From: Haliscomenobacter hydrossis DSM 1100
GTDB taxonomy: Bacteria > Bacteroidota > Bacteroidia > Chitinophagales > Saprospiraceae
Reading direction: 5' to 3'
Length of the DNA: 64,000 nucleotides
NCBI RefSeq assembly: GCF_000212735.1
Contig: NC_015510.1
Location: 3,907,001 to 3,971,000, forward strand
Below are positions 1-64,000 of the stretch, in pieces (position 1 is the first letter of the stretch; every line of letters begins with the position of its first letter). A model generated the notes under the pieces. It worked only from the letters and a program-made list of their open reading frames with translations. It was not told the origin of the DNA and did no database searches. Made by a program: the position numbers and the translations under genes.

Positions 1-44
1 TGGTTGGCTATTTCTCGAATGGGTATGGGTTGATCGAAGGTCAT
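1..44 (-). CDS. Start of a minus-strand gene, possibly lpxD (partial)
   Basis: Only the first 14 codons lie inside the window. They read MTFDQPIPIREIAN from an ATG at 44 back to the left edge. The FDxPIPIxEIA pattern resembles the N-terminus of UDP-3-O-acylglucosamine N-acyltransferases (LpxD) of Bacteroidota, but 14 residues cannot prove it. The gene would be divergent from the fasciclin gene at 169. Confidence 0.35.
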   Translation of the reverse strand, partial: MTFDQPIPIREIAN

Positions 45-168
45 GCTACTTTTTTGAAAAACAAAGGAACGGAAAAAAAGATAATTTTTTCACCCTCCCG
101 AAATCCAAATTCTTCTGGCCTCCGTATCTATCAGGACAACCATTAATTCACCCGAAATTTTTTTCTTT

Positions 169-726
169 ATGAAAACTTGTTTGAAAGTGGCTACTATGGC
201 CCTGATGTTTTTTGTTGTAACCTTAACCATTAATGCCCAATCTGCGAATGTTATGGTCGGGGGCGAAGCAATGCTTCCTGCTAAAAACATCGTAGATAAT
301 GCTGTAAAGTCTAAAGTACACACCACGTTGGTCGCTGCCGTAACCGCAGCAGGTTTGGTAGAAACCTTACAAAGAAAAGGTCCTTTCACCGTGTTTGCAC
401 CCGTAAATGATGCTTTCGAAAACCTGCCAGAAGGGACCGTAGAAACCTTGCTGAAGCCGGAGAACAAAGCTACGTTGACCAAAGTACTTACCTACCACGT
501 GGTAGCGGGTAAGTATGACTTCAATGCATTGGCTGCATTAATTAAAAAAGGGACCAAGAGTGTTACTACAGTGAGTGGGGGCAAACTGATGATCAAAATG
601 AATGGTGCGCGCAACATTCAGATTACCGACGAAAATGGCGCAGTTGCTAACGTTAGCACGTACGATGTATACCAGTCCAATGGTGTCATCCACACCATTG
701 ATGCAGTATTACTGCCTAAGATGTAA
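169..726 (+). CDS. Fasciclin (FAS1) domain secreted protein
   Basis: 185 aa. An N-terminal signal peptide (hydrophobic core about residues 8-20, cleavage likely after INAQ or nearby) is followed by one FAS1 domain at about residues 40-183. The H1 box reads GPFTVFAPVNDAFENLP (residues 71-87) and the H2-like box reads YHVVAGKY; the C-terminus has the usual GVIHTIDAVLLP ending. FAS1 proteins are secreted or surface adhesion and matrix proteins. The length fits a single-domain bacterial family member. It is convergent with the DUF3078 gene, with a strong hairpin between them. The ATG at 169 directly precedes the signal peptide. Confidence 0.9.
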   Translation: MKTCLKVATMALMFFVVTLTINAQSANVMVGGEAMLPAKNIVDNAVKSKVHTTLVAAVTAAGLVETLQRKGPFTVFAPVNDAFENLPEGTVETLLKPENKATLTKVLTYHVVAGKYDFNALAALIKKGTKSVTTVSGGKLMIKMNGARNIQITDENGAVANVSTYDVYQSNGVIHTIDAVLLPKM

Positions 727-898
727 ATAGGGGGAACTTTCATTAGCATTCTACAATAGTCGTAACAGATGGTTGAAGACATGCAAGCTCAGGATACAAT
801 GCTCCTTTTTGAGCTGCGTAGCCTGAGCCTTTTTTCCTCAAGATATTGAGCCTTATAAATATGCTCCGCATCGATTCTTGGAGGAAAGATGCAAGGGA

Positions 899-933
899 AA
901 AAGTCCGGTCAACTACTTGTTGACTGGACTTTT
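899..933. terminator. Bidirectional hairpin terminator between convergent genes
   Basis: Positions 899-912 and 920-933 pair as a 14-bp stem with one G-T pair and a 7-nt loop. The stem begins AAAAGTCC and ends GGACTTTT, so each strand has a T-run after the stem. It lies between the fasciclin gene (+) and the DUF3078 gene (-), which is the right place for termination of both. Confidence 0.8.
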
Positions 934-954
934 CTTTTTATTGCAAAGATTGGC

Positions 955-1983
955 TTAAAAAGTGATGGCGTATTTCAACAACAATTGCTGGGTGACACTC
1001 AAGCGGGGGCCAGTGATCGGACTACCATCGCTACCCACTTCGATGCCGTTGATGGCATTGAAATCGGATGTAAACATACTCATGTCATCATCGTAGAAGA
1101 AATTGACCAACAAGCCCAGTTGGAAGTTTTTGAACAGGGTCCAGGATAGGCTATTGCGCCAGTCAACATCCACGTTTTGAGGATTGTTGAGGTAATTGCT
1201 GAACAGCAAAAGGTTGGAGGTATAAGCGAGTTTATCGTCCAAAAACTTGCTGGTGTACACTGCCCGCAACTGGCTACCCAACTGCGCATCAACATTTTTT
1301 GCCGAGGTAATTACGCCTTGGGCACTTTTGGTTACCGGGTTGCCATGTACCCCGCGTAAGGCAATGGCGTCACTGGCCACAATCACCCACTTGGCACCAA
1401 GGGGAGAGTAGAAAAGAGAAAACTTGGGCGAAGGTTTGTAATCGATCCCCAGCGCGAGGTTGATGATGGCGGGAGAAAAGAACCGCGCCAAGAGGGAAGA
1501 CCCTTGCACATTGTTCAGAAAAAGCCCCGGGAAACTGTTCCCACCTTGGTAAGTAGGTGTCAATTGGCTCAGGAAGTTGAAATCTGCGGCGTAAAAGACT
1601 TTGGAATCATTGCTGGTTTTGTAACCGATTTTGGAACTGACCACAAATTCGTCCAGGGACTTTTGGAAAGGGACATTGGCTGCCGTATTCCCAATGCGTA
1701 CTACGCCGATGCCCAGCCGCTGTACACCAAAGTTCCATTGCCCCAGGTTACCCCAGGCAATTCGCCCTTTTTGGTAATTCCCAAATGCGTTGATGCCGCC
1801 ACCAAAACCCAGGCGATCTTGTGCTGCACCCTGCCGGGGGTTGATGTTGAGCAATTGGTCAAACGCCAGCGCAAATCCAGCCCCACGTTTCCAATAAGAG
1901 GTGTCTTTGGCTACTTCTTGCCCAAAGCAGGAACCAGAAAAGAGGATAAACAACAAAAGGAGAGGGTAAAACAGTCGTTTCAT
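955..1983 (-). CDS. DUF3078-family outer-membrane protein
   Basis: 342 aa. The signal peptide (MKRLFYPLLLLFILFSGSCFGQ) is followed by DTSYWKRGAGFALAFDQLLNINPRQGAAQDRLGFGGGINAF, which matches the start of DUF3078 proteins: beta-rich, probably beta-barrel outer-membrane proteins restricted to Bacteroidota, function unknown. Alternating aromatic/polar strands run to a C-terminal LLLKYAITF, a terminal aromatic as in outer-membrane barrels. It lies downstream of the MscS-like gene on the same strand, but a terminator at 2001-2037 separates them, so it probably has its own promoter or relies on read-through. Confidence 0.8.
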   Translation of the reverse strand: MKRLFYPLLLLFILFSGSCFGQEVAKDTSYWKRGAGFALAFDQLLNINPRQGAAQDRLGFGGGINAFGNYQKGRIAWGNLGQWNFGVQRLGIGVVRIGNTAANVPFQKSLDEFVVSSKIGYKTSNDSKVFYAADFNFLSQLTPTYQGGNSFPGLFLNNVQGSSLLARFFSPAIINLALGIDYKPSPKFSLFYSPLGAKWVIVASDAIALRGVHGNPVTKSAQGVITSAKNVDAQLGSQLRAVYTSKFLDDKLAYTSNLLLFSNYLNNPQNVDVDWRNSLSWTLFKNFQLGLLVNFFYDDDMSMFTSDFNAINGIEVGSDGSPITGPRLSVTQQLLLKYAITF

Positions 1984-2000
1984 TGTTGGTGTTTTGTGTA

Positions 2001-2037
2001 AATAAAAAAAAGCTGGCTAACCTTTTAGTTAACCAGC
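2001..2037 (-). terminator. Rho-independent terminator after the MscS-like gene
   Basis: On the minus strand a 10-bp stem (plus positions 2012-2021 and 2028-2037, one mismatch, 6-nt loop) is followed by eight T residues. It sits 17 bp past the stop of the channel gene and just upstream of the DUF3078 start. Confidence 0.75.
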
Positions 2038-2053
2038 CCTTTTGAGTTATGAT

Positions 2054-2905
2054 TTATTTAAATATTTCGTATTTCTCGCTAGACAGTTTGTTCAGTGGAA
2101 CCACAATCTTGCGGTCATCGGCCTCCAGGGTCATGGTAGAGTTATCCAACTCAATGACCTTTCCTTTTACGCCATCAATAGCAATGGTGTCGCCTACTTT
2201 TACCTTGTTTTTGTTGTAATAAGCGGCCAGTAAATTGCCAATTAATGGGCGAGAAGCATAGCCGTAGCCCACTGCAAAAGCACCCACAATGCCTGCCAGG
2301 ATGATGGATAGATTGTCCTGGATGAAATTGGTATCAATACCCGCCTGAGACAAAGTGATCATCGCCACATTGATGAATACAAAATAAAACACAAAATTGG
2401 CAATCAGTCCCGCGGCTGGGATATTGAGCGAGGCACACGCCGTATGCACCAGTTTTTTCAGCATATCGGCGAAGAGAATACCGATGACAAAAACAATCAA
2501 GGCAGATAGAATTCTTGGCAAATATTCAAAAATTTTGCTAATCATCTCCGATACTGCCGTGATGCCTAGCGTATCGGTGGCGGCCATAAAAAAGAAAATA
2601 AAGATCAGGTAGTACAAGAACTTCCCAATCATGGTAGAAGGTTTGAGCTTCACGGGCGAACGTGCAATGAAGTCGATTTGGTTGAGGCGATCCCCCAACT
2701 TATCCGCTCCAATGCGCTCAAATAATCTTTGGAAAAACCGCGAAATCACGCGCCCCAGAAACCAGCCCAAAAATAGCAGCAACAAAGCCCCAATGAATTT
2801 AGGTACAAACTCAATCATCCCAATGAAAAATTGGTCAAATATGGGTTGATATTTGTTATACAGATCGTTGAACCAGTCGGAGATGTTCAGTAAAAAAAGG
2901 TTCAT
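2054..2905 (-). CDS. MscS-like mechanosensitive ion channel protein
   Basis: 283 aa from the ATG at 2905; a longer in-frame extension to 3142 overlaps the neighbouring gene and is proline/arginine-rich junk. Hydrophobic segments lie near residues 36-55, 97-116, 128-150, 165-190 and 198-225. The last (ILAGIVGAFAVGYGYASRPLIGNLLAAYY) is the pore-lining helix typical of the TM-helix/MscS family, followed by a short beta domain (VKVGDTIAIDGVKGKVIELDNSTMTLEADDRKIVVPLNKL). The protein ends soon after this domain, so it lacks the large cytoplasmic cage of E. coli MscS. Family role: relief of hypo-osmotic pressure in the inner membrane. It is the last gene of a sigma factor / 97-aa protein / channel unit. 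Confidence 0.85.
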   Translation of the reverse strand: MNLFLLNISDWFNDLYNKYQPIFDQFFIGMIEFVPKFIGALLLLFLGWFLGRVISRFFQRLFERIGADKLGDRLNQIDFIARSPVKLKPSTMIGKFLYYLIFIFFFMAATDTLGITAVSEMISKIFEYLPRILSALIVFVIGILFADMLKKLVHTACASLNIPAAGLIANFVFYFVFINVAMITLSQAGIDTNFIQDNLSIILAGIVGAFAVGYGYASRPLIGNLLAAYYNKNKVKVGDTIAIDGVKGKVIELDNSTMTLEADDRKIVVPLNKLSSEKYEIFK

Positions 2906-2934
2906 AATTAATGGGTTAGGTTGATGGATATGTG

Positions 2935-3228
2935 TTAACGAGTGATTTCTGGACTTTGTGGGCCGCCGCCAATTGGACCATTTTGATCCGGGCGATCCGG
3001 GGTGTTGGGCGGAATGTGATTGGCATTGTTTTGGGTTTCCGGACCAGCACCACCCGCAGCCATCACCATAACGCCCACCATTTGGGACATGTAGAGGTCT
3101 GCAACGTCGCCGAGCATGCGCAGAAACCCGAGGTTTCCCCACACCGTACTCACAATGCGCTCGTATTTCTCGGGAGCAAGGCGTTCGACGTCTTCGTCGA
3201 GCATCCTTTGGAAGTTGTTAGGATTCAT
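2935..3228 (-). CDS. Small hypothetical protein between sigma factor and channel
   Basis: 97 aa, not recognised. The N-terminal half (about residues 1-60) looks helical and amphipathic (NFQRMLDEDVERLAPEKYERIVSTVWGNLGFLRMLGDVADLYMSQMVGVMVMAA). The C-terminal third is disordered and rich in Pro, Gly, Asn and Gln. There is no signal peptide. It starts 7 bp past the end of the sigma factor gene and ends 29 bp before the MscS-like gene, so the three are probably one operon. A small helical partner gene behind an ECF sigma factor could be a regulator of it, but nothing in the sequence proves this. Confidence 0.7.
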   Translation of the reverse strand: MNPNNFQRMLDEDVERLAPEKYERIVSTVWGNLGFLRMLGDVADLYMSQMVGVMVMAAGGAGPETQNNANHIPPNTPDRPDQNGPIGGGPQSPEITR

Positions 3229-3235
3229 AAGCCGA

Positions 3236-3835
3236 TTAATTTATGGCTGGCATAAGTTCTTCTTTGACCTTATGAGCCTTTTCTTTGGCACGTTTTATTT
3301 GCATTTTAACCGCGCTTTCAGTCTTATTCAAAATCTCGGCAATGTCCTTGATCGGCATATCATCCTGGTATTTCATCAAAAGGATGATGCGATCAGGGGT
3401 AGGGATTTCATCCAAAACCTTGCGCAGGGTATCTACTTCAAGTTGAAGCAGCGCCTCATCGGGAACTTCGTCGACAGGATCGGGTGCCTTCTCGATATCG
3501 TCGGTAAAAAGTTCACCTTGTTTTTTGTTTCTGCGCAGGTAGTCGATGCAAAAGTTGTAGGTGATGGAATAAATCCAGGTGGAGAACTGTGCCTTTTCAC
3601 CAAATTTGGAAAGGTTGAGAAAAATCTTCGTAAAGATTTCCTGCGTAGCATCGTGAGCCAGTTCCTCGTTCTTGAGGATGGAAATACACTTTGCATAAAC
3701 CTTACTTACATAGCGGTTGTAAAGAAGTGTAAAACACGGGTTTGCCTGCGTTTGTAGGTAAACGTGGATGACTTCAAAATCCCGCATGCTTTTGTTACAA
3801 GTAACAGCACTCAATTTCTTCAGGTGTTGATTCAC
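3236..3835 (-). CDS. RNA polymerase sigma factor, ECF sigma-70 family
   Basis: 199 aa from a GTG at 3835; an ATG at 3787 (MRDFEVIHVYLQ) is an equally plausible start. Region 2 is clear (NPCFTLLYNRYVSKVYAKCISILKNEELAHDATQEIFTKIFLNLSKFGEKAQFSTWIYSITYNFCIDYLRR). An acidic linker follows (FTDDIEKAPDPVDEVPDEA), then region 4 (IPTPDRIILLMKYQDDMPIKDIAEILNKTESAVKMQIKRAKEKA) with the helix-turn-helix. It directs RNA polymerase core to specific promoters. It leads an apparent operon with the 97-aa protein and the MscS-like channel, suggesting envelope-stress or osmotic control. No classical anti-sigma gene with a transmembrane segment is adjacent. Confidence 0.88.
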   Translation of the reverse strand: MNQHLKKLSAVTCNKSMRDFEVIHVYLQTQANPCFTLLYNRYVSKVYAKCISILKNEELAHDATQEIFTKIFLNLSKFGEKAQFSTWIYSITYNFCIDYLRRNKKQGELFTDDIEKAPDPVDEVPDEALLQLEVDTLRKVLDEIPTPDRIILLMKYQDDMPIKDIAEILNKTESAVKMQIKRAKEKAHKVKEELMPAIN

Positions 3836-3942
3836 CTGCGAAGATAAACAAAAACCGTGATTTGTTTTTTTAGACGGAGAGAAGTACCAAAAGGTACACG
3901 ATAAATGAAAAAAATCTTAAAATTTTTAACTAAAAGAGGGAA

Positions 3943-4046
3943 GTGAAAAGTGAAAAGCTAAAAGTGAAAAACGAACAATACCCATTTTTTCATGTTGGCT
4001 TCCCAGAGTCATCTCTGTTTTTCACTTTTAGTTTTTCACTTTTCAC
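3943..4046. repeat. Long inverted repeat, period-7 word arms (family C)
   Basis: Positions 3943-3972 and 4017-4046 form 30-bp arms with a single G-T mismatch around a 44-nt loop. Each arm is a tandem of 7-bp words of the form AGTGAAA / AGCTAAA; the right side continues with further words to about 4060. It is the only member of the hairpin set in a divergent spacer (sigma factor / CrtA-like gene) and ends 20 bp before the latter's ATG. Confidence 0.85.
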
Positions 4047-4066
4047 TTTTCACTTTTCATTTGATT

Positions 4067-4804
4067 ATGAGTCCACAAATCGTCACCATCACTTTTTTTC
4101 GCTACACCCAAGTCCAGCACAAGTGGTGGGGTTTCAAACAAATGGGGCTGGCTCCGCTGGAATTGGCTAAAGTAGCCGGGCTTTCTTTTTCCAAAATGAT
4201 GGGCAGTGGCAATGGCAACGGCTTTAGTATTTGGCCCAATTTCGGGGTGTATGGATTGCTGGCAGTGTGGGAGGATCCGGTGAGTGCGGAGGCTTTTTTT
4301 TCCGCCCATCCACTGTTTAACGCTTTTACAGCAAGAGCTAAAGAGATATGGACGGTCTATCTCCAAACGGCTAAGGTGCACGGTACCTGGGATGGCGGCA
4401 ACCCTTTTACGGAAAATGTGCCATACCAGGCGGAAGCACCAGTCGCGGTACTGACCCGGGCAACCATTCGCACCAAACGTTTGTGGCATTTCTGGCGTTT
4501 TGTACCCGGTGTAAGCAAAGCCATGTGGCGCGAACACCAGGAAGGGCTCCTTTTTTCCGTAGGCATTGGCGAACTGCCGCTGGTACAGCAAGCTACTTTT
4601 AGTTTATGGAAAAATAGCGCCGACATGCAGGCTTACGCCTACAAGGGAAAATTCCACAGCGAAGTGGTGCGCAAAACCCGAGAGCTGGGCTGGTACAAAG
4701 AAGAGCTTTTTGCCCGCTTTCATCCGTATCGGGTGGAGGGGACTTGGGGTGGTGCGAGGCTTGGTTATGCAGAACTGCCGCAAAATGCCAATGGTGTTTC
4801 TTGA
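4067..4804 (+). CDS. Spheroidene monooxygenase (CrtA)-like oxygenase
   Basis: 245 aa from the ATG at 4067; the upstream extension to 3992 only translates the hairpin arm. Sequence features match the CrtA family: an N-terminal TITFFRYTQVQHKWWGFKQMGLAP, LSFSKMMGSGNGNGFSIWPNFGVYGLLAVWED, a central LTRATIRTKRLWHFWRFVPGVSKAM and a C-terminal KTRELGWYKEELFARFHPY. CrtA enzymes oxygenate carotenoid end groups (heme- and O2-dependent in characterised members). No other carotenoid gene is in the window, so substrate and pathway are unknown. Length is typical of the family. Confidence 0.75.
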   Translation: MSPQIVTITFFRYTQVQHKWWGFKQMGLAPLELAKVAGLSFSKMMGSGNGNGFSIWPNFGVYGLLAVWEDPVSAEAFFSAHPLFNAFTARAKEIWTVYLQTAKVHGTWDGGNPFTENVPYQAEAPVAVLTRATIRTKRLWHFWRFVPGVSKAMWREHQEGLLFSVGIGELPLVQQATFSLWKNSADMQAYAYKGKFHSEVVRKTRELGWYKEELFARFHPYRVEGTWGGARLGYAELPQNANGVS

Positions 4805-4873
4805 TTTTGTTGGGAATTAGCAATTCGGTATGCTTTACGAGCAGATCAGGTGATACTTATAGGTGTTTATAGC

Positions 4874-4881
4874 TAATTTTG
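4874..4881 (+). promoter_or_regulatory. Candidate -7 element upstream of the methyltransferase
   Basis: TAATTTTG matches the Bacteroidota -7 consensus TAnnTTTG about 50 bp before the ATG at 4931. No good TTG is found at the -33 position, so support is moderate. Confidence 0.35.
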
Positions 4882-4930
4882 TCTCTGGTTGGTAAGCGAA
4901 TCTTACCAGAAATCCTAATTCCACGGTTTT

Positions 4931-5974
4931 ATGACAACTTTTGACCACGCTATTCTCGCCTGCCCAATCACCAAAGAAAACCTTAGAATGGTTGATTTGA
5001 ACCAAACCCAACTTGCCTTTTTTGAAAAATACAAACCACATTTTCAAGGATTTATAAATGACTCCAATACTGTTGTTTATCCCGTTGTTCAAGGTGTGAT
5101 CGTTTTGCTTCCAAATTATGCAATGCTGGCCAATGGCGAAGAAAAGCCGATGCCATTTGATAAAGACCGGGTGTTTAGGTATTACAACCAAATTGAGTAT
5201 GAGCAACTGGATGATTCCATCGTGTATTCGGACGCAAAAAAATTTGTGGATTTCAGGCCAGTCAACAAAACCTATCTCGAAAATGCACTCAAAAGGGTCA
5301 GCAAGTATATCGCACCGACCGGGAAGTATTGCCTGGACATTGCTTCGGGGCCAATTGGTTTAAAAGAATACCTCGAACTTTCAGCAGGATACGAGTGGAG
5401 GATTTGCATCGACATATCCATCAATGCACTTATCCAGGCGAAAAAAAATCTGGGCGAAGAAAAGGGCATTTTTATTTGTGGAGACATCACCAATATCCCC
5501 TTGCAAGCAGAGGTTTGTGCTGCGGTTATCTCTCAACATACCCTTTACCATGTGCCTAAAAATGAGCAAGAAACTGCCGTTCGAGAATTGTATCGCGTTG
5601 CAAAAGAGGGGGCATGCATTGCCATTGTTTACAACTGGTTTTACCATTCATTGCTGATGAATATTGCTTTATTGCCCTTACAAGTTTATCGAGTGATTCG
5701 GCACCTTTTGGGCAAATTTTACGTCAAACTGTGGCCATCCAAACCGCGTTTGTACTTTTATCCGCACAGCTATTTTTGGTTCAAAAATTTGGGATATGGA
5801 GACAAGCTGAACATCTATGTGTGGCGTACTTTGAATGTTCAGTTCATGCGTTTGTACATTCATGATTGGCTGGGAGGACAAAAGATGCTACAATTCTTCC
5901 AGCATCTTGAGGATCGATTCCCCAAAACAATGGGCTTTTTAGGCGATTACCCGCTGATTGTGATCAAGAAATAA
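4931..5974 (+). CDS. Class I SAM-dependent methyltransferase
   Basis: 347 aa. The N-terminal part (residues 1-65) resembles a Trm112-like lead (FDHAILACPITKENLRMVDL...VVYPVVQGVIVLLPNYAM) but keeps only one of the usual cysteines. The SAM-binding domain starts near residue 133 with YCLDIASGPIGLKEYLEL (motif I), then RICIDISINALIQAKKNLG (acidic residue of motif II) and ICGDITNIPLQAEVCAAVISQHTLYHVPKNEQETAVRELYRVAKEG, a Methyltransf_11 signature. A hydrophobic stretch follows (LLMNIALLPLQVYRVIRHLL). The substrate cannot be read from sequence. It stands alone between the CrtA-like gene and the S41 protease. Confidence 0.8.
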   Translation: MTTFDHAILACPITKENLRMVDLNQTQLAFFEKYKPHFQGFINDSNTVVYPVVQGVIVLLPNYAMLANGEEKPMPFDKDRVFRYYNQIEYEQLDDSIVYSDAKKFVDFRPVNKTYLENALKRVSKYIAPTGKYCLDIASGPIGLKEYLELSAGYEWRICIDISINALIQAKKNLGEEKGIFICGDITNIPLQAEVCAAVISQHTLYHVPKNEQETAVRELYRVAKEGACIAIVYNWFYHSLLMNIALLPLQVYRVIRHLLGKFYVKLWPSKPRLYFYPHSYFWFKNLGYGDKLNIYVWRTLNVQFMRLYIHDWLGGQKMLQFFQHLEDRFPKTMGFLGDYPLIVIKK

Positions 5975-6085
5975 AGATCAAAGTTTAGCACTACCCTGGC
6001 ATAAGTATTAAAATCACCCATCGGCAATAGACCAAAACTCCCTAAAAACTGTTATCATTGGGACTTTAGTTAAACATCATCCAAC

Positions 6086-7723
6086 ATGAAAAGAATCGCG
6101 AAATACACCCTCTGGCTGTTGCCGCTGGTCCTGCTGACCGTGGCTTTCACCGAATATCCAAGTACCCGCCAAGATTTTGAGATCAGCAAGAACCTCGAAA
6201 TTTTTGCCAACATGTACAAAGAGCTCAACTCGGCTTATGTAGACGACCTCGACCCGGGCAAAGTAATGCGCACGGGCATCGATGCTATGCTCAACAACCT
6301 TGATCCTTTCACCAATTACATCGCCGAAGCCGACATTGAAGGCTACCGCCTTTTGCGCGAAGGGACTTCAGACAACATTGGGTTTGAGTTCAAAAAGATT
6401 GGCGACTTTGTCACGGTTACTGAAATTTTCCAAGGTTTACCGGCAGATAAAGCGGGTATAAAAATAGGTGACCAGATTGTGGCGGTAGACAACAAGGACA
6501 CCAAAAACAAAAGCAGCGACGAAGTAGATTACGTGTTGCGCGGTGCAACTGGTACTACTGCGGAGTTGACCCTGCGCCGCCCGGGCCAAAACAGCGACTT
6601 TAAAGTCAAAATCAATCGGGAAGAAATGGAAATGCCCAATGTACCCTACTCTGGCCTGGTAGAAGGAGACGTAGCCTACGTATCCCTGTCTACTTTTTCA
6701 CAGGATGCGGGCAAAAACATTGGCAATGCAGTACGCGAATTGCGCCGGGAAAATCCCAACATCAAAGGCATCATCCTGGATTTGCGCGGGAATGGCGGTG
6801 GATTGTTGATTGAGGCGGTAAATCTCTGCAATGTATTCATCCCCAAAAATGAAATCGTGGTAACCACCCGCGGCAAACTCAAGGAACAAGACCGCAGTTT
6901 CCGTACGCAAGCTTCCGGCATTGAAGAAGATTTGCCACTGACGGTGCTGATTGACAAAAACTCGGCTTCGGCTTCCGAAATCGTGAGTGGCACCCTGCAG
7001 GATTACGACCGCGGTGTGCTGATCGGCCAACGCTCTTATGGCAAAGGTTTGGTACAAAACACGGTAGAAGTAGGCTACAATTCCCGCCTGAAGCTGACCA
7101 CCGCCAAGTATTACATCCCCAGCGGGCGCTGCATCCAAAGTGTAGAGTACCGCAATGGTGAACCAGTGGATATAGCCGATACCCGCCGCGCGGCCTTCAA
7201 AACCCGCAATGGCCGACCCGTATTGGATGGTGGTGGGGTAGCACCCGATATCAAAATTGAACAAGCCAGCAATATTCCCGTGGTGAAATCACTGCAAGAC
7301 CAGGACATCATTTTCCGTTTTGTAACCGAGTATTGCAAGGGTAAAGAAAAAATGCCGGAGATCAAGGATTTACGGTTCACTGACTTTGATGCCTTCCTTA
7401 GTTTTGTGCAAAAAGAAAAATTTGTTTTCCGCACCGAAAGTGAAAAACTGCTTGAACAGTTCAAGCAAAAAGTGACGGATGAAGGCTACAACCTCAGCAC
7501 CGCAGTGAGTTCATTGGAAACTGCGCTTGGCGCGGCTCAGTTGGAGTTGATCCGCAAGCACAAAGACCTGATCAGCAAATTGATTGAAAAAGACATCGCC
7601 GGGCGCTATTATTACGCCAACGGGCGGGCACAGATTGGACTTTTGCGCGATCCTGAAGTACAAGAAGCCATTAAGGTGATTCGGGACCAAGCACAGTATA
7701 AGAGTATTTTGAAGAAAAGTTGA
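6086..7723 (+). CDS. S41 family C-terminal processing peptidase with PDZ domain
   Basis: 545 aa. An N-terminal hydrophobic anchor or signal (LWLLPLVLLTVAF) precedes a helical cap, a PDZ domain at about residues 85-175 (DNIGFEFKKIGDFVTVTEIFQGLPADKAGIKIGDQIVAV) and the S41 protease core at about 190-355. The catalytic serine is in the SASASE motif (Ser295, or 293/297 in the same run) and the lysine of YGKGLVQ is Lys320, the 25-residue spacing seen in E. coli Prc. The family cleaves proteins at their C-termini in the periplasm. Its TGA stop (7721-7723) lies inside the outer word of the following inverted repeat. Confidence 0.92.
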   Translation: MKRIAKYTLWLLPLVLLTVAFTEYPSTRQDFEISKNLEIFANMYKELNSAYVDDLDPGKVMRTGIDAMLNNLDPFTNYIAEADIEGYRLLREGTSDNIGFEFKKIGDFVTVTEIFQGLPADKAGIKIGDQIVAVDNKDTKNKSSDEVDYVLRGATGTTAELTLRRPGQNSDFKVKINREEMEMPNVPYSGLVEGDVAYVSLSTFSQDAGKNIGNAVRELRRENPNIKGIILDLRGNGGGLLIEAVNLCNVFIPKNEIVVTTRGKLKEQDRSFRTQASGIEEDLPLTVLIDKNSASASEIVSGTLQDYDRGVLIGQRSYGKGLVQNTVEVGYNSRLKLTTAKYYIPSGRCIQSVEYRNGEPVDIADTRRAAFKTRNGRPVLDGGGVAPDIKIEQASNIPVVKSLQDQDIIFRFVTEYCKGKEKMPEIKDLRFTDFDAFLSFVQKEKFVFRTESEKLLEQFKQKVTDEGYNLSTAVSSLETALGAAQLELIRKHKDLISKLIEKDIAGRYYYANGRAQIGLLRDPEVQEAIKVIRDQAQYKSILKKS

Positions 7724-7834
7724 GAAGTTGAGGAGGTTGAGGCTACCGCGAGCGACTCAAACACCAGATCTAAAAATCTGGGTGAATGTCGTTCGCGGTA
7801 GCCTCAACCTCCTCAACCATAAACTTCTCAACTA
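7718..7834. repeat. Long inverted repeat, GTTGAG-word family A, between convergent genes
   Basis: Perfectly aligned 30-bp arms lie at 7727-7756 and 7788-7817 with one mismatch and a 31-nt loop. The arms consist of 8-9 bp words (GTTGAGGAG, GTTGAGG) followed by CTACCGCGAGCGAC. An extra outer word pair (7718-7726; 7825-7833) is separated from the right arm by CATAAAC. Both flanking stop codons, TGA at 7721-7723 and, on the minus strand, TAG at 7832-7834, lie in these outer words. Confidence 0.9.
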
Positions 7835-9142
7835 TTCATCTTTATCCCTCGAAGGCACATCCAGCAACAACAATTCGATAATCGAAGGGCTATTCTGGAT
7901 CATGTCGACGATGCGTACCTGATAAGGGTGAATGATGAGTTCCTGGCCTTCTTCCGGCAGTTCATCACTTTGTTCCATGATCAATCCAGCCAGCGTAATA
8001 TAGGATTCACTTTCTTGCAAGGGAAAAGGTAAAAATGCATTGATTTCATCCACAGGATGTTGGGCATGAACCCTGAAAACACTGTCGGATATTTTTTCCA
8101 CGATCGGCATTTCCGTATCGGTTTCGTCCTGAATATCCCCCACCAATTCTTCGATGATGTCTTCCAGGGTCAGCAAACCCACAATTCCGCCGAATTCGTT
8201 GACCACGATGGCCATTTGGTTTTTTTGCTCCTGAAACTGGCGCAAAACCTGGCTGATTTTTTTGCTGGAGGAAATAAACAACAACTCCCTGGTCATGCTG
8301 CGCAGGGTACCCTGTCGATTACCACGCAAGGTGGCCAGCAAATCTTTGGTCAAGATGAAGCCAAGGATATTGTCCATGTTTTCTTCGTAGACCGGATAGC
8401 GAGAATATCCCTCCTGTATGGCATAATCGATGGCATCATCGATGGGCATGGCCACATTGATGGCCGAAATCTGGTTGCGTGGTTTGAGCACCTGACGCAC
8501 TGTACGGTCGTCGAAGTCGAATACGTTTTGGATGAGTTCGCGTTCAGAAGCCCGAATGGCTCCTCCTTCGGCACTTTCGGCAATGATGAGCTTCAACTCA
8601 TCCTCCGAGTGAATCTCAGCGTGTGGTACAGGCTGAATCCCAATCGATTTGAGAATGAAATTGGCAAATCCGTTCAGGATGTAAATAAACGGCCGAAATA
8701 CAAAATAAAAGGCCCGCAAGGGCAGTGAAGTGTACAACGTGGTAGAGGTCGGATAACGAATGGCCAAAGATTTGGGTGCCAATTCGCCAAACACGATGTG
8801 CATCACGGTGATGACTGCAAAAGCGATGGGTAGTGCGATACGGTGGGCCAAGGCTTCATCCAGGTGGATATTCATGCCTTCCATCGCCCCAAGAATCAGC
8901 TTGGTCATGACGTCTTCGCCGACCCAACCCAGCCCCAAACTGGCCAGCGTAATGCCCAATTGGGTTGCCGCCAGGTAGCCATCCAAATTATTGACTACAC
9001 CCTCGGCGATGCGTCCAGCAAAACTTTCGCTGGCCTTGACTTGAATTTGAGAGATACGGACTTTAACAATGGCAAATTCTGCCGCAACGAAAAATCCGTT
9101 TAAGAATACAAGGAGAACAGTGAGTAATATATCAGGCCCCAT
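7832..9142 (-). CDS. CNNM/CorC-HlyC family membrane protein (DUF21 + CBS + CorC_HlyC)
   Basis: 436 aa. The N-terminal DUF21 transmembrane domain (residues 1-190, about four hydrophobic segments; LLVFLNGFFVAAEFAIVKVRIS is the typical start) is followed by a tandem CBS pair (about 205-330, including RNQISAINVAMPIDDAIDYAIQEGYSRYPVYEEN and the second repeat ending NEFGGIVGLLTLEDIIEELVGDIQDE) and a C-terminal CorC_HlyC domain (345-430). Often annotated 'hemolysin', but family knowledge points to magnesium or other cation efflux at the inner membrane. The length is normal. It is convergent with the S41 gene and divergent from the TPR membrane protein. Confidence 0.9.
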   Translation of the reverse strand: MGPDILLTVLLVFLNGFFVAAEFAIVKVRISQIQVKASESFAGRIAEGVVNNLDGYLAATQLGITLASLGLGWVGEDVMTKLILGAMEGMNIHLDEALAHRIALPIAFAVITVMHIVFGELAPKSLAIRYPTSTTLYTSLPLRAFYFVFRPFIYILNGFANFILKSIGIQPVPHAEIHSEDELKLIIAESAEGGAIRASERELIQNVFDFDDRTVRQVLKPRNQISAINVAMPIDDAIDYAIQEGYSRYPVYEENMDNILGFILTKDLLATLRGNRQGTLRSMTRELLFISSSKKISQVLRQFQEQKNQMAIVVNEFGGIVGLLTLEDIIEELVGDIQDETDTEMPIVEKISDSVFRVHAQHPVDEINAFLPFPLQESESYITLAGLIMEQSDELPEEGQELIIHPYQVRIVDMIQNSPSIIELLLLDVPSRDKDE

Positions 9143-9316
9143 TTCGATAATTATAACAAGATACAGCAGCCATGCTCAAATTTTGGTTTTGGTAATGAGC
9201 CATGTATGATGCCGCTTTACTCGTGATTATTCAGGCACAAAATTAGGGATATTCTTACAACTTTATGATATTGTTTTCATTCATTACCTTCGCAGGGTAA
9301 AAATTCTGGACACGAC

Positions 9317-11380
9317 ATGAGTAAAATACCCAAGGGAAGAAAATCTGTAGGTGGAAAACCAGGCTCAGGCAAAAGTATTCCGACCACTAAAATCACGACA
9401 CCCACGGCCAGTGAAATAAATGCCGCATTGGAGGGGAGCAAATCCCCACAGCGCTTGCATCTGGCCATTTTGCTGGGTTTGAGTATTTTGCTCTATGCCA
9501 ATACGCTCGGGCACGAATTCGTGCTGGATGATGCGATTGTGATCACGGAGAACATGCACGTGCAGAAAGGCTGGGCGGGACTTGCGGATATTTTCAACAA
9601 GGATACGTTTCACGGGTTTTTTAAAACCGACAAACAAGGGCTGGTTGAAGGCGGGCGTTACCGTCCTTTTACCCTGGCTATGTTTGCCATTGAAGGGGGC
9701 ATTTTTGGACACAATCCCTTTTGGGGACACCTGTTCAACATATTGTGGTACGGGCTTACCGGAGTGGTATTTTATTTGTTGGCCAGTGGATTATTTGCTT
9801 TCCGCTGGAACAAAGTGCTGAGCGCCTGGTTGGCATTTGCTGCGGCACTACTTTTTGTAGCACACCCCCTGCATACCGAAGCGGTGGCCAACATCAAGGG
9901 ACGTGATGAAATCATGGCGCTGCTGGGGAGTTTAGCTGCCCTTTATTTTTCCTTGCGGGGTTATCATTCGGGAAAGTTGGGCTGGGAAGCATTGGCAGCT
10001 TTGTGTTTTTTGGTGGGAATATTTTCCAAAGAAAATGCCATCACCTTTCTAGCCATCGTGCCGCTGACTTACTGGTTTTTTACCAATGCCTCTATCGGTC
10101 AAATCTTCAGATATACGGCACCCTTTGTGTTGATCGCCATCTTTTTTTTAATGGTGCGCTCCAATGTTCTTCCCGATGTGCAGATTGGTACTGCCTCCAA
10201 TGAGCTGATGAACAATCCGTATTTAAAATTGGAGGGCAATCAGTACGTTCCATTTTCGGGGGCAGAGCGGCAGGCTACGGTTTTTTATACCCTGGGAAAA
10301 TACATCCAATTGTTTTTGGTGCCCTATCCGCTCACCCACGATTATTATCCCATGCAAATTCCGCGCATGACTTGGGGGCAACCGGGGGCTATATTGAGTT
10401 TTTTACTTTATTTGGGTATGGGTATTTACGGCGTGATGGGCTTGCGTAAAAAATCGCCCATTGCCTATGGCCTGTTGTTTTATTTGATCACCCTCTCCAT
10501 CGTATCCAACATTTGGCTGGTGGTGGGTACCAACATGTCGGAACGTTTTGTGTTTATGCCTTCGGTCGGCTTGTGTATGGCCGTAGTAGCGAGCTTGGCT
10601 TCCTGGTTTTATGGGGTAAAACTACCCCAAACCACGCGGCCTCAGACGGTAATTTTCAGCATTGGAGCAATTGCCCTGATTTTTGGAGGTTTGACAATTT
10701 TGCGCAACAACGCCTGGAAAGACAACCTGACCCTGTTCCGTACTGACGCCAAAACTTCAGCAAACAGTGCCAAAGTGCGCAATGCCCTGGGCGGAGAGTT
10801 GATTGTCCGAGCTGAAAAAATCAAAAATGATTCCCTGACTAAAGTTGCATTTCTCCAGGAGGCCGCGACCAATTTATTAAAAGCCATAGAACTTCACCCT
10901 GGCTACAAAGACGCTTTCTTTTTGCTGGGCACCTGCAACATCCACCTGCGCAATTACCCGGAAGCCGTGAAATACCTCGAAGGCGCTTATTCCCTGAATT
11001 CAAGCGATACAAATACCGTCCGAAACCTCAGTGTCGCTTATCGTTTGCTGGGGCAAGAAGAAGGAGAAAAAAAAGGCAACCTGGCCAATGCGTTAACCTA
11101 TTTGCAAAAAGCACTGACCCTCAGTCCCAATGATTATACCACCTTGCGTTTGCTGGGGGTAGCCTATCATGTCACCCAAAACTATGCCCTGGCCTTGAGT
11201 TATTTTGAAAAGGCCAGGAACCAGGCACCTCAACTGGCCGACGCTTGGTTTGAACTAGGCATGGCATACGAGTTTGTCAAAGACGACACCAACGCCCAGC
11301 AAGCTTTTGCCAAAGCAGGACAATTAGACCCCAATATTCAACAGAAATTTCAGGATCGCAAGCAAGGAGTAGGGCAGTAA
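9317..11380 (+). CDS. GT-C-like multi-pass membrane protein with C-terminal TPR repeats
   Basis: 687 aa. A basic Lys/Gly/Ser/Thr-rich N-tail (1-45) precedes a first membrane helix (LAILLGLSILLYANTLG) and the loop motif HEFVLDDAIVITEN; the acidic pair after the first helix is typical of GT-C/PMT-type O-glycosyltransferases and TMTC-like proteins. About ten hydrophobic segments continue to residue about 460. The last 200 residues contain at least four TPR units (AIELHPGYKDAFFLLGTCNIHLRNYPEAVKYLEGAYSLN; ALTLSPNDYTTLRLLGVAYHVTQNYALALSYFEKA). A role in protein O-glycosylation is inference from architecture. The last base of its TAA is the first base of the next inverted repeat. Confidence 0.8.
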   Translation: MSKIPKGRKSVGGKPGSGKSIPTTKITTPTASEINAALEGSKSPQRLHLAILLGLSILLYANTLGHEFVLDDAIVITENMHVQKGWAGLADIFNKDTFHGFFKTDKQGLVEGGRYRPFTLAMFAIEGGIFGHNPFWGHLFNILWYGLTGVVFYLLASGLFAFRWNKVLSAWLAFAAALLFVAHPLHTEAVANIKGRDEIMALLGSLAALYFSLRGYHSGKLGWEALAALCFLVGIFSKENAITFLAIVPLTYWFFTNASIGQIFRYTAPFVLIAIFFLMVRSNVLPDVQIGTASNELMNNPYLKLEGNQYVPFSGAERQATVFYTLGKYIQLFLVPYPLTHDYYPMQIPRMTWGQPGAILSFLLYLGMGIYGVMGLRKKSPIAYGLLFYLITLSIVSNIWLVVGTNMSERFVFMPSVGLCMAVVASLASWFYGVKLPQTTRPQTVIFSIGAIALIFGGLTILRNNAWKDNLTLFRTDAKTSANSAKVRNALGGELIVRAEKIKNDSLTKVAFLQEAATNLLKAIELHPGYKDAFFLLGTCNIHLRNYPEAVKYLEGAYSLNSSDTNTVRNLSVAYRLLGQEEGEKKGNLANALTYLQKALTLSPNDYTTLRLLGVAYHVTQNYALALSYFEKARNQAPQLADAWFELGMAYEFVKDDTNAQQAFAKAGQLDPNIQQKFQDRKQGVGQ

Positions 11381-11536
11381 GGAACGGAAACGAAATAAAA
11401 GCGCATTTTGCTGGACTCTTTTTTAATTTGGCCGCGTTACTCGTCAGTTGCGTAGTATACTATGCGCCTTCCTCGCGCCTTGCCAAATCAAAAAATAGCC
11501 GCCTCAAATCTGCGCTTTTATTTCGCTTCCGTTCCT
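11380..11536. repeat. 157-bp nested foldback element
   Basis: The outer arms, 11380-11405 and 11511-11536, are 26 bp with one mismatch. A second stem pairs 11419-11432 with 11482-11495 (one mismatch). A central near-palindrome around GTAGTATACTA lies at about 11450-11467. The element begins on the last base of the upstream stop codon. Its architecture (three stacked stems with a GTAG/CTAY centre) resembles the element at 17512-17671, although the outer arms differ. Confidence 0.8.
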
Positions 11537-11544
11537 AATGCCAA

Positions 11545-11552
11545 TAATTTTG
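11545..11552 (+). promoter_or_regulatory. Candidate -7 element for the 11619 gene
   Basis: TAATTTTG fits TAnnTTTG 66 bp before the ATG at 11619 and lies just outside the foldback element. The -33 position reads TTT rather than TTG. Confidence 0.4.
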
Positions 11553-11618
11553 TAATTTAGCAGAGCCTTAACAAACCTTTACCCCCTTCGGGAGGTCTTA
11601 ATAGGAAAAGCATTCGGA

Positions 11619-12266
11619 ATGATGATGAAGCGCAAATGGTGGATTTTGATTTTGGCTGGAATAATGAGCCTGGGGGCTGAATTGCAAGCGCAACGCGATA
11701 CCAACTTGGTTCAATTTTCAGGACTGGTACTGGATGGCAGCAATGACCAACTTATCCCGGTGCCCTATACCAACATTTTCATCAAAGGAAAGAACCGGGG
11801 GACTTACTCCGATCTTAAAGGGTTTTTCTCCATTGTGGTGGAAAAAGGCGACGTCATTCGTTTTTCCACCATCGGTTACGAAACGGTGGAGTACCGCATT
11901 CCCAAAGACTTGAAGGATGACCGCTACTCCCTGGTGCAATTGATGACCCAGGATGTAGTCAATTTACCCGAAACGGTGATCTTTCCCTGGCCAAGTCGCG
12001 ATCATTTCCGCCTGGAATTTCTGGCGATGGACGTTACCCCCGAATTGCAAAAACGCGCTGCCGAAAACCTGGCCAAAGAAACTTTGAAAAAAACCGAGGT
12101 CGGTACCCGCTATGATGGCGATGAAAATGCCGACTTTTTCCTGCGCCGCCAGGCTAGCAACTATTACTACTACGGCCAGGCGCCGCCCATGAATATCTTC
12201 AACCCGATTGCCTGGGGCAAGTTTTTCAAGGCTTGGAAGGCAGGGGACTTTAAGAAGAAAGAATAA
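11619..12266 (+). CDS. Secreted protein with CarboxypepD-like beta-sandwich domain
   Basis: 215 aa; the start is one of three tandem ATGs. A signal peptide (KWWILILAGIMSLGAELQAQ) leads into a carboxypeptidase-regulatory-like domain at about residues 32-115 (FSGLVLDGSNDQLIPVPYTNIFIKGKNRGTYSDLKGFFSIVVEKGDVIRFSTIGYETVEYRIP). This is the same fold as the N-terminal domain of SusC-like proteins, but there is no barrel. The C-terminal 90 residues are charged with a YYYYGQAPPMNIFNPIAWGKFFKAW segment. Such proteins are common and functionally undefined in Bacteroidota. The last base of its TAA begins the next hairpin. Confidence 0.78.
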   Translation: MMMKRKWWILILAGIMSLGAELQAQRDTNLVQFSGLVLDGSNDQLIPVPYTNIFIKGKNRGTYSDLKGFFSIVVEKGDVIRFSTIGYETVEYRIPKDLKDDRYSLVQLMTQDVVNLPETVIFPWPSRDHFRLEFLAMDVTPELQKRAAENLAKETLKKTEVGTRYDGDENADFFLRRQASNYYYYGQAPPMNIFNPIAWGKFFKAWKAGDFKKKE

Positions 12267-12337
12267 GCTATGAGCTGTCAGCCATCAGCCATGAGCTAGC
12301 TGATGGCTGACAGCTCATAGCTCATAGCTGACAGCTA
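12266..12337. repeat. Perfect 24-bp inverted repeat with AGCT-word arms (family F)
   Basis: 12266-12289 and 12299-12322 pair perfectly over 24 bp with a 9-nt loop. Words of 7 bp (AGCTATG, AGCTGTC, AGCCATC) run in tandem and continue on the right side to 12337. The plus-strand stop TAA shares base 12266 and the minus-strand stop TAG (12335-12337) is inside the last word. It lies between convergent genes. Confidence 0.9.
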
Positions 12338-12637
12338 GACCATTTCCATCAGCGTTCGAAACGCCACGTACCGATCCTTGTACCTCTCCATATGGCTGCG
12401 CTGCAATTGCGCGGCATGCTCTTGCTGGTACTGCTGAAAAGTTTCCATGTCTGGACTGTAGTACTGGATGGCATATGTTACGCCTCCATCTTCGTCATCG
12501 TGCAATAGCCGACAAACCCGGTGCTCAGTGAATTTGCCCGTGGCCATTACATTCGGCAGGTGAACTTCTTTCATCCAGGCCAACCACTCTTGGTGGATGG
12601 TCTCGTCGATTTTAATGGTTTCGTTAAAGACAATCAT
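12335..12637 (-). CDS. DUF4286 family protein
   Basis: 100 aa, the whole family domain (MIVFNETIKIDETIHQEWLAWMKEVHLPNVMATGKFTEHRVCRLL...TYAIQYYSPDMETFQQYQQEHAAQLQRSHMERYKDRYVAFRTLMEMV). It resembles a small ferredoxin-like alpha/beta cytosolic protein of unknown function that is widely conserved in Bacteroidota. No signal peptide. The length is complete. It is divergent from the xylanase gene. Confidence 0.85.
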   Translation of the reverse strand: MIVFNETIKIDETIHQEWLAWMKEVHLPNVMATGKFTEHRVCRLLHDDEDGGVTYAIQYYSPDMETFQQYQQEHAAQLQRSHMERYKDRYVAFRTLMEMV

Positions 12638-12727
12638 AACTGATCTTTTTTCCCTTAGCTTTTTTTAGAACAAAAAAGAAACGTGTACATTGGGCTACTA
12701 ATATTAATCTTGAGCAATCACAACAAA

Positions 12728-14872
12728 ATGGTCATGATGAGAACGTGGATTCTAAACACGCTAGCTCTTTTTATGTTGGGTAATGCCGTCGGCCAAACCG
12801 CTTATTACACCACCTTGCAAAGCCAATTGAGCAGCAAATATAACCTTTCTGGAGGTGCGTGGTTGCTTCCAGCTGATGAATCACAAGTGCTAAATAATTT
12901 AAGCGCATATGGCGGCACCTTAAGTGGAAGCGTCACCATTCCAGGCCAGGCTTTTACCCGCTTGCGGCAAATGACCATTAATTCACCCGGGACTGAACCC
13001 TGGAGTAGCGCGGTTACCTGTACCAACACCCAAGCCATCACCAAAGGTTCGATCTGTTTGATGGTCATTTGGGTTCGCTCTGCTACTGCTGAAAAAGCCA
13101 AGGTGAACTTGTTGCTAGAACGGGTTAATACGTATGAAAAAGAAATTTTTTTAACCACTGAGATTGGTACAAGTTGGCAACAATTCATCGCGCCATTTGA
13201 GGCCGATTTTAACTACACGGCAAATCAACTCACCTTTGGATTTCAAACCGGATTTAAAGCGCAAAGTATTGAGATCGGCGGAATTGCCCTGATTGATTTT
13301 AAAAACAAATACACCATTGATCGTTTTCCCATCGAACTCCACCAAAATTACGCGGGTTCAGAAGCCGATGCCCCCTGGAGGGCCGAAGCTGCGCAACGCA
13401 TTGAACAAATTCGCAAAGCTGATTACACAGTAGCGGTCACCAAAACCAATGGTGATCCCGTCTCTGGAGCCACCGTAAAGATGGAAATGTTGGCGCACGA
13501 GTTTACTTTTGGGTCAGCCATTACCGCCAACCGCATCGCTGGCAACAAAGCTCAGGACAATACCTACCAACAAAAAATATTCGACTTTGATGGAAAAGGC
13601 CATGGATTCAACGAAGTGGTTTTTGAAAATGACCTGAAATGGGATGCCTGGGAACAGAAATGGTTTGTCAGCAATGCCGATGTGGCCAAAGCCACAGTTT
13701 GGCTCAATGATCGGGGGGTCTCGGTGCGCGGGCACAACCTCGTTTGGCCGGGCTGGCAATACCTTCCTACCGACATGAAGACCAATCAAAGCAACCCGAC
13801 TTACCTCAAACAACGCATCAACAGTAGACTAAACGAAATCTTGACTTACCCTGGGATCAAAGGCGTAATCAAGGAGTGGGACGTGTTGAACGAAATTACC
13901 CAAAATGAGGACCTGTCAAAAGCCTTCGCGGGCAGTTCAGGCTACCTTACGGGGAGAGAAATTTATGTCGACATCATCAAAAAGGCCAAAGAACTAGATC
14001 CAAACCTTAAGCTGTACATCAATGAGTATTCCACCATCGACCAAGGCAACACAGCGGGTAGCCCCATCTACGAACGCACCAAACAATACCTCAAAGAAAT
14101 CCAGAACGCGGGGATAAAAATCGATGGCATTGGTTTTCAGGGGCACATCAGTTCTGGGCTCGTATCCATGTACGATGTGAAAAATACATTGGATGATTTT
14201 TATGCCACTTTTGGTGCCCGCAGCAAAATAACAGAGTACGATTACGGAAGTTTGGTGGGAGACAGCCTGGCGGCACGCTTTACCGCCGATTTTCTGACCA
14301 TGTGCTTCAGTCATCCATCGATGGATGGCTTCCTGAGTTGGGGCTTCTGGCATGGCGCACATTGGCTGAGCAATGGGCCTTTTTTTCGGCTGGACTGGTC
14401 GATGCGTCCCGCTGCCAAAGCGGTAGCGGATCTTTTATATGACAAATGGTGGACCAACACTTCAGTCGTAACCAACCCGAACGGAATAGCCAACATTCGC
14501 GGATTTAAGGGAAAATACCGGATCACGGTATCATACAATGGTAAGGTGGCATATACGGATACGGTCAATTTGACCCAAAACAGTAACCTTTCGGTTAGTT
14601 TACCCAATACCGTGGGTTTAAAAGACTTTGAAAGGGAAAACTTCAACATGCAGTTTGTAAATCCTGCTCCGAAGGGATCGGTAGTTGCCGTTACTTGTAC
14701 GGATGTTCCATTGAACGCCCACATCATCAGCACTGATGGGCGCATACTGCTGCAAGTGAACAAGCCGGGAAGTAAGTTTGACATTCTTACCCCGTATACG
14801 CCAGGGATATATTTCTTGAGGGTGCAGTTGAAGAATGGACAATTACTGGGGCGGAAGTTGCTGGTGGAGTAG
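12728..14872 (+). CDS. Secreted GH10 endo-1,4-beta-xylanase with C-terminal sorting domain
   Basis: 714 aa from the ATG at 12728, which directly precedes the signal peptide (ILNTLALFMLGNAVGQ). Residues about 30-200 form a carbohydrate-binding-like beta-sandwich. The GH10 (beta/alpha)8 barrel spans about 245-570. The acid/base is Glu389 in WDVLNE and the nucleophile is Glu503 in ITEYDYG. GHNLVWPGWQY and GFQGHIS are further GH10 signatures. The last 75 residues (PAPKGSVVAVTCTDVPLNAHIISTDGRILLQ...GIYFLRVQLKNGQLLGRKLLVE) are a type IX secretion C-terminal sorting domain. The product is predicted to act on xylan outside the cell. It lies outside the PUL at 43-64 kb. Confidence 0.9.
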   Translation: MVMMRTWILNTLALFMLGNAVGQTAYYTTLQSQLSSKYNLSGGAWLLPADESQVLNNLSAYGGTLSGSVTIPGQAFTRLRQMTINSPGTEPWSSAVTCTNTQAITKGSICLMVIWVRSATAEKAKVNLLLERVNTYEKEIFLTTEIGTSWQQFIAPFEADFNYTANQLTFGFQTGFKAQSIEIGGIALIDFKNKYTIDRFPIELHQNYAGSEADAPWRAEAAQRIEQIRKADYTVAVTKTNGDPVSGATVKMEMLAHEFTFGSAITANRIAGNKAQDNTYQQKIFDFDGKGHGFNEVVFENDLKWDAWEQKWFVSNADVAKATVWLNDRGVSVRGHNLVWPGWQYLPTDMKTNQSNPTYLKQRINSRLNEILTYPGIKGVIKEWDVLNEITQNEDLSKAFAGSSGYLTGREIYVDIIKKAKELDPNLKLYINEYSTIDQGNTAGSPIYERTKQYLKEIQNAGIKIDGIGFQGHISSGLVSMYDVKNTLDDFYATFGARSKITEYDYGSLVGDSLAARFTADFLTMCFSHPSMDGFLSWGFWHGAHWLSNGPFFRLDWSMRPAAKAVADLLYDKWWTNTSVVTNPNGIANIRGFKGKYRITVSYNGKVAYTDTVNLTQNSNLSVSLPNTVGLKDFERENFNMQFVNPAPKGSVVAVTCTDVPLNAHIISTDGRILLQVNKPGSKFDILTPYTPGIYFLRVQLKNGQLLGRKLLVE

Positions 14873-14880
14873 CGGTCTTT

Positions 14881-14974
14881 TTTAGCCACAGAGAAAGCAG
14901 AGGGAAACCACAGAGAGAACTGAGGAGAAAACTTCGTTTCCTCTGTGGTGTTCCTCTGTTCCCTCTGTGGTTAA
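14881..14974. repeat. Imperfect inverted repeat with CCACAGAG-word arms (family E)
   Basis: Arms of about 40 bp (14881-14920 and 14935-14974) share the words CCACAGAG and CAGAGG and pair at roughly three quarters of positions around a short loop. It lies between the convergent xylanase and EttA genes, 8 bp past the xylanase stop and 11 bp from the EttA stop. This is the least perfect member of the set. Confidence 0.75.
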
Positions 14975-14985
14975 ATATGAATATC

Positions 14986-16665
14986 TTATCGGTTGATCAC
15001 ATTTTTAAACTTCGGTCTTTTCGGTGTTACGTCTCCATGGCGTTCCTTTTTCACTTTTTCATAGTCGGAGTAGTTGCCTTCAAAGAATTCCACAGTGGAA
15101 TCTCCCTCGAAGGACAAAATATGGGTAGCCAGGCGGTCGATGAACCAACGGTCGTGACTGATCACCAGCACGCAACCGGCAAAACTTTCCAAACCATCCT
15201 CCAATGAACGCAGGGTATTGATGTCGATGTCGTTGGTCGGTTCGTCCAGCAGCAGCACGTTGCCCCCTTCACGCAGGGTCATGGCCAGGTGCACCCGGTT
15301 GCGTTCTCCCCCTGATAGAAAAGACAGTTTCTTTTGCTGCGCATCGCCACTGAAGTTGAATTTGCTGATGTAGGCCCGGGAGTTAATTACCGCTTTACCT
15401 ACCGTGATGTTGTCGTTACCGCCTGAAATGGCGTCGTACACCAGTTTGTTGCCATCTTTCAGTTGGTCGTGCGATTGGTCAACGTACGAAAGTTGGACGG
15501 TATCACCAATGGTCACGGTACCTGCATCCGGTTTTTCTTTGCCCATGATGATTTTGAACAAAGTAGACTTACCCACCCCGTTGGGGCCAATGATGCCAAC
15601 CACGGCGTTTTTGGGGATAGAAAAGGACACATTTTCAAACAAAATTCGGTCGCCAAAAGACTTGCTGATGTTGTCCACATCAATGACCACATCGCCCAAA
15701 CGCGGCCCCGGAGGAATGAACAATTCCAGTTTGGCTTCTTTTTCCTTAACCTCTTCGTCGGCCAGTTTGTCGTAGGCGCTCAAACGCGCTTTGCCCTTGG
15801 CCTGACGCGCTTTGGGCGCCAAACGAATCCACTCCAATTCTCGCTCCAGCGTTTTGCGGCGCTTGGACTCGGTTTTTTCTTCCTGTTCCAGGCGTTTGGC
15901 CTTTTGCTCTAACCAGGAAGAGTAGTTGCCCTGCCAGGGAATGCCTTCTCCTCGGTCGAGTTCCAGAATCCAGCCCGCTACGTTGTCGAGGAAGTACCGG
16001 TCGTGCGTTACAGCGATAACGGTGCCAGGGAAGTTTTGCAGGTACTGCTCCAACCAGTCTACTGATTCGGCGTCCAGGTGGTTGGTCGGTTCGTCGAGTA
16101 GCAAGATGTCGGGATTGCTCAGCAACAAACGGCACAAGGCGACGCGGCGGCGTTCACCACCCGAAAGGACTTTGATGAGCGCATCGCCTTCGGGGCAACG
16201 CAGGGCGTCCATCGCGGTTTCCAGTTTATGGTCGAGCTCCCAGGCGTTGGCATGGTCGAGGTATTCCATGAGTTCGCCTTGCTTTTCGATGAGGCTCATC
16301 ATCTCGTCTTCGTCCATGGGTTCGGCGAGTTTGAGGTTGATCTCCTCGTATTCGGCCATTTTGGTTACCACTTCACTCACCGCCTCTTCTACAATTTGGC
16401 GCACCGTTTTGGACTCGTCCAGCGTGGGCTCTTGCTCCAGGTAACCAATTTTGTAGTTGCCATCAAAGGTGATTCGGCCTTGATAATTGGAGTCTAGCCC
16501 CGCAATCAGTTTCAAGAGGGTCGATTTACCCGAACCATTGAGACCCAATACGCCAATTTTGGCGCCGTAGAAAAATGAGAGCCAAATATTCTTCAGCACT
16601 TGTTTGGTCGGGGGAAAGGTTTTACTAACCCCCTCCATTGAAAAGATGATCTTTTCGCCTGCCAT
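14986..16665 (-). CDS. ettA: Energy-dependent translational throttle protein EttA (ABC-F)
   Basis: 559 aa, full length for EttA. Two ABC domains carry Walker A boxes GLNGSGKST (residues 41-49) and GPNGVGKST, signatures LSGGERRRVALCRLL and LSGGERNRVHLAMTL, and Walker B LLLDEPTNHLD and LLLDEPTNDID. The linker between them is the charged P-site tRNA interaction motif (WLEQKAKRLEQEEKTESKRRKTLERELEWIRLAPKARQAKGKARL). There are no membrane segments, as expected for ABC-F ribosome-associated ATPases. Family role: binds the ribosomal E site and gates the first elongation step according to ATP/ADP ratio. Confidence 0.95.
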   Translation of the reverse strand: MAGEKIIFSMEGVSKTFPPTKQVLKNIWLSFFYGAKIGVLGLNGSGKSTLLKLIAGLDSNYQGRITFDGNYKIGYLEQEPTLDESKTVRQIVEEAVSEVVTKMAEYEEINLKLAEPMDEDEMMSLIEKQGELMEYLDHANAWELDHKLETAMDALRCPEGDALIKVLSGGERRRVALCRLLLSNPDILLLDEPTNHLDAESVDWLEQYLQNFPGTVIAVTHDRYFLDNVAGWILELDRGEGIPWQGNYSSWLEQKAKRLEQEEKTESKRRKTLERELEWIRLAPKARQAKGKARLSAYDKLADEEVKEKEAKLELFIPPGPRLGDVVIDVDNISKSFGDRILFENVSFSIPKNAVVGIIGPNGVGKSTLFKIIMGKEKPDAGTVTIGDTVQLSYVDQSHDQLKDGNKLVYDAISGGNDNITVGKAVINSRAYISKFNFSGDAQQKKLSFLSGGERNRVHLAMTLREGGNVLLLDEPTNDIDINTLRSLEDGLESFAGCVLVISHDRWFIDRLATHILSFEGDSTVEFFEGNYSDYEKVKKERHGDVTPKRPKFKNVINR

Positions 16666-16767
16666 AAGGTGTAATTTTAAATCAGGCCGTAAAGATAAAA
16701 CATTGTAGAATGTTTGATAGGGCTAATTCCTTTTCCCTATTTTTGCTCCCGAAAATTCAACTGACAC

Positions 16768-17511
16768 ATGTACAAAGGCAAAAAAGTCATCGTCGTTCTC
16801 CCGGCATACAACGCCGCACTCACCCTGAAAAAAACCTACCAGGAGATTCCCTTCGACCTGGTGGACGAAGTAATCCTCTGCGATGACGCCAGCAAAGACA
16901 ACACCGCCGAGCTTGCCCGGAGTATCGGTATCCAGCACGTAATTAAACACGAACAGAACAAGGGCTACGGGGGCAACCAAAAAACCCTCTACCGCAAAGC
17001 CTTGGAATTGGGCGGCGACATCGTGATCATGTTGCACCCGGATTACCAGTATACCCCTTTGCTGATCCCTTCGATGGTCAACATCATCGGGGACGAGTTG
17101 TACCCGGTGGTACTGGGTTCCCGTATTCTGGGCATGGGGGCGCTCAAAGGAGGTATGCCCATGTACAAATACATCGCCAACCGCTTTCTCACTTTTGCCC
17201 AAAACCTGCTCATCAATTACAAACTCTCCGAATACCATACCGGCTACCGCGCATTTAGCCGCGAAGTGTTGGAAGGCATCAACTTTGAGCAAAACTCCGA
17301 CGACTTCGTGTTCGACAACGAGATGCTCTCACAAATCGTGTTTGCTGGTTTCGACATTGCTGAGGTGACTTGTCCTACCAAATACTTTGAAGAAGCTTCT
17401 TCCATCAATTTCCGTAGGAGTATGAAGTACGGCTTGGGGGTTTTGCGGGTATCGATTGGGCATTTTTTCAGCCGGATGGGGGTCGTTAAATTGAAGATGT
17501 ACCGCAGATAA
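16768..17511 (+). CDS. Glycosyltransferase family 2 (polyprenyl-phosphate-type)
   Basis: 247 aa, a single GT-A domain without C-terminal membrane segments. The start KKVIVVLPAYNAALTLKKTYQEIPFDLVDEVILCDDASKDNTAELARS, the HPDYQYTP segment around the metal-binding acidic residues and NDEMLSQIVFAGFDIAEVTCPTKYF resemble DPM1-like and GtrB-like transferases. It probably moves a nucleotide-sugar residue onto a lipid or polysaccharide precursor at the inner face of the membrane; the substrate is unknown. It is divergent from ettA. Its TAA is immediately followed by the 160-bp foldback element. Confidence 0.85.
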   Translation: MYKGKKVIVVLPAYNAALTLKKTYQEIPFDLVDEVILCDDASKDNTAELARSIGIQHVIKHEQNKGYGGNQKTLYRKALELGGDIVIMLHPDYQYTPLLIPSMVNIIGDELYPVVLGSRILGMGALKGGMPMYKYIANRFLTFAQNLLINYKLSEYHTGYRAFSREVLEGINFEQNSDDFVFDNEMLSQIVFAGFDIAEVTCPTKYFEEASSINFRRSMKYGLGVLRVSIGHFFSRMGVVKLKMYRR

Positions 17512-17671
17512 GAGCTTGTTTAAGTTTTTTGGGCGAAAGCGAAAACGAGGCCATTTTTGCTCTGATGAGGCACGAAAAGCGGAGTGTAGCAGCGCTACAT
17601 GAGCATTTTCGGAACAAAATTTGAACAAAAATGGGCCGTTTGCAGCTCGAACAAAAAACTTAAACAAGCTC
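17512..17671. repeat. 160-bp nested foldback element with perfect 20-bp termini
   Basis: 17512-17531 and 17652-17671 are perfect 20-bp inverted termini (GAGCTTGTTTAAG...). An inner stem pairs 17549-17559 with 17626-17637 and the centre (17585-17599) is the hairpin TGTAGC-AGC-GCTACA. The element starts on the base right after the GT2 stop codon. No open reading frame is present. It is MITE-like in form, but no clear target duplication flanks it. The remaining spacer (17672-17825) shows no gene and no convincing promoter. Confidence 0.8.
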
Positions 17672-17825
17672 CCTAATCGTTTTTTGTCCAATCCAACCAT
17701 AAACCCTCTTTTCCAAAAACCAGAAGCAAAAAGAATATTACTTTAGTGCGGTAAAGGGTATTGACCCATTTTGATCGTCTTGAGCGTGTGGAATACATAC
17801 TAAGACACAAATCTAAGATCGCTTC

Positions 17826-18347
17826 ATGAATCGCAGACAAATCGTGAAAGGCATGGCCGCCACAATGGGTGGCCTGCTGGTATTGCCCGCCTGGGCCAGC
17901 GCCTGGAATACGGCGTCCTTACAAGGTTTCCAGAGCAAGCTCTCTGGATTGGAAGAGGCACTCCTGGCCGAAATTGTGGAAACCATCATTCCGGAAACCG
18001 ATACACCTGGAGCTAAAAAACTCGAAGTACACCGCTTCGTTGAAAAAATTATCACGGACTGTTACGATCAAAAAAGCCGTACAACCTTTGCCAAAGGCCT
18101 GACAAGGGTAGCGTCCATGGCTACACAATCTTACGCTAAACCTTTCTTGTCCTGTACCCCGGCACAACGCCTGGAGGTACTCACCACCATGTCCAAATCT
18201 GCTGACGCCGATGAGCAAAACTTCATTCGTCTGGCTAGAAGCCTGACCATTCGGGGTTACCTCAGCTCGGAGTACGTGATGACCAAGCTGATGGGGTATG
18301 AAATGGCACCGGGGCGATACCTGGGTTGTGTCCCGGTCAAGGCGTAG
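17826..18347 (+). CDS. Gluconate 2-dehydrogenase subunit 3-like protein (first pair)
   Basis: 173 aa. The N-terminus MNRRQIVKGMAATMGGLLVLPAWASAW is a twin-arginine-like signal. The rest matches the small subunit-3 family: LLAEIVETIIPETDTPGAKKLEVHRFVEKIITDCYD and a C-terminal LTIRGYLSSEYVMTKLMGYEMAPGRYLGCVP. In characterised gluconate, sorbitol and glucoside-3-dehydrogenases this subunit helps export and mature the FAD-containing GMC subunit. The partner GMC gene follows 157 bp downstream, separated by a long hairpin. Confidence 0.85.
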   Translation: MNRRQIVKGMAATMGGLLVLPAWASAWNTASLQGFQSKLSGLEEALLAEIVETIIPETDTPGAKKLEVHRFVEKIITDCYDQKSRTTFAKGLTRVASMATQSYAKPFLSCTPAQRLEVLTTMSKSADADEQNFIRLARSLTIRGYLSSEYVMTKLMGYEMAPGRYLGCVPVKA

Positions 18348-18355
18348 GTTTAAAG

Positions 18356-18467
18356 GTTGAGAAGTTGAGAAGGTTGAGGCTACCGCGAAGGACATGCACA
18401 CCTTCACACGCACACATCACACTCAAACCCATTCTTGCGGTAGCCTCAACCTTCTCAACCCCTCAAC
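18356..18467. repeat. Long inverted repeat, GTTGAG-word family A, inside the oxidoreductase gene pair
   Basis: Arms 18356-18386 and 18437-18467 are 31 bp with two mismatches. The inner 23 bp are perfect and end in GGCTACCGC, the same stem core as in the repeat at 7727-7817, whereas the 50-nt loop is unrelated. It lies between two co-directional genes that should be co-expressed, ending 37 bp before the GMC start. Confidence 0.9.
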
Positions 18468-18504
18468 CTTCTCAACTTTTTCTTCAATCAAGCAACAACA
18501 AACA

Positions 18505-20223
18505 ATGGCAAATCTCAATACTGACGCCATCAAACGGCGCACTTACGATGCCATCGTCATCGGATCGGGCATCAGCGGCGGCTGGGCCGCCAAAGAATTA
18601 ACGGGCAAGGGACTGAAAACCCTGGTTCTGGAACGGGGTCGCGAAGTCAAACACGTGGTCGATTACCCCACTGCTCAATTGCACCCCTGGGAACTCCCCA
18701 ACCGTGGCCAAATGCGCAGCGGCGTAAATGAGGCCAATCCCGTCGTGAGCAAATGTTACGCTTTTGGTGAAGCCACCGAGCAATTCTTCGTTAAAGACGC
18801 GGAGCATCCTTACGTTCAGGAAAAACCTTTTGACTGGATCAGAGGCTACCAAACCGGGGGGAAATCCCTGCTTTGGGCGCGACAAACCCAGCGCTGGTCC
18901 AAATACGATTTTGAAGGGCCTGCCCGCGACGGTTTTGCCGTAGAATGGCCAATCAGCTACGACGATTTGGCGCCCTGGTATAGCTACGTCGAAAAATTTG
19001 CAGGCATTTCTGGCAACAGAGATGGTGTTGCTGCGCTTCCCGACGGCGAGTTTTTGCCCCCGCATCCCATGAACTGCGTAGAGCAGTATTTCAGCGAGTC
19101 GATGGCCAAAACATTCGGTGGCGCTCGTCCCATCATCATTGGGCGTTGTGCACACATTACCCAGCCACAACCCATTCACCTGGAGCAAGGCCGCAGCAAA
19201 TGTGCGCACCGTACCTTGTGTGAGCGTGGATGCCCGCTGGGTGGCTATTTCAGCAGCAACGCTTCTACCTTGCCCTGGGCAGCCAAAACGGGCAAAATGA
19301 CCCTACGCCCACACTCCGTAGTGCACTCGATCATTTACGATGAGAAAAAGCAAAAAGCAGTAGGTGTCAGGGTTATAGACAGCAATACCAAAGAGACGGA
19401 GGAATTTTACGCCAAAATCATCTTTGTAAACGCTGCTGCCCTGAACTCCAATCTGATCCTGCTCAATTCCACTTCCAATCGGTTCCCCAATGGATTGGGC
19501 AATGACAATGGGCTGCTGGGCAAGTACATCGCCTTCCACAACTATCGGGCTACCATCAACGCGAACTACGAGGGATATCTGGACAAAACCACAGAGGGAA
19601 GACGGCCTAACTCTGCCTATATCCCCCGCTTCCGCAACTTGCTCAAGCAAGAAACCGATTTCTTGCGGGGCTATGCCTCCGGCTTTAGTGCCAATCGGGG
19701 TCAAAGAGACGACCGCAATGGTTGGGGTGAAGACCTGAAAACGGGTATCCTGAATCCCAAGTTGAACGACTTCTGGTCGGTAGGCTCCCACATGATGGGC
19801 GAAACCATTCCCAAAGAAAGCAACTACGTGGCCTTGGACAAAGACCAACGCGACCCCTGGGGCATCCCACAATTGCGCATCTCCGTAGACTACGATGAAA
19901 ACGACGTCAAAATGACCAAGGATTTCTTCGAGCAGTTGACCGAAATGTATACCAAGGCAGGTTTCACCAATATCCGCACCAATGATTCCAACCGTACACC
20001 CGGTTTGGACATCCACGAAATGGGCGGCGTGCGCATGGGCAAAGACCCCAAAACCTCGCTGCTCAATGAATGGAATCAACTGCACCACTGTAAAAACGTA
20101 TTCGTCACCGATGGGGCATGTATGACCTCTACGGCTACCCAAAACCCTTCGCTGACGTATATGGCGTTTACAGCACGGGCAGCGGATTATGCGGTGAAGC
20201 AGCTGAAAGCAAAAAATCTTTAA
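18505..20223 (+). CDS. GMC oxidoreductase, FAD-dependent (first pair)
   Basis: 572 aa from the ATG at 18505; the upstream extension to 18394 translates the hairpin. The FAD-binding GSGISGG motif is at residues 20-26 and the adenine-binding ELTGKGLKTLVLERGREVKH follows. The cysteine-containing CERGCPLGGYF motif lies mid-protein, and the C-terminal GMC_oxred_C domain has DIHEMGGVRMG and TQNPSLTYMAFTARAADYAV. With an adjacent subunit-3 gene this matches the glucoside 3-dehydrogenase / gluconate dehydrogenase type, probably periplasmic and oxidising a sugar hydroxyl. The substrate is inferred only. Confidence 0.88.
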   Translation: MANLNTDAIKRRTYDAIVIGSGISGGWAAKELTGKGLKTLVLERGREVKHVVDYPTAQLHPWELPNRGQMRSGVNEANPVVSKCYAFGEATEQFFVKDAEHPYVQEKPFDWIRGYQTGGKSLLWARQTQRWSKYDFEGPARDGFAVEWPISYDDLAPWYSYVEKFAGISGNRDGVAALPDGEFLPPHPMNCVEQYFSESMAKTFGGARPIIIGRCAHITQPQPIHLEQGRSKCAHRTLCERGCPLGGYFSSNASTLPWAAKTGKMTLRPHSVVHSIIYDEKKQKAVGVRVIDSNTKETEEFYAKIIFVNAAALNSNLILLNSTSNRFPNGLGNDNGLLGKYIAFHNYRATINANYEGYLDKTTEGRRPNSAYIPRFRNLLKQETDFLRGYASGFSANRGQRDDRNGWGEDLKTGILNPKLNDFWSVGSHMMGETIPKESNYVALDKDQRDPWGIPQLRISVDYDENDVKMTKDFFEQLTEMYTKAGFTNIRTNDSNRTPGLDIHEMGGVRMGKDPKTSLLNEWNQLHHCKNVFVTDGACMTSTATQNPSLTYMAFTARAADYAVKQLKAKNL

Positions 20224-20224
20224 T

Positions 20225-20315
20225 GGTTCGGGAGTTCGGGGGTTCGAAGGTTCGGGGGGTTAGAGCGACATAACCCCCGAACCCTCAAACCCCCGAACCC
20301 CCGAACTCTCGAACC
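20225..20315. repeat. Long inverted repeat with GGTTCGGG-word arms (family B)
   Basis: The left arm (20225-20262) and right arm (20271-20315) are tandems of an 8-bp word GGTTCGGG with one extra word on the right, closing on a short loop around GAGCGACA. It starts 1 bp after the GMC stop codon and ends 7 bp before the next start codon, filling the whole spacer of a co-directional pair. The same word family recurs at 41066-41140. Confidence 0.88.
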
Positions 20316-20322
20316 TACAAAC

Positions 20323-20928
20323 ATGAACAGACGCGAAGCATTAGCCAAAGCCACTCTTCTTCTCGGAGGCGCACTTTCCGGCCCCACCTTGCTGGCCCTG
20401 GGACGTTGGGAGAACGCCATTAGTCCGGACATGCGCGATAAGCTCAATTTGTCCGCCCAACAAAAACAACTCATTGCGGAAGTCGCCGAAATGATCATTC
20501 CTCGCACAGAGACCGTTGGCGCTAAAGACGTTGGGGTACCCGCCTTCATCGAAATGATGATCAACGATTGTTACCAGACTCCCGAGCACCGCAGTTTTAT
20601 GGCTGGAGTAACAGGACTCGAAGGCCTGAAATTCCTGCAAATGAGCGCAGCCCAAAAGGTAGAAACGCTCAAGCAGGTGGAGCAAAAAGCCAAGGAGGAA
20701 ATGAAAGCCTACAATGCCCAAACCATCAAGTTTGGCGACAATCAGGATATGGAATCCATGAACGCGGTCAAAATGGGGCTGCCCTTCTGGCGCTTGATGA
20801 AGGAATTGACCTTATTGGGGTACTACACCTCGGAGGGAGGTACTAAAGCTTCTTTTGAGTATGCGCCCAACCCGGGCAAGTTTGAACTGACGAAGTTGAA
20901 ACCGGGGCAGAAGACCATCGTATATTAA
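20323..20928 (+). CDS. Gluconate 2-dehydrogenase subunit 3-like protein (second pair)
   Basis: 201 aa. The N-terminus MNRREALAKATLLLGGALSGPTLLALGRW is a twin-arginine-like signal. The family core reads QKQLIAEVAEMIIPRTETVGAKDVGVPAFIEMMINDCYQTPEHRSFMAGVTGLE, with the C-terminal FWRLMKELTLLGYYTSEGGTKASFEYAPNPGKF. It is a paralogue of the protein at 17826 (shared EIVETIIP/EVAEMIIP, DCY and GYxxSE blocks) but longer by about 28 residues. It lies 18 bp upstream of the second GMC gene, so these two are tightly coupled, unlike the first pair. Confidence 0.88.
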   Translation: MNRREALAKATLLLGGALSGPTLLALGRWENAISPDMRDKLNLSAQQKQLIAEVAEMIIPRTETVGAKDVGVPAFIEMMINDCYQTPEHRSFMAGVTGLEGLKFLQMSAAQKVETLKQVEQKAKEEMKAYNAQTIKFGDNQDMESMNAVKMGLPFWRLMKELTLLGYYTSEGGTKASFEYAPNPGKFELTKLKPGQKTIVY

Positions 20929-20946
20929 ACTGCCAATCTGATCGCA

Positions 20947-22665
20947 ATGCAAGAATTCAATATAAATTCTAAAAAAGCCAACAAATTCGACGCCATCGTC
21001 GTCGGTTCTGGCATGACCGGAGGCATCGCTGCCAAAGAGCTCACCCAAAAAGGCATGAAAGTACTCATGCTGGAGCGCGGCCGCGAAGTCAAACACCCGA
21101 TAGATTACGACACCGCCAACAAAAATCCCTGGGATTTTGAACACCGCGGCAAAGTGCCGATCAACTCGGCGGAAGAATACTGGTCGAACAACCGCTTTGG
21201 TACCCTCGCCAACGAGGAAGCTGGCGCTTTTTTTACCAACGATAAGCAGAACCCCTTCATCGAAAAACGGCCTTTTGATTGGATTCGTGCTTACCATACC
21301 GGGGGCAAATCCATGCACTGGGGGCGCCAATCCTACCGCTGGGGCCAGCATGATTTTGAAGCCAACGCCAAAGAAGGGGTCGGCATCGACTGGCCGCTGC
21401 GCTACGAAGACATTGCGCCCTGGTACAGCTACATCGAAAAATTTGTGGGCATCAGCGGCCAAAAGGAAGGTTGGGACGTGATCCCCGACAGCGATTTCCT
21501 GCCACCCATGTCTATGCTGCCGCCCGAAGTACACTTCAAAGACGCGGTGATGAAAAAACTGAACCGCAAGGTAACCATCGGGCGCATTGCCAACCTCTCG
21601 CAGGCACAACCCATCCATACTGCGTTGGGTCGTGCCTCTTGCCAGTACCGCAACAAATGCTCGCGGGGCTGCCCACACGGTGGATATTACAGCTCGATGG
21701 CTGGTGCCATTCCTGCGGCGGTGCAGACCAAACGCCTGACCATCCGCCACAATTCCATTGCTGCGGAGTTGATTTACGACGAACAAAAACAAAAGGCCAC
21801 GGGTGTGCGCGTGATCGACCAGATCGACCACTCCGTTACTGAATATTTTGCCAAAATCATCTTTGTTACTGCTGGCTCGATGAACTCGGCAGCGCTGCTG
21901 CTCAACTCCAAGTCGACCCGTTTCCCCAATGGACTGGGCAATGACAGCGATCAGGTGGGCCGCAACCTGATGGACCACCACCTCGGCTCGGGGGCTACGG
22001 CTACGGTGGAGGGCTTTGAGGACGATTATTACTTCGGCTCACGCCCAACAGGCTTGTATATCCCCCGCTTCCGCAACTGGGGTGACGACAAACGTAAGGA
22101 TTACCTGCGCGGCTTTGGTTACCAGGGCGGAGCCAGCCGCAGTGGCTGGAACCGGGGCGTAGGCATGGATGGCTTTGGCGCCGACTTCAAAAAGAGCCTG
22201 ACCGAACCAGGCAGCTGGACCATCGGCTTTGGCGGTTTTGGCGAAATTTTGCCCAACCCCAATAACCGCATGTCCCTCGATCCGGAGAAAAAAGACCAGT
22301 GGGGCATCCCGATGATCGTATTTGACGCCGCTTTTACCGAAAATGACCTGGCCATGCGCCGCGACATCATGGTGGCGGGTGCCGAAATGCTGGATGCCGC
22401 TGGTTTCAAAAACATCACGACCTACAACCGCGAGACCCACATGGGTCTGGGTATCCACGAAATGGGTACCGCACGGATGGGCCACGATCCCAAAACTTCG
22501 GTGCTGAACAAGTACAACCAGATCCACGCTTGCAACAACGTGTTTGTGACGGATGGGGCTTGTATGGTTTCGGCCTCCTGCGTGAATCCTTCGTTGACCT
22601 ATATGGCGATAACAGCGCGGGCAGCGGAGTATGCAGTGGGGGAAATGAAGAAGCGGAATTTGTAG
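20947..22665 (+). CDS. GMC oxidoreductase, FAD-dependent (second pair)
   Basis: 572 aa, the same length as the first GMC protein and co-linear with it: FDAIVVGSGMTGGIAAKELTQKGMKVLMLERGREVKHPIDY at the N-terminus, CSRGCPHGGYYSSMAGA in the middle, LGIHEMGTARMGHDPKTSVLNKYNQIHACNNVFVTDGACMVS and CVNPSLTYMAITARAAEYAV at the end. The duplicated two-gene unit suggests two substrate specificities. With DUF1080 proteins such dehydrogenases can form a 3-keto-sugar pathway; a DUF1080 gene lies at 50230. A terminator hairpin follows. Confidence 0.9.
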   Translation: MQEFNINSKKANKFDAIVVGSGMTGGIAAKELTQKGMKVLMLERGREVKHPIDYDTANKNPWDFEHRGKVPINSAEEYWSNNRFGTLANEEAGAFFTNDKQNPFIEKRPFDWIRAYHTGGKSMHWGRQSYRWGQHDFEANAKEGVGIDWPLRYEDIAPWYSYIEKFVGISGQKEGWDVIPDSDFLPPMSMLPPEVHFKDAVMKKLNRKVTIGRIANLSQAQPIHTALGRASCQYRNKCSRGCPHGGYYSSMAGAIPAAVQTKRLTIRHNSIAAELIYDEQKQKATGVRVIDQIDHSVTEYFAKIIFVTAGSMNSAALLLNSKSTRFPNGLGNDSDQVGRNLMDHHLGSGATATVEGFEDDYYFGSRPTGLYIPRFRNWGDDKRKDYLRGFGYQGGASRSGWNRGVGMDGFGADFKKSLTEPGSWTIGFGGFGEILPNPNNRMSLDPEKKDQWGIPMIVFDAAFTENDLAMRRDIMVAGAEMLDAAGFKNITTYNRETHMGLGIHEMGTARMGHDPKTSVLNKYNQIHACNNVFVTDGACMVSASCVNPSLTYMAITARAAEYAVGEMKKRNL

Positions 22666-22674
22666 GGTTAGCTC

Positions 22675-22702
22675 GTCCTTCCTTGAGTTTTTAAGGAAGG
22701 AC
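22675..22702 (+). terminator. Hairpin after the second GMC gene
   Basis: GTCCTTCCTT (22675-22684) pairs perfectly with AAGGAAGGAC (22693-22702) over 10 bp, with an 8-nt T-rich loop. There is no long T-run after it, only GGGTTAAATAATTTT, so termination strength is uncertain. Confidence 0.6.
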
Positions 22703-22767
22703 GGGTTAAATAATTTTATTCGCCAAACTACCGCAACGCCTGGAAATCTCCAATCAACGACCATCAC

Positions 22768-23490
22768 ATGAAACTCGAAGGCACCATCTTCCAAAAAAGC
22801 TACCTCTATTTTATCCTCTTTTTTTGCTTGGTTCTGGCCGGATTTTGGTTTACGTATTTTACCAGAATTTTTGAACAGGAGAATTACCGGATGCATGCCC
22901 ACGGCATTGCCCTGACCCTGTGGTGCCTGATGCTCATCTCACAGGCTTTTTTGATTCGGATAAAAAAGAACGCATTGCACAAGGTCATCGGCAAGTTCTC
23001 TTACCTCCTCGTTCCGGTGATGCTTTTTACTACGCTGGATCTATTGAACTATCAGTTGCACAAAAAAACGGAGTTGGGCACAATGGATTATTTCTTTGTG
23101 GCTTTGGTGGTGAATGCGTTAGTGGCTTTTGTGATTTATTATGGACTGGCTATTTTTTACCGAAAAAAATCAATGGTTCACGCCCGTTACATGATCTGCA
23201 CGATGTTCCCGATGCTTACCCCTGCTACAGATCGCATTATCCACATTTATTTTCCATCCTTGGTGCCGTTACTTCCAAGCATCGAAGGAAATCCCATCGC
23301 TCCGGTGGTCGGATTTTTGCTAGCCGATCTGATCCTGCTTGGCTTGAGCATTTGGGATTGGCGCTCACATCGGCGTTGGAATGTTTTTCCCTTCGCTTTG
23401 CTGGTTTTGTTGTTTTACCATTATTCAGTGATGAACTTTTACAAGTTCGAATTTTGGCAGGCATTCAGCCGGTATTTTTTTGGCAACTAA
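22768..23490 (+). CDS. Multi-pass membrane protein of unknown function
   Basis: 240 aa with about seven hydrophobic segments: YLYFILFFCLVLAGFWFTYF, MHAHGIALTLWCLMLISQAFLI, FSYLLVPVMLFTTLDLL, YFFVALVVNALVAFVIYYGLAIF, a segment around MICTMFPMLTP, IAPVVGFLLADLILLGLSIW and VFPFALLVLLFYHYSV. Conserved-looking histidines sit at helix edges (MHAHG, LHKVIGK, VHARYM), reminiscent of small heme- or quinone-binding membrane families such as DUF2306, but I do not recognise it with certainty. It follows the GMC unit on the same strand after a hairpin; its stop is 6 bp from the end of the convergent DUF1801 gene. Confidence 0.72.
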   Translation: MKLEGTIFQKSYLYFILFFCLVLAGFWFTYFTRIFEQENYRMHAHGIALTLWCLMLISQAFLIRIKKNALHKVIGKFSYLLVPVMLFTTLDLLNYQLHKKTELGTMDYFFVALVVNALVAFVIYYGLAIFYRKKSMVHARYMICTMFPMLTPATDRIIHIYFPSLVPLLPSIEGNPIAPVVGFLLADLILLGLSIWDWRSHRRWNVFPFALLVLLFYHYSVMNFYKFEFWQAFSRYFFGN

Positions 23491-23496
23491 ATTGAA

Positions 23497-23907
23497 TTAT
23501 TTCCTTTTCCGGGTCAACTCCTCATCTATCACTACCGCCTCATAAATGAAAGCCTGAAGCAACTCCACATCAATTGCTTCAATAGACGTAAAATCGCGCC
23601 AACCCACAAACTTCCGCCCATCCATGTTCAGATATCCTGTTTCATCCGTCAACAAATGGCCACTGGTAAATCCCATCCTGACGCCCTCGTACGTCTTTTG
23701 TTTCCCCCAGAGCACCGAGGCCGGCCAAATAAAGCAGATGTTTTTGTGTCGCTTAAAATAGGGAACATTGTAGGCCAGTTTTTCAGACACATCGGGAATA
23801 CAATCGTAGATGAGTTGCCGCAAAAATTCCACCACTTCCAGTTCGTCGGGTGGAAGGAAGGCAAGGAATTCGGCTACAGACTGGAATTTCACATTTTGCA
23901 TTTTCAT
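23497..23907 (-). CDS. DUF1801 domain protein
   Basis: 136 aa from the ATG at 23907 (or 23901). The domain is recognisable from LPPDELEVVEFLRQLIYDCIPDVSEKLAYNVPYFKRHKNICFIWPASVLWGKQKTYEGVRMGFTSGHLL, which matches the YdhG-like/DUF1801 fold: small cytosolic proteins of unknown function with a ligand-pocket-like beta-sheet. It lies downstream of the atpDC terminator on the same strand and is probably transcribed separately. Confidence 0.8.
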   Translation of the reverse strand: MKMQNVKFQSVAEFLAFLPPDELEVVEFLRQLIYDCIPDVSEKLAYNVPYFKRHKNICFIWPASVLWGKQKTYEGVRMGFTSGHLLTDETGYLNMDGRKFVGWRDFTSIEAIDVELLQAFIYEAVVIDEELTRKRK

Positions 23908-23972
23908 CTTGTTCCCAACGTTTAGTTCTACAAATAAACGCCAAGCGACTGACAACCGTAGGCAGTTCGGGT

Positions 23973-24012
23973 AAAAAAAAAGAGGGTAGCCCCTAAATCC
24001 AGGACTACCCTC
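23973..24012 (-). terminator. Rho-independent terminator of the atpD-atpC unit
   Basis: On the minus strand the stem formed by plus positions 23982-23989 and 24005-24012 (GAGGGTAG with CTACCCTC, extendable by G-C and G-T pairs) is followed by nine T residues (23973-23981). It lies 51 bp past the atpC stop. Confidence 0.85.
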
Positions 24013-24063
24013 CTCTAAAAAAACTCAGCAAAAATTCACAACCCGACGAGCGGGTCATATTTC

Positions 24064-24369
24064 TTAAGCTTTCACGCCCGAAAGGAGCAGAGAAACTTCA
24101 TTGTTCAATACTTCGATGAAACCAGAATCAGCTTGGAACACAATTTTTTGGTCGGCCTGGCTTCCTTCGATCAGTTCTTTTTTGCCCAGATCGTAGTAAC
24201 GGTATTCGCCAGCACTCGTTACAATGGTCACTTTGCCCGCAGACAAAGCAGACACGATTGGAGCGTGGTTCTGCAAGACCTGAAACTCCCCCTTTACACC
24301 TGGCACCTTAATTGACTTGATCGGCCCTGCGAAGATTTCGCGATCAGGAGTAAGTACGGTAATATTCAT
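24064..24369 (-). CDS. atpC: F1Fo ATP synthase epsilon subunit
   Basis: 101 aa. MNITVLTPDREIFAGPIKSIKVPGVKGEFQVLQNHAPIVSALSAGKVTI is the N-terminal beta-sandwich of the epsilon subunit. As in other Bacteroidota the C-terminal helical hairpin is essentially absent, so the protein is shorter than the roughly 140-aa E. coli subunit. It is part of the central stalk of the membrane-bound ATP synthase and follows atpD on the same strand, with a 117-bp spacer filled by a long inverted repeat. Confidence 0.93.
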   Translation of the reverse strand: MNITVLTPDREIFAGPIKSIKVPGVKGEFQVLQNHAPIVSALSAGKVTIVTSAGEYRYYDLGKKELIEGSQADQKIVFQADSGFIEVLNNEVSLLLSGVKA

Positions 24370-24486
24370 AGTTGAAAAGTTGAAAGGTTGAAGGGTTGAA
24401 AAGAGCGTTGAAAAGTTGAAAAAACTAGTGCCCAGCTCTAAACAGTAGGCCTCTTTTCAACTTTTCAACCATAAACTTTTCAACTA
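24370..24486. repeat. Long inverted repeat, GTTGAA-word family A, between atpD and atpC
   Basis: Left words (24370-24405) and right words (about 24451-24486) are tandems of the 8-bp word AGTTGAAA ending in GTTGAAAAGAG. The outermost right part, read on the minus strand, is TAGTTGAAAAGTTTATGG; the repeat at 7718-7834 has the same block with one base changed. It starts directly after the atpD stop codon (24487-24489) and ends at the atpC start codon (24367-24369), filling the operon spacer. Confidence 0.88.
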
Positions 24487-26073
<1,587 letters not shown>

Positions 26074-26247
26074 AAGAAAAATTAACACTTGTATGATTTA
26101 ATTCTTTTTTCAAATGGTCAAATTCGCATTGCTCCGATGTTTTTTTTGTACGGGAAAAAACTTCTACTTTTAAATTTCAGGATAAACCGGGTGGCAGAAT
26201 TTAATTTTTGTATCATCTTCTCATTCAATTGTTTTTCGGCAGGCCGT

Positions 26248-26276
26248 TTGCACTTCAAAATGCTTGTCTACTTTTG
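26248..26276 (+). promoter_or_regulatory. Promoter of the GT2 gene at 26301
   Basis: TTG (26248-26250), 18 bp, then TACTTTTG (26269-26276) fits TTG-N19-TAnnTTTG. It lies only 24 bp before the ATG, so the leader is very short. Confidence 0.65.
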
Positions 26277-26300
26277 TGGCACCAAATCAGCCTTATTGCC

Positions 26301-27299
26301 ATGTGTATTAGTATCCTGTTGCCTATTTTTAACGAAGAGCGTTACCTCGTCGAATGTTTAGACAGCATTTTGGCGCAGACCTACCCCGATTGGGAGTTGT
26401 TGGCCGTCGACGATCAGTCTACGGACTCCACCCCACAAATTTTACAGGATTACCAGCAGCGGGATGCGCGCATTCGCTCGTTTCGCAATCCGCAAAAAGG
26501 GGTGATTCCCGCTTTGCGTTTGGCGCTGGAACACAGCACGGGAGCACTCATGACGCGCATGGATGCCGATGACATCATGGCCCCAGCTAAACTGGAACTC
26601 ATGTACAAGCAGTTGGTGGCGCATGGTCCTGGACATTTGAGTACAGGTCTGGTAGAATATTTTGCAGATGCTCAATTGGGGCAAGGTTACGCCCGCTACG
26701 GCGAATGGATCAACAAAGTGAACCGCGAAGGCCGGCAATGGGAAGAGATTTACCGCGATTGCCCGATTCCTGCGCCCTGCTGGTTGGTGTACAAAGAGGA
26801 TTTGCTGCGCGCAGGTGCATTTGAACCGGACATCAAACCGGAAGATTACGACCTGATTTTTCGTTTTCGTCGCATCGGACTCAAACCCCTGACAGTTCCA
26901 GAGGTATTGCTGTACTGGCGCGATCACGAAGACCGCACCACCCGCATGAACGAAGCATACGACATTCAAAAATATTTTCGCGTAAAGCTGCCCTGGTTTT
27001 TGGAACTGGATCATGACCCCAATCGGGAATTGGTGCTTTGGGGAGCCGGCCCCAGGGGAAAAACCTTTGCGACCATGCTCAACGAGGCCAAGGTGAAGTT
27101 TCGCTGGGTATGTGACAATCCCAAAAAATGGGGTCAACAAATTTATGGGGTAAAAATGGAGGCGGAGTCCAAGTTAAGGGAATTCGGACCGATGCAGATC
27201 ATCATTTCGGTCGCTTCACCAATTGATCAAATTGCGATCAAAGCCCTCTTGGACGAATTAGAACTCAAAGCTGGAACCGATTATTTTTGGTTTTGTTGA
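26301..27299 (+). CDS. Glycosyltransferase family 2 with C-terminal Rossmann-like domain
   Basis: 332 aa from the ATG at 26301, chosen because the GT-A fold begins at once (CISILLPIFNEERYLVECLDSILAQTYPDWELLAVDDQSTDSTPQIL) and a promoter sits just upstream. MTRMDADDIM carries the metal-binding DXD-type acidic cluster. Residues about 245-332 (RELVLWGAGPRGKTFATMLNEAKVKFRWVCDNPKKWGQQIYGVKM) form a nucleotide-binding-like GxGxxG domain, as seen in some capsule and O-antigen transferases. The sugar donor and acceptor are unknown. It has no membrane segment. Confidence 0.85.
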   Translation: MCISILLPIFNEERYLVECLDSILAQTYPDWELLAVDDQSTDSTPQILQDYQQRDARIRSFRNPQKGVIPALRLALEHSTGALMTRMDADDIMAPAKLELMYKQLVAHGPGHLSTGLVEYFADAQLGQGYARYGEWINKVNREGRQWEEIYRDCPIPAPCWLVYKEDLLRAGAFEPDIKPEDYDLIFRFRRIGLKPLTVPEVLLYWRDHEDRTTRMNEAYDIQKYFRVKLPWFLELDHDPNRELVLWGAGPRGKTFATMLNEAKVKFRWVCDNPKKWGQQIYGVKMEAESKLREFGPMQIIISVASPIDQIAIKALLDELELKAGTDYFWFC

Positions 27300-27319
27300 G
27301 CCAGAATGTAGTAAGTGTG

Positions 27320-27350
27320 TTGCCTAATTGGATAACATTGTGTATTTTTG
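27320..27350 (+). promoter_or_regulatory. Promoter of the DUF4160/DUF2442 pair
   Basis: TTG (27320-27322), 20 bp, then TATTTTTG (27343-27350), 19 bp before the ATG at 27370. It is a near-consensus Bacteroidota promoter with a short leader. Confidence 0.65.
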
Positions 27351-27369
27351 TAGGCATAAAATACTGACT

Positions 27370-27558
27370 ATGCCTACTTTTTTTATCATTGATGGCGTAA
27401 AAATCGATTTCTATTATAATGATCATGTTCCACCTCATTTTCACGCTATTTATGCTGAATATGAAGTGCTGATTGAAATCGAATCATTGAAGATACATCG
27501 AGGAAGTTTACCTAAACCTCAACAAAAGAAGATTTTAAAGTGGGCAAAAGCAAACTAA
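27370..27558 (+). CDS. DUF4160 domain protein, apparently cut short by an in-frame stop
   Basis: 62 aa from the ATG at 27370. MPTFFIIDGVKIDFYYNDHVPPHFHAIYAEYEVLIEIESLKIHRGSLPKPQQKKILKWAKAN is the DUF4160 core with its HVPPHFHA motif. After the TAA at 27556-27558 the same frame continues (AQLKEIWEAMRPKS) to a second TAA at 27601-27603, and this continuation looks like the normal end of the family. So the gene may carry a nonsense change (for example CAA to TAA), or the short form may be functional. The DUF2442/HTH gene starts 4 bp after the second stop. DUF4160 and DUF2442 genes commonly occur as neighbours in a toxin-antitoxin-like arrangement. Confidence 0.75.
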   Translation: MPTFFIIDGVKIDFYYNDHVPPHFHAIYAEYEVLIEIESLKIHRGSLPKPQQKKILKWAKAN

Positions 27559-27607
27559 GCACAATTGAAAGAAATCTGGGAAGCTATGCGACCAAAATCT
27601 TAACTAC

Positions 27608-28132
27608 ATGAGCAAAACCACTAAAATTCCACGTATTCTCAAAATCAATCAGATAGATGGTTGGCGAATCAATGTTGTATTCAGCAACGGAGAGTACCGA
27701 ACTATTGATTTTGAACAGTTTTTCAAAAAACATAACTTTTCTGCCGATCCACTCCGGGCACACCTCCTGGATCAAGCTTTTTTCCAAAGCGTTGCACTCC
27801 ATGAAGGAACTTTACGCTGGCCTGCATTGCTTCAAAAAATTGAATTGAGCAACGGCATGACATTTGAGGTGCCATTTGATCTTGATCCCATTGTTTTGTA
27901 TGACCACAGCACACCAGATCTCAACCGAGATCGTGGAGTCCCTGTGGGTGAGGTACTACGCCAAGCTAGAAAAGAAGCAGGGTTGACGCAGGAAGAACTG
28001 GCCAAAAGGAGTGGAACCACCAAGCACTACATTTCTCGCATTGAAAATCATCATGCCGATATTGAGGTTGGAACCTTGCAAAGGATAGTAGAGCTAGGAT
28101 TGGGAAAGCAACTGGAAATTCAGGTGAAATGA
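27608..28132 (+). CDS. DUF2442 + HTH_XRE protein, putative antitoxin-like regulator
   Basis: 174 aa. Residues 1-85 are a DUF2442 domain (PRILKINQIDGWRINVVFSNGEYRTIDFEQFFKK...LHEGTLRWPALLQKIELSNGMTFEVPFDLDPIVLYDHS). Residues about 112-170 are an XRE helix-turn-helix (GEVLRQARKEAGLTQEELAKRSGTTKHYISRIENHHADIEVGTLQRIVELGLGK). The fusion of a DUF2442 domain to a DNA-binding domain beside a DUF4160 gene suggests autoregulation of a small two-gene module. A toxin-antitoxin role is inference only. Confidence 0.82.
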   Translation: MSKTTKIPRILKINQIDGWRINVVFSNGEYRTIDFEQFFKKHNFSADPLRAHLLDQAFFQSVALHEGTLRWPALLQKIELSNGMTFEVPFDLDPIVLYDHSTPDLNRDRGVPVGEVLRQARKEAGLTQEELAKRSGTTKHYISRIENHHADIEVGTLQRIVELGLGKQLEIQVK

Positions 28133-28266
28133 CAATCCAACCTCTAACATTTTAACCAATCTCCCCTCATTAATTAAGCTTTGCTATCTGAAAACGCATG
28201 AAAAAAATACTAAATCGTGCATTTTTCAGTTATTTTGTAGTTCGAAAAAAACTTAGTCACTTGACC

Positions 28267-29925
28267 ATGAAATATAGTATAATCGGTCTGCTCATCTTAT
28301 TTTCATTCAACCTGGCCTGGGCGCAATCGCCGCAGGAACTGGAGAAGCAGCTTCAGGAAGCCAGTGATGCGCAAGAAAAAATCACCCTGAATCAGCAATT
28401 GGCCAATGCCTACTTGGCTACCGATGTGGAGAAAGCGCTGGTCTTTGCCAAAGCAGCAAGCCGGGAATCCATCAACAGTGGCAATAAAGTGCAGGCGGCA
28501 GCCAGCAATTACCTGATTGCAACCATCGCTGAGCGCAAACGCGACGATAATAATTTTAGGCTATACATGAAAAATGCGATCAACTTTGCCAAAGAAGCCA
28601 ATGATTTGGACATGTTGGTGCGCAGTACCGAAAAGCTCAGTTCACATTACGCCAAAAAGCGCGAATACGACGATGCCTTTAAACATACCAAAGATGCGTT
28701 CACTTTTGTCAACTCCAAGGGCTACAACATGAGTGACCTGGAGAACAAATACAATACCCAACGCATGTCGCTGGATCGTGAAAAACGCACCCTTGAAAGC
28801 CAAATCAGTCAGATGCAAGGCCGTTTGGCCGATCTTTCCGCAGAGAAAAACCAGTTGAGTACGGAAAAATCCAAACTGGAGGAAAAACAAGAAGAACTGG
28901 TCAAAGAAAATCTTTTGGCTGAAGAGGTGATCACCCGCAAAGAAGAAGACATCATGACCATCTCCAAAGCCAAAAACCAGGCCGAGGATGCCGCAAAAGC
29001 CAAAGAAGCCGAGGTGAAGCAGTTGTCGCGGGAGAATCTGGAGCAGCAATTGGTACTCAAAGTAAAAGAAGCCAGTTTAGCAGAAGCCCAACTTGAAGCG
29101 GAACTACAAAAGAACGAAGTACAGGCGCGCAATAAATTCGTTCAATTAAGTGGTCTCGTGGCACTTTTCTTCTTGTTGCTTTCTGTATTGTTGTTTGGCC
29201 GTTTTCGAGCGAAACAAAAAAGTGAAAAAACCCTCGCCGAAAAGAACAGAATCATCGAACAGGAAAAGTCCCGCAATGAAGAACTCTTGCTGAACATCCT
29301 GCCCAAAAACATTGCCGACGAACTCAAGGCCAGTGGAAAAGCCAAAGCTCGTCGTTATGACCAGGTCACGGTGTTGTTTTCTGACTTCGTGAATTTCACC
29401 AAAATTGCTGAACAACTCTCTCCAGAAGAGTTGGTTGAAGAACTGGACAAATGTTTCAAAGCGTTTGACCATATCATCAAGCAGTATCCCGATATCGAAA
29501 AAATCAAAACCATCGGCGATGCGTACATGTGTGCGTCCGGTTTATCCGAACGCAAAGGATTACCGAACAACCTGATTCAGGCTGCCCTCGACATGCAGTC
29601 TTACCTCCACGAATACAAGGAGTTGCGCATCAAGCAGGGCAAACCTTATTTTGAAGCCCGCATCGGCATGCATACGGGCCCGGTCGTAGCGGGCGTGGTA
29701 GGCGACATCAAATTTGCATACGATATTTGGGGGGACACCGTCAACCTGGCTTCGCGCATCGAATCCAACAGTGAAGCAGGACAGGTAAACATCTCGCAGG
29801 ATACCTATAACTTGATTCGTTACCGCTACGAGTGCGACTATCGGGGTAAAATGCCTGCAAAAAACAAGGGCGAGTTGGACATGTACTATGTACATAAAAA
29901 ATCAAGTGTAGTGGAGGCATCGTAG
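28267..29925 (+). CDS. Membrane-anchored class III adenylate cyclase with TPR/coiled-coil sensor
   Basis: 552 aa from the ATG at 28267, which starts a clean signal peptide (YSIIGLLILFSFNLAWAQ); an ATG at 28198 is possible. Residues about 25-150 are TPR-like helices, about 160-290 a long coiled coil rich in Glu, Lys and Gln, and about 295-316 a membrane helix (LSGLVALFFLLLSVLLFG). The cyclase domain follows. Its metal-binding aspartates are Asp373 (VLFSDFVNFTK) and Asp418 (IKTIGDAYM); the lysine in EKIKTIG and aspartate in YDIWGDTVNLASR specify ATP rather than GTP. It probably senses a periplasmic signal and makes cAMP. Confidence 0.88.
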   Translation: MKYSIIGLLILFSFNLAWAQSPQELEKQLQEASDAQEKITLNQQLANAYLATDVEKALVFAKAASRESINSGNKVQAAASNYLIATIAERKRDDNNFRLYMKNAINFAKEANDLDMLVRSTEKLSSHYAKKREYDDAFKHTKDAFTFVNSKGYNMSDLENKYNTQRMSLDREKRTLESQISQMQGRLADLSAEKNQLSTEKSKLEEKQEELVKENLLAEEVITRKEEDIMTISKAKNQAEDAAKAKEAEVKQLSRENLEQQLVLKVKEASLAEAQLEAELQKNEVQARNKFVQLSGLVALFFLLLSVLLFGRFRAKQKSEKTLAEKNRIIEQEKSRNEELLLNILPKNIADELKASGKAKARRYDQVTVLFSDFVNFTKIAEQLSPEELVEELDKCFKAFDHIIKQYPDIEKIKTIGDAYMCASGLSERKGLPNNLIQAALDMQSYLHEYKELRIKQGKPYFEARIGMHTGPVVAGVVGDIKFAYDIWGDTVNLASRIESNSEAGQVNISQDTYNLIRYRYECDYRGKMPAKNKGELDMYYVHKKSSVVEAS

Positions 29926-29951
29926 TTGGTTTCACCTCATCAAACACGATT

Positions 29952-29981
29952 TTGGAATAACCAAAACTTTTTGTATTTTTA
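29952..29981 (+). promoter_or_regulatory. Promoter of uvrB
   Basis: TTG (29952-29954), exactly 19 bp, then TATTTTTA (29974-29981), one base from the Bacteroidota -7 consensus. It is 31 bp before the uvrB ATG at 30013. Confidence 0.7.
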
Positions 29982-30012
29982 TGCGCTCTCTACGAAAAAT
30001 ACATACTACAAA

Positions 30013-32034
30013 ATGTCATTCCAACTCGTTTCCAAATATTCTCCCACCGGTGACCAACCCCTGGCCATTGCCAAATTAACCGACAGTTTAAATGCTGGTG
30101 AGCGCACCCAGGTATTGTTGGGCGTAACGGGCTCCGGTAAAACCTTTACCATTGCCAATGTCATTGCCAATGTGAACCGGCCTACGCTGGTGCTGACCCA
30201 CAACAAAACCCTGACCGCGCAGTTATACGGCGAACTACAAGAGTTTTTCCCGGATAACGCCGTAGAGTATTTTGTTTCCTACTACGATTATTACCAACCC
30301 GAAGCTTACCTCTCGGTAAGTGATACCTATATCGAAAAGGATTTGTTGATCAATGAGCAGGTGGACAAGCTGCGTTTGCGGGCCACTTCCAACTTGCTCT
30401 CCGGTCGGCGGGACATCATCATCGTGGCATCGGTGTCCTGTATTTACGGGATGGGTAACCCTGAGGATTACAAATCCGGGATCATTCGTATTCAAAAAGG
30501 GCAGGTGATTTCCCGCAATGCCTTTTTGTACAAACTGGTGGAAAGTCTGTATTCGCGCACCGAGATCGAATTCAAAAGGGCGACCTTTCGGGTTCGTGGG
30601 GATACCGTCGATATCAACTTGCCCTATGTAGACTACGGCTACAGGATTAAATTTTTTGGCGATGAAATCGATGAAATCGAAATGATTGAAATCGAAACTG
30701 GCAAGCGGATTGACCGCATGAACGATGCGGCCATTTTTCCAGCCAATCTATACATTGCCCCCAAGGACCGCCAAAACATGATCATCCGCCAGATTGAAGA
30801 TGAACTGCACGATCAGGAAAAATATTTTGAACGCGAAGGCCGCTTACTCGAAGCCAAACGTATCCACGAACGCACGCTTTTTGACCTGGAAATGATCAAG
30901 GAGTTGGGCTACTGCAATGGAGTAGAAAACTACTCGCGTTTTTTTGACGGGCGTATGGTGGGCACTCGGCCGTTTTGCCTGCTGGATTATTTCCCCGAGG
31001 ATTACCTGTTGGTGATAGACGAAAGCCACGTGACCATCCCCCAAATCCGCGGGATGTACGGTGGTGACCGCGCCCGCAAACTCAGCCTGGTGGAACACGG
31101 GTTTCGTTTGCCTTCGGCAATGGACAATCGCCCCCTCAATTTTACGGAATTTGAAGGAATGTTCAGTCAAGTCATCTTCGTCAGTGCCACCCCTGGCGAT
31201 TACGAATTTGAACAAACCGGCGGAGTTGTGGTCGAACAATTGATCCGCCCTACCGGGCTCTTGGACCCACCGATTGAAGTGCGCCCCAGTCTCAATCAAA
31301 TTGATGATTTATTGGAAGAAATCCAACAGCGCATCGCAAGAGAAGAACGGGTTTTGGTGACAACGCTCACCAAAAGGATGGCGGAAGAGTTGACCAAATA
31401 CCTCGCCAAACTGAACATCAAAATACGCTACATCCACTCCGAAGTAGATACCATGGAGCGGGTTGAAATTCTACGGGACCTGCGCTTGGGGGGATTTGAT
31501 GTGCTGGTTGGGGTGAACCTTTTGCGCGAAGGGCTGGATTTACCCGAGGTATCTCTGGTCGCAATATTAGATGCGGACAAAGAGGGTTTTTTGCGCAATG
31601 ACCGCTCCTTGACCCAAACGGCGGGTCGGGCAGCACGCAACTCCAATGGCTTGGTTATTTTTTATGCCGACAAAATCACCGACTCAATGCAGCGTACCAT
31701 TGACGAAACCGAGCGGCGTCGAGTCATCCAAATGGCCTACAACGAAGAGCGGGGCATTACGCCCAAAACAGTGTTTAAGTCGAAAGAAGAAATCCTTAAC
31801 CAGCGCTCGATCCTGGATGTACGGGGCAAAACCAGCCAGGCGTACATTGAACCAGAAAATATAACCATAGCCGCTGATCCATTGGTGAGTTACATGACCC
31901 GCGACCAGTTGGAAAAACTGGCCAGTGAAACCGAACGCAAGATGAAGCAAGCCGCCAAAGAGTTGGATTTCATCACGGCGGCGCAAATGCGGGATGAGTT
32001 GTTTGCCTTTCGGGAAAAATTAAAAACGGTGTAG
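30013..32034 (+). CDS. uvrB: Excinuclease ABC subunit B
   Basis: 673 aa from the ATG at 30013 ([20 protein letters not shown]). Walker A GVTGSGKT is at residues 37-44, the beta-hairpin region ([20 protein letters not shown]) is intact, and the DESH box, helicase motifs ([26 protein letters not shown]) and the C-terminal UVR domain ([34 protein letters not shown]) are present. It is the damage-verification helicase of nucleotide excision repair and is full length. Its TAG stop shares its T with the start of the following inverted repeat. Confidence 0.98.
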
Positions 32035-32111
32035 GGGCAAACCCTGTGTGGTTGCCCTTACACCGGCAACCACACGGATTGCCCCGGGTAAGCACACAGG
32101 ATTGCCCCTAC
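32032..32111. repeat. Inverted repeat with GGGGCAA / GTGTGGTTGCC words (family H)
   Basis: The left side TAGGGGCAAACCCTGTGTGG (32032-32051) pairs with the right side ending at 32111 (one indel). An inner stem pairs GTGTGGTTGCC with GGCAACCACAC. A further copy of the CACACGGATTGCCCC word is inserted on the right. It begins on the uvrB stop codon and ends 2 bp before the stop of the convergent DUF2911 gene. Confidence 0.8.
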
Positions 32112-32113
32112 AA

Positions 32114-32617
32114 TTATTTTACCTTAAAATCCACCTGTACGTTTTCCCACATCAAGGAGACCACTCCTTTTTTCGAGACGGCAAAAGCCATTTGCTCTGT
32201 GAAGGCCTTGGCCTTTTTGACAGGTGCCATTACTCGGAGCACATCTTCATCCTCTTTGTAAGTGTAGGCACCCCACTTAATGGATTTGTTGATGATGATG
32301 GTCCATTCTTTTTCATTGGGAATGGTAAACAGCGCGTATTTGCCTTTGGGAACGGGCTTTCCCTGCACCATTACGTCTTCCGAAAATTCTATCGAAGTAC
32401 TTTCGTTGGCTCCGGTACGCCATACTTGTCCGTAAGGAACCAGTTTCCCCCAAATCTCCCGACCCTTTACGGAAGGCTGGCCGTAGCTGATGGTAATTTT
32501 TTTGCCTTTTACCGTTGCAGTAGCTTCGGCAGGTGGGCTTACCCGTGGCTTATCTTGCGCTTGAGCAGCTGTAAAGCCAAGAATCGATAAACTGAGCAAT
32601 AAGAAAATTTTTTTCAT
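32114..32617 (-). CDS. DUF2911 family secreted protein
   Basis: 167 aa from the ATG at 32617, giving a clean signal peptide (KKIFLLLSLSILGFTAAQAQ). The domain runs from RVSPPAEATATVKGKKITISYGQPSVKGREIWGKLVPYGQVWRTGANESTSIEFSEDVMVQGKPVPKGKYALFTIPNEKEWTIIINKS to the C-terminus, a complete DUF2911 unit. Function unknown; periplasmic or secreted beta-rich protein common in Bacteroidota. On the minus strand TAACTTTG (32663-32656), a consensus -7 element, precedes it. Confidence 0.88.
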   Translation of the reverse strand: MKKIFLLLSLSILGFTAAQAQDKPRVSPPAEATATVKGKKITISYGQPSVKGREIWGKLVPYGQVWRTGANESTSIEFSEDVMVQGKPVPKGKYALFTIPNEKEWTIIINKSIKWGAYTYKEDEDVLRVMAPVKKAKAFTEQMAFAVSKKGVVSLMWENVQVDFKVK

Positions 32618-32655
32618 GATGAAAGTTCTTTTACGTGAATTAAGCACTAACGCAC

Positions 32656-32663
32656 CAAAGTTA
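32656..32663 (-). promoter_or_regulatory. Candidate -7 element for the DUF2911 gene
   Basis: TAACTTTG on the minus strand, 38 bp before the ATG at 32617, matches TAnnTTTG exactly, but no TTG lies at the usual upstream distance. Confidence 0.4.
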
Positions 32664-32749
32664 CGTGAAGTCTTTCGGAATAAGTTTTCAAAATTGGATC
32701 AAGTTTGTTCAAGTTGATGGTTTGCAGTACAAACAAGGTTTAATCGTGA

Positions 32750-33853
32750 TTACGCCTCGCCGCGTAAAAAATACTTGGAGTAATAGCGCACACCTCCCTG
32801 GCTCTGCTCAGGACTTGATGTTCCACCACCCAGATCAACCAATAGTGAATTTAAGATTCGGTAAGGCTCGGTGACCGGTAAATATGGTGAGTGAGCTTTG
32901 GCAAATGCTTCTTCAGGAAGTACATCAATGCGTTGAGGGACTCTGTTGAAATGGGCCAGATAACGCCTGGCCGGTTCTTCCGGTAATACCATCCAAATTC
33001 CTGCTCTACCCTTGGGCCATACTCCTTGGGTATACTGAGGATTGAGTCGCTTAATTTTCCCTATAGTTAGACGACAAATCCTGGATACATCCTGGAAAGA
33101 GCTGACCTCACGTACTTCAATGCGGGTGGTACCTCCACTCAAAGCATCGGGCACCACGGGGGTAATTTGAAAATCCTGGAAATGATGAGAAATATAGGCA
33201 GCAGCATAAAACTTGGCCAGGTACTGCTGGGTTTGAACGGGCAAATGTTTGCGCACGAGGGCGAAATCCGTAGATCGTGCCCGCTGAATTGCGTTACGCA
33301 TTCGACCTGAGCCACAATTGTAGGCACCTAACACCAATTCCCAATTTCCAAATTCTGCGTACAATTCTTTGAGGTACATGACCGCAGCGGCTGTTGCTGC
33401 CTCGGGATCGCGTCGTTCATCGCGCCAACTTTCGATGTGCAGGCCAAAATTCCGTGCCGTTGCGGGCATGAACTGCCATAAACCAGCGGCACCACTTGCC
33501 GATACTACATCGGTGCGTAATTCAGATTCTACCATCGAAAGGTATTTCAATTCCAAAGGCATGTTTTGGGCGCTGAGGTGGCGCTCATAAATGGGAAAGT
33601 AATAAAGCCCTCGGCCAAGCATGGCGGCAGTGTGGACTTTGCCTGTAACCGTGTACATGTTTACATACTCCCGGGAATGGGTGGTAGAATGTGCTAATGT
33701 GGGAAGATCTTCACGTTGAAAAACGGTCACTTGTAAGGGATGTACCCTTAAAAAATCGTGATCCGCATTGGCTTGAATGGTACCGGTAAAACCAATGGCC
33801 ATGTAGGGTAACAGGAGAAGTGTGTACACTCCTCGGGGACTGATGGTGTTCAT
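32750..33853 (-). CDS. Lytic transglycosylase (SLT domain, MltD-like)
   Basis: 367 aa. A hydrophobic N-terminus acts as signal or anchor (VYTLLLLPYMAIGFTGTIQA). The SLT catalytic domain at about residues 85-215 contains the general acid Glu109 in YLSMVESELRTDVVSASGAAGLWQFMPATARNFGL and the AYNCGSGRM motif. The C-terminal region (FQDVSRICRLTIGKIKRLNPQYTQGVWPKGRAGIWMVLPEEPARRYLAHF) resembles a degenerate LysM-like peptidoglycan-binding unit. It cleaves glycan strands of peptidoglycan in the periplasm. A single-gene unit appears likely. Confidence 0.87.
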   Translation of the reverse strand: MNTISPRGVYTLLLLPYMAIGFTGTIQANADHDFLRVHPLQVTVFQREDLPTLAHSTTHSREYVNMYTVTGKVHTAAMLGRGLYYFPIYERHLSAQNMPLELKYLSMVESELRTDVVSASGAAGLWQFMPATARNFGLHIESWRDERRDPEAATAAAVMYLKELYAEFGNWELVLGAYNCGSGRMRNAIQRARSTDFALVRKHLPVQTQQYLAKFYAAAYISHHFQDFQITPVVPDALSGGTTRIEVREVSSFQDVSRICRLTIGKIKRLNPQYTQGVWPKGRAGIWMVLPEEPARRYLAHFNRVPQRIDVLPEEAFAKAHSPYLPVTEPYRILNSLLVDLGGGTSSPEQSQGGVRYYSKYFLRGEA

Positions 33854-34115
33854 GGGAATGAATTTGCTGGATTGTTAAAATATGTTCAGTGTGCTAGGAA
33901 TAAAATTGGCGGAATCGCCACAGGTAAGTAAATAGACCAGTATCTAAAAGCTGGATTAAAAGTAGGATATTTATTCGAGAACTAAAACACTTGTATTCAG
34001 TGAATTAGGAAAAAGTTTTCCACATGATTCTTTGTGCAAAGAGAAAAGTGCTTGTGATCTGTGATTTATGTAAGTCGAAATAAGTTAATTTAAAGATATA
34101 AAAATGAATGAAAAA

Positions 34116-35456
34116 TTATGCTAATATCCCAAGTCCAATTTCCACAATACCCTCACGGTTAATTTTTTGTAAATCAACGGGTAAGACTCGGTTTAACAAT
34201 TCGATTTGCAGTGGAGTTTCCACCTTAATATAGTTATCGGTAAAGCCTGCCATCAGGTTTTTGTCTTTATGTGCTTCAAAAAGCACAAGTCGGGTTTGCC
34301 CGAGGTGCTGTTCGTAAAAATGTCTGCGCTTTTTTTCGCTCAAAATCCCCAGCATCTCATTCCGTTCCCGACGCACGTTGACCGGAACTACACCATCCAT
34401 GTCAGCAGCAGGCGTATTGGCACGTTCAGAGTAAGTAAATACGTGGAGATAGGAGATGTCAAGGTCATGGAGGAAATGATAGGTTTCCAGAAAATCTTCC
34501 TGTGTTTCACCCGGAAAGCCCACAATCACATCAACGCCAATGCAGGCATGCGGCATCTGTTGTTTGATCCGAGCTACTCGATCAGTGTACAATTCCCGGG
34601 TATAGCGACGGCGCATTTGTCGCAGTTGAGTATTGTTGCCCGATTGCAGCGGCATGTGTAAATGGGGGGCAAAACGCTGTGATCCCGCAACAAAATCAAT
34701 GATTTCGTCAGTACACAAATTGGGTTCAATGGAAGAAATGCGGAATCTGCTAATGGCCTCTACCTGATCCAATTCGCGAATCAAATCGATGAACATGGCT
34801 TCTTTTTTCGGAGACGTACCCTCAATCACCTCGGTTCCGTTGCCAAAGTCACCGATGTTGACTCCGGTCAAGACAATTTCTTTTACCCCCATTTCGGCGA
34901 TCTTCCAGGCATTGGCCACCACGTTTTCTACTTTGTCGCTACGACTAGCCCCACGAGCCTGGGGAATGGTACAAAAAGAACATTTGTAATTGCAGCCGTC
35001 CTGCACCTTGAGAAAAGAACGGGTGCGGTCGCCAAAGGAAAAGGCATCTACAAAATTGCGGGCTTCGCGTACTTCTCCCGCATGTACCATTCCTTTGCCC
35101 GGTGCTTTGGAAAGGGTATCGATAAAATCCAGAATCCGGAATTTTTCAGCAGCGCCCAGAACCAGGTCAACGCCGGGGATCTCGGCAATTTCTTCAGGCT
35201 TGAGTTGAGCATAACAGCCTACAACTACCACAAAGGCCTGCGGAGAATGGCGCAAAGCCTGGCGTACGACTTTGCGACATTTTCGATCGGCGAAATCTGT
35301 TACCGAACAAGTATTGATCACATACACATCCGCGCCCTGCTCAAAGTCTACCTCGGTATACCCTGCCCCTTCAAATAAACGGGCAATAGAGGAGGTCTCG
35401 GAGTAGTTCAATTTACATCCCAGTGTATAAAACGCTACCGTTCTCGGTGTGGCCAT
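34116..35456 (-). CDS. mtaB: tRNA t6A37 methylthiotransferase MtaB
   Basis: 446 aa from the ATG at 35456; a 125-residue upstream extension runs through the promoter and the pterin dehydratase gene and is rejected. The N-terminal domain has the cluster cysteines Cys14 (YTLGCKLN), Cys50 and Cys81; the radical-SAM motif CNYKCSFC gives Cys155, Cys159 and Cys162; IGVDVIVGFPGETQEDFLET and a C-terminal TRAM domain follow. It converts N6-threonylcarbamoyladenosine 37 in tRNA to the 2-methylthio form. Its promoter is at 35494-35524. The 262-bp spacer downstream (33854-34115) contains nothing recognisable. Confidence 0.94.
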   Translation of the reverse strand: MATPRTVAFYTLGCKLNYSETSSIARLFEGAGYTEVDFEQGADVYVINTCSVTDFADRKCRKVVRQALRHSPQAFVVVVGCYAQLKPEEIAEIPGVDLVLGAAEKFRILDFIDTLSKAPGKGMVHAGEVREARNFVDAFSFGDRTRSFLKVQDGCNYKCSFCTIPQARGASRSDKVENVVANAWKIAEMGVKEIVLTGVNIGDFGNGTEVIEGTSPKKEAMFIDLIRELDQVEAISRFRISSIEPNLCTDEIIDFVAGSQRFAPHLHMPLQSGNNTQLRQMRRRYTRELYTDRVARIKQQMPHACIGVDVIVGFPGETQEDFLETYHFLHDLDISYLHVFTYSERANTPAADMDGVVPVNVRRERNEMLGILSEKKRRHFYEQHLGQTRLVLFEAHKDKNLMAGFTDNYIKVETPLQIELLNRVLPVDLQKINREGIVEIGLGILA

Positions 35457-35493
35457 GCTGCACGCTTGCTTTAACTTGATGAAAAACAGGGGG

Positions 35494-35524
35494 CAAAGAT
35501 AAGGTTTCGAATGGTATGACGCAA
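35494..35524 (-). promoter_or_regulatory. Promoter of mtaB
   Basis: On the minus strand TTG (35524-35522), 20 bp, then TATCTTTG (35501-35494), an exact -7 match 38 bp before the mtaB ATG. This also argues against the long upstream start. Confidence 0.7.
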
Positions 35525-35591
35525 AAAATGATACCAAAGAAGATAAACATTTATCCTCTGGGAATGCTTTACTGTAAAAGACATAAAACTT

Positions 35592-35834
35592 ATGTGGACA
35601 GAAAAAGACAATCAACTCTCGGCAACCTTTACATTTAAAGATTTCACTCAGGCTTTCGCTTTTATGACCGAAGTGGCCTTTCATGCAGAAAAACAGAGTC
35701 ACCACCCACTTTGGACCAATGTTTGGAACCGGGTGGAAATTCATCTGAGTACCCACGATGCAGGGGATATCGTTACGGAAAAAGACCACAAACTGGCCAA
35801 CGCCGTTGATAAGGTTTATGCTCGTTACCAATAA
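35592..35834 (+). CDS. 4a-hydroxytetrahydrobiopterin dehydratase (pterin carbinolamine dehydratase)
   Basis: 80 aa, complete. [75 protein letters not shown] contains the diagnostic SHHP motif and the T-H-x-A-G-D-I-T-E-K-D block of the PCD/DCoH family. The enzyme dehydrates 4a-carbinolamine pterin during cofactor recycling. It is divergent from mtaB and 69 bp upstream of the aminotransferase. No aromatic amino-acid hydroxylase is in the window. Confidence 0.9.
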
Positions 35835-35903
35835 GGCAATGAATCTGTAAATACTGTAAAAAAACAGTATAAGGATTGAAAGACATTCCTTAGCTTTACT
35901 GCC

Positions 35904-37046
35904 ATGATTGTGTCATCTAAACTACCCGGGGTAGGCACCACCATTTTTACGGTGATGTCCGCACTAGCGCAAGAGCATGGGGCCATTAATCTTGCGCAAG
36001 GTTTTCCGGACTTTGCATCCTCCCAACGCTTAAGTGAGTTGGTAGCCCATTACATGCGCCAGGGCTACAACCAGTACGCACCCATGGCCGGCTTGCCGCT
36101 ATTGCGGCAACGCATCGCTGAAAAAATCGATGGCCTGTATGGTGTGAAAATCGACCCTGATCAGGAAATCACCATTACTGCGGGGGCAACTCAAGGTATC
36201 TTCACCGCCATTGGCGCTTTGGTAAATCCCGGTGATGAAGTCATTATTTTTGAACCGGCCTACGATTCTTATCGCCCCAGCATTGAACTCTTTGGAGGGA
36301 TAACCAAATCCTTCGAACTCAATGCCCCCGATTATTCCATCGACTGGAACCAGTTGCGGCGCCTGATCAGCATGAAAACCCGCATGATCATCATCAATAC
36401 CCCGCAAAATCCTACCGGGAAAATTTTCAAACCTGCGGATATGCAAGCACTTGAAAAACTGGTTGGTGGTACCGACATCATCCTCCTCAGTGATGAGGTG
36501 TATGAACACTTGGTATACGATGGGCATGAACACGAAAGTATCCTGCGTTATCCAGGGTTGCGTAATCAGGCTGTCGCGGTCTATTCATTTGGCAAAACCT
36601 TCCACACCACGGGCTGGAAAGTGGGTTATTGCATTGCTCCTCCCAATTTGACAGCAGAATTCCGGAAAGTACACCAATTCAACGTGTTTTCCGTCAATAC
36701 GCCGGTGCAATATGGCTTGGCTGATTTCCTGGAGGACCCTCATGAGTATTTGGGCTTGGGTACTTTTTTTACCCACAAAAGAGATATTTTTCTGGACGCC
36801 ATTGAAGGGTCGCGTTTTCGGCCTTTGTTGAGTGAAGGCTCCTATTTTCAACTTTGTGACTACAGCGAAATCAGTACAGAGCCGGATGTTGATTTCTGTC
36901 GGCGCCTGACTCAGGATTATGGTGTAGCAGCCATTCCTCTATCGGTTTTTTACCACAGCAAACGCGACGATAAAATTATCCGCTTTTGTTTTGCTAAAAA
37001 GGAAGAAACATTGGAGTTGGCAGGTAAAAGACTGCGAGAAATATAA
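35904..37046 (+). CDS. PLP-dependent class I/II aminotransferase, methionine aminotransferase type
   Basis: 380 aa. NLAQGFPDF, ITITAGATQGIFTAIGALVNPGDEVIIFEPAYDSY, NTPQNPTGKIF, the pyridoxal lysine Lys231 in YSFGKTFHTTGWKVGYCIAPP and the C-terminal IRFCFAKKEETLELAGKRLREI are hallmarks of the YbdL/kynurenine-aminotransferase-like subgroup. It probably transfers the amino group of methionine or aromatic residues to an oxo acid in the cytosol. The exact substrate cannot be fixed by eye. The length is typical. Confidence 0.88.
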   Translation: MIVSSKLPGVGTTIFTVMSALAQEHGAINLAQGFPDFASSQRLSELVAHYMRQGYNQYAPMAGLPLLRQRIAEKIDGLYGVKIDPDQEITITAGATQGIFTAIGALVNPGDEVIIFEPAYDSYRPSIELFGGITKSFELNAPDYSIDWNQLRRLISMKTRMIIINTPQNPTGKIFKPADMQALEKLVGGTDIILLSDEVYEHLVYDGHEHESILRYPGLRNQAVAVYSFGKTFHTTGWKVGYCIAPPNLTAEFRKVHQFNVFSVNTPVQYGLADFLEDPHEYLGLGTFFTHKRDIFLDAIEGSRFRPLLSEGSYFQLCDYSEISTEPDVDFCRRLTQDYGVAAIPLSVFYHSKRDDKIIRFCFAKKEETLELAGKRLREI

Positions 37047-37155
37047 GACGCTGTACTTGTTTTCTACTTTATCCGTCTTAATTCTACTTGCATTCATCGG
37101 TAGTGCCTTGCGCAGCGATGAAGAAAACTGCAACTTTGGACCAAGTTAAAAGTCT

Positions 37156-37578
37156 ATGGAACCAGAAAACAAAAAAGACCAGGCCGAAAATCCAGCTGAA
37201 AACCTGGACCAGTACGAAAATAAATTCACCGAGCGGAAATTGTGGCACAAGATCACCCGCTTTGCGCAAAAAATTGGCGTCAAAGCGGTGTATGCTGCCT
37301 TGTTGATGTTTTACGCGTACAAACGGAAAGATACACCGGGTTGGGCCAAAAAAATTGTCATCGGTATTTTGGGCTATCTGATTAGCCCGATTGATTTTTT
37401 ACCAGACTTAACCCCCATCATCGGCTATACCGATGACCTGGGTATTTTGAGCTTTGGCCTCGTGACCATTGCTGCATTCGTCAATGAGGAAGTACGCAAA
37501 AAAGCACGTACCCAATTGGGCAAGTGGTTTCCGAGCTTTAAGGAAGAAGATCTTAAAGCAGTGGAAGACAAATTATAA
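37156..37578 (+). CDS. YkvA family protein (DUF1232)
   Basis: 140 aa. A charged N-terminal segment (1-45) precedes the DUF1232 core: KAVYAALLMFYAYKRKDTPGWAKKIVIGILGYLISPIDFLPDLTPIIGYTDDLGILSFGLVTIAAFV, with the invariant YLISPIDFLPD motif. It is a small membrane-associated protein of unknown role. The TAA (37576-37578) is followed with no gap by the left arm of an inverted repeat; the gene is convergent with the CBS gene. Confidence 0.87.
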   Translation: MEPENKKDQAENPAENLDQYENKFTERKLWHKITRFAQKIGVKAVYAALLMFYAYKRKDTPGWAKKIVIGILGYLISPIDFLPDLTPIIGYTDDLGILSFGLVTIAAFVNEEVRKKARTQLGKWFPSFKEEDLKAVEDKL

Positions 37579-37675
37579 GCGAAAAGCGAATAGCAAAAAG
37601 CGAAAAGTACAATTCAGTTTGATCAGAAAGCAAGAATTGTGTGTTACTTTTCGCTATTCGCTATTCGCTTTTCAC
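37579..37675. repeat. Long inverted repeat with AGCGAAA-word arms (family C)
   Basis: The 31-bp arms (37579-37609 and 37645-37675) have three mismatches and consist of 7-bp words AGCGAAA / AGCGAAT. The left arm starts on the base after the YkvA stop and the right arm shares its last base with the minus-strand TAG of the CBS gene (37675-37677). The structure therefore exactly spans the gap between two convergent stop codons. Confidence 0.9.
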
Positions 37676-38160
37676 TACCCCACGATTCCCTCTGTTACCT
37701 CTCCTTCGTGTTGCCGATTCTCCAGAATTTGTTTAGGGCTAACTGGTTCGGTGGCCAAGGCTTTAATGATGTCGTAAGTGGTCAGTATACCCACCAATTC
37801 GTCATTTTCTACTACAGGAATTGCGTGAAAACGATTGACCAGGAATATCTCTAAAGCGACATTGATGCGATCATTTGGGTCCAGCTTGGCCAAACCTTTG
37901 GTCATGATTTCTTCCGCAGCATAAGAGCGTAGTCTTGCATAGTTCACAAAACGGTCTTCTTCATTAGGGGAAAATCCCTGTAAAAAATGCATGAAGTCAG
38001 TTTTGCTGATGATGCCAATCAATTCTTTGTAGCGTACTACGGGAATGTGATGGATGTTGTGATCGTCGAAGATGTCTTTGACAAGGCTAAGTTTGTCAGA
38101 TGGAGCAACCGTGATCAAATGGGTGCTCATGATGCTTTTAACGGGTGCCAGGACGTTCAT
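37675..38160 (-). CDS. CBS-domain pair protein
   Basis: 161 aa, two CBS domains only: about residues 8-65 (VKSIMSTHLITVAPSDKLSLVKDIFDDHNIHHIPVVRYKELIGIISKTDFM) and about 85-145 (EEIMTKGLAKLDPNDRINVALEIFLVNRFHAIPVVENDELVGILTTYDIIKAL). Stand-alone CBS pairs bind adenine nucleotides and regulate partner proteins; the partner is unknown. No signal peptide. It is divergent from bamA. Confidence 0.88.
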   Translation of the reverse strand: MNVLAPVKSIMSTHLITVAPSDKLSLVKDIFDDHNIHHIPVVRYKELIGIISKTDFMHFLQGFSPNEEDRFVNYARLRSYAAEEIMTKGLAKLDPNDRINVALEIFLVNRFHAIPVVENDELVGILTTYDIIKALATEPVSPKQILENRQHEGEVTEGIVG

Positions 38161-38482
38161 AATCAGTACTTTTGTTAATTAATACCTCCAAGGTACTCTC
38201 TTATGAAACGCAGCGCATTGATTATCTTCAACTGGAGTAAGTGATTTTGGTCAGTAAATGAGTATACCTTGGTTTTTTCAAATCCCGTTTCCACAAAATA
38301 AGTAGATCGCATACAACCCCAGACCCGCTTCTGCCCTCTATTATCCTCGTAATCATCTTTTTTTTACACAAAACGAGGGGCGAAAAAAGACACTTTTTTT
38401 AAAACCCTTGCCTAATGTAACAAAAAAGGAATAATGACGTACTTTTGCGCTCGTTATTGAAAAAAGAAAGAACTGAGGAATA
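38161..38482. other. 322-bp divergent spacer between the CBS gene and bamA
   Basis: No gene or inverted repeat is seen. TACTTTTG at 38440-38447 matches the -7 consensus TAnnTTTG and lies 35 bp before the bamA ATG; the -33 position has TGT rather than TTG. The rest is AT-rich without a recognisable signal. Confidence 0.5.
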
Positions 38483-41053
38483 ATGAGATACATTCAGTGT
38501 AGTATGTTGTCGCTCTTGCGCATCACCCGAATCAACCTTCTGCTCCTTGTTGTGGCCTTGCTGCCGCTGAGTTTAACGGCACAAATCCGCGATAGTTTGC
38601 CCATCGCAGACTATACCACTCCGGCCAATTTTGAAATTGGTGGGGTGAGGGTCACTGGTGCCCAGTTCAGTGATGCCAATGCCATTACCAGTATTTCAGG
38701 TTTGAAAGTAGGCGACAAAATCCGCATCCCTGGGCCCGCTATCCCCAAAGCCATCAAAGCTTTATTGCAGTTGCGCTTGTTCACCAACGTGCAGATCATT
38801 CAGGAAAAAACCATCGGTGATGTCGTATTCCTGGAATTACAGGTGCAAGAACGGCCCCGCCTGTCGCTGTATACCTATAAAGGTGTAGGTAAAGGCCAGC
38901 ACGAAACCCTTAATGAAATAGTGAATCAACACATCACCAAAGGGGGGATTGTGACCGAGAACATGAAATCGAACGCTGCGCGGGGTCTGGAAAAAAGCTT
39001 TATCAAAAAAGGCTGGCTGGATGTACACGTAGAGGTGCAAGAAGCACCCGATACCGCAAGGTTGAACTCGGTCAAACTCACCTTTGACATCAACCTCGAA
39101 GAAAAAGTAAAAATCAAGGATATCTCTTTTGTCGGCGTTACCAATGTAAATGAGAAAAAACTGCTCAAGAAAATGGACAAAACCAAGGAGAAAAAACGCT
39201 TCCTGGCTGGCTCCAAATTTATTGGTGATGAATACGAAGACGATAAAAAAGAAATCATTAAGTATTTCAATACGGTTGGTTACCGCGACGCCCGCATTTT
39301 GAGTGATAGCATTTGGCGAGATGATAAAGGTGAAATGCACATTACGCTCAACCTCAATGAGGGCAATCGTTACTACTTCCGCAACTTGACCTGGAAAGGG
39401 AACTCCATTTATGATGAAGAAGCCCTCAATCAGGTACTTGGCATCAAAAAAGGAGACATTTACAACCAGGAGCTGCTCGAAAACCGCCTGCGTTTCAGCC
39501 AGGATGGCCGCGACGTCAGTACCTTGTACATGGACAATGGTTACCTTTTCTTCAATGTAGATCCTACCGAAGTATCGATAGAAAACGATTCCATCGACCT
39601 TGAACTGCGTATTTTTGAAGGCCCTCAGGCTACCATCGATAAAGTAATCATCAAAGGCAACGACCGTACCCACGAACATGTAATCCGGCGGGAACTGCGT
39701 ACACTCCCTGGTGAAAAATTCAGCCGCTCACAAATCATTCGTTCGCAACGCCAAATTTTGGCACTTAACTACTTCAATCCTGAAAAACTCGACATCCAAA
39801 CGCCAGTTAACGCTGAGCGTGGAACCGTGGACATTCAGTATGTTGTAGAAGAGCGCCCTGCCGACCAGTTGGAGCTTTCCGCTGGCTGGGGTGGCGCCCG
39901 TCGGGTGATTGGTACTTTGGGGGTATCCTTTAACAACTTCTCGATGCGCAACGTGTTCAAAAAAGAAGCGTGGCGTCCCCTTCCTACCGGTGATGGCCAA
40001 CGTCTCTCGATTCGGGCACAAACCAACGGACAGTTTTACCAATCTTACAATGTGTCTTTCACTGAACCCTGGTTGGGTGGGCACAAACCCAACTCCTTCA
40101 CTGTAGGGGGCTTTTTCAACCGCTTTGCTTATCCTCTTTTTGACGGAGGCAGTCAGAGCTTGAACATTGTACAGGGCTCGGTAAGTTTGGGTACTCGCCT
40201 GAAGTGGCCCGATGACAACTTTGTATCTAGTACGACCATCAATATTCAATCCTTGCGCTTGAACCAATGGACACAAGGCCTTTTCCGTACCGACCAAGGC
40301 GAGATCGTATCTACGGGTAACTTCAACAACTTCAGTCTGCGCCAGAACCTGGTGCGTTCAACGGTCAACGATCCGACCTTCCCCAAGGATGGATCCAACA
40401 TCTCCTTGATCCTGCAGTTGACCCCACCATACTCCTTGTTTAACAAGACCAAAAATTACGGCGAATTATCAGCCAACGAACGTTTCCGGTATTTGGAATA
40501 CCACAAATGGCGTTTCGATGTGGATTGGTATACGACGATCGTGGGTAAATTGGTACTCAAAACCTCTTCGCGCATTGGTATCCTGGGTTTCTACAACCGC
40601 AAGATTGGTACTTCTCCATTCGAACGCTTCCAGGTTGGGGGCGATGGTTTGAACAACCAGCAGTTTGGCTTCCAGGGGGTAGACATCATCTCGGCCCGTG
40701 GATATGAAATTGCCGACTTTGAAAACAACGCCGATCCATCGGGATCCGGGCAAACGCCGACCCCGATTTTTAATAAATTCACCTTGGAATTGCGCTACCC
40801 ACTGTCGCTCAACCCAAGTTCGACCATCTATGTGCATACCTTCATGCAGGGGGTCAACACCTGGAAGAGTTTGCGCGATTACAACCCCTTCGATCTGAAA
40901 CGTTCAGCGGGTGTAGGTTTGCGGGTGTTCTTGCCCATGTTTGGTATTCTTGGTTTTGACTATGGTCTGGGCTTTGACAAACCGAACGTGACCAATCTCT
41001 TTGCAAAAGGAGTGGCTAACTTCAACATTGTACTTGGTTTCGAACCGGAATAA
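38483..41053 (+). CDS. bamA: Outer membrane protein assembly factor BamA
   Basis: 856 aa. Signal peptide (INLLLLVVALLPLSLTAQ) with the ATG at 38483 (38504 also possible). Five POTRA-type repeats occupy about residues 45-450 (for example VKIKDISFVGVTNVNEKKLLKKM and ATIDKVIIKGNDRTHEHVIRRELRTLPGEKFSRSQI). The 16-strand barrel follows (LELSAGWGGARRVIGTLGVSFNNFSMRNVF ... FTLELRYPLSLNPSSTIYVHTFMQGVNTW ... FGILGFDYGLGFD) and ends in NFNIVLGFEPE. It inserts beta-barrel proteins into the outer membrane. Confidence 0.94.
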   Translation: MRYIQCSMLSLLRITRINLLLLVVALLPLSLTAQIRDSLPIADYTTPANFEIGGVRVTGAQFSDANAITSISGLKVGDKIRIPGPAIPKAIKALLQLRLFTNVQIIQEKTIGDVVFLELQVQERPRLSLYTYKGVGKGQHETLNEIVNQHITKGGIVTENMKSNAARGLEKSFIKKGWLDVHVEVQEAPDTARLNSVKLTFDINLEEKVKIKDISFVGVTNVNEKKLLKKMDKTKEKKRFLAGSKFIGDEYEDDKKEIIKYFNTVGYRDARILSDSIWRDDKGEMHITLNLNEGNRYYFRNLTWKGNSIYDEEALNQVLGIKKGDIYNQELLENRLRFSQDGRDVSTLYMDNGYLFFNVDPTEVSIENDSIDLELRIFEGPQATIDKVIIKGNDRTHEHVIRRELRTLPGEKFSRSQIIRSQRQILALNYFNPEKLDIQTPVNAERGTVDIQYVVEERPADQLELSAGWGGARRVIGTLGVSFNNFSMRNVFKKEAWRPLPTGDGQRLSIRAQTNGQFYQSYNVSFTEPWLGGHKPNSFTVGGFFNRFAYPLFDGGSQSLNIVQGSVSLGTRLKWPDDNFVSSTTINIQSLRLNQWTQGLFRTDQGEIVSTGNFNNFSLRQNLVRSTVNDPTFPKDGSNISLILQLTPPYSLFNKTKNYGELSANERFRYLEYHKWRFDVDWYTTIVGKLVLKTSSRIGILGFYNRKIGTSPFERFQVGGDGLNNQQFGFQGVDIISARGYEIADFENNADPSGSGQTPTPIFNKFTLELRYPLSLNPSSTIYVHTFMQGVNTWKSLRDYNPFDLKRSAGVGLRVFLPMFGILGFDYGLGFDKPNVTNLFAKGVANFNIVLGFEPE

Positions 41054-41065
41054 TAAAAAAGGCTC

Positions 41066-41140
41066 GAGGGTTCGGGAGTTCGAGGGTTCGGGAGTAACCC
41101 CAACCTCCGAACCCCCGAACCCCCGAACCCCCGAACCCTC
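41066..41140. repeat. Long inverted repeat with GGTTCGGG-word arms (family B) abutting a start codon
   Basis: Arms 41066-41094 and 41112-41140 are 29 bp with three mismatches, made of the 8-bp word GGGTTCGG; the loop is 17 nt. The right arm ends one base before the pxpA ATG (41142-41144), so in mRNA the ribosome landing site would be inside the stem. Same word family as 20225-20315. Confidence 0.88.
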
Positions 41141-41141
41141 C

Positions 41142-41891
41142 ATGATTGACTTAAACTGCGATCTCGGCGAGGGCTTTCCCGCCGATGCAGCCCTCATGCC
41201 GCTTATCTCTTCCGCCAATATTGCCTGTGGGTACCACGCAGGTGATCGGGTTACCATGCGCAGCACCATTGCGTTAGCGCTGGAACATCGGGTTGCGATT
41301 GGTGCCCATCCCGGCTTTGACGACAAAGCCAATTTTGGCCGCCTGCCGATTGCGCTCTCTCCGGATCAAATTTATCAACTGGTTCTAGAACAACTGACCC
41401 TCATCGCTGCCATTGCCAGAGAAGAGGGAGCCACCTTAAATCACGTCAAACCACATGGTGCCCTTTACAATCGTGCGGCACAAACTCCGGAGTGGGCACA
41501 AGCCATTGCCAAGGCAGTGCACGACTTTGATGCCAATCTGATCCTTTTTGGGCTTAGTGGTAGTCATTCGATTCGAGCGGCAAAATACTTGGGTTTGTCT
41601 ACGGCAAACGAAGTTTTTGCGGATCGTAGTTACCAGGCCGATGGTTCCCTTACCCCCCGCCATCAAGGGGGTGCCCTCATCCAGGATACCCAGTTGTGCA
41701 TTGCCCAGGTCACCCAAATGATCGAGCAGGGTAGTGTAACCACCACAACTGGACAAAACATTCCCTTACAAGCAGATACGATCTGTCTCCACGGCGACGG
41801 TATGCACGCAATCTCCTTTGCGCAAGCCATTCGACATGCATTAGAAGCTAAAAAAATCGTTATTCAGGCACCAAGGCGGAACAAGGATTAA
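41142..41891 (+). CDS. pxpA: 5-oxoprolinase subunit PxpA (LamB/YcsF family)
   Basis: 249 aa from the ATG at 41142; the upstream extension to 41001 translates the hairpin. MIDLNCDLGEGFPADAALMPLISSANIACGYHAGDRVTMRSTIALALEHRVAIGAHPGFDDKANFGR is the diagnostic N-terminus, and LNHVKPHGALYN and DTICLHGDGMHAISFAQAIR follow. PxpA together with PxpB and PxpC hydrolyses 5-oxoproline with ATP. Neither PxpB nor PxpC is adjacent here, which is unusual because the genes normally cluster. Confidence 0.93.
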   Translation: MIDLNCDLGEGFPADAALMPLISSANIACGYHAGDRVTMRSTIALALEHRVAIGAHPGFDDKANFGRLPIALSPDQIYQLVLEQLTLIAAIAREEGATLNHVKPHGALYNRAAQTPEWAQAIAKAVHDFDANLILFGLSGSHSIRAAKYLGLSTANEVFADRSYQADGSLTPRHQGGALIQDTQLCIAQVTQMIEQGSVTTTTGQNIPLQADTICLHGDGMHAISFAQAIRHALEAKKIVIQAPRRNKD

Positions 41892-41947
41892 ACCTTTTCA
41901 AGATTTGGTTATTTTATTAATGTGGAAATCTGTTTAACTTACGCTTG

Positions 41948-41962
41948 GTATTGAATCAATAC
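41948..41962. promoter_or_regulatory. 15-bp palindrome upstream of the Crp/Fnr gene
   Basis: GTATTGAATCAATAC is a perfect odd palindrome (7-bp arms around A), 21 bp before the ATG at 41983. It resembles a compressed FNR-type TTGA/TCAA site and could be an autoregulatory operator. No experimental analogue is known to me. Confidence 0.3.
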
Positions 41963-41982
41963 TCTAGAAGTCCTTTAATTTG

Positions 41983-42687
41983 ATGGTGATGAGCAATGAA
42001 GCATATTGGTATTTAGAAAGCATTGATGTGACCGGTATATTTTGCCCCCAGAAAATCCGGCGAGGCGATTTGGAGGCTCATTTTCATCGCTGCTACAAAC
42101 GCGGCGAGTACATCTATCTACCGGAAGAGTCAGCTGATCGCGTTTTTTTTCTTACCGACGGGCGCGTTAAAATTGGAACTTACGGAGAGTCGGGCAAAGA
42201 AATCACCAAAGCCATTTTGGGTAAAGGGGATGTATTCGGGGAACTATCGCTGATCGGTGAGGAGAAACGTCGCGATTTTGCCTACGCCATGGAAGAAGCC
42301 ACGGTGTGCGTTGTCAATGTAGATGAAATGAAATCCCTGATGCGCGACCATTCAGCACTCAGCCTATTTTTGATGAAAATCATGGGTTCCCGCGTGTTGG
42401 ACATGGAAAGACGTCTGGAGTCGCTGGTATTCAAAGACTCACGTACCCGCATCATCGAATTTTTACTGGAAATTGCTGAAAAAAAGGGCCGCCGGGTCGG
42501 GTTCGAAACCGAAGTACGCAAATTCATCACCCATCAGGAAATTGCCAACCTGACCGCTACTTCTCGGCAAACGGTAACCACCTTACTCAATGACTTACGG
42601 GAAAGGAATATCCTTACTTTTGACCGGAGAAGGTTGTTGATTCGAGACATGGAAAAATTGAGTCAAGAGGCGATGACGGTGGGCTGA
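41983..42687 (+). CDS. Crp/Fnr family transcriptional regulator
   Basis: 234 aa from the ATG at 41983 (41989 possible). The cyclic-nucleotide-binding fold spans about residues 25-145 (YKRGEYIYLPEESADRVFFLTDGRVKIGTYGESGKEITKAILGKGDVFGELSLIGEEKRRDFAYAMEEATVCVVN). The dimerisation helix and HTH_Crp domain follow (RTRIIEFLLEIAEKKGRR ... FITHQEIANLTATSRQTVTTLLNDLRERNILTFDRRRLLI). The phosphate-binding Arg of true cAMP receptors is not evident. It has no FNR cysteine cluster. The ligand is unknown; an adenylate cyclase lies at 28267, but no link is shown. Confidence 0.9.
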   Translation: MVMSNEAYWYLESIDVTGIFCPQKIRRGDLEAHFHRCYKRGEYIYLPEESADRVFFLTDGRVKIGTYGESGKEITKAILGKGDVFGELSLIGEEKRRDFAYAMEEATVCVVNVDEMKSLMRDHSALSLFLMKIMGSRVLDMERRLESLVFKDSRTRIIEFLLEIAEKKGRRVGFETEVRKFITHQEIANLTATSRQTVTTLLNDLRERNILTFDRRRLLIRDMEKLSQEAMTVG

Positions 42688-42713
42688 TTGCATGTGCAGT
42701 GAAACCTTCCGGG

Positions 42714-43352
42714 TCAGAGATCCAATAGCCAATCTTCTTTAAGTTCGATACGCAATTTGGTCAGTGCTCGACTGATCAAACGCTCTACAGCACTGACGCT
42801 GATGCCCAGCTCTGCGGCAACCTGAGCATATTTTTTTCCTTCTAAACGATTCATTTGAAAAGCCTTTCGGCACTGTGGCGGCAAATCCTGGATGACTTTA
42901 TCCAGTTTATGGCCCAATTCATTGTAATGGAGGATGTCGTCCGCCTGTAAGACTGGCGTTTCGGAATAATTGGGTTGAACCAACTCTGTTTGGTTCAATT
43001 CAAACTTGATGTGATTGTAGCTGCGGTGCCTGACTGCCTTGTAAAGGTATGCGCGGTAGGAAGTAGTAATTTTTTCAAAAACGCGCTGTTGCCAGAAATT
43101 AGCAAAAACTTCATTGACAATATCCTCGGCTGCTTCTTTTGAATACACAAACCGCATGGCATGATTGCAAAGGTTGTTGTAATACCTTTTGAACAACACT
43201 TCACATCCTTTGCGCGCATCCTGCGCAAAGATTTTTTGCAAAAAGACCTCTTCGTCAATCAACTTGGGTTCAGGGCGAACTTCTGCATCCGGACTTAAAG
43301 GTGATAACCTTGCACGCTGTTCCTCAATTTCTATTTTTGATAGCTTCTCCAT
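42714..43352 (-). CDS. ECF sigma factor (FecI-like) of the PUL
   Basis: 212 aa from the ATG at 43352; a TTG extension to 43556 would cross its own promoter. An N-terminal 45-residue extension precedes region 2 (GCEVLFKRYYNNLCNHAMRFVYSKEAAEDIVNEVFANFWQQRVFEKITTSYRAYLYKAVRHRSYNHIKFE) and region 4 (LPPQCRKAFQMNRLEGKKYAQVAAELGISVSAVERLISRALTKLRIEL). It is divergent from fecR and the SusCD genes, and one copy of a shared promoter-like motif faces it. It should switch on the PUL when SusC/FecR sense substrate. Confidence 0.92.
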   Translation of the reverse strand: MEKLSKIEIEEQRARLSPLSPDAEVRPEPKLIDEEVFLQKIFAQDARKGCEVLFKRYYNNLCNHAMRFVYSKEAAEDIVNEVFANFWQQRVFEKITTSYRAYLYKAVRHRSYNHIKFELNQTELVQPNYSETPVLQADDILHYNELGHKLDKVIQDLPPQCRKAFQMNRLEGKKYAQVAAELGISVSAVERLISRALTKLRIELKEDWLLDL

Positions 43353-43384
43353 TAGATGTTCGCATTGACCTCCCAATACAATAT

Positions 43385-43413
43385 AGACATATTTTAACGA
43401 TTTTACCCCACAT
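43385..43413 (-). promoter_or_regulatory. Predicted ECF promoter facing the sigma factor gene
   Basis: On the minus strand: ATGTGGGGTAAAA, then TCGTT, then, after 6 bp, TGTCT, 29 bp in all. It ends 32 bp before the sigma factor ATG. The block at 43510-43538 has the same elements at the same spacing on the other strand. Arms 43401-43413 and 43510-43522 are perfect 13-bp inverted copies. Confidence 0.65.
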
Positions 43414-43509
43414 CGGGAAGGAATATTTTTTCGTGTAGAGGCAGCAAAAAATTTTATTTGGAAAAAACAAGAGACACGAAAGGGGTTTTGAAATTTTTTC
43501 ACTTGATCA

Positions 43510-43538
43510 ATGTGGGGTAAAACCGTTTCCGTTTGTCT
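43510..43538 (+). promoter_or_regulatory. Predicted ECF promoter facing the fecR-susC-susD genes
   Basis: Plus strand: ATGTGGGGTAAAA, then CCGTT, then, after 6 bp, TGTCT, 29 bp in all, ending 71 bp before the fecR ATG. Identity with the opposing copy is confined to two blocks separated by a variable 4-bp stretch, as expected for -35 and -10 elements of an ECF sigma factor (the -10-like TGTC is typical). Confidence 0.65.
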
Positions 43539-43609
43539 GATAAGCAATTGATACAAGTAGAATTTGTTTCGATTTCAAGTTGATTATCTATCATTTTGTA
43601 CAAGGCATT

Positions 43610-44617
43610 ATGGAAAAAGTAATTATCCAAAAAATACTGTTCAATTATTTCGATGGAAGAGCCACCTCCATGGAGCGAAAGCTAATTGAGGATTGGATGA
43701 AAAAAGACCCTGAAAATGAAAACTTGTTCTATCAATATTTAGACGAATGGGAAAGCCAGAATCCTCAATACCTGTCAGAGGATACGGAGGCATGGGAAAA
43801 TTATAAAGCCCTACTCAATGCTCCACCTAAACCTGTTGAAGACCCTGAAGAAAACAACCATACTGCGAAATATCCAAGCATTCGCAGTTTGCGCAAATTT
43901 TGGTACGTAGCCGCAACCTTGGCTATCCTCGTGACTGCGAGCATGTTTTTTTACCAAAAATCCATTTTATACCATACCTACCAAACCCATTACGCCCAAA
44001 CGAAGCAAGTGAAACTTTCCGATGGAACCCTCGTAGTGCTCAATGCCAACACCAGATTGCACGTACCCCGCTGGGGCTTTTTTGGAAAAAAACGCAAAGT
44101 ACTATTGGATGGTGAAGGCGAATTTAAAGTCACCCACACCAAAAACAACCAACGCTTTGTCATCCAAACCAATACCGATTTTGAAGTTGAAGTTTTTGGC
44201 ACACAGTTCGTTTTTTATGCACGCGAGCAGGCCAGAAAGGTGGTATTGAACGAGGGTAAAGTGCAAATCAACTACCTGGGCGGGAAAAAACAAATCATGA
44301 AACCTGGCGACATCGTTACCCTCGCCGAGGGATCAAATACCTTGGCACTTTCAAAAGCCAAAAAAGCAAAAAATCACAACGCCTGGAAATACCACCAACT
44401 GTATTTTGATGATACCCCACTATCAGAAGCATCGATTACCATCAAAGAACATTTTGGACTACAGATCATGTTTGACGATTCAACATTGGCCAATCGTCGC
44501 TTGTCCGGCTATTTCAAAGCAGAAAAGGCGTCAGAGCTATTCCAGGCATTTTCAGTTTTGCTGAATGTGGGTATTCGACAGCAAAAAGACACCGTATTTA
44601 TTTCTTCTAAACAATAA
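43610..44617 (+). CDS. FecR-type anti-sigma / sigma regulator
   Basis: 335 aa from the ATG at 43610. A cytoplasmic N-terminal region (1-105: FNYFDGRATSMERKLIEDWMKKDPENENLFYQYLDEWE) precedes a single membrane helix at about 110-128 (FWYVAATLAILVTASMFFY). The periplasmic FecR domain follows (VKLSDGTLVVLNANTRLHVPRWGFFGKKRKVLLDGEGEFKVTHTKNNQRFVIQTNTDFEVEVFGTQFVFY), then a C-terminal DUF4974 domain (DDTPLSEASITIKEHFGLQIMFDDSTLANRRLSGYFKAEKASELFQAFSVLLNV). It should relay the state of the SusC STN domain to the sigma factor. It ends 12 bp before susC. Confidence 0.94.
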   Translation: MEKVIIQKILFNYFDGRATSMERKLIEDWMKKDPENENLFYQYLDEWESQNPQYLSEDTEAWENYKALLNAPPKPVEDPEENNHTAKYPSIRSLRKFWYVAATLAILVTASMFFYQKSILYHTYQTHYAQTKQVKLSDGTLVVLNANTRLHVPRWGFFGKKRKVLLDGEGEFKVTHTKNNQRFVIQTNTDFEVEVFGTQFVFYAREQARKVVLNEGKVQINYLGGKKQIMKPGDIVTLAEGSNTLALSKAKKAKNHNAWKYHQLYFDDTPLSEASITIKEHFGLQIMFDDSTLANRRLSGYFKAEKASELFQAFSVLLNVGIRQQKDTVFISSKQ

Positions 44618-44629
44618 AATTTGCAGTTT

Positions 44630-47600
44630 ATGAAACAATATTTTACCAGGCGATTGCCACTAAGCATGCTCATCATGGTGCTTTTGGCTTGCCATCCAAT
44701 GGTGATGGCACAAAGTTTGGCTTTTGCACATCAAAATAAGCCCAATACCATTGAAGTTCAGGAAACAGCTCCTTCAACGACCACTCGACTAAAAGACGCA
44801 TTGAATGAATTGAGTCAACAGCACCAGGTCAGCATCATCTTTGAAGATGTTACGGTAAGGGGCTTGCTGGCAAATGCCAATGTCCCCAAAGGTGGAAAAC
44901 TGGAAATAAGATTGGAAAAACTACTCAAACCGCATGGCTTGACCTTTCAAAAAGTCAATAAAAATGCCTACGTAGTTGTACCAATTTCCGCCCCCAAAAA
45001 ACTGGAAAAACCCAGTCAGGAAAATAGCCGCAAAAACGACAACAATATTCCATCGCTGTCGAACAACCTGCAAGAAAAAGGCAATCTGCAGCCCAATACA
45101 ATCGAAATAAATGAACTGCTTGTACCCGAGATACCCGTCAAAGTCATTACGGGTACGGTAACCGACGAGACCGGAGAGCGACTGCCTGGCACCAACGTTT
45201 TAGTCAAAGGTACCACTGTGGGTGACATCACCGATGTGAATGGAGCATTTTCATTGGATGTTCCTGACGAAAACAGCATTCTGGTTTTCAGTTTCACCGG
45301 TTTTATTACCCAGGAAGTGTTGGTGGGTAACCAGACCAACCTGACCATCATCCTGAAACAAGATGACTTATTGCTGAATGAAGTAGTAGTTGTCGGCTAT
45401 GGTGAAATCAAAAAATCTGACTTGACCGGAGCGGTAGCCTCGGTGCAAACCAAGGACATCGTTCGCGGTAATCCGATTATTGCCGCTAAAGCCATTCAAG
45501 GTCAAGTTGCGGGCGCAACGGTGACCAAGCTAAACAATAAACCTGGCACGGGTTACAGCATCACCATCCGGGGAGAAAACACCATCAACAACTCTACTGA
45601 ACCATTGGTGGTCATCGATGGATTGATGGGGGGCAACATCAACAACCTCAACCCCAACGACATTCAATCCATGGATATCCTCAAAGATGCTTCTTCTACA
45701 GCCATCTACGGCTCTCGGGGGGCCAACGGGGTAATCATCATCACCACTAAAAAAGGGGTATCCGGCAAACCAAGGGTCAGTTACGACAGTTACATCGGCG
45801 TAAAAAATCCTGCCCATTTGCCTGAGCTGATGAACACCGAGCAGTTTTACAAATCCATTTATACGGATCGGGTTTTGGAAGGAGTCACTGGAGCGAGCTT
45901 CACGGCTGCTGAAAGAGCAAACATCGACGCGAATCGTACCACCGATTGGGTAGATCTCGTCACGGGTCCAGGTATGCAGATGAGCCAGAACCTGAGCATA
46001 TCAGGTGGTAGCGAAAAAACGACCTATCGCTTTTCCGGCGGATTTTTGAATGAAGATGGCAACGTGCTGTATACTGGATTCAAAAGATACAACCTCAATG
46101 CGGGTTTGGACAGTAAAATTGGCAAATACTTCAAGGTCGGATTCACTTCTTATGTGAGTTATGGCGACATCAATGTCGGCTCAGGCGAATCCCTGCGGAA
46201 TGCCTACCGGGCCCGGCCCACTGGAACGGTGTACTACGACGACCTGGCCAACCCTTCCGAAAACTCAGACCTCAACGTGAATGGCTACGCCTTTTGGATG
46301 GGCATCAACGACAAACAAGTGGGCAACCCCTTGCTCGATATTGATCCTACTGTTTCAAAACTGCAAACCACTACCGCTTCGGTGATCAGCAATGCTTACG
46401 TAGAAGTTACTCCACTCAAAGGTTTGAGCATCCGTTCTTCTATTTCTGCTTCTTATACCTCCGAGAGAGCGGGCGATTTTAGAGGACGTTGGTCAAAATC
46501 ACAGATTGGAGCCAAGCCAAGAGCACAATACGACAACCGGACCCTGGCCAATTACACGTTGGACAACATCATCAACTATAACGTAGACTTTGGCAGACAC
46601 AAACTCGCCTTTACGGGCTTGCAGAGTGCATTTTACCAAAGAAATGAAGCCTATTCTATTTTTGTGCGCGACCTCCCCTACGATTCTGATTGGTACGCGT
46701 TGAATACCGCTGCAACCATCGGGAGCATTGGTAGCTCGCTGGTTGAACGGTCGATCTTGTCGTTCATGGGGCGGGTCAACTACTCTTTCAACGACAAATA
46801 TTTATTGACGGTGACGGGTCGTTCTGACGGTGCTTCACAACTTTCCGAAGGCAACAAATGGGCGTTTTTCCCTTCCGTTGCGGTGGCTTGGCGCTTGGGA
46901 GATGAGCCTTTCATCAACAACCTTAATCTATTCTCCAACCTGAAATTGCGCTTAAGTTACGGAGAGGTAGGAAACTCTACGGTTAATCCTTACAGCACCC
47001 AGGCAGGTTTGTTGAATACGGGTTATGATTTTGATGGAACTCCTGCTTTTGGTTTTGCACCAGCGAATTTGGGCAACAAAGACCTGAGTTGGGAACGAAG
47101 CAACGAATTGAACCTGGGTATCGATTTTGGTTTCTTCAAAAACCGCATCGCTGCCTCACTTGAATTGTACAACCGGAAAACGGTGGATTTGATCCTGAGC
47201 CAAAAAATACCTACCGTAACTGGTTTCTCTCAGGTGATTGCCAACGTGGGACAGATCGAGAACAAAGGCATCGAACTTACACTCAGAACCACCAACATCG
47301 CCGCCAAGAATTTTGGATGGAACACCACCTTCGCTTTCACCAAAAACAACAACAAATTGCTGCAACTGTATGGCGATGGGCAAAAGGTTGACAAAGGCAA
47401 CCGCCTCTTTGTGGGCTATCCCATCCGCGCCAATTTTGATTATGAATTTGATGGAATTTGGCAAACAGTCGATAAAGATCAGGCCGCCAAGTACAAGCAA
47501 GTACCTGGCTCCGTACGGGTGGTCGACCAAAATAACGATGGGGTAATTTCTTCCACCGATGCCATTGATGACCGCGTTTATTTGGGCACTCAATTGCCCA

Positions 47601-48061
47601 ATTGGATCTTGGGTGTTACCAACCGCCTCAACTTCAAGCAATTCGACTTCTCCTTCTTTGTCTATTACCGGGATGGCGTACAGTACAACAACAGCACCCT
47701 TTCTGGAACATTTGGGGAAGTAACGGGTACGCGCTACAACCGCCTGGCGTCACTGGATTATTGGAGAAGCGACAACCCGTCCAATACCTATTTCGGGGTG
47801 GCGGCTGCCAACCCTTACCGCAGTGCCATCAATTACCAGGATGCCAGCTTTTTGCGGATTTCTGACATTACCCTGGGGTATACCTTACCACAAGCCGTGA
47901 TGGACAAATTGAAAATGTCCAGTGCGCGTTTTTATGGCCAGGTGATCAACCCTTATGTAAGTTCCAAGTTTACTGGATTTGACCCCGAATTCAACTCGGC
48001 CATTTTCCAGGATGATGTTCCGTCGATGACCATGCTTTTCGGCGTCAACATTAGTTTCTAA
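44630..48061 (+). CDS. SusC/RagA-type TonB-linked outer-membrane transporter with STN domain
   Basis: 1143 aa from the ATG at 44630. Signal sequence (LPLSMLIMVLLACHPMVMAQS), then an STN/Secretin_N-like domain (about 40-115: LKDALNELSQQHQVSIIFEDVTVRGLLANANVPKGGKLEIRLEKLLKPHGLTFQKVNKNAYVV), a variable linker, a CarboxypepD_reg domain (about 178-255), then the plug (LNEVVVVGYGEIKKSDLTGAVASVQTKDI ... DASSTAIYGSRGANGVIIITTKKG) and a TonB-dependent barrel ending MTMLFGVNISF. It imports oligosaccharides with SusD; the STN domain marks it as a transducer for FecR. Confidence 0.96.
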   Translation: MKQYFTRRLPLSMLIMVLLACHPMVMAQSLAFAHQNKPNTIEVQETAPSTTTRLKDALNELSQQHQVSIIFEDVTVRGLLANANVPKGGKLEIRLEKLLKPHGLTFQKVNKNAYVVVPISAPKKLEKPSQENSRKNDNNIPSLSNNLQEKGNLQPNTIEINELLVPEIPVKVITGTVTDETGERLPGTNVLVKGTTVGDITDVNGAFSLDVPDENSILVFSFTGFITQEVLVGNQTNLTIILKQDDLLLNEVVVVGYGEIKKSDLTGAVASVQTKDIVRGNPIIAAKAIQGQVAGATVTKLNNKPGTGYSITIRGENTINNSTEPLVVIDGLMGGNINNLNPNDIQSMDILKDASSTAIYGSRGANGVIIITTKKGVSGKPRVSYDSYIGVKNPAHLPELMNTEQFYKSIYTDRVLEGVTGASFTAAERANIDANRTTDWVDLVTGPGMQMSQNLSISGGSEKTTYRFSGGFLNEDGNVLYTGFKRYNLNAGLDSKIGKYFKVGFTSYVSYGDINVGSGESLRNAYRARPTGTVYYDDLANPSENSDLNVNGYAFWMGINDKQVGNPLLDIDPTVSKLQTTTASVISNAYVEVTPLKGLSIRSSISASYTSERAGDFRGRWSKSQIGAKPRAQYDNRTLANYTLDNIINYNVDFGRHKLAFTGLQSAFYQRNEAYSIFVRDLPYDSDWYALNTAATIGSIGSSLVERSILSFMGRVNYSFNDKYLLTVTGRSDGASQLSEGNKWAFFPSVAVAWRLGDEPFINNLNLFSNLKLRLSYGEVGNSTVNPYSTQAGLLNTGYDFDGTPAFGFAPANLGNKDLSWERSNELNLGIDFGFFKNRIAASLELYNRKTVDLILSQKIPTVTGFSQVIANVGQIENKGIELTLRTTNIAAKNFGWNTTFAFTKNNNKLLQLYGDGQKVDKGNRLFVGYPIRANFDYEFDGIWQTVDKDQAAKYKQVPGSVRVVDQNNDGVISSTDAIDDRVYLGTQLPNWILGVTNRLNFKQFDFSFFVYYRDGVQYNNSTLSGTFGEVTGTRYNRLASLDYWRSDNPSNTYFGVAAANPYRSAINYQDASFLRISDITLGYTLPQAVMDKLKMSSARFYGQVINPYVSSKFTGFDPEFNSAIFQDDVPSMTMLFGVNISF

Positions 48062-48080
48062 TCGTTTAATCCTGAATAAG

Positions 48081-49961
48081 ATGAAATCAACAATAATAAC
48101 TCGTTTCACTTTTTTAGCAATCGTAGCACTCTGCCTGATTGCTACGGGCTGTGATAAAGACTTTTTGGTGGAAAAACCGGTCACCACCCTTACCACCGAC
48201 GTTTATTACAAAACAGAAGCCGGTTTCGAAGACCTGGTTCGGTCTTGTTATCCCTTGTTGCGCAACATTCACCAAAACCGTACCCTCGTTTTGAATGGTA
48301 CTGACATTTTCACCTCGGGCGGGTATGGTGACCCAAAGTTTGCCACGCCAACCGTAAACTCGGGGCCAATTGAGCAGTACGATGTGCGCTTTAACCCTTC
48401 CTTGGGCGAACTGCAAAGCCTTTGGACTTTATTGTACACCGAAATTGGCCGTACCAATACCGCCATTGGCCGTTCGGTAGACATTACCACCATGGCCGCT
48501 GCCCTAAAAGATGCTCGGGTGTCTGAAGCGAAATTTTTGAGGGCGCTTTGCTACTTTTATCTGGTGCAGCACTGGGGTGATGTACCCATGCCTTTGACCG
48601 AAATAGTAAGCCCAACCAAAGAGGCAAACCGGGTTCCGGCAGCGGATATTTACAAACAAATCATCACGGATTTGCTTGATGCAGAGGCCAAACTTCCCGT
48701 TACGGCTACCAACTATGGCCGCATCACCAAAGGCGCTGCGCAGTTTTTGTTGGCTCGGGTGTACCTGACCCGTGGTTGGAATTTCAAAAATTCATTGGGA
48801 GGCTCCCCTGCTGATTTTGATTTGGCGCTGCAATATGCCGACAAAGTCATCGACGTCTATCCCTTGGCTACCAACTACAATCTGTTGTTTCCTACCCGCT
48901 CAGAGAACCCGCTGAAACAATACACGGGTGCTCAAAATGATAAAAACCCGGAAATCATTTTTGCGGTGCAGTACAACGCCGATGTGTTGACGAACAAAAC
49001 CGATCCAGCATTTACCGTTGACGCTGCGGGAGGCAATAACCTACACTCGGTTTTTAATGGCAGTGGTGAAGGATTTCCTGGTTCCAAGGGTAGAACGAGC
49101 GACTACAACCGTTCTCTTGGGTTTCACAACACGACACCGGCCATGTACCGCCTGTATGATCCCGAGAATGATTCCCGGTATGACCATAATTTTTTGGAAG
49201 TGGGGTATGCGATGCAAGCTGTGGCAGGTTTCCGGCCTTTGCCCGTAGTGAATCCTGCACTTAGGATTGACATCAAAGCAGGAGATACCGTAGTGTATTA
49301 TCGCCCGTGGAATAACCCCGCAACTACGCTGGATGAAAGAGGGGTTGATTTGGGTGGTAAAAAGAAATATTCGGTGGTAAACCCCGAAGAATGGGGCGGC
49401 GGATATGGATTCATCAATGGAAGTACCGTAAGTGTTAGTGGATTTCCATCGGGTGAGCCTCATATGTGGAAGTTTTGGCAGCCGGGTATTCCCTATGGTG
49501 ATGCTTTTGGCACGTTCAATGAAGCTGTTTTTCGCTCGGCAGAAGCATATCTGATTGCAGCCGAAGCGATTGTGAAAGGTGCAAAAGGAGGAAAACTGGG
49601 TGGTGCGGAAGTGTATTACAACCGTGTACTCGATCGTGCGCTGGGTGCCAAAAAAGGCAACGACCCCAGATGTGCACTGGTTCCAGAAAACGTGAAGTCG
49701 CTGGAAACGGTATCCTACCGGGCTACTGCGGCCAACATTACCATCGACTTGATCCTGGACGAACGCGCCAGAGAGCTCATGGGCGAATATTCAAGATGGT
49801 TTGATTTGAAAAGAACCGGTAAATTGGTGGAACGGGTGAAAAAATACAATCCCTGGGCCGCAAAAAGTGGTGCCATCAACGATATCCACTATTTGAGACC
49901 AATTCCACAAAGCGAAATTGACTTGTCTTTCCCGGCGATGACTCAGAATACAGGGTATTGA
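48081..49961 (+). CDS. SusD/RagB-type glycan-binding lipoprotein
   Basis: 626 aa. The lipoprotein signal ends LIATGC with the acylated Cys24. The SusD N-terminal and RagB/SusD domains are recognisable: FLVEKPVTTLTTDVYYKTEAGFEDLVRSCYPLL, SEAKFLRALCYFYLVQHWGDVPMPLTEI, GAAQFLLARVYLTRGW and the C-terminal IDLILDERARELMGEYSRWFDLKRTGKLVERVKKYNPWAAKSGAINDIHYLRPIPQSEIDL. It binds glycan on the cell surface and delivers it to SusC. It starts 20 bp after susC, in the same operon. Confidence 0.96.
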   Translation: MKSTIITRFTFLAIVALCLIATGCDKDFLVEKPVTTLTTDVYYKTEAGFEDLVRSCYPLLRNIHQNRTLVLNGTDIFTSGGYGDPKFATPTVNSGPIEQYDVRFNPSLGELQSLWTLLYTEIGRTNTAIGRSVDITTMAAALKDARVSEAKFLRALCYFYLVQHWGDVPMPLTEIVSPTKEANRVPAADIYKQIITDLLDAEAKLPVTATNYGRITKGAAQFLLARVYLTRGWNFKNSLGGSPADFDLALQYADKVIDVYPLATNYNLLFPTRSENPLKQYTGAQNDKNPEIIFAVQYNADVLTNKTDPAFTVDAAGGNNLHSVFNGSGEGFPGSKGRTSDYNRSLGFHNTTPAMYRLYDPENDSRYDHNFLEVGYAMQAVAGFRPLPVVNPALRIDIKAGDTVVYYRPWNNPATTLDERGVDLGGKKKYSVVNPEEWGGGYGFINGSTVSVSGFPSGEPHMWKFWQPGIPYGDAFGTFNEAVFRSAEAYLIAAEAIVKGAKGGKLGGAEVYYNRVLDRALGAKKGNDPRCALVPENVKSLETVSYRATAANITIDLILDERARELMGEYSRWFDLKRTGKLVERVKKYNPWAAKSGAINDIHYLRPIPQSEIDLSFPAMTQNTGY

Positions 49962-50016
49962 TGTTGCTGACGATTGGTCGATATTAAGTCGAATGTAAAA
50001 TTTTGTGTAGTTATAG

Positions 50017-50185
50017 AACCCTGAAGGGGTGACATGATTATAGAAAAATTGAAGGAATGTTTGTTTTCAAGAGAAACCCCGAAGGGGTGGCATTTTTAAG
50101 GTTGTTAATCATACCACCCCTTCGGGGTTTCTCTTAGAAAATGATTGGCTGGTTAATGCTATAATCATGTCACCCCTTCGGGGTT
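50017..50185. repeat. Double nested inverted repeat built on CCCCTTCGGGG mini-hairpins (family G)
   Basis: Outer arms 50017-50043 and 50159-50185 are 27 bp with one mismatch; inner arms 50069-50090 and 50114-50135 are a perfect 22 bp. Every arm contains ACCCCGAAGGGGTG or its complement ACCCCTTCGGGG, which by itself folds into a CCCC-UUCG-GGG tetraloop hairpin, so the region can form either one long double stem or four small ones. It lies between the susD and DUF1080 genes. Confidence 0.9.
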
Positions 50186-50229
50186 TTAATTCACCCCCTC
50201 CATTACTCGATCTCCAAAACCACTGCTCC

Positions 50230-51600
50230 ATGAAGCAAGTACTTCTACTCGCAGGTTTCTTTACCTGCACCCTTGTCTCTTTTTCCCAAACCCAATGGAA
50301 AGACCTCTTCAACGGTAACGACCTGAAAGGCTGGGTCAAACGCAACGGCAACGCCGAATACAAAATCGTCGACAAAGCCATCGTTGGTATTTCTCAACTC
50401 AATACGCCGAATACCTTCCTTTGTACCGAAGAATTGTATGGAGATTTTGTTTTGGAATTGGAAGTAAAAGTAGAGCCCGGACTAAACTCCGGCATTCAAA
50501 TTCGGAGCATCAGCGATCCCGCCATCATGAGCGGACGGGTGCACGGCTACCAGGTGGAAATTGATCCTGCCGAACGCGCCTGGAGTGGCGGACTTTACGA
50601 CGAGGCCCGCAATGGCTGGCTGTATCCCATGTCGATCAATCCCAAAGGGCAAAAAGCCTTCAAAAATGGACAGTGGAACAAATACCACATCGAAGCCATT
50701 GGCCCCTCCCTGAAAACCTGGATCAACGGTATCCCCTGCGCCAATGTTCTCGACAATCAAACCGCCAAGGGCTTTATCGCTTTACAGGTGCATGGCATCA
50801 AGCGTGAAGACCAAAACGGACTCACCGTACAGTGGCGCAACATCCGCATTGCCACCGAAAACCTGAAAGAGTATACCTGGAAAGGAGGGGAAGAAGCACA
50901 AGAAGTCAACTACCTGCCCAACCAATTGTCGGAATCCGAAAAGCGCAAAGGCTGGCGCTTGCTTTGGGATGGTAAAACCACCGCAGGCTGGCGCAAATTC
51001 AACACCGATGCGTTCCCCAGCGCTGGCTGGGCCGTTCAGGATGGTGTATTAAAAGTATTGAGTTCGCACCAGGACAGTACCCGCAAAGGGGGTGATCTCA
51101 TCAGCAATGAACAGTTTTCCAATTTTGAATTGGAACTCGATTTTAAGGTCACTAAAGGTGCGAACAGTGGCTTGAAATACTTTGTGCAGGAAGACCGCAA
51201 ATCCAAATCCACCGCTGGCCTGGGCCCGGAGTTTCAAATCCTGGACGATCAAAACCACCCCGACGCCAAGGCTGGAGTAGGTGGCAACCGCACCACCGGC
51301 TCATTGTACGACCTCATCGCCGCCGAAAACCTCTCCGAAGGAACTGCCGAAAAACGGATGAACCCTCCCGGTAAATGGAACAAGCTGCGCATTGTGTCCA
51401 ACAACGGCCACGTAGAGCACTGGCTCAACAACCTCAAAATGGTGGAGTACGATCGCCATTCGCAAATTTTCCGCAGCTTGATTGCCAAGAGTAAATACAG
51501 TCCCCATCCCAAATTTGGACAGGCTCCCGCAGGACATATCCTCTTGCAGGATCACCACGATGAGGTGCATTACCGGAGCATCAAAATCCGGGAGTTCTGA
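50230..51600 (+). CDS. Tandem DUF1080 protein (3-keto-disaccharide hydrolase family)
   Basis: 456 aa from the ATG at 50230 with signal peptide KQVLLLAGFFTCTLVSFSQ. There are two DUF1080 concanavalin-like domains: about residues 20-205 (WKDLFNGNDLKGWVKRNGNAEYKIVDKAIVGISQ...GDFVLELEVKVEPGLNSGIQIRS) and about 235-455 (GWRLLWDGKTTAGWRKFNTDAFPSAGWAVQDGVLKVL...NFELELDFKVTKGANSGLKYFVQE, ending HHDEVHYRSIKIREF). Family members hydrolyse 3-keto-glycosides or bind glycans. It is the first enzyme gene after SusD; the GMC dehydrogenases at 18-22 kb could make 3-keto substrates. Confidence 0.88.
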   Translation: MKQVLLLAGFFTCTLVSFSQTQWKDLFNGNDLKGWVKRNGNAEYKIVDKAIVGISQLNTPNTFLCTEELYGDFVLELEVKVEPGLNSGIQIRSISDPAIMSGRVHGYQVEIDPAERAWSGGLYDEARNGWLYPMSINPKGQKAFKNGQWNKYHIEAIGPSLKTWINGIPCANVLDNQTAKGFIALQVHGIKREDQNGLTVQWRNIRIATENLKEYTWKGGEEAQEVNYLPNQLSESEKRKGWRLLWDGKTTAGWRKFNTDAFPSAGWAVQDGVLKVLSSHQDSTRKGGDLISNEQFSNFELELDFKVTKGANSGLKYFVQEDRKSKSTAGLGPEFQILDDQNHPDAKAGVGGNRTTGSLYDLIAAENLSEGTAEKRMNPPGKWNKLRIVSNNGHVEHWLNNLKMVEYDRHSQIFRSLIAKSKYSPHPKFGQAPAGHILLQDHHDEVHYRSIKIREF

Positions 51601-51630
51601 TCTCCAAACCAAATTGCAATGAAACGCACG

Positions 51631-51986
51631 ATCTCTAAGGTGTCCTAAGGTGTCTAAGGTGGTTCAAAAAATACACCACGAAGTTGTTTCGGGAGGTTTT
51701 ATTTGAACCACCTCAGGCCTGTCGATTACCCACAAATCCGCACATTGAATGCGAGATTGTGCTTTAGCTTCAGAACCCCCAACCCCTAAAGGGGAGTATA
51801 TTTTCGATAATCGTAATATTTCCCCCTTTTTTAGAAAAAGTAAGGCCTTTTAGTTACCTAAAATGTGCTCCCCTTTAGGGGTCGGGGGTTCTGAGGCCGC
51901 AGTAAAATGCTCAATATCAACCACAAACCTAATTAGGGGATTTGTGGGTAATCGACAGACCTCAGGCACCTTAGAGCACCTCAGAG
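51631..51986. repeat. Family D inverted repeat (AAGGTG words) interrupted by a MITE-like insertion
   Basis: The left arm (about 51634-51669) is a tandem of AAGGTGTC words. The matching right arm is split: TTTGAACCACCTCAGGC (51702-51718) and CACCTTAGAGCACCTCAGAG (51967-51986). Removing 51719-51967 restores a 36-bp right arm with five mismatches to the left arm. The same words form the intact repeat at 54412-54518. Confidence 0.85.
51719..51958. mobile_element. 240-bp MITE-like element with 20-bp terminal inverted repeats and 9-bp target duplication
   Basis: The termini are perfect 20-bp inverted repeats, CTGTCGATTACCCACAAATC at 51719-51738 and its complement at 51939-51958. Both ends are flanked by the identical 9-mer ACCTCAGGC (51710-51718 and 51959-51967), a target-site duplication. 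Inside, a second 26-bp inverted repeat (51771-51796 with 51868-51893, one mismatch; CCCCTAAAGGGGAG core) forms an inner hairpin. No open reading frame or transposase is present, so it is a non-autonomous element. Confidence 0.85.
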
Positions 51987-52005
51987 GTTAAATAAGCTTA
52001 AAGCC

Positions 52006-54384
52006 GTGAAGAGATTTTTTCCTTTAACAGTAAGCCTGTTTTTTTTGATAGGGTATTCTTTTCAAAACCAGGTGGTTTTCTCCCAAAAAGCCCCCGTCGA
52101 CCTCGTCTACCCTCTCATCGACGCGGCCAACTCCCGCTGGTTCTTTTTCAACTCCGCTTCGCGCCCCTTTGGCATGGTCAACCTCAGCCCCGACAACGCC
52201 ATCAACGCCGACTGGGGAGCCGGATACCGCTACAACCTGGACAGCATCAAGTGTTTTAGCCACATCCACTGCTGGCAATTGTCAGGTATTCCCGTAATGC
52301 CCACTACCGGAGCGTTTAAAGGCCATTTGGGCGCAAACGAATACGGCTCAAAATTTTCTCACGACAAAGAAACCATCAAGGTGGGCTACCACAAAGTGGT
52401 GCTGGATGCCTACAACATCACTGCTGAATTGACTTCCACCACCCGGGTGGGTTTTCACCAATACACCTTTCCTCAATCCGCCCAAAGCCACATCCTTTTT
52501 GATTTTTCCACCTTTTTAGGCCCCTCTGATACAGAGAAAGGGCAGGTCAAAAAAGTCAGCAACCAGGAAATTGAAGGCTACGCGGTAATGGCCCCCACCA
52601 CTCGCCGCCCCAAAACCGTGACCGTCTTCTTTGTAGCCGTTTTTGACAAGCCATTTGACACGTTTAAAGGCTGGCGCAACGGAAAATTGGAGGAGATTGG
52701 CGACCGCATTGAAGGTGCACGGACCGGAGCTTATCTCAGTTTTACGACCCAGACTGGCGAAGTTCGCAAAATGAAAGTAGCCATTTCCTACGTCAGCGAG
52801 GAACAGGCCCGCCTCAACCTCAATACCGAATTGCCCCATTGGGACTTCAATAAAACCATGCAAGACAGCCGCACGGAATGGAACCAATGGTTGAGCCGCA
52901 TCGAAATAGAAGGAGGCAGCGAAAAAGAACGCAGCCGTTTTTACACCGACCTGTGGCATGCACTCCTCGGCCGCCGCATCATCAACGATGTAAACGGGAA
53001 ATACTGCGACATGACCGGCCCACAACGCCGCATTGGCCAAATCCCACTCGACGCCCAGGGCAAACCCAAATACAACCACCACAACTCCGACTCCTTCTGG
53101 GGTGCGCAGTGGACCATCAATACCCTCTGGCATCTGGTCTACCCCGAAGTGACCGAATCTTTCGTCAACTCGATGGTCATGATGTACCAGGATGGTGGGC
53201 TGATTCCCCGCGGACCCGCCGGAGGCAACTATACCTATGTGATGACCGGGGCTGCGACCACGCCTTTCATCGTTAGCGCCTACTTGAAGGGAATTCGTGG
53301 TTTTGACATCGAAAAGGCCTACGAAGGTTTGCGCAAAAACCACTTCCCTGGGGGTATGATGAGTAAAGCGGGCTACGAGCACAATACTTTCAAGGGCGGC
53401 GGCATCGAATACTACATTGAGCGCGGTTATGTACCTCATCCCTTGAGCCAAACCCGCTACGGATTCCATCAGGATGGTTCCACCCAAACCCTGGAGTACG
53501 CTTATCAGGATTTTGGACTCGCCCAAATGGCTAAAAAGCTGGGCAAAATGGAGGACTACACCCTCTTCATGAAACGGGCGGAGAATTACAAAAACATCTG
53601 GAACCCCGAAATCGGCTGGATGTGGAACCGCACCCTCGACGGCAAATGGGGTGAACCTGTTGACATCCTAACCTACGACCACGGCTGGGAAGAGGGCACC
53701 GCCGCCCAATACGTCTGGTTTGTGCCCCATGATGTACAAGGCTTGATCAAACTGATGGGTAGCCGCGAAACCTTTACGAGCAGGTTGAACGAATCTTTTG
53801 AAAAAGCCCAAACGCACGACTTCGTATCTGGTAAATCCCACGACAAAGAAACCCTGGATCAATTCCGCCGGGTGTACATCAACTACGGCAACCAGCCCAG
53901 CATTCAAACCGCCTTTTTGTTCAATTACTCCGGCGCTCCCTGGCTCACCCAGTATTGGTCGCGGCAAGTAGTGGAAAAAGTATACAGCGACCTGACACCC
54001 CAGTTGGGTTACAGCGGTGACGAAGACCAGGGCCTGATGGGCAGCCTGGCAGTATTGATGAAAACCGGGCTTTTTTCCGTCAATGGAGGCACTTCGGATA
54101 AACCATTCTACGAAATCAGCAGCCCGATTTTTAACAAAATCACCCTGCACCTCAATCCGAAATTTTACCCTGGTGGAAAGTTTGTCATCGCAGCCAAAAA
54201 CAATGGCCCGCAGAACTACTACATCCAATCAGCAACACTGAATGGAAAAGCACTGAACCAATCCTGGTTGTTGCATGAAACGTTGGTGAAGGGTGGAAAA
54301 ATGACCCTGCAACTTGGCCCAAAACCGAACAAATCCTGGGCGAGTAAACCGGAGCAAGCGCCACCATCAATGACGGCGAAATAA
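52006..54384 (+). CDS. GH92 family alpha-mannosidase-like enzyme
   Basis: 792 aa from a GTG at 52006; no ATG lies near the signal peptide (FPLTVSLFFLIGYSFQNQVVFSQ). The N-terminal beta-sandwich has VDLVYPLIDAANSRWFFFNSASRPFGMVNLSPDN and FSHIHCWQLSGIPVMPTTG. The toroid has DSFWGAQWTINTLWHLVYPE, GLIPRGPAGGNYTYVMTG and WEEGTAAQYVWFVPHD, where the glutamate corresponds to the general acid region. The C-terminal signature reads GYSGDEDQGLMGSLAVLMKTGLFSVNGG; GH92 members usually have GNDDxGQ here, so this is a divergent subfamily. GH92 enzymes are calcium-dependent exo-alpha-mannosidases. Confidence 0.9.
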   Translation: MKRFFPLTVSLFFLIGYSFQNQVVFSQKAPVDLVYPLIDAANSRWFFFNSASRPFGMVNLSPDNAINADWGAGYRYNLDSIKCFSHIHCWQLSGIPVMPTTGAFKGHLGANEYGSKFSHDKETIKVGYHKVVLDAYNITAELTSTTRVGFHQYTFPQSAQSHILFDFSTFLGPSDTEKGQVKKVSNQEIEGYAVMAPTTRRPKTVTVFFVAVFDKPFDTFKGWRNGKLEEIGDRIEGARTGAYLSFTTQTGEVRKMKVAISYVSEEQARLNLNTELPHWDFNKTMQDSRTEWNQWLSRIEIEGGSEKERSRFYTDLWHALLGRRIINDVNGKYCDMTGPQRRIGQIPLDAQGKPKYNHHNSDSFWGAQWTINTLWHLVYPEVTESFVNSMVMMYQDGGLIPRGPAGGNYTYVMTGAATTPFIVSAYLKGIRGFDIEKAYEGLRKNHFPGGMMSKAGYEHNTFKGGGIEYYIERGYVPHPLSQTRYGFHQDGSTQTLEYAYQDFGLAQMAKKLGKMEDYTLFMKRAENYKNIWNPEIGWMWNRTLDGKWGEPVDILTYDHGWEEGTAAQYVWFVPHDVQGLIKLMGSRETFTSRLNESFEKAQTHDFVSGKSHDKETLDQFRRVYINYGNQPSIQTAFLFNYSGAPWLTQYWSRQVVEKVYSDLTPQLGYSGDEDQGLMGSLAVLMKTGLFSVNGGTSDKPFYEISSPIFNKITLHLNPKFYPGGKFVIAAKNNGPQNYYIQSATLNGKALNQSWLLHETLVKGGKMTLQLGPKPNKSWASKPEQAPPSMTAK

Positions 54385-54411
54385 ACCAATGGTTACTTAA
54401 TACTTAGGCTT

Positions 54412-54518
54412 ATACCTTCTAAGGTGCTCTAAGGTGTCTAAGGTGGTTGAATTAATCCACTTCTGCAAATGTAAATTTTTGAACCACCTTAGACACCTTA
54501 GAGCACCTCAGAAGGTAT
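54412..54518. repeat. Long inverted repeat with AAGGTGTCT words (family D)
   Basis: Arms 54412-54448 and 54482-54518 are 37 bp with a single mismatch, made of 9-10 bp words (AAGGTGCTCT, AAGGTGTCT, AAGGTGGTT), with a 33-nt loop. It lies between the co-directional GH92 and GH43-like genes, 27 bp past the GH92 stop. It is the intact relative of the interrupted repeat at 51631-51986. Confidence 0.92.
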
Positions 54519-54576
54519 TTATCTAAATGTTTGTATTGTAACAATGATCTGCAACAAGGTGAAAAAATCCTGTCAC

Positions 54577-55620
54577 ATGAAGAATGGCCTACTCCTCTTA
54601 TTCTTGATTTGTTGCAATCTGCTTGTGGCCCAAACCAAGGTAGACGCCCCAGTGCCCCAGGAAATAATGGAAAAAATCTACCAGGAAGTCAAAACCCCCT
54701 ACAAATACGGCATCGTGTTCAAACACCGCGATTCCACCAAACTGATCGACAGCCCCACCGTTTTCCGCAAAAACCAGCGCTGGTACATGACCTACATCGT
54801 CTTTGATGGTCAAGGTTACGAAACCTGGCTGGCGCAAAGTGAAGATTTACTCCATTGGCAGGAAAAAGGCCGCATCATGTCCTTTACCCAAAACACCTGG
54901 GATGCCAATCAAAAAGCGGGTTACCTGGCTTTGGTAAACACCCGATGGGGTGGCAAGTATACGGTCGAAAAATTTCAGGGCAAATACTGGCTGTCCTACC
55001 TGGGCGGGAATTCCAAAGGTTATGAAGCGGGCGAGTTGGGAGTTGGCATCGCCCATACCCAAAACTTGAGCACGCCAGTCGAGTGGACGAGAGTAGCCAG
55101 GCCTGTGTTGCAATCCAAAGATCAAGACGCCCGCTGGTTCGAAAACAAGGTCATTTACAAAAGTTTGATCATCCGGGATGACCAAAAACTGACGGGACAT
55201 CCATTTGTGATGTACTACAATGCGAAAGGGGATACGGCAAAATACGAAAGCATCGGCATGGCGGTTTCGGATGACTTGCTCAGCTGGAAACGACTCGGCG
55301 ACAATCCGATCCTTACCCGCTACAAAGGGATTTGTGGCGATGCCCAAATTGCCAGGATTGGAGATGTTTACGTCCTGTTTTACTTCGGAGCCTTCTGGAA
55401 ACCCGGCGCTTTTGAACGATTCGCCTGCTCCTACGACCTCGTCAACTGGACCGATTGGAACGGAGCGGATCTAATTTCGCCATCAGAAACTTATGACGAA
55501 ACCTATGCCCATAAACCCTGGGTGATCAAGTGGAAAGGTACTGTGTATCATTTTTATAATGCAGTAGGCAAGCAGGGCAGAGTCTTGGCGCTGGCTACTT
55601 CCAAACCCTTGAATGGGTAA
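54577..55620 (+). CDS. Five-bladed-propeller glycoside hydrolase (GH43/GH130-clan-like)
   Basis: 347 aa from the ATG at 54577 with signal peptide KNGLLLLFLICCNLLVAQ. Blade motifs recur: DSPTVFRKNQRWYMTYIVFDGQGYETWLAQSEDLLHWQEKG, KYWLSYLGGNSKGYEAGELGVGIAHTQNL, HPFVMYYNAKGDTAKYESIGMAVSDDLLSWKRLGDNPILT, GDAQIARIGDVYVLFYFGAFW and HKPWVIKWKGTVYHFYNAVG. This is the beta-propeller pattern of GH43-type and related inverting hydrolases, with Asp in DSPTV as a likely base. The exact family and linkage are not certain. It lies 12 bp upstream of the next gene in the PUL. Confidence 0.78.
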   Translation: MKNGLLLLFLICCNLLVAQTKVDAPVPQEIMEKIYQEVKTPYKYGIVFKHRDSTKLIDSPTVFRKNQRWYMTYIVFDGQGYETWLAQSEDLLHWQEKGRIMSFTQNTWDANQKAGYLALVNTRWGGKYTVEKFQGKYWLSYLGGNSKGYEAGELGVGIAHTQNLSTPVEWTRVARPVLQSKDQDARWFENKVIYKSLIIRDDQKLTGHPFVMYYNAKGDTAKYESIGMAVSDDLLSWKRLGDNPILTRYKGICGDAQIARIGDVYVLFYFGAFWKPGAFERFACSYDLVNWTDWNGADLISPSETYDETYAHKPWVIKWKGTVYHFYNAVGKQGRVLALATSKPLNG

Positions 55621-55632
55621 AACACAAAAACT

Positions 55633-57336
55633 ATGAAAAGAAGAACCTTCGTCAGTCTCGGCGCTACTACCCTCGGAACCCTTCCCGTATTTGGGTTCCC
55701 TGCTTTTGATTTGTCCAAAACCGCAAAACCACAATGGGTCATCGACCTCATCAAGTTGAACGATCAGGGTTTTGAAGCCCTATTCTCATCGCAAGTAGTG
55801 GATACTGCCAAAAAGGCTTACGGCGCGATCAAAGACGGCGAAGAGATTCCCAACGTGCAATCCAGCGGCCATTTTATCGCCAAAGCCGCCATTGCCCTGG
55901 CCAATCCTGAATCGCAATACTACCAATCGACCGATTTATTAAAAAAAGTAGGCTTGGCCGCTCAATATTTGCTCAAAGCACAACACGCCGACGGTACCAT
56001 CGACCTCCTGAGTACCAATTTTCATTCGCCCCCCGACACAGCTTTTAGTGTGGAAAGACTGGCTCCGGCTTATGGTTTTTTGAAAGCTTCTCAAACCAAA
56101 GGGACAGAACCGGTTTTGGCTGCGCTAAAAACCTTTTTACAACGCGCCGGAGAATCGCTCATTGTAGGAGGCATTCACACCCCCAATCACCGCTGGGTGG
56201 TATCGGCGGCTTTGGTCAAGCTCAATGAACTGTGGCCCGATTCGCGCTATATTAAAAGGGCAGAGCAATGGTTACTGGAGCACATTGACCTCGATCCGGA
56301 TGGACAATACACCGAAAAAAGTACCGGAGGTTATACGCCCCTGGTCAACCGGGTGTTGATCACCATGGCCAAAGGTTTGAACAAGCCCGAAATCCTCGAC
56401 GCTGTACGCAAAAACCTCAACATGACCATGTATTACGTACACCCCAACGGTGAGGTGGTCACCGAGGCATCGAATCGCCAGGACAAAGGCACCATCGGCA
56501 CTTTGGAAAACTACTACTACTCGTACCGCTGTTTGGCTTTGTTAGATAAAAATGGAGCGTATGCGGCCATGTGCCGACTCATTGAAAAAACCTGCTTCCC
56601 TAAAATGGTCGGGAGCCTGGATGCTTATTTGGAGGATCCTAATCTGTGGAGCGAATTGCCATCAAACAAACCATTGCCCGACAGCTACGCCAAAGCCTTC
56701 CCACATTCAGGCGTAGTGCGCATCCGGCGCGGCAATTGGGACGCGACCCTTTTGTCCAACAACGCTGGTTTTTTGACCTTTCACAAAGGCAACGCCGTAT
56801 TGCAAGCTTTACGAATCGCCGCGTCTTTTTTTGGCAAAGGCCAATTCCAATCGGCAGAGATCAAACAGGAAGGTGATGCCTGGGTCATGCGCAACAAATT
56901 AGAAGGACCTTATTATCAACCCTATCCAGTTGATCAAATTGACCCTACCGGAAACCTGGATAAAATGCCCCGCACCAACCGCCAAAAAAGTGAAGTACAA
57001 TACCTGGACTATACGGTTAAAATCACCGAAATTAAAGATGGCATTACCGTTGATTTTGAACTGACCGGAACCGAAGGTGTCCCTGTTTCGCTGGAACTTA
57101 TTTTCCGTCCCGGCGGACAATTCAGCGGTGTGCAAGCCCATGCTTCCAAACCCAAAGCTTTTCTGTTGTCAGGTGATGGAGGCACTTATACCCAAGGCGC
57201 GGATACCATCCAATTTGGCACGGGCCGGGTAGAACACAAAGCCGTCCAATTGCGCGGCGCTTTACCGGCGATGGATGCACCCACGGTTTATCTCACGGGT
57301 TTCACTCCATTTAAGCATCGCATCACTTTGCTGTGA
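55633..57336 (+). CDS. Unrecognised exported protein, helical toroid plus beta-sandwich (PUL enzyme candidate 1)
   Basis: 567 aa. The N-terminus MKRRTFVSLGATTLGTLPVFGFPAF is a twin-arginine-like signal. Residues about 30-330 look all-helical with repeating small-residue helices and conserved-looking polar loops (GIHTPNHRWVVSAALVKLNEL, EKSTGGYTPLVNRVLITMAKGL, VVTEASNRQDKGTIGTLENYYYSYRCLALLD), as in (alpha/alpha)6 toroid lyases and hydrolases. Residues about 345-567 are beta-rich (VVRIRRGNWDATLLSNNAGFLTFHKGNAVLQALRIAASFFGKGQF; YTVKITEIKDGITVDFELTG). The outline resembles heparinase II/III-like or uronic-acid-processing enzymes, but I do not recognise the family. It lies 12 bp after the propeller gene, so in the same operon. 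Confidence 0.72.
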   Translation: MKRRTFVSLGATTLGTLPVFGFPAFDLSKTAKPQWVIDLIKLNDQGFEALFSSQVVDTAKKAYGAIKDGEEIPNVQSSGHFIAKAAIALANPESQYYQSTDLLKKVGLAAQYLLKAQHADGTIDLLSTNFHSPPDTAFSVERLAPAYGFLKASQTKGTEPVLAALKTFLQRAGESLIVGGIHTPNHRWVVSAALVKLNELWPDSRYIKRAEQWLLEHIDLDPDGQYTEKSTGGYTPLVNRVLITMAKGLNKPEILDAVRKNLNMTMYYVHPNGEVVTEASNRQDKGTIGTLENYYYSYRCLALLDKNGAYAAMCRLIEKTCFPKMVGSLDAYLEDPNLWSELPSNKPLPDSYAKAFPHSGVVRIRRGNWDATLLSNNAGFLTFHKGNAVLQALRIAASFFGKGQFQSAEIKQEGDAWVMRNKLEGPYYQPYPVDQIDPTGNLDKMPRTNRQKSEVQYLDYTVKITEIKDGITVDFELTGTEGVPVSLELIFRPGGQFSGVQAHASKPKAFLLSGDGGTYTQGADTIQFGTGRVEHKAVQLRGALPAMDAPTVYLTGFTPFKHRITLL

Positions 57337-57406
57337 TTGCTGCTGCCGAGCGCCGCAGGCACATAACTGCTTCAGATTACACCATTCAAACCGGACCTTG
57401 TATCCA

Positions 57407-59407
57407 ATGAAAATACAACTGAATCTGACCATCATCTGCTTCCTTCTCCTGAGCACGCTTTCCGCTCAGGAAACCCGCCCCATTTGGCTGGATGACCTCC
57501 CCATCAAATCCTTCTCCGAAGGAATCCCCGCCGTATTAGGCAAAACCAACGCCGCTGGCGATCCTCTGCGCATCGCTGGAACCACCTACCCGCACGGTGT
57601 CGGCGTAAATTCCACCAGCATTCTTGCCTTTTACCTGAATAGCCACGCCCAATCCTTTTCGGCACTAGTCGGCGTCGACGACGAGGGCAACAAAACCCTG
57701 CCCCACAAATTCTACGTCATCGGCGACCGCAAAATCCTCTTTGAAAGCCGCGAAATGAAATGGGGCGATCCAGCCCAAAAAGTTGAAGTTGATCTCCAGG
57801 GGATAAAACGCTTGGGATTGCTGGTGAAAATCAACGATGAAGGCATCAATCGAACCTACAGCAATTGGGCCGATGCAAAATTCGTGATGTTGGGCAACCA
57901 CCTGCCTGAAAACATGCCCAATACCGACGAAAAATACATTTTGACCCCCGCCCCGGGCAAGGCCCCCCGCATCAATTCACCCAAAGTATTTGGCGCCCGA
58001 CCCGGCAATCCGTTCCTGTACACCATTGCCGCCACCGGGCAAGCACCAATAAATTATTCGGCTAAAAACCTGCCGCAAGGACTCAGACTGGATCCTAAAA
58101 CCGGCATCATCACCGGAAGTGTAGCGCAAAAAAGCACGCATCAAAGTATCCTCAGGGCAAAAAACAAATTTGGCAAAGCTACCCAACGATTGACCATCAA
58201 AATTGGCGACACCATCGCCCTGACACCCCCCATCGGTTGGAACGGCTGGAACTCCTGGGCACGCAACATCGATCAGGAAAAAGTAATCGCCTCTGCGGAC
58301 GCCATGGTAAAAATGGGCTTGCGCCAACACGGCTGGACCTACATCAACATCGACGACGCCTGGCAAGGTCAACGCGGCGGACCATTCAACGCCATTCAGC
58401 CCAATGAAAAATTCCCTGACTTTAAAGGAATGGTCGACTACATCCACAGCCTGGGGCTAAAAGTGGGCATTTATTCCACCCCCATGATCACCAGTTATGC
58501 AGGGTACACGGGTGGCTCTTCCAATTTTGAAAAAGGAGAATTGCCCGATTCCATCATACAAAACAAACGCGCCTACCGCTACGTCGGAAAATACCGTTTT
58601 GAACGCAACGATGCCCGTCAAATGGCCGCATGGGGAATCGATTATTTAAAGTACGACTGGCGGATTGAGGTGGAATCGGCTGAACGGATGTCCGCCGCAC
58701 TTCAACAATCGGGGCGCGACATTTTTTACAGCATTTCCAATTCTGCACCTTTCGCCAAGGTCAAAGACTGGGTGCGTTTGACCAATTCCTGGCGTACCGG
58801 ACCCGATATCCGCGACTCCTGGCACAGCCTCTACGTGTCGGCTTTTACCCTGGATAAATGGGCACCCTACGGTGGCCCCGGCCACTGGAACGACCCCGAC
58901 ATGATGATCCTGGGCAACGTAACGACTGGCTCACCCGTACATCCGACTCGGCTCACCCCCGACGAACAGTACAGCCATGTGAGTTTGTTTAGCCTGCTTT
59001 CGGCTCCTTTGCTCATCGGCTGCCCCATCGAACAATTGGATGCTTTCACCCTGAATCTGCTGACCAACGATGAGGTCATTGCAATCGATCAAGACCCGTT
59101 GGGTAAACCCGCCCGCCTGATTGCAACGGAAAATGGGGTGCAAATTTGGCTCAAATCGTTGGCAGATGGCTCCTATGCTCTGGGCTTGTTCAACGTCGGC
59201 GACTTTGGCCAAACGCCACAATCTTACTTCCGCTGGGACGACGAACAGCCTCTAAACTTTACCCTCGATTTAACCAAATTGGGTCTGAACGAAAAATACC
59301 AACTGCGGGATGTATGGCGGCAAAAAGACCTTGGTGGGTTCAGCGGAAAGTTTCAGGCTGCTATTCCGCACCACGGTGTGGTGATGCTGAAGATAATCGC
59401 TAACTGA
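57407..59407 (+). CDS. GH27 alpha-galactosidase with N-terminal NPCBM domain (paralogue 1)
   Basis: 666 aa from the ATG at 57407 with signal peptide KIQLNLTIICFLLLSTLSAQ. Residues about 22-155 are an NPCBM-like carbohydrate-binding domain (IWLDDLPIKSFSEGIPAVLGKTNAAGDPLRIAGTTYPHGVGVNSTSILAF). About 180-262 is a putative Ig domain (GNPFLYTIAATGQAPINYSAKNLPQGLRLDPKTGIITG). The GH27 barrel begins at PPIGWNGWNSWA; the nucleophile is Asp417 in YLKYDW and the acid/base Asp467 in GPDIRDSW. GPGHWNDPDMMILGN is another hallmark. It removes terminal alpha-galactose. It lies 70 bp after the preceding unrecognised gene. Confidence 0.93.
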   Translation: MKIQLNLTIICFLLLSTLSAQETRPIWLDDLPIKSFSEGIPAVLGKTNAAGDPLRIAGTTYPHGVGVNSTSILAFYLNSHAQSFSALVGVDDEGNKTLPHKFYVIGDRKILFESREMKWGDPAQKVEVDLQGIKRLGLLVKINDEGINRTYSNWADAKFVMLGNHLPENMPNTDEKYILTPAPGKAPRINSPKVFGARPGNPFLYTIAATGQAPINYSAKNLPQGLRLDPKTGIITGSVAQKSTHQSILRAKNKFGKATQRLTIKIGDTIALTPPIGWNGWNSWARNIDQEKVIASADAMVKMGLRQHGWTYINIDDAWQGQRGGPFNAIQPNEKFPDFKGMVDYIHSLGLKVGIYSTPMITSYAGYTGGSSNFEKGELPDSIIQNKRAYRYVGKYRFERNDARQMAAWGIDYLKYDWRIEVESAERMSAALQQSGRDIFYSISNSAPFAKVKDWVRLTNSWRTGPDIRDSWHSLYVSAFTLDKWAPYGGPGHWNDPDMMILGNVTTGSPVHPTRLTPDEQYSHVSLFSLLSAPLLIGCPIEQLDAFTLNLLTNDEVIAIDQDPLGKPARLIATENGVQIWLKSLADGSYALGLFNVGDFGQTPQSYFRWDDEQPLNFTLDLTKLGLNEKYQLRDVWRQKDLGGFSGKFQAAIPHHGVVMLKIIAN

Positions 59408-59521
59408 AAGCTCGAAGATTGATAATCTAAACGATTTTTTGATTTGGCTGTGGCTCCGAGTGCTAAATAGTAATACATTCTTTTGCAAGAGCAAGTTTTT
59501 TGATTTGGCTACCGCCAAATG

Positions 59522-59640
59522 TTTTGTAACCGCGACGGCGCGACGATTCATTTGGCTGCGCCAAATGAGCGACGTAAACCGACGTAGAAGTGTGCGAAGC
59601 ACACATACCGTCGCGCCGTCGCGTCGTCGCGGTTACAAAA
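59522..59640. repeat. GC-rich inverted repeat with several inner hairpins
   Basis: TTTTGTAACCGCGACG (59522-59537) pairs with 59625-59640, and GACGGCGCGACG (59534-59545) pairs with 59609-59620, with 4 extra bp on the right. Inside are small hairpins: CATTTGGC-TGC-GCCAAATG near 59549-59567 and TGTGC-GAA-GCACA near 59591-59603; GCAGC-GAA-GCTGC lies just outside at 59643-59655. ATTTGGCTACCGCCAAAT lies just upstream (about 59503-59520). The 309-bp spacer 59408-59716 otherwise holds no gene. Confidence 0.78.
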
Positions 59641-59716
59641 AAGCAGCGAAGCTGCGTCAATAGTCGCGGGCATTTCGAAGTCAAACTTCACCTTTTAACC
59701 AGGATAATTCACAACA

Positions 59717-61648
59717 ATGGGTAAACTTTCAAATTTGTTGATTTTACTGAGCATCTGCCTGGCTCCCCGGGCCTATGCCCAGACCAATTTTGCCGTCCCC
59801 CCTTTACCCGACCCCGCCGAACGTATGGCCAACCTGAAACGGGAATGGACCGCCCTACAACAAAGCCCCCCGCAACTGGCTGTGCGGGACTGCTTCCTGT
59901 TTTTGCTCGATGCCCTCGATACCCAATTCCTGGAACCCCAACAAGTAGAGTGGGTATTAAAACTGGTCCAAACCCGGATGGTTTCCAATCCCGCTGCGGG
60001 TAGAAGTTATGGCAATATCTTTTGGGGCTGGCACGAAACCGGAATCGATGTGGGCGACGGCAACAACATCGAATTTTGTATGCAGTACGGTCTGCCCATC
60101 AAATTGCTGTTTAACGACCGCCTCTCTCCGACTGCCCGGAAAACCCTGGACGAAATTTTTACCCTCGGCCTCAAAGGTGCCAGAAATCAGGTGGTCCGCA
60201 TCTCTTACACCAACATCTACCTGATGAAAATCTGGAATTTTGTGGCTTTTGCTCAAGTGTACCAGCAGCCCGAGATTCTGGAAGAAGGCCGAAAGTATTT
60301 TGATCTTTGGCTGAACCACCTGGCGCGTTACGGCAATCGGGAATACGATAGCCCGACCTACTGCGGGGTTGACCTCGAATCCCTGTTGTTGCTTTGTCGT
60401 TTTTCCACCGATGCGGATATTCAAGCCAAGGCCAGGGCGACGCTGCGTTTTTTTCTCAACGACCTCTCGGCGCACTACCTGCCTCGGGCGGGTATCCTGG
60501 GCGGAGCACACAGTCGTGACTACAACCGGGTGTTCAGTCGCGATTTGCTGGAGGAAAAATACTTTAACCCACTGCTGGGCGGCCCCAATCGGAATGTGCA
60601 TTTGTTTCACGAGTTGTGCCTTTCCACCCTCCAAGAAATTGGCCTTTCCACTGAGCAAAAAGGATGGATGCAGCGCAAAAACCGCTTCATTGTGCAGCGC
60701 TGGGATAGCCTGGCGCATACCTTCGCCTGTGATTTTGTAGGCGATAAATTCTCAATGGGCTCCTCCAATCAAGCCTACAGCCCCGACGACAAACCCTTTG
60801 TGGTCTACCTCAGTAGCAAACGGATCCCCGAAATGCCCAATATCGCTTTTGTGATGGAAGGCCGCAACGACCACTACGGCACCTGGTCGGCAGAGGGTAT
60901 AGGCGAAAAAATGAAACATTTGATTCCTGCTAATTACCCATCCAATGGAGGGTGGGGAAAGGCGCGGCACCTGATGCCCTTTATGCAATCCGCCCAAAAC
61001 AAAGGTGAAATGGTCATGCTGGTCTCCGGCAACAAAGACCACAACTGCATCTTCGAATACCTGAACTCAACGATTGTTTTGCCCAATACTTTTGATGAAA
61101 TCTGGCTGGGCAATCAGCCAAGTGCCGTGCCCACACCAGGTACCAAAACCGATTTTGACGCCACTCAAACCCTGTTCGCCCGCTTCGAAGACGTGGTGAT
61201 TGCTTTCCGTTTCTTGTGGTCGAATGCGGAGCAAGGTACGAGGCCAGCCTTGTACAACGATGGCTTCCAGTTCATCGCCACCCGCGAAAAATTCCCGCTG
61301 GAACACAACGCCGCCCTACGCATCACCCTTCAGCATCCCGACGATGGAAAAGCCAATGTGGCGATGTGGTGGAAAGTGGTAGAGGGTATCAAAACCGATC
61401 GTGCTTTTGCCGCTTTCCGGCAGGAGGTTTTGCAAGCCGAAGTAGCCGTAAAAACAGAAAATGGCCTGCTGGATGTGGCGGTGTTGACCAAGTCGGGTAA
61501 ACTGGGTCTTCGTGCCGATTTGGCTACCAAAAAACGCCTGGCTTATTACAATCCTCAACCTTTGCCCACGGATTTCCTGCTGAACATTGATGGCGTAGAA
61601 ATTGGAAAACCCATTTTGGAAAAATACAAGACTGCTGCCAAAAGATAA
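59717..61648 (+). CDS. Unrecognised secreted protein, helical toroid plus beta-sandwich (PUL enzyme candidate 2)
   Basis: 643 aa with signal peptide LSNLLILLSICLAPRAYAQ. Residues about 25-350 are helical and contain GNIFWGWHETGIDVGDGNNIEFCMQYGLPIKLLF, SYTNIYLMKIWNFVAFAQVY, YGNREYDSPTYCGVDLESLLLLCRFS and AGILGGAHSRDYNRVFSRDLLEEKYF, with clustered His, Glu, Tyr and Arg such as an active site would need. Residues about 360-640 are beta-rich (FVVYLSSKRIPEMPNIAFVMEGRNDHYGTWSAEGIGEKM; GKANVAMWWKVVEGIKTDRAFAAFRQEV). By eye it is not a close relative of the toroid-like protein at 55633. Lyase or hydrolase function is inference. Its stop is 4 bp before the next GH27 start. Confidence 0.72.
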   Translation: MGKLSNLLILLSICLAPRAYAQTNFAVPPLPDPAERMANLKREWTALQQSPPQLAVRDCFLFLLDALDTQFLEPQQVEWVLKLVQTRMVSNPAAGRSYGNIFWGWHETGIDVGDGNNIEFCMQYGLPIKLLFNDRLSPTARKTLDEIFTLGLKGARNQVVRISYTNIYLMKIWNFVAFAQVYQQPEILEEGRKYFDLWLNHLARYGNREYDSPTYCGVDLESLLLLCRFSTDADIQAKARATLRFFLNDLSAHYLPRAGILGGAHSRDYNRVFSRDLLEEKYFNPLLGGPNRNVHLFHELCLSTLQEIGLSTEQKGWMQRKNRFIVQRWDSLAHTFACDFVGDKFSMGSSNQAYSPDDKPFVVYLSSKRIPEMPNIAFVMEGRNDHYGTWSAEGIGEKMKHLIPANYPSNGGWGKARHLMPFMQSAQNKGEMVMLVSGNKDHNCIFEYLNSTIVLPNTFDEIWLGNQPSAVPTPGTKTDFDATQTLFARFEDVVIAFRFLWSNAEQGTRPALYNDGFQFIATREKFPLEHNAALRITLQHPDDGKANVAMWWKVVEGIKTDRAFAAFRQEVLQAEVAVKTENGLLDVAVLTKSGKLGLRADLATKKRLAYYNPQPLPTDFLLNIDGVEIGKPILEKYKTAAKR

Positions 61649-61652
61649 ACCT

Positions 61653-63665
61653 ATGTGTAAACGAAATGCCTACTTGCTGCTTTGTTTGGTGTTGACGGTA
61701 AACATTTTTGCACAGTCGACAAGCACCGTTTGGTTGGACGACCTGCCCATCCAAACTTTTTCCGAAGGCCTGCGCCCGGTTGAAGCCAAGGCAAGTTATG
61801 CCAAAGACACCATTCGTATCCAGGGCCAGCGTTTTTTGCGCGGCATCGGAGGGCAATCACCCATGATTCTGGCTTTTTTCCTCAACAAAAAAGCTACTCG
61901 TTTCACTGCTTTGGTCGGCCCCGACGACAGCGGCAACCAGGACATTCCCTTGAGTTTTTACGTAGTGGCCGACCACAAAGTACTCTTTGAAAAGCTCGAC
62001 ATGAAACACGGCGATGCCCCTGTAGCCATAGATGTAGACCTACGCGGCGTCGAGCGTTTTGGATTGCTGGTGACCGACAGGGTAGGCGGCTCCAACAACA
62101 AAAGAACTTATGCCAATTGGGCAAACGCCAAACTGGAAATGTTGGACGACAGCAAACCTGGATACATTCCCAATGAGGATGAAAAATACATCCTGACTCC
62201 TGCTCCCGGCAAAAAACCACGCATCAACTCTGCTAAAATATTCGGCGCTACGCCAGGCAATCCGGTTTTATACACGATCGCTGCCACGGGTGAAAAGCCC
62301 ATCCTATTTTCAGCTACCCCTTTACCCAAAGGGTTAAAACTCGATTCCAAAACGGGCATCATCTCTGGGCGGGTTGCCCAACGCGGCAAATACGCCATTA
62401 CTTTAAACGCCAAAAACAAATACGGTAAAGCCCGGCAAAAACTCCTGCTCAACATTGGCGATACCATCGCCCTCACCCCGCCCATCGGTTGGAACGGCTG
62501 GAATTCCTGGGCGCGGGACATCGATCAGGGCAAAGTCATCGCCTCCGCTGAAGCGATGGTCAGCAAGGGCTTGCGCGACCACGGTTGGACTTACATCAAC
62601 ATCGACGACGCCTGGCAGGGCATCCGCAGCGGGCCCGATACCGCTTTGCAAGCCAACGAAAAATTCCCCGACATCAAGGGCATGATGGATCGTATTCATG
62701 CTTTGGGCTTAAAAGTAGGTTTGTATTCCACCCCTTACATTGCCAGTTACGCTGGTTTCATCGGGGCATCATCGGATTATCCGGCGGGTGGGGAAACCCA
62801 AAAATTATTTGTCCCCAGTCGGCAGCCGTACAGCCGGATTGCCAAATACCGTTTCGAGCGCAACGACGCCCGACAGATGGCTGTCTGGGGTACCGATTTT
62901 CTCAAATACGACTGGCGCATCGATGTAGTTTCAGCGGAACGGATGTCGGAAGCTTTGAAAAAATCGGGTCGGGATATCGTCTTTAGTATTTCCAACAATG
63001 CCCCTTTTGACAAGGTGAAGGATTGGAATCGGGTCACGAATATGTACCGCACCGGTCCCGACATCAAAGACAGTTGGACGAGTTTGTACCACACTTCCTT
63101 TACCCTGGATCGCTGGGCACCATTCTCCGGCCCTGGCCACTGGATGGACCCGGACATGATGATCCTGGGCGACGTATCGATCGGGCCCGTTTTGCACCCG
63201 ACCCGTTTAACGCCGGATGAGCAGTACAGCCATGTGAGTATCTTTAGTTTGCTCGCTGCGCCCATGCTGATTGGTTGCCCCATTGAACGACTGGACGAGT
63301 TTACCCTGAATTTGCTGAGCAACGACGAAGTGATTGCCATCAATCAGGATCCGCTGGGTAAGGCCGGTCGACTGGTTTTGGAGGAAGATGATGTGCAGGT
63401 TTGGCTAAAACCACTGGAGGATGGTTCTTTTGCGGTGGGCTTGTTCAATATCGGAGGGTACGGAAAAAGCCCGGAATCCTACTTCCGCTGGGGGGATGAG
63501 CCGGAGAAAGTATTTACACTCTATCTTGATAAAATAGGTCTTACCGGCAGGTATGTAATGCGTGATGTTTGGCGGCAAAAAAATATCGCGGAATCCAGTG
63601 GTTCATTTCAGACGAATATTCCTTATCATGGGGTAATTCTGCTCAAATTTATACCCATCAAATAA
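61653..63665 (+). CDS. GH27 alpha-galactosidase with N-terminal NPCBM domain (paralogue 2)
   Basis: 670 aa from the ATG at 61653, 4 bp after the previous stop. The layout equals paralogue 1: signal peptide (NAYLLLCLVLTVNIFAQ), NPCBM-like domain beginning VWLDDLPIQTFSEGLRPVEAKASYAKDTIRIQGQRFLRGIGGQS, Ig-like domain (GNPVLYTIAATGEKPILFSATPLPKGLKLDSKTGIISG) and a GH27 barrel from PPIGWNGWNSWARDIDQGKVIASAEAM. The nucleophile is Asp420 in LKYDW and the acid/base Asp470 in GPDIKDSW. The two copies are alike over their whole length, most strongly in the barrel, and differ most in the NPCBM, so they may bind different surroundings of the same sugar. Confidence 0.93.
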   Translation: MCKRNAYLLLCLVLTVNIFAQSTSTVWLDDLPIQTFSEGLRPVEAKASYAKDTIRIQGQRFLRGIGGQSPMILAFFLNKKATRFTALVGPDDSGNQDIPLSFYVVADHKVLFEKLDMKHGDAPVAIDVDLRGVERFGLLVTDRVGGSNNKRTYANWANAKLEMLDDSKPGYIPNEDEKYILTPAPGKKPRINSAKIFGATPGNPVLYTIAATGEKPILFSATPLPKGLKLDSKTGIISGRVAQRGKYAITLNAKNKYGKARQKLLLNIGDTIALTPPIGWNGWNSWARDIDQGKVIASAEAMVSKGLRDHGWTYINIDDAWQGIRSGPDTALQANEKFPDIKGMMDRIHALGLKVGLYSTPYIASYAGFIGASSDYPAGGETQKLFVPSRQPYSRIAKYRFERNDARQMAVWGTDFLKYDWRIDVVSAERMSEALKKSGRDIVFSISNNAPFDKVKDWNRVTNMYRTGPDIKDSWTSLYHTSFTLDRWAPFSGPGHWMDPDMMILGDVSIGPVLHPTRLTPDEQYSHVSIFSLLAAPMLIGCPIERLDEFTLNLLSNDEVIAINQDPLGKAGRLVLEEDDVQVWLKPLEDGSFAVGLFNIGGYGKSPESYFRWGDEPEKVFTLYLDKIGLTGRYVMRDVWRQKNIAESSGSFQTNIPYHGVILLKFIPIK

Positions 63666-63671
63666 TTAAAC

Positions 63672-64000
63672 ATGCAAGTAAATGGTTACGGTGCCCTGAG
63701 CAAAACAGCTCCAATTGCACCCATTGGTTTTGAAAGAAGAGAAGTTGGCGCGGACGATATTTTGGTCGACATTCTGTATTGCGGGGTATGTCACTCCGAC
63801 ATCCACATGGCCAGAAGTGAGTGGGGCCCTTCGGTTTATCCGATTGTACCCGGGCACGAAATTGTTGGTCGGGTATCCGCAATTGGCAACAATGTCACTA
63901 AATTCAAAGTGGGCGACCTGGCTGGTGTAGCGGTTTTTGTTGATTCTTGCCGTACTTGTCCTTCCTGCCAAAGCGGGATGGAGCAGTATTGTGATGAAGG
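63672..64000 (+). CDS. Zinc-dependent alcohol dehydrogenase, NAD(P)-binding (partial, runs off the right edge)
   Basis: 109 codons are present from the ATG at 63672, 6 bp after the GH27 stop, with no stop before the window edge. YCGVCHSDIHMARSEWGPSVYPIVPGHEIVGRVSAIGNNVTKFKVGDLAGVAVFVDSCRTCPSCQSGMEQYC contains the catalytic zinc ligands (CGVCHSD, GHE) and the start of the structural-zinc cysteine cluster (CRTCPSC). This fits the cinnamyl-alcohol/YahK-like medium-chain family. It may belong to the PUL operon, but its role in glycan use is unclear. Confidence 0.88.
   Translation, partial: MQVNGYGALSKTAPIAPIGFERREVGADDILVDILYCGVCHSDIHMARSEWGPSVYPIVPGHEIVGRVSAIGNNVTKFKVGDLAGVAVFVDSCRTCPSCQSGMEQYCDE

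Follow-up and report, generated by a model that had tools for sequence, protein, structure and literature searches.

Paired arrays of short tandem words are already on record in Geobacter and Xanthomonas, and what is new in the present work is the comparison with relatives. The "global regulator sites" of Geobacter metallireducens, classes 1–3, are paired tandem octamers or heptamers (PMC2700814). They resemble the elements of Haliscomenobacter hydrossis in their tandem words of 7–9 bases, their opposite-strand pairs and a spacer of varying length (given for classes 1 and 2). Further likenesses are classes of tens of sequences each, more than one word class in a single genome, and insertion sequences nearby (PMC2700814). 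They differ in being proposed as IHF/HU sites, and replacement at orthologous sites, co-change of the arms and inversion are not reported in the sections of that paper used here (PMC2700814). In Xanthomonas, GGGAATC heptamers form two convergently oriented arrays in 70 and 75 cases; the upstream gene is near (average 28 nt), and 16% of the repeats lie between convergent genes and 7–8% between divergent genes (PMC4692102). The pair type is usually kept between two species, and the arrays form one word family with a G-quadruplex reading (PMC4692102), whereas our elements belong to many families that are swapped at one site. The uptake-sequence terminators of Neisseria are likewise hairpins of a word repeated genome-wide (PMC2267715), but the words reported here are many and mostly limited to hairpins. 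TAACTGA arrays are also intergenic tandem heptamers, some of them in Bacteroidetes, but they are direct repeats (169 sets versus one indirect in the main genome) and mostly precede start codons (PMC4679880). Lastly, the BrickBuilt element of Porphyromonas is a Bacteroidota MITE with a tandem array, and differs in its 23-base unit, single family and promoter activity (PMC4596501).

We sampled the window, meaning the whole 64-kb stretch of DNA that was analysed, together with 20 evenly spaced 20-kb stretches, for a total of 464 kb or 5.3% of the H. hydrossis genome. This organism is a filamentous sludge bacterium. Inverted repeats were searched gap-free, by score, and genes were called with our own codon-pair script instead of a standard annotation. 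Arms were called periodic at p ≤ 0.02, with periods of 6–10 tested. In comparisons between genomes, H. hydrossis is G000 and its relatives are G001, G002, G003 and G004. Scans of the whole window gave no Rfam match at gathering thresholds and no tRNA.

The search returned 93 inverted repeats with a score of at least 18 in the 464 kb, and 92 of them were mostly noncoding. Within the 282 spacers, 93 reached a score of at least 14, compared with 0 after three rounds of Markov shuffling. The long hairpins named in a preliminary description of the window are thus real and stand far above the shuffled background; this comparison of counts, proposed in that description as a refutation test and run on the sampled share of the genome, did not refute the claim. 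Fifteen of the 16 places listed there are inverted repeats by gap-free search, and only short outer arms are present in H. hydrossis at the other (32032). Extrapolation gives roughly 1,700 long inverted repeats genome-wide, MITEs counted in. Left arms were periodic in 46 of the 92 elements, with periods of 7–10, compared with 2–5 elements after plain shuffling and 7–10 in a dinucleotide-preserving control; the earlier statement that the arms of most elements are tandem words thus holds for about half of them. A common layout across families, also proposed at that time, was confirmed. As in other paired tandem-word elements, two arrays of a 7–9-base word lie on opposite strands, in intergenic DNA and in multiple copies. 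Arms were shared and loops unique in most word families, and 40 of the 92 elements combined repeated arms with a unique loop. RNA folds of six tested window hairpins were very stable (z −7.3 to −15.9).

Equivalent places carry any of about a dozen different words, which bears on two readings taken from other genera. Paired tandem arrays on opposite strands have the same layout as the sites proposed in Geobacter metallireducens to bind the DNA-bending proteins IHF/HU (PMC2700814), but several words replace one another at a single site in different species, and a sequence-reading protein would not allow this; such binding, suggested by analogy with Geobacter, is very improbable. Uptake-signal words paired as terminators, for which Neisseria offers a precedent (PMC2267715), would account for the repeated words that form inverted pairs after genes. 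However, the many words found here are mostly confined to hairpins: 61–100% of occurrences were in or near hairpins for 11 of 12 words tested in the 464 kb (7 of 12 occurrences for the twelfth, GTTGAGGAGG), and coding sequence held 0–3 copies of each. Genome-wide over-representation of single copies was not found for the 12 words in the 464 kb, and the analogy was rejected as exceedingly improbable.

The set combines word hairpins with MITEs and a REP-like family (Table 1), for which "one system" is too strong a description. The element at 51719–51958 has the terminal inverted repeats, target duplication and presence or absence between genomes that mark a MITE. The element at 11380–11538 is probably another, and we do not extend this label to the word hairpins. 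The palindromic repeat at 50017 resembles REPIN/RAYT elements (PMC6006769, PMC3733652) and also flanks 2 of the 7 Y1_Tnp transposase genes of this genome. The word hairpins differ: none was found within ~1.5 kb of any of these seven genes, and a RAYT origin was dropped for them and kept as a candidate for the 50017 family.

Table 1. Hairpins and related elements of the window, with the state of the same site in relatives.
Element	Position	Strand	Context or property	Relatives
Word hairpin, AAGTGAA (7-mer) arms	3941..4062	.	In divergent spacer	AGTGAAA hairpin in G003, in a spacer flanked by orthologues of the genes at 37156 and 4067
Word hairpin GTTGAGGA with inner GCTACCGCGAGCGAC palindrome	7717..7830	.	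Convergent; MFE −78.1, z −15.9	
MITE-like element, arms AGGAACGGAAACGAAATAAAAGCGC	11380..11538	.	Multi-copy in genus; TAA on both sides	Absent from same site in G003, G004
Word hairpin AGCTATG (7-mer)	12266..12336	.	Convergent spacer	GATGAAT hairpin in G001 and G003, loop inverted between these two
Hairpin with CCACAGAG-type arms	14881..14975	.	Convergent spacer; score weak (17)	
MITE-like 161-bp element, long loop	17511..17672	.	Multi-copy	Copies, among matches listed: 78–91% identity in G001, G003, G004; 73% in G002
Word hairpin GTTGAGAA + GCTACCGC	18353..18476	.		Same family in G003; ACGACG element in G004; none found in G001
Word hairpin GGTTCGGG	20225..20315	.	Between GMC oxidoreductase and gluconate 2-dehydrogenase subunit 3 genes	Four different word families in four species; G002 spacer 6 bp
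Word hairpin AGTTGAAA	24370..24485	.	Between ATP synthase alpha/beta-family gene (taken as beta) and delta/epsilon gene	AGTTGAGG in G001 and G004; nested composite hairpin in G003
Decayed hairpin GTAGGGGCAA ... TTGCCCCTAC	32031..32111	.		Orthologues in G003, G004 intact, strong
Word hairpin AAGCGAA (7-mer)	37577..37677	.	Convergent; MFE −44.1, z −8.6	
Word hairpin GGTTCGGG	41064..41140	.		GATTTCGG hairpin in G003 and G004; further element within G003 loop
REP/REPIN-like pair AACCCCGAAGGGGTGACATGATTATAG	50014..50188	.	Repeat also adjoins Y1_Tnp genes	
Word hairpin TCTAAGGTG (AAGGTG)	51634..51986	.	Interrupted by MITE 51719–51958	
MITE, terminal inverted repeat CTGTCGATTACCCACAAATC	51719..51958	.	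9-bp duplication ACCTCAGGC	Absent in G004, G001
Word hairpin TCTAAGGTG	54412..54518	.	MFE −65.7, z −12.0	Loop inverted G000 vs G004 and G001 vs G003
ACGACG-type element	59522..59640	.	Multi-copy	AAGGTG hairpin here in G003, G004

Spacer context was counted for hairpins scoring at least 20 in spacers longer than 60 bp. Half of the convergent spacers (16 of 32) held one, compared with 54 of the 160 co-directional and 5 of the 41 divergent spacers; none of the 23 divergent spacers of 61–250 bp did. The non-random 3'-end placement and the avoidance of divergent spacers noted before were seen again, and the assertion that nearly every convergent spacer has a hairpin proved too strong genome-wide. 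The window's one divergent exception (3943) looks like a rearrangement junction. A stop codon lay within 10 bp of 16 of 28 hairpins built of 7–8-mers (random placement gives 11.6 of 23).

A stable stem-loop at the 3' end of a gene is expected of a terminator, and unusually long but otherwise ordinary bidirectional intrinsic terminators would explain the strong stems and the difference between convergent and short divergent spacers. Such terminators would also agree with the excess of purine-rich first arms (32 purine-rich and 12 purine-poor among 46 periodic elements, p = 0.004). However, U-tracts (at least 6 T in 8) occurred on only 26 of 184 flanks (14%, versus 8% of control positions), a slight excess that falls short of the tract directly after the stem that intrinsic terminators need, and hairpins also lie between subunit genes. 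Because U-tracts are hardly enriched, textbook terminators fit poorly. A consensus terminator scan of 1–20000 gave no excess (21 vs 26.3, sd 4.9), and canonical terminators were rejected on this result; full termination is disfavoured because some hairpins are operon-internal. We consider ordinary terminators quite unlikely, and in most cases the element is not a U-tract terminator. The 3'-end role suggested at the outset thus keeps its support from placement and loses simple termination, given the only slightly enriched U-tracts and the hairpins between neighbours expected to be co-expressed (ATP synthase beta and epsilon; GMC oxidoreductase and gluconate dehydrogenase subunit 3). Judging from sequence, we infer that the hairpins function as 3'-end or intercistronic stem-loops.

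We compared orthologous sites from the window, from three hairpin-rich stretches of the 20 sampled (L004, L014, L021) and from one L020 site whose emptiness in relatives had been seen beforehand; similarity of at least 0.5 was called homologous. Among 42 orthologous sites, 15 had a hairpin in both genomes, 4 in G000 only, 4 in the relative only and 19 in neither. A hairpin in G000 predicted a non-homologous hairpin in the relative (odds ratio 17.8, p = 0.00012, 42 sites), and a hand count of spacers of at least 60 bp gave 15, 4, 3 and 12 sites, respectively (p = 0.0014). At about 10 of the 15 shared sites the sequences were completely different. The word family was common to at least one relative at 54384, 24369, 10437, 18494 and 18347, and site 51600 fell below 0.5 and was counted as non-homologous, apparently for the sole reason that a MITE displaced the best inverted repeat. 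With homologous cases removed, the association was not significant for G001–G003 (p = 0.25) and marginal for G001–G004 (p = 0.05). The 23 spacers that were hairpin-free in both genomes folded no better than shuffles (z −1.7 to 0.7). Truly empty orthologous sites of 2, 7 and 10 bp occurred, and in G003 and G004 the site orthologous to L020:7809 was a hairpin-free spacer of ~10–13 bp. A search of three relatives gave no orthologue of a site in L003. These comparisons suggest that relatives often retain a hairpin at a gene end with its sequence swapped or flipped, a pattern that would follow if the folded shape counted and its particular sequence did not.

Insertion tolerance is a strong rival to this interpretation: conserved presence could reflect tolerant places and not a need for the hairpin. 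Mobile palindromes (MITEs, REPINs and relatives) would then be functionless survivors where insertion is harmless, after stops or between units. Dispersed elements are clear at 11380, 17512, 50017, 51719 and 59522, insertions are present or absent between species, empty sites exist, and elements are nested in hairpins or loops (51719 and, in G003, 41053). Moreover, the stop-codon closeness of the 7–8-mer hairpins goes little beyond packing in short spacers. On the other hand, shared arms with unique loops are unlike the trace of recent whole-unit transposition, unrelated hairpins recur at the same site, and some lie inside operons of co-expressed subunits. We regard selfish elements as a possible explanation of the set, although a somewhat improbable one.

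In published work, replication template switching makes the arms alike and turns the spacer around (PMC8604942), and compensatory change with loop inversion is described as its strongest support (PMC8794818). Of 14 distinct pairs that could be compared here, 5, from 4 sites, had an inverted loop, with direct/inverted scores of 9/30, 4/24, 11/29, 9/17 and 8/17. These five remained of seven scored after removal of a duplicate and of a weak match that involved MITE-like elements; 11 direct comparisons minus two duplicates left nine, three of them not word hairpins. At 51600, outside this scoring, one loop orientation was seen by eye in three species. Paired substitutions numbered 9 versus 1.6 expected (8 versus ~1.5 without two duplicate rows). 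Single-sided changes were more numerous (48), and so the arms do drift; word gain or loss on one arm only was seen by eye at 59407 and L038/L039. Relatives thus show the arm homogenisation and loop inversion of template switching, with the caveats that many changes are single-sided and that some inversions may be misassembled, because only fragmented draft assemblies represent G001, G003 and G004. Both features, homogenised arms and an inverted spacer or loop, are shared with published cases from rRNA and microRNA genes and yeast coding DNA (PMC8794818, PMC8604942), which differ from the ~30-base loops, 20–40-bp arms and bacterial spacers of the present study. The complementarity of the word arrays, previously called unexplained, now has a candidate cause in template switching between arms, backed by hairpin inversions between species.

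Our leading interpretation, for which we see roughly even chances, is that these are 3'-end or intercistronic stem-loops, preserved as a fold at particular gene ends although their sequence keeps being replaced. At a cruciform or hairpin, DNA polymerase would switch template from arm to arm, so that one arm is rewritten from the other and complementarity is kept, and would sometimes invert the whole element. Words of 7–10 bases may multiply by slippage within one arm and then be copied to the other. New hairpins could partly be mobile palindromes inserted beside or inside old ones; candidates are the MITE and REPIN families, the GCTACCGC palindrome and the GAGCGAAGTCGAGG core. In RNA, the stem-loop would mark the 3' side of the message, blocking 3' exonucleases and perhaps giving partial termination. 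Template switching gives no answer to the origin of a new word family.

The core GAGCGAAGTCGAGG enters a further account, which we hold tentatively and think rather unlikely. Foldback or template switching would continually copy the sequence on one side of a loop, or of this core, to the opposite side, so that any local sequence could become a hairpin, and selection would keep the hairpin and not the sequence at fixed 3' ends, including those between subunit genes needing unequal output. In the genus loci examined, 11 of 12 copies of the core sat between complementary arms that were mostly unrelated between copies (similarity exceeded 0.7 in 2 of 55 arm pairs); five copies had wordless unique arms and the others were mostly within word hairpins. 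Outside the genus, in several phyla, arms scoring at least 10 flanked 5 of 80 copies (control 1 of 80). The core was rejected as the unit of all hairpins, only 6 of 92 carrying it. The sites L020:7809 and L003, with the outcomes given above, were compared with relatives to tell insertion of the core into existing hairpins from foldback starting at the core.

Long inverted repeats reached 2.0 per 10 kb in the 400-kb sample of H. hydrossis, and 1.5 in G003, 1.25 in G004 and 0.4 in G002, where the G002–G004 stretches were non-random. In 21 genomes from other genera of the phylum, sampled for the most part at 20 kb each and with G026 (2.3 kb only) left out, there were at most 0.5 per 10 kb in these small samples. 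Three tandem copies of GTTGARRR occurred in 3 of 80 phylum genomes, with 92 overlapping matches in H. hydrossis (44 for the backward control pattern) and one in each of the two others.

It has long been asked how extended stems can arise and remain complementary without going through broken intermediates. Each genome of this one genus may offer more than 1,000 natural replicates at fixed positions, and inversions and wholesale swaps can be seen between species, making template switching and selection on the fold directly testable. Our data suggest a layer of 3'-end or operon control that sequence-based annotation has missed because no letters are conserved.

At aligned orthologous gene ends, different hairpins were found to occupy one and the same site. 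Site 20223 carried hairpins of GGTTCGGG, of GTTGAG with GCTACCGC, of GTTGAAAA and of GTTCCAGG in four species, and a 6-bp spacer in G002 (G001 to G004 are the genus relatives of H. hydrossis, itself G000; the relatives are draft genomes, 80–1020 contigs). Hairpin presence was compared at 42 non-divergent orthologous sites: those of the window, those of three hairpin-rich sampled stretches, and a single site from another stretch. Where G000 had a hairpin, a relative tended to have one too, of non-homologous sequence (both 15, G000 only 4, relative only 4, neither 19; odds ratio 17.8, p = 0.00012). A hand count from the same listing, restricted to spacers of at least 60 bp, gave 15, 4, 3 and 12 (p = 0.0014). 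Pairwise tests, computed with homologous hairpins left out, gave p values with G000 of 0.004 (G001), 0.02 (G003) and 0.002 (G004), and among relatives of 0.013 (G003–G004), 0.25 (G001–G003) and 0.05 (G001–G004). Read by eye, about 10 of the 15 shared sites had a wholly different sequence in at least one relative (see table), and the remaining five had a word family in common. The preliminary description had called for a comparison of orthologous intergenic regions between strains; the present one, between species, revealed elements present or absent, swapped at fixed sites and, in some cases, with paired arm changes.

That these sites tolerate insertion, as opposed to being under selection for a fold, is a serious rival explanation. 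The 23 spacers hairpinless in both genomes folded at the shuffled level (z −1.7 to 0.7). Among eight spacers at hairpin sites without a search match, three folded at z −2.1 to −7.7 and five at z −1.8 to 0.6. Among the matches listed from an open-access library (most subscription journals lay outside this scope), none reported wholesale word-hairpin exchange at orthologous sites, and none dealt with such hairpins in Haliscomenobacter or other Saprospiraceae. The paired-word design itself has precedents, because arrays of the same layout are described in Geobacter metallireducens (tandem heptamers or octamers paired on opposite strands; PMC2700814) and Xanthomonas (inverted pairs of GGGAATC arrays near the upstream gene; PMC4692102).

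The H. hydrossis genome comprises 8,771,651 bp, with a chromosome of 8,371,686 bp (PMC3156403), in an assembly of four contigs; the window spans positions 3,907,001–3,971,000. We searched 464 kb of it (the window and a further 20 samples, each of 20 kb; 5.3% of the genome) for gap-free inverted repeats, with genes called by a simple codon-pair model. The search recovered 15 of the 16 inverted repeats first listed; the other, at 32032, has decayed here, and its intact form is seen in G003 and G004. At score ≥ 18 there were 93 inverted repeats, 92 of them mostly noncoding, which scales by proportion to about 1,700 in the genome. Inside 282 spacers, 93 scored ≥ 14, a count above random expectation (none in three rounds of Markov shuffling). 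Tandem-word arms had been ascribed to most hairpins; periodic arms proved real in half (46 of 92 at p ≤ 0.02; controls 2–5 and 7–10). Arm words included GGTTCGGG, AGTTGAGA, AGTTGAAA, GGGTTTTA, AAGTGAA, AAGCGAA, AGCTATC, GTTGATAA, GCACAAAGG, CACAGATT, ACGCGGATT and ACGACGAC, among others. For 11 of 12 tested words, at least 61% of occurrences fell within or close to hairpins; the weakest was GTTGAGGAGG (7 of 12).

The hairpin set is a mixture of kinds. Word hairpins had arms common to several loci, but usually not loops: repeated arms enclosed a unique loop in 40 of 92 elements, both parts were repeated in 25, and unique arms surrounded a repeated loop in eight, five of which had a core related to GGTCGCCGAGCGAAGTCGAGGTGCC. 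The AACCCCGAAGGGGTGACATGATTATAG repeat and the Y1 transposase form a candidate REPIN/RAYT pair in Bacteroidota. In the divergent spacer at 43385–43538, an inverted repeat (ATGTGGGGTAAAA / TTTTACCCCACAT), partly conserved in G003 and G004, has the look of a site bound by a regulator and so differs from the hairpins.

Elements and exchange sites (window positions unless a sampled stretch, L004 or L014, is named)
Feature	Position	Remarks
MITE	51719–51958	9-bp duplication; nested in AAGGTG hairpin; absent in G004 and G001
Element	11380–11538	Site empty of element in G003 and G004
Multi-copy element	17511–17672	Among the matches listed
Multi-copy element	59522–59640	Among the matches listed
Palindromic REP-like repeat AACCCCGAAGGGGTGACATGATTATAG	50014–50188	Same repeat flanks 2 of 7 Y1 transposase genes (L045, L046)
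Hairpin separating an ATP synthase alpha/beta-family gene (taken as beta) from a delta/epsilon gene	24370–24485	
Wholly different sequences, window	12266, 18347, 20223, 41053, 49961, 59407	
Wholly different sequences, sampled stretches	L004: 3301, 4866, 13945; L014: 2956	

Of the GGTCGCCGAGCGAAGTCGAGGTGCC core, 12 copies occurred in the genus loci analysed, several nested within word hairpins, and 11 had complementary arms scoring ≥ 10. Most of these arms bore no relation from copy to copy: their median similarity was 0.29, against 0.25 for shuffled arms, and 2 of 55 pairs exceeded 0.7. The core also occurred outside the genus: as a 23-base palindrome, GGTCRCCGAGCGAAGYCGAGGYG, it was found across phyla, at 73 loci in Algoriphagus (16), Nostoc (15 in Nostoc sp. 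FACHB-280), Ignavibacteriales, Spirochaetes and others, and in tandem copies in a Fibrobacteria MAG. Outside the genus, arms scored ≥ 10 at 5 of 80 core copies (control 1 of 80, top control score 15) and ≥ 20 at three, all in Saprospiraceae or Chitinophagales MAGs. Titles matched by a literature search with four 12-mers of GGTCRCCGAGCGAAGYCGAGGYG appear unrelated to the core.

Loops were unrelated in 39 of 57 hairpin pairs at orthologous sites. Removal of duplicates and one weak match left 14 distinct loop comparisons, nine in the same orientation and five inverted, the inversions lying at four sites (draft relatives). By eye, asymmetric arm marks at site 54384 also exchange sides; therefore the entire hairpin has turned. 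Site 51600, absent from the scoring because of the MITE, had one loop orientation common to three species (by eye). Across 580 base pairs in 16 aligned hairpin pairs (two of them duplicates), two-sided changes that kept pairing numbered nine versus 1.6 expected, alongside 48 one-sided changes and one two-sided change that lost pairing. Template switching between inverted repeats is described as homogenising arms and inverting the spacer (PMC8604942). Its strongest possible support is said to be a compensatory change that accompanies an inverted loop, and such cases proved extremely rare in rRNA (PMC8794818). We infer template switching, which here would homogenise the arms and invert the spacer, as a candidate cause of arm complementarity in these hairpins.

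None of 23 divergent spacers of 61–250 bp had a hairpin. The divergent-spacer hairpin in the window (3941–4062) appears to be a product of rearrangement, because the genes at 37156 and 4067 have orthologues that lie side by side in G003, separated by an AGTGAAA hairpin, and in G000 the same two gene ends lie 33 kb apart with an AAGYGAA hairpin at each (3941–4062, 37577–37677). Word hairpins may thus act as rearrangement points.

U-tract enrichment at hairpins was slight. A hairpin separates a GMC oxidoreductase gene from the gene for gluconate dehydrogenase subunit 3, and here, as at the ATP synthase hairpin, full termination would be harmful. Each of the four species compared had a hairpin in the ATP synthase beta-like/epsilon-like spacer, and three versions occurred among them; that of G003 was under the search threshold, yet folds at z −3.0. 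ATP synthase requires beta and epsilon at 3:1, so a putative intercistronic stem-loop that would shield the upstream message is an attractive reading of this sequence.
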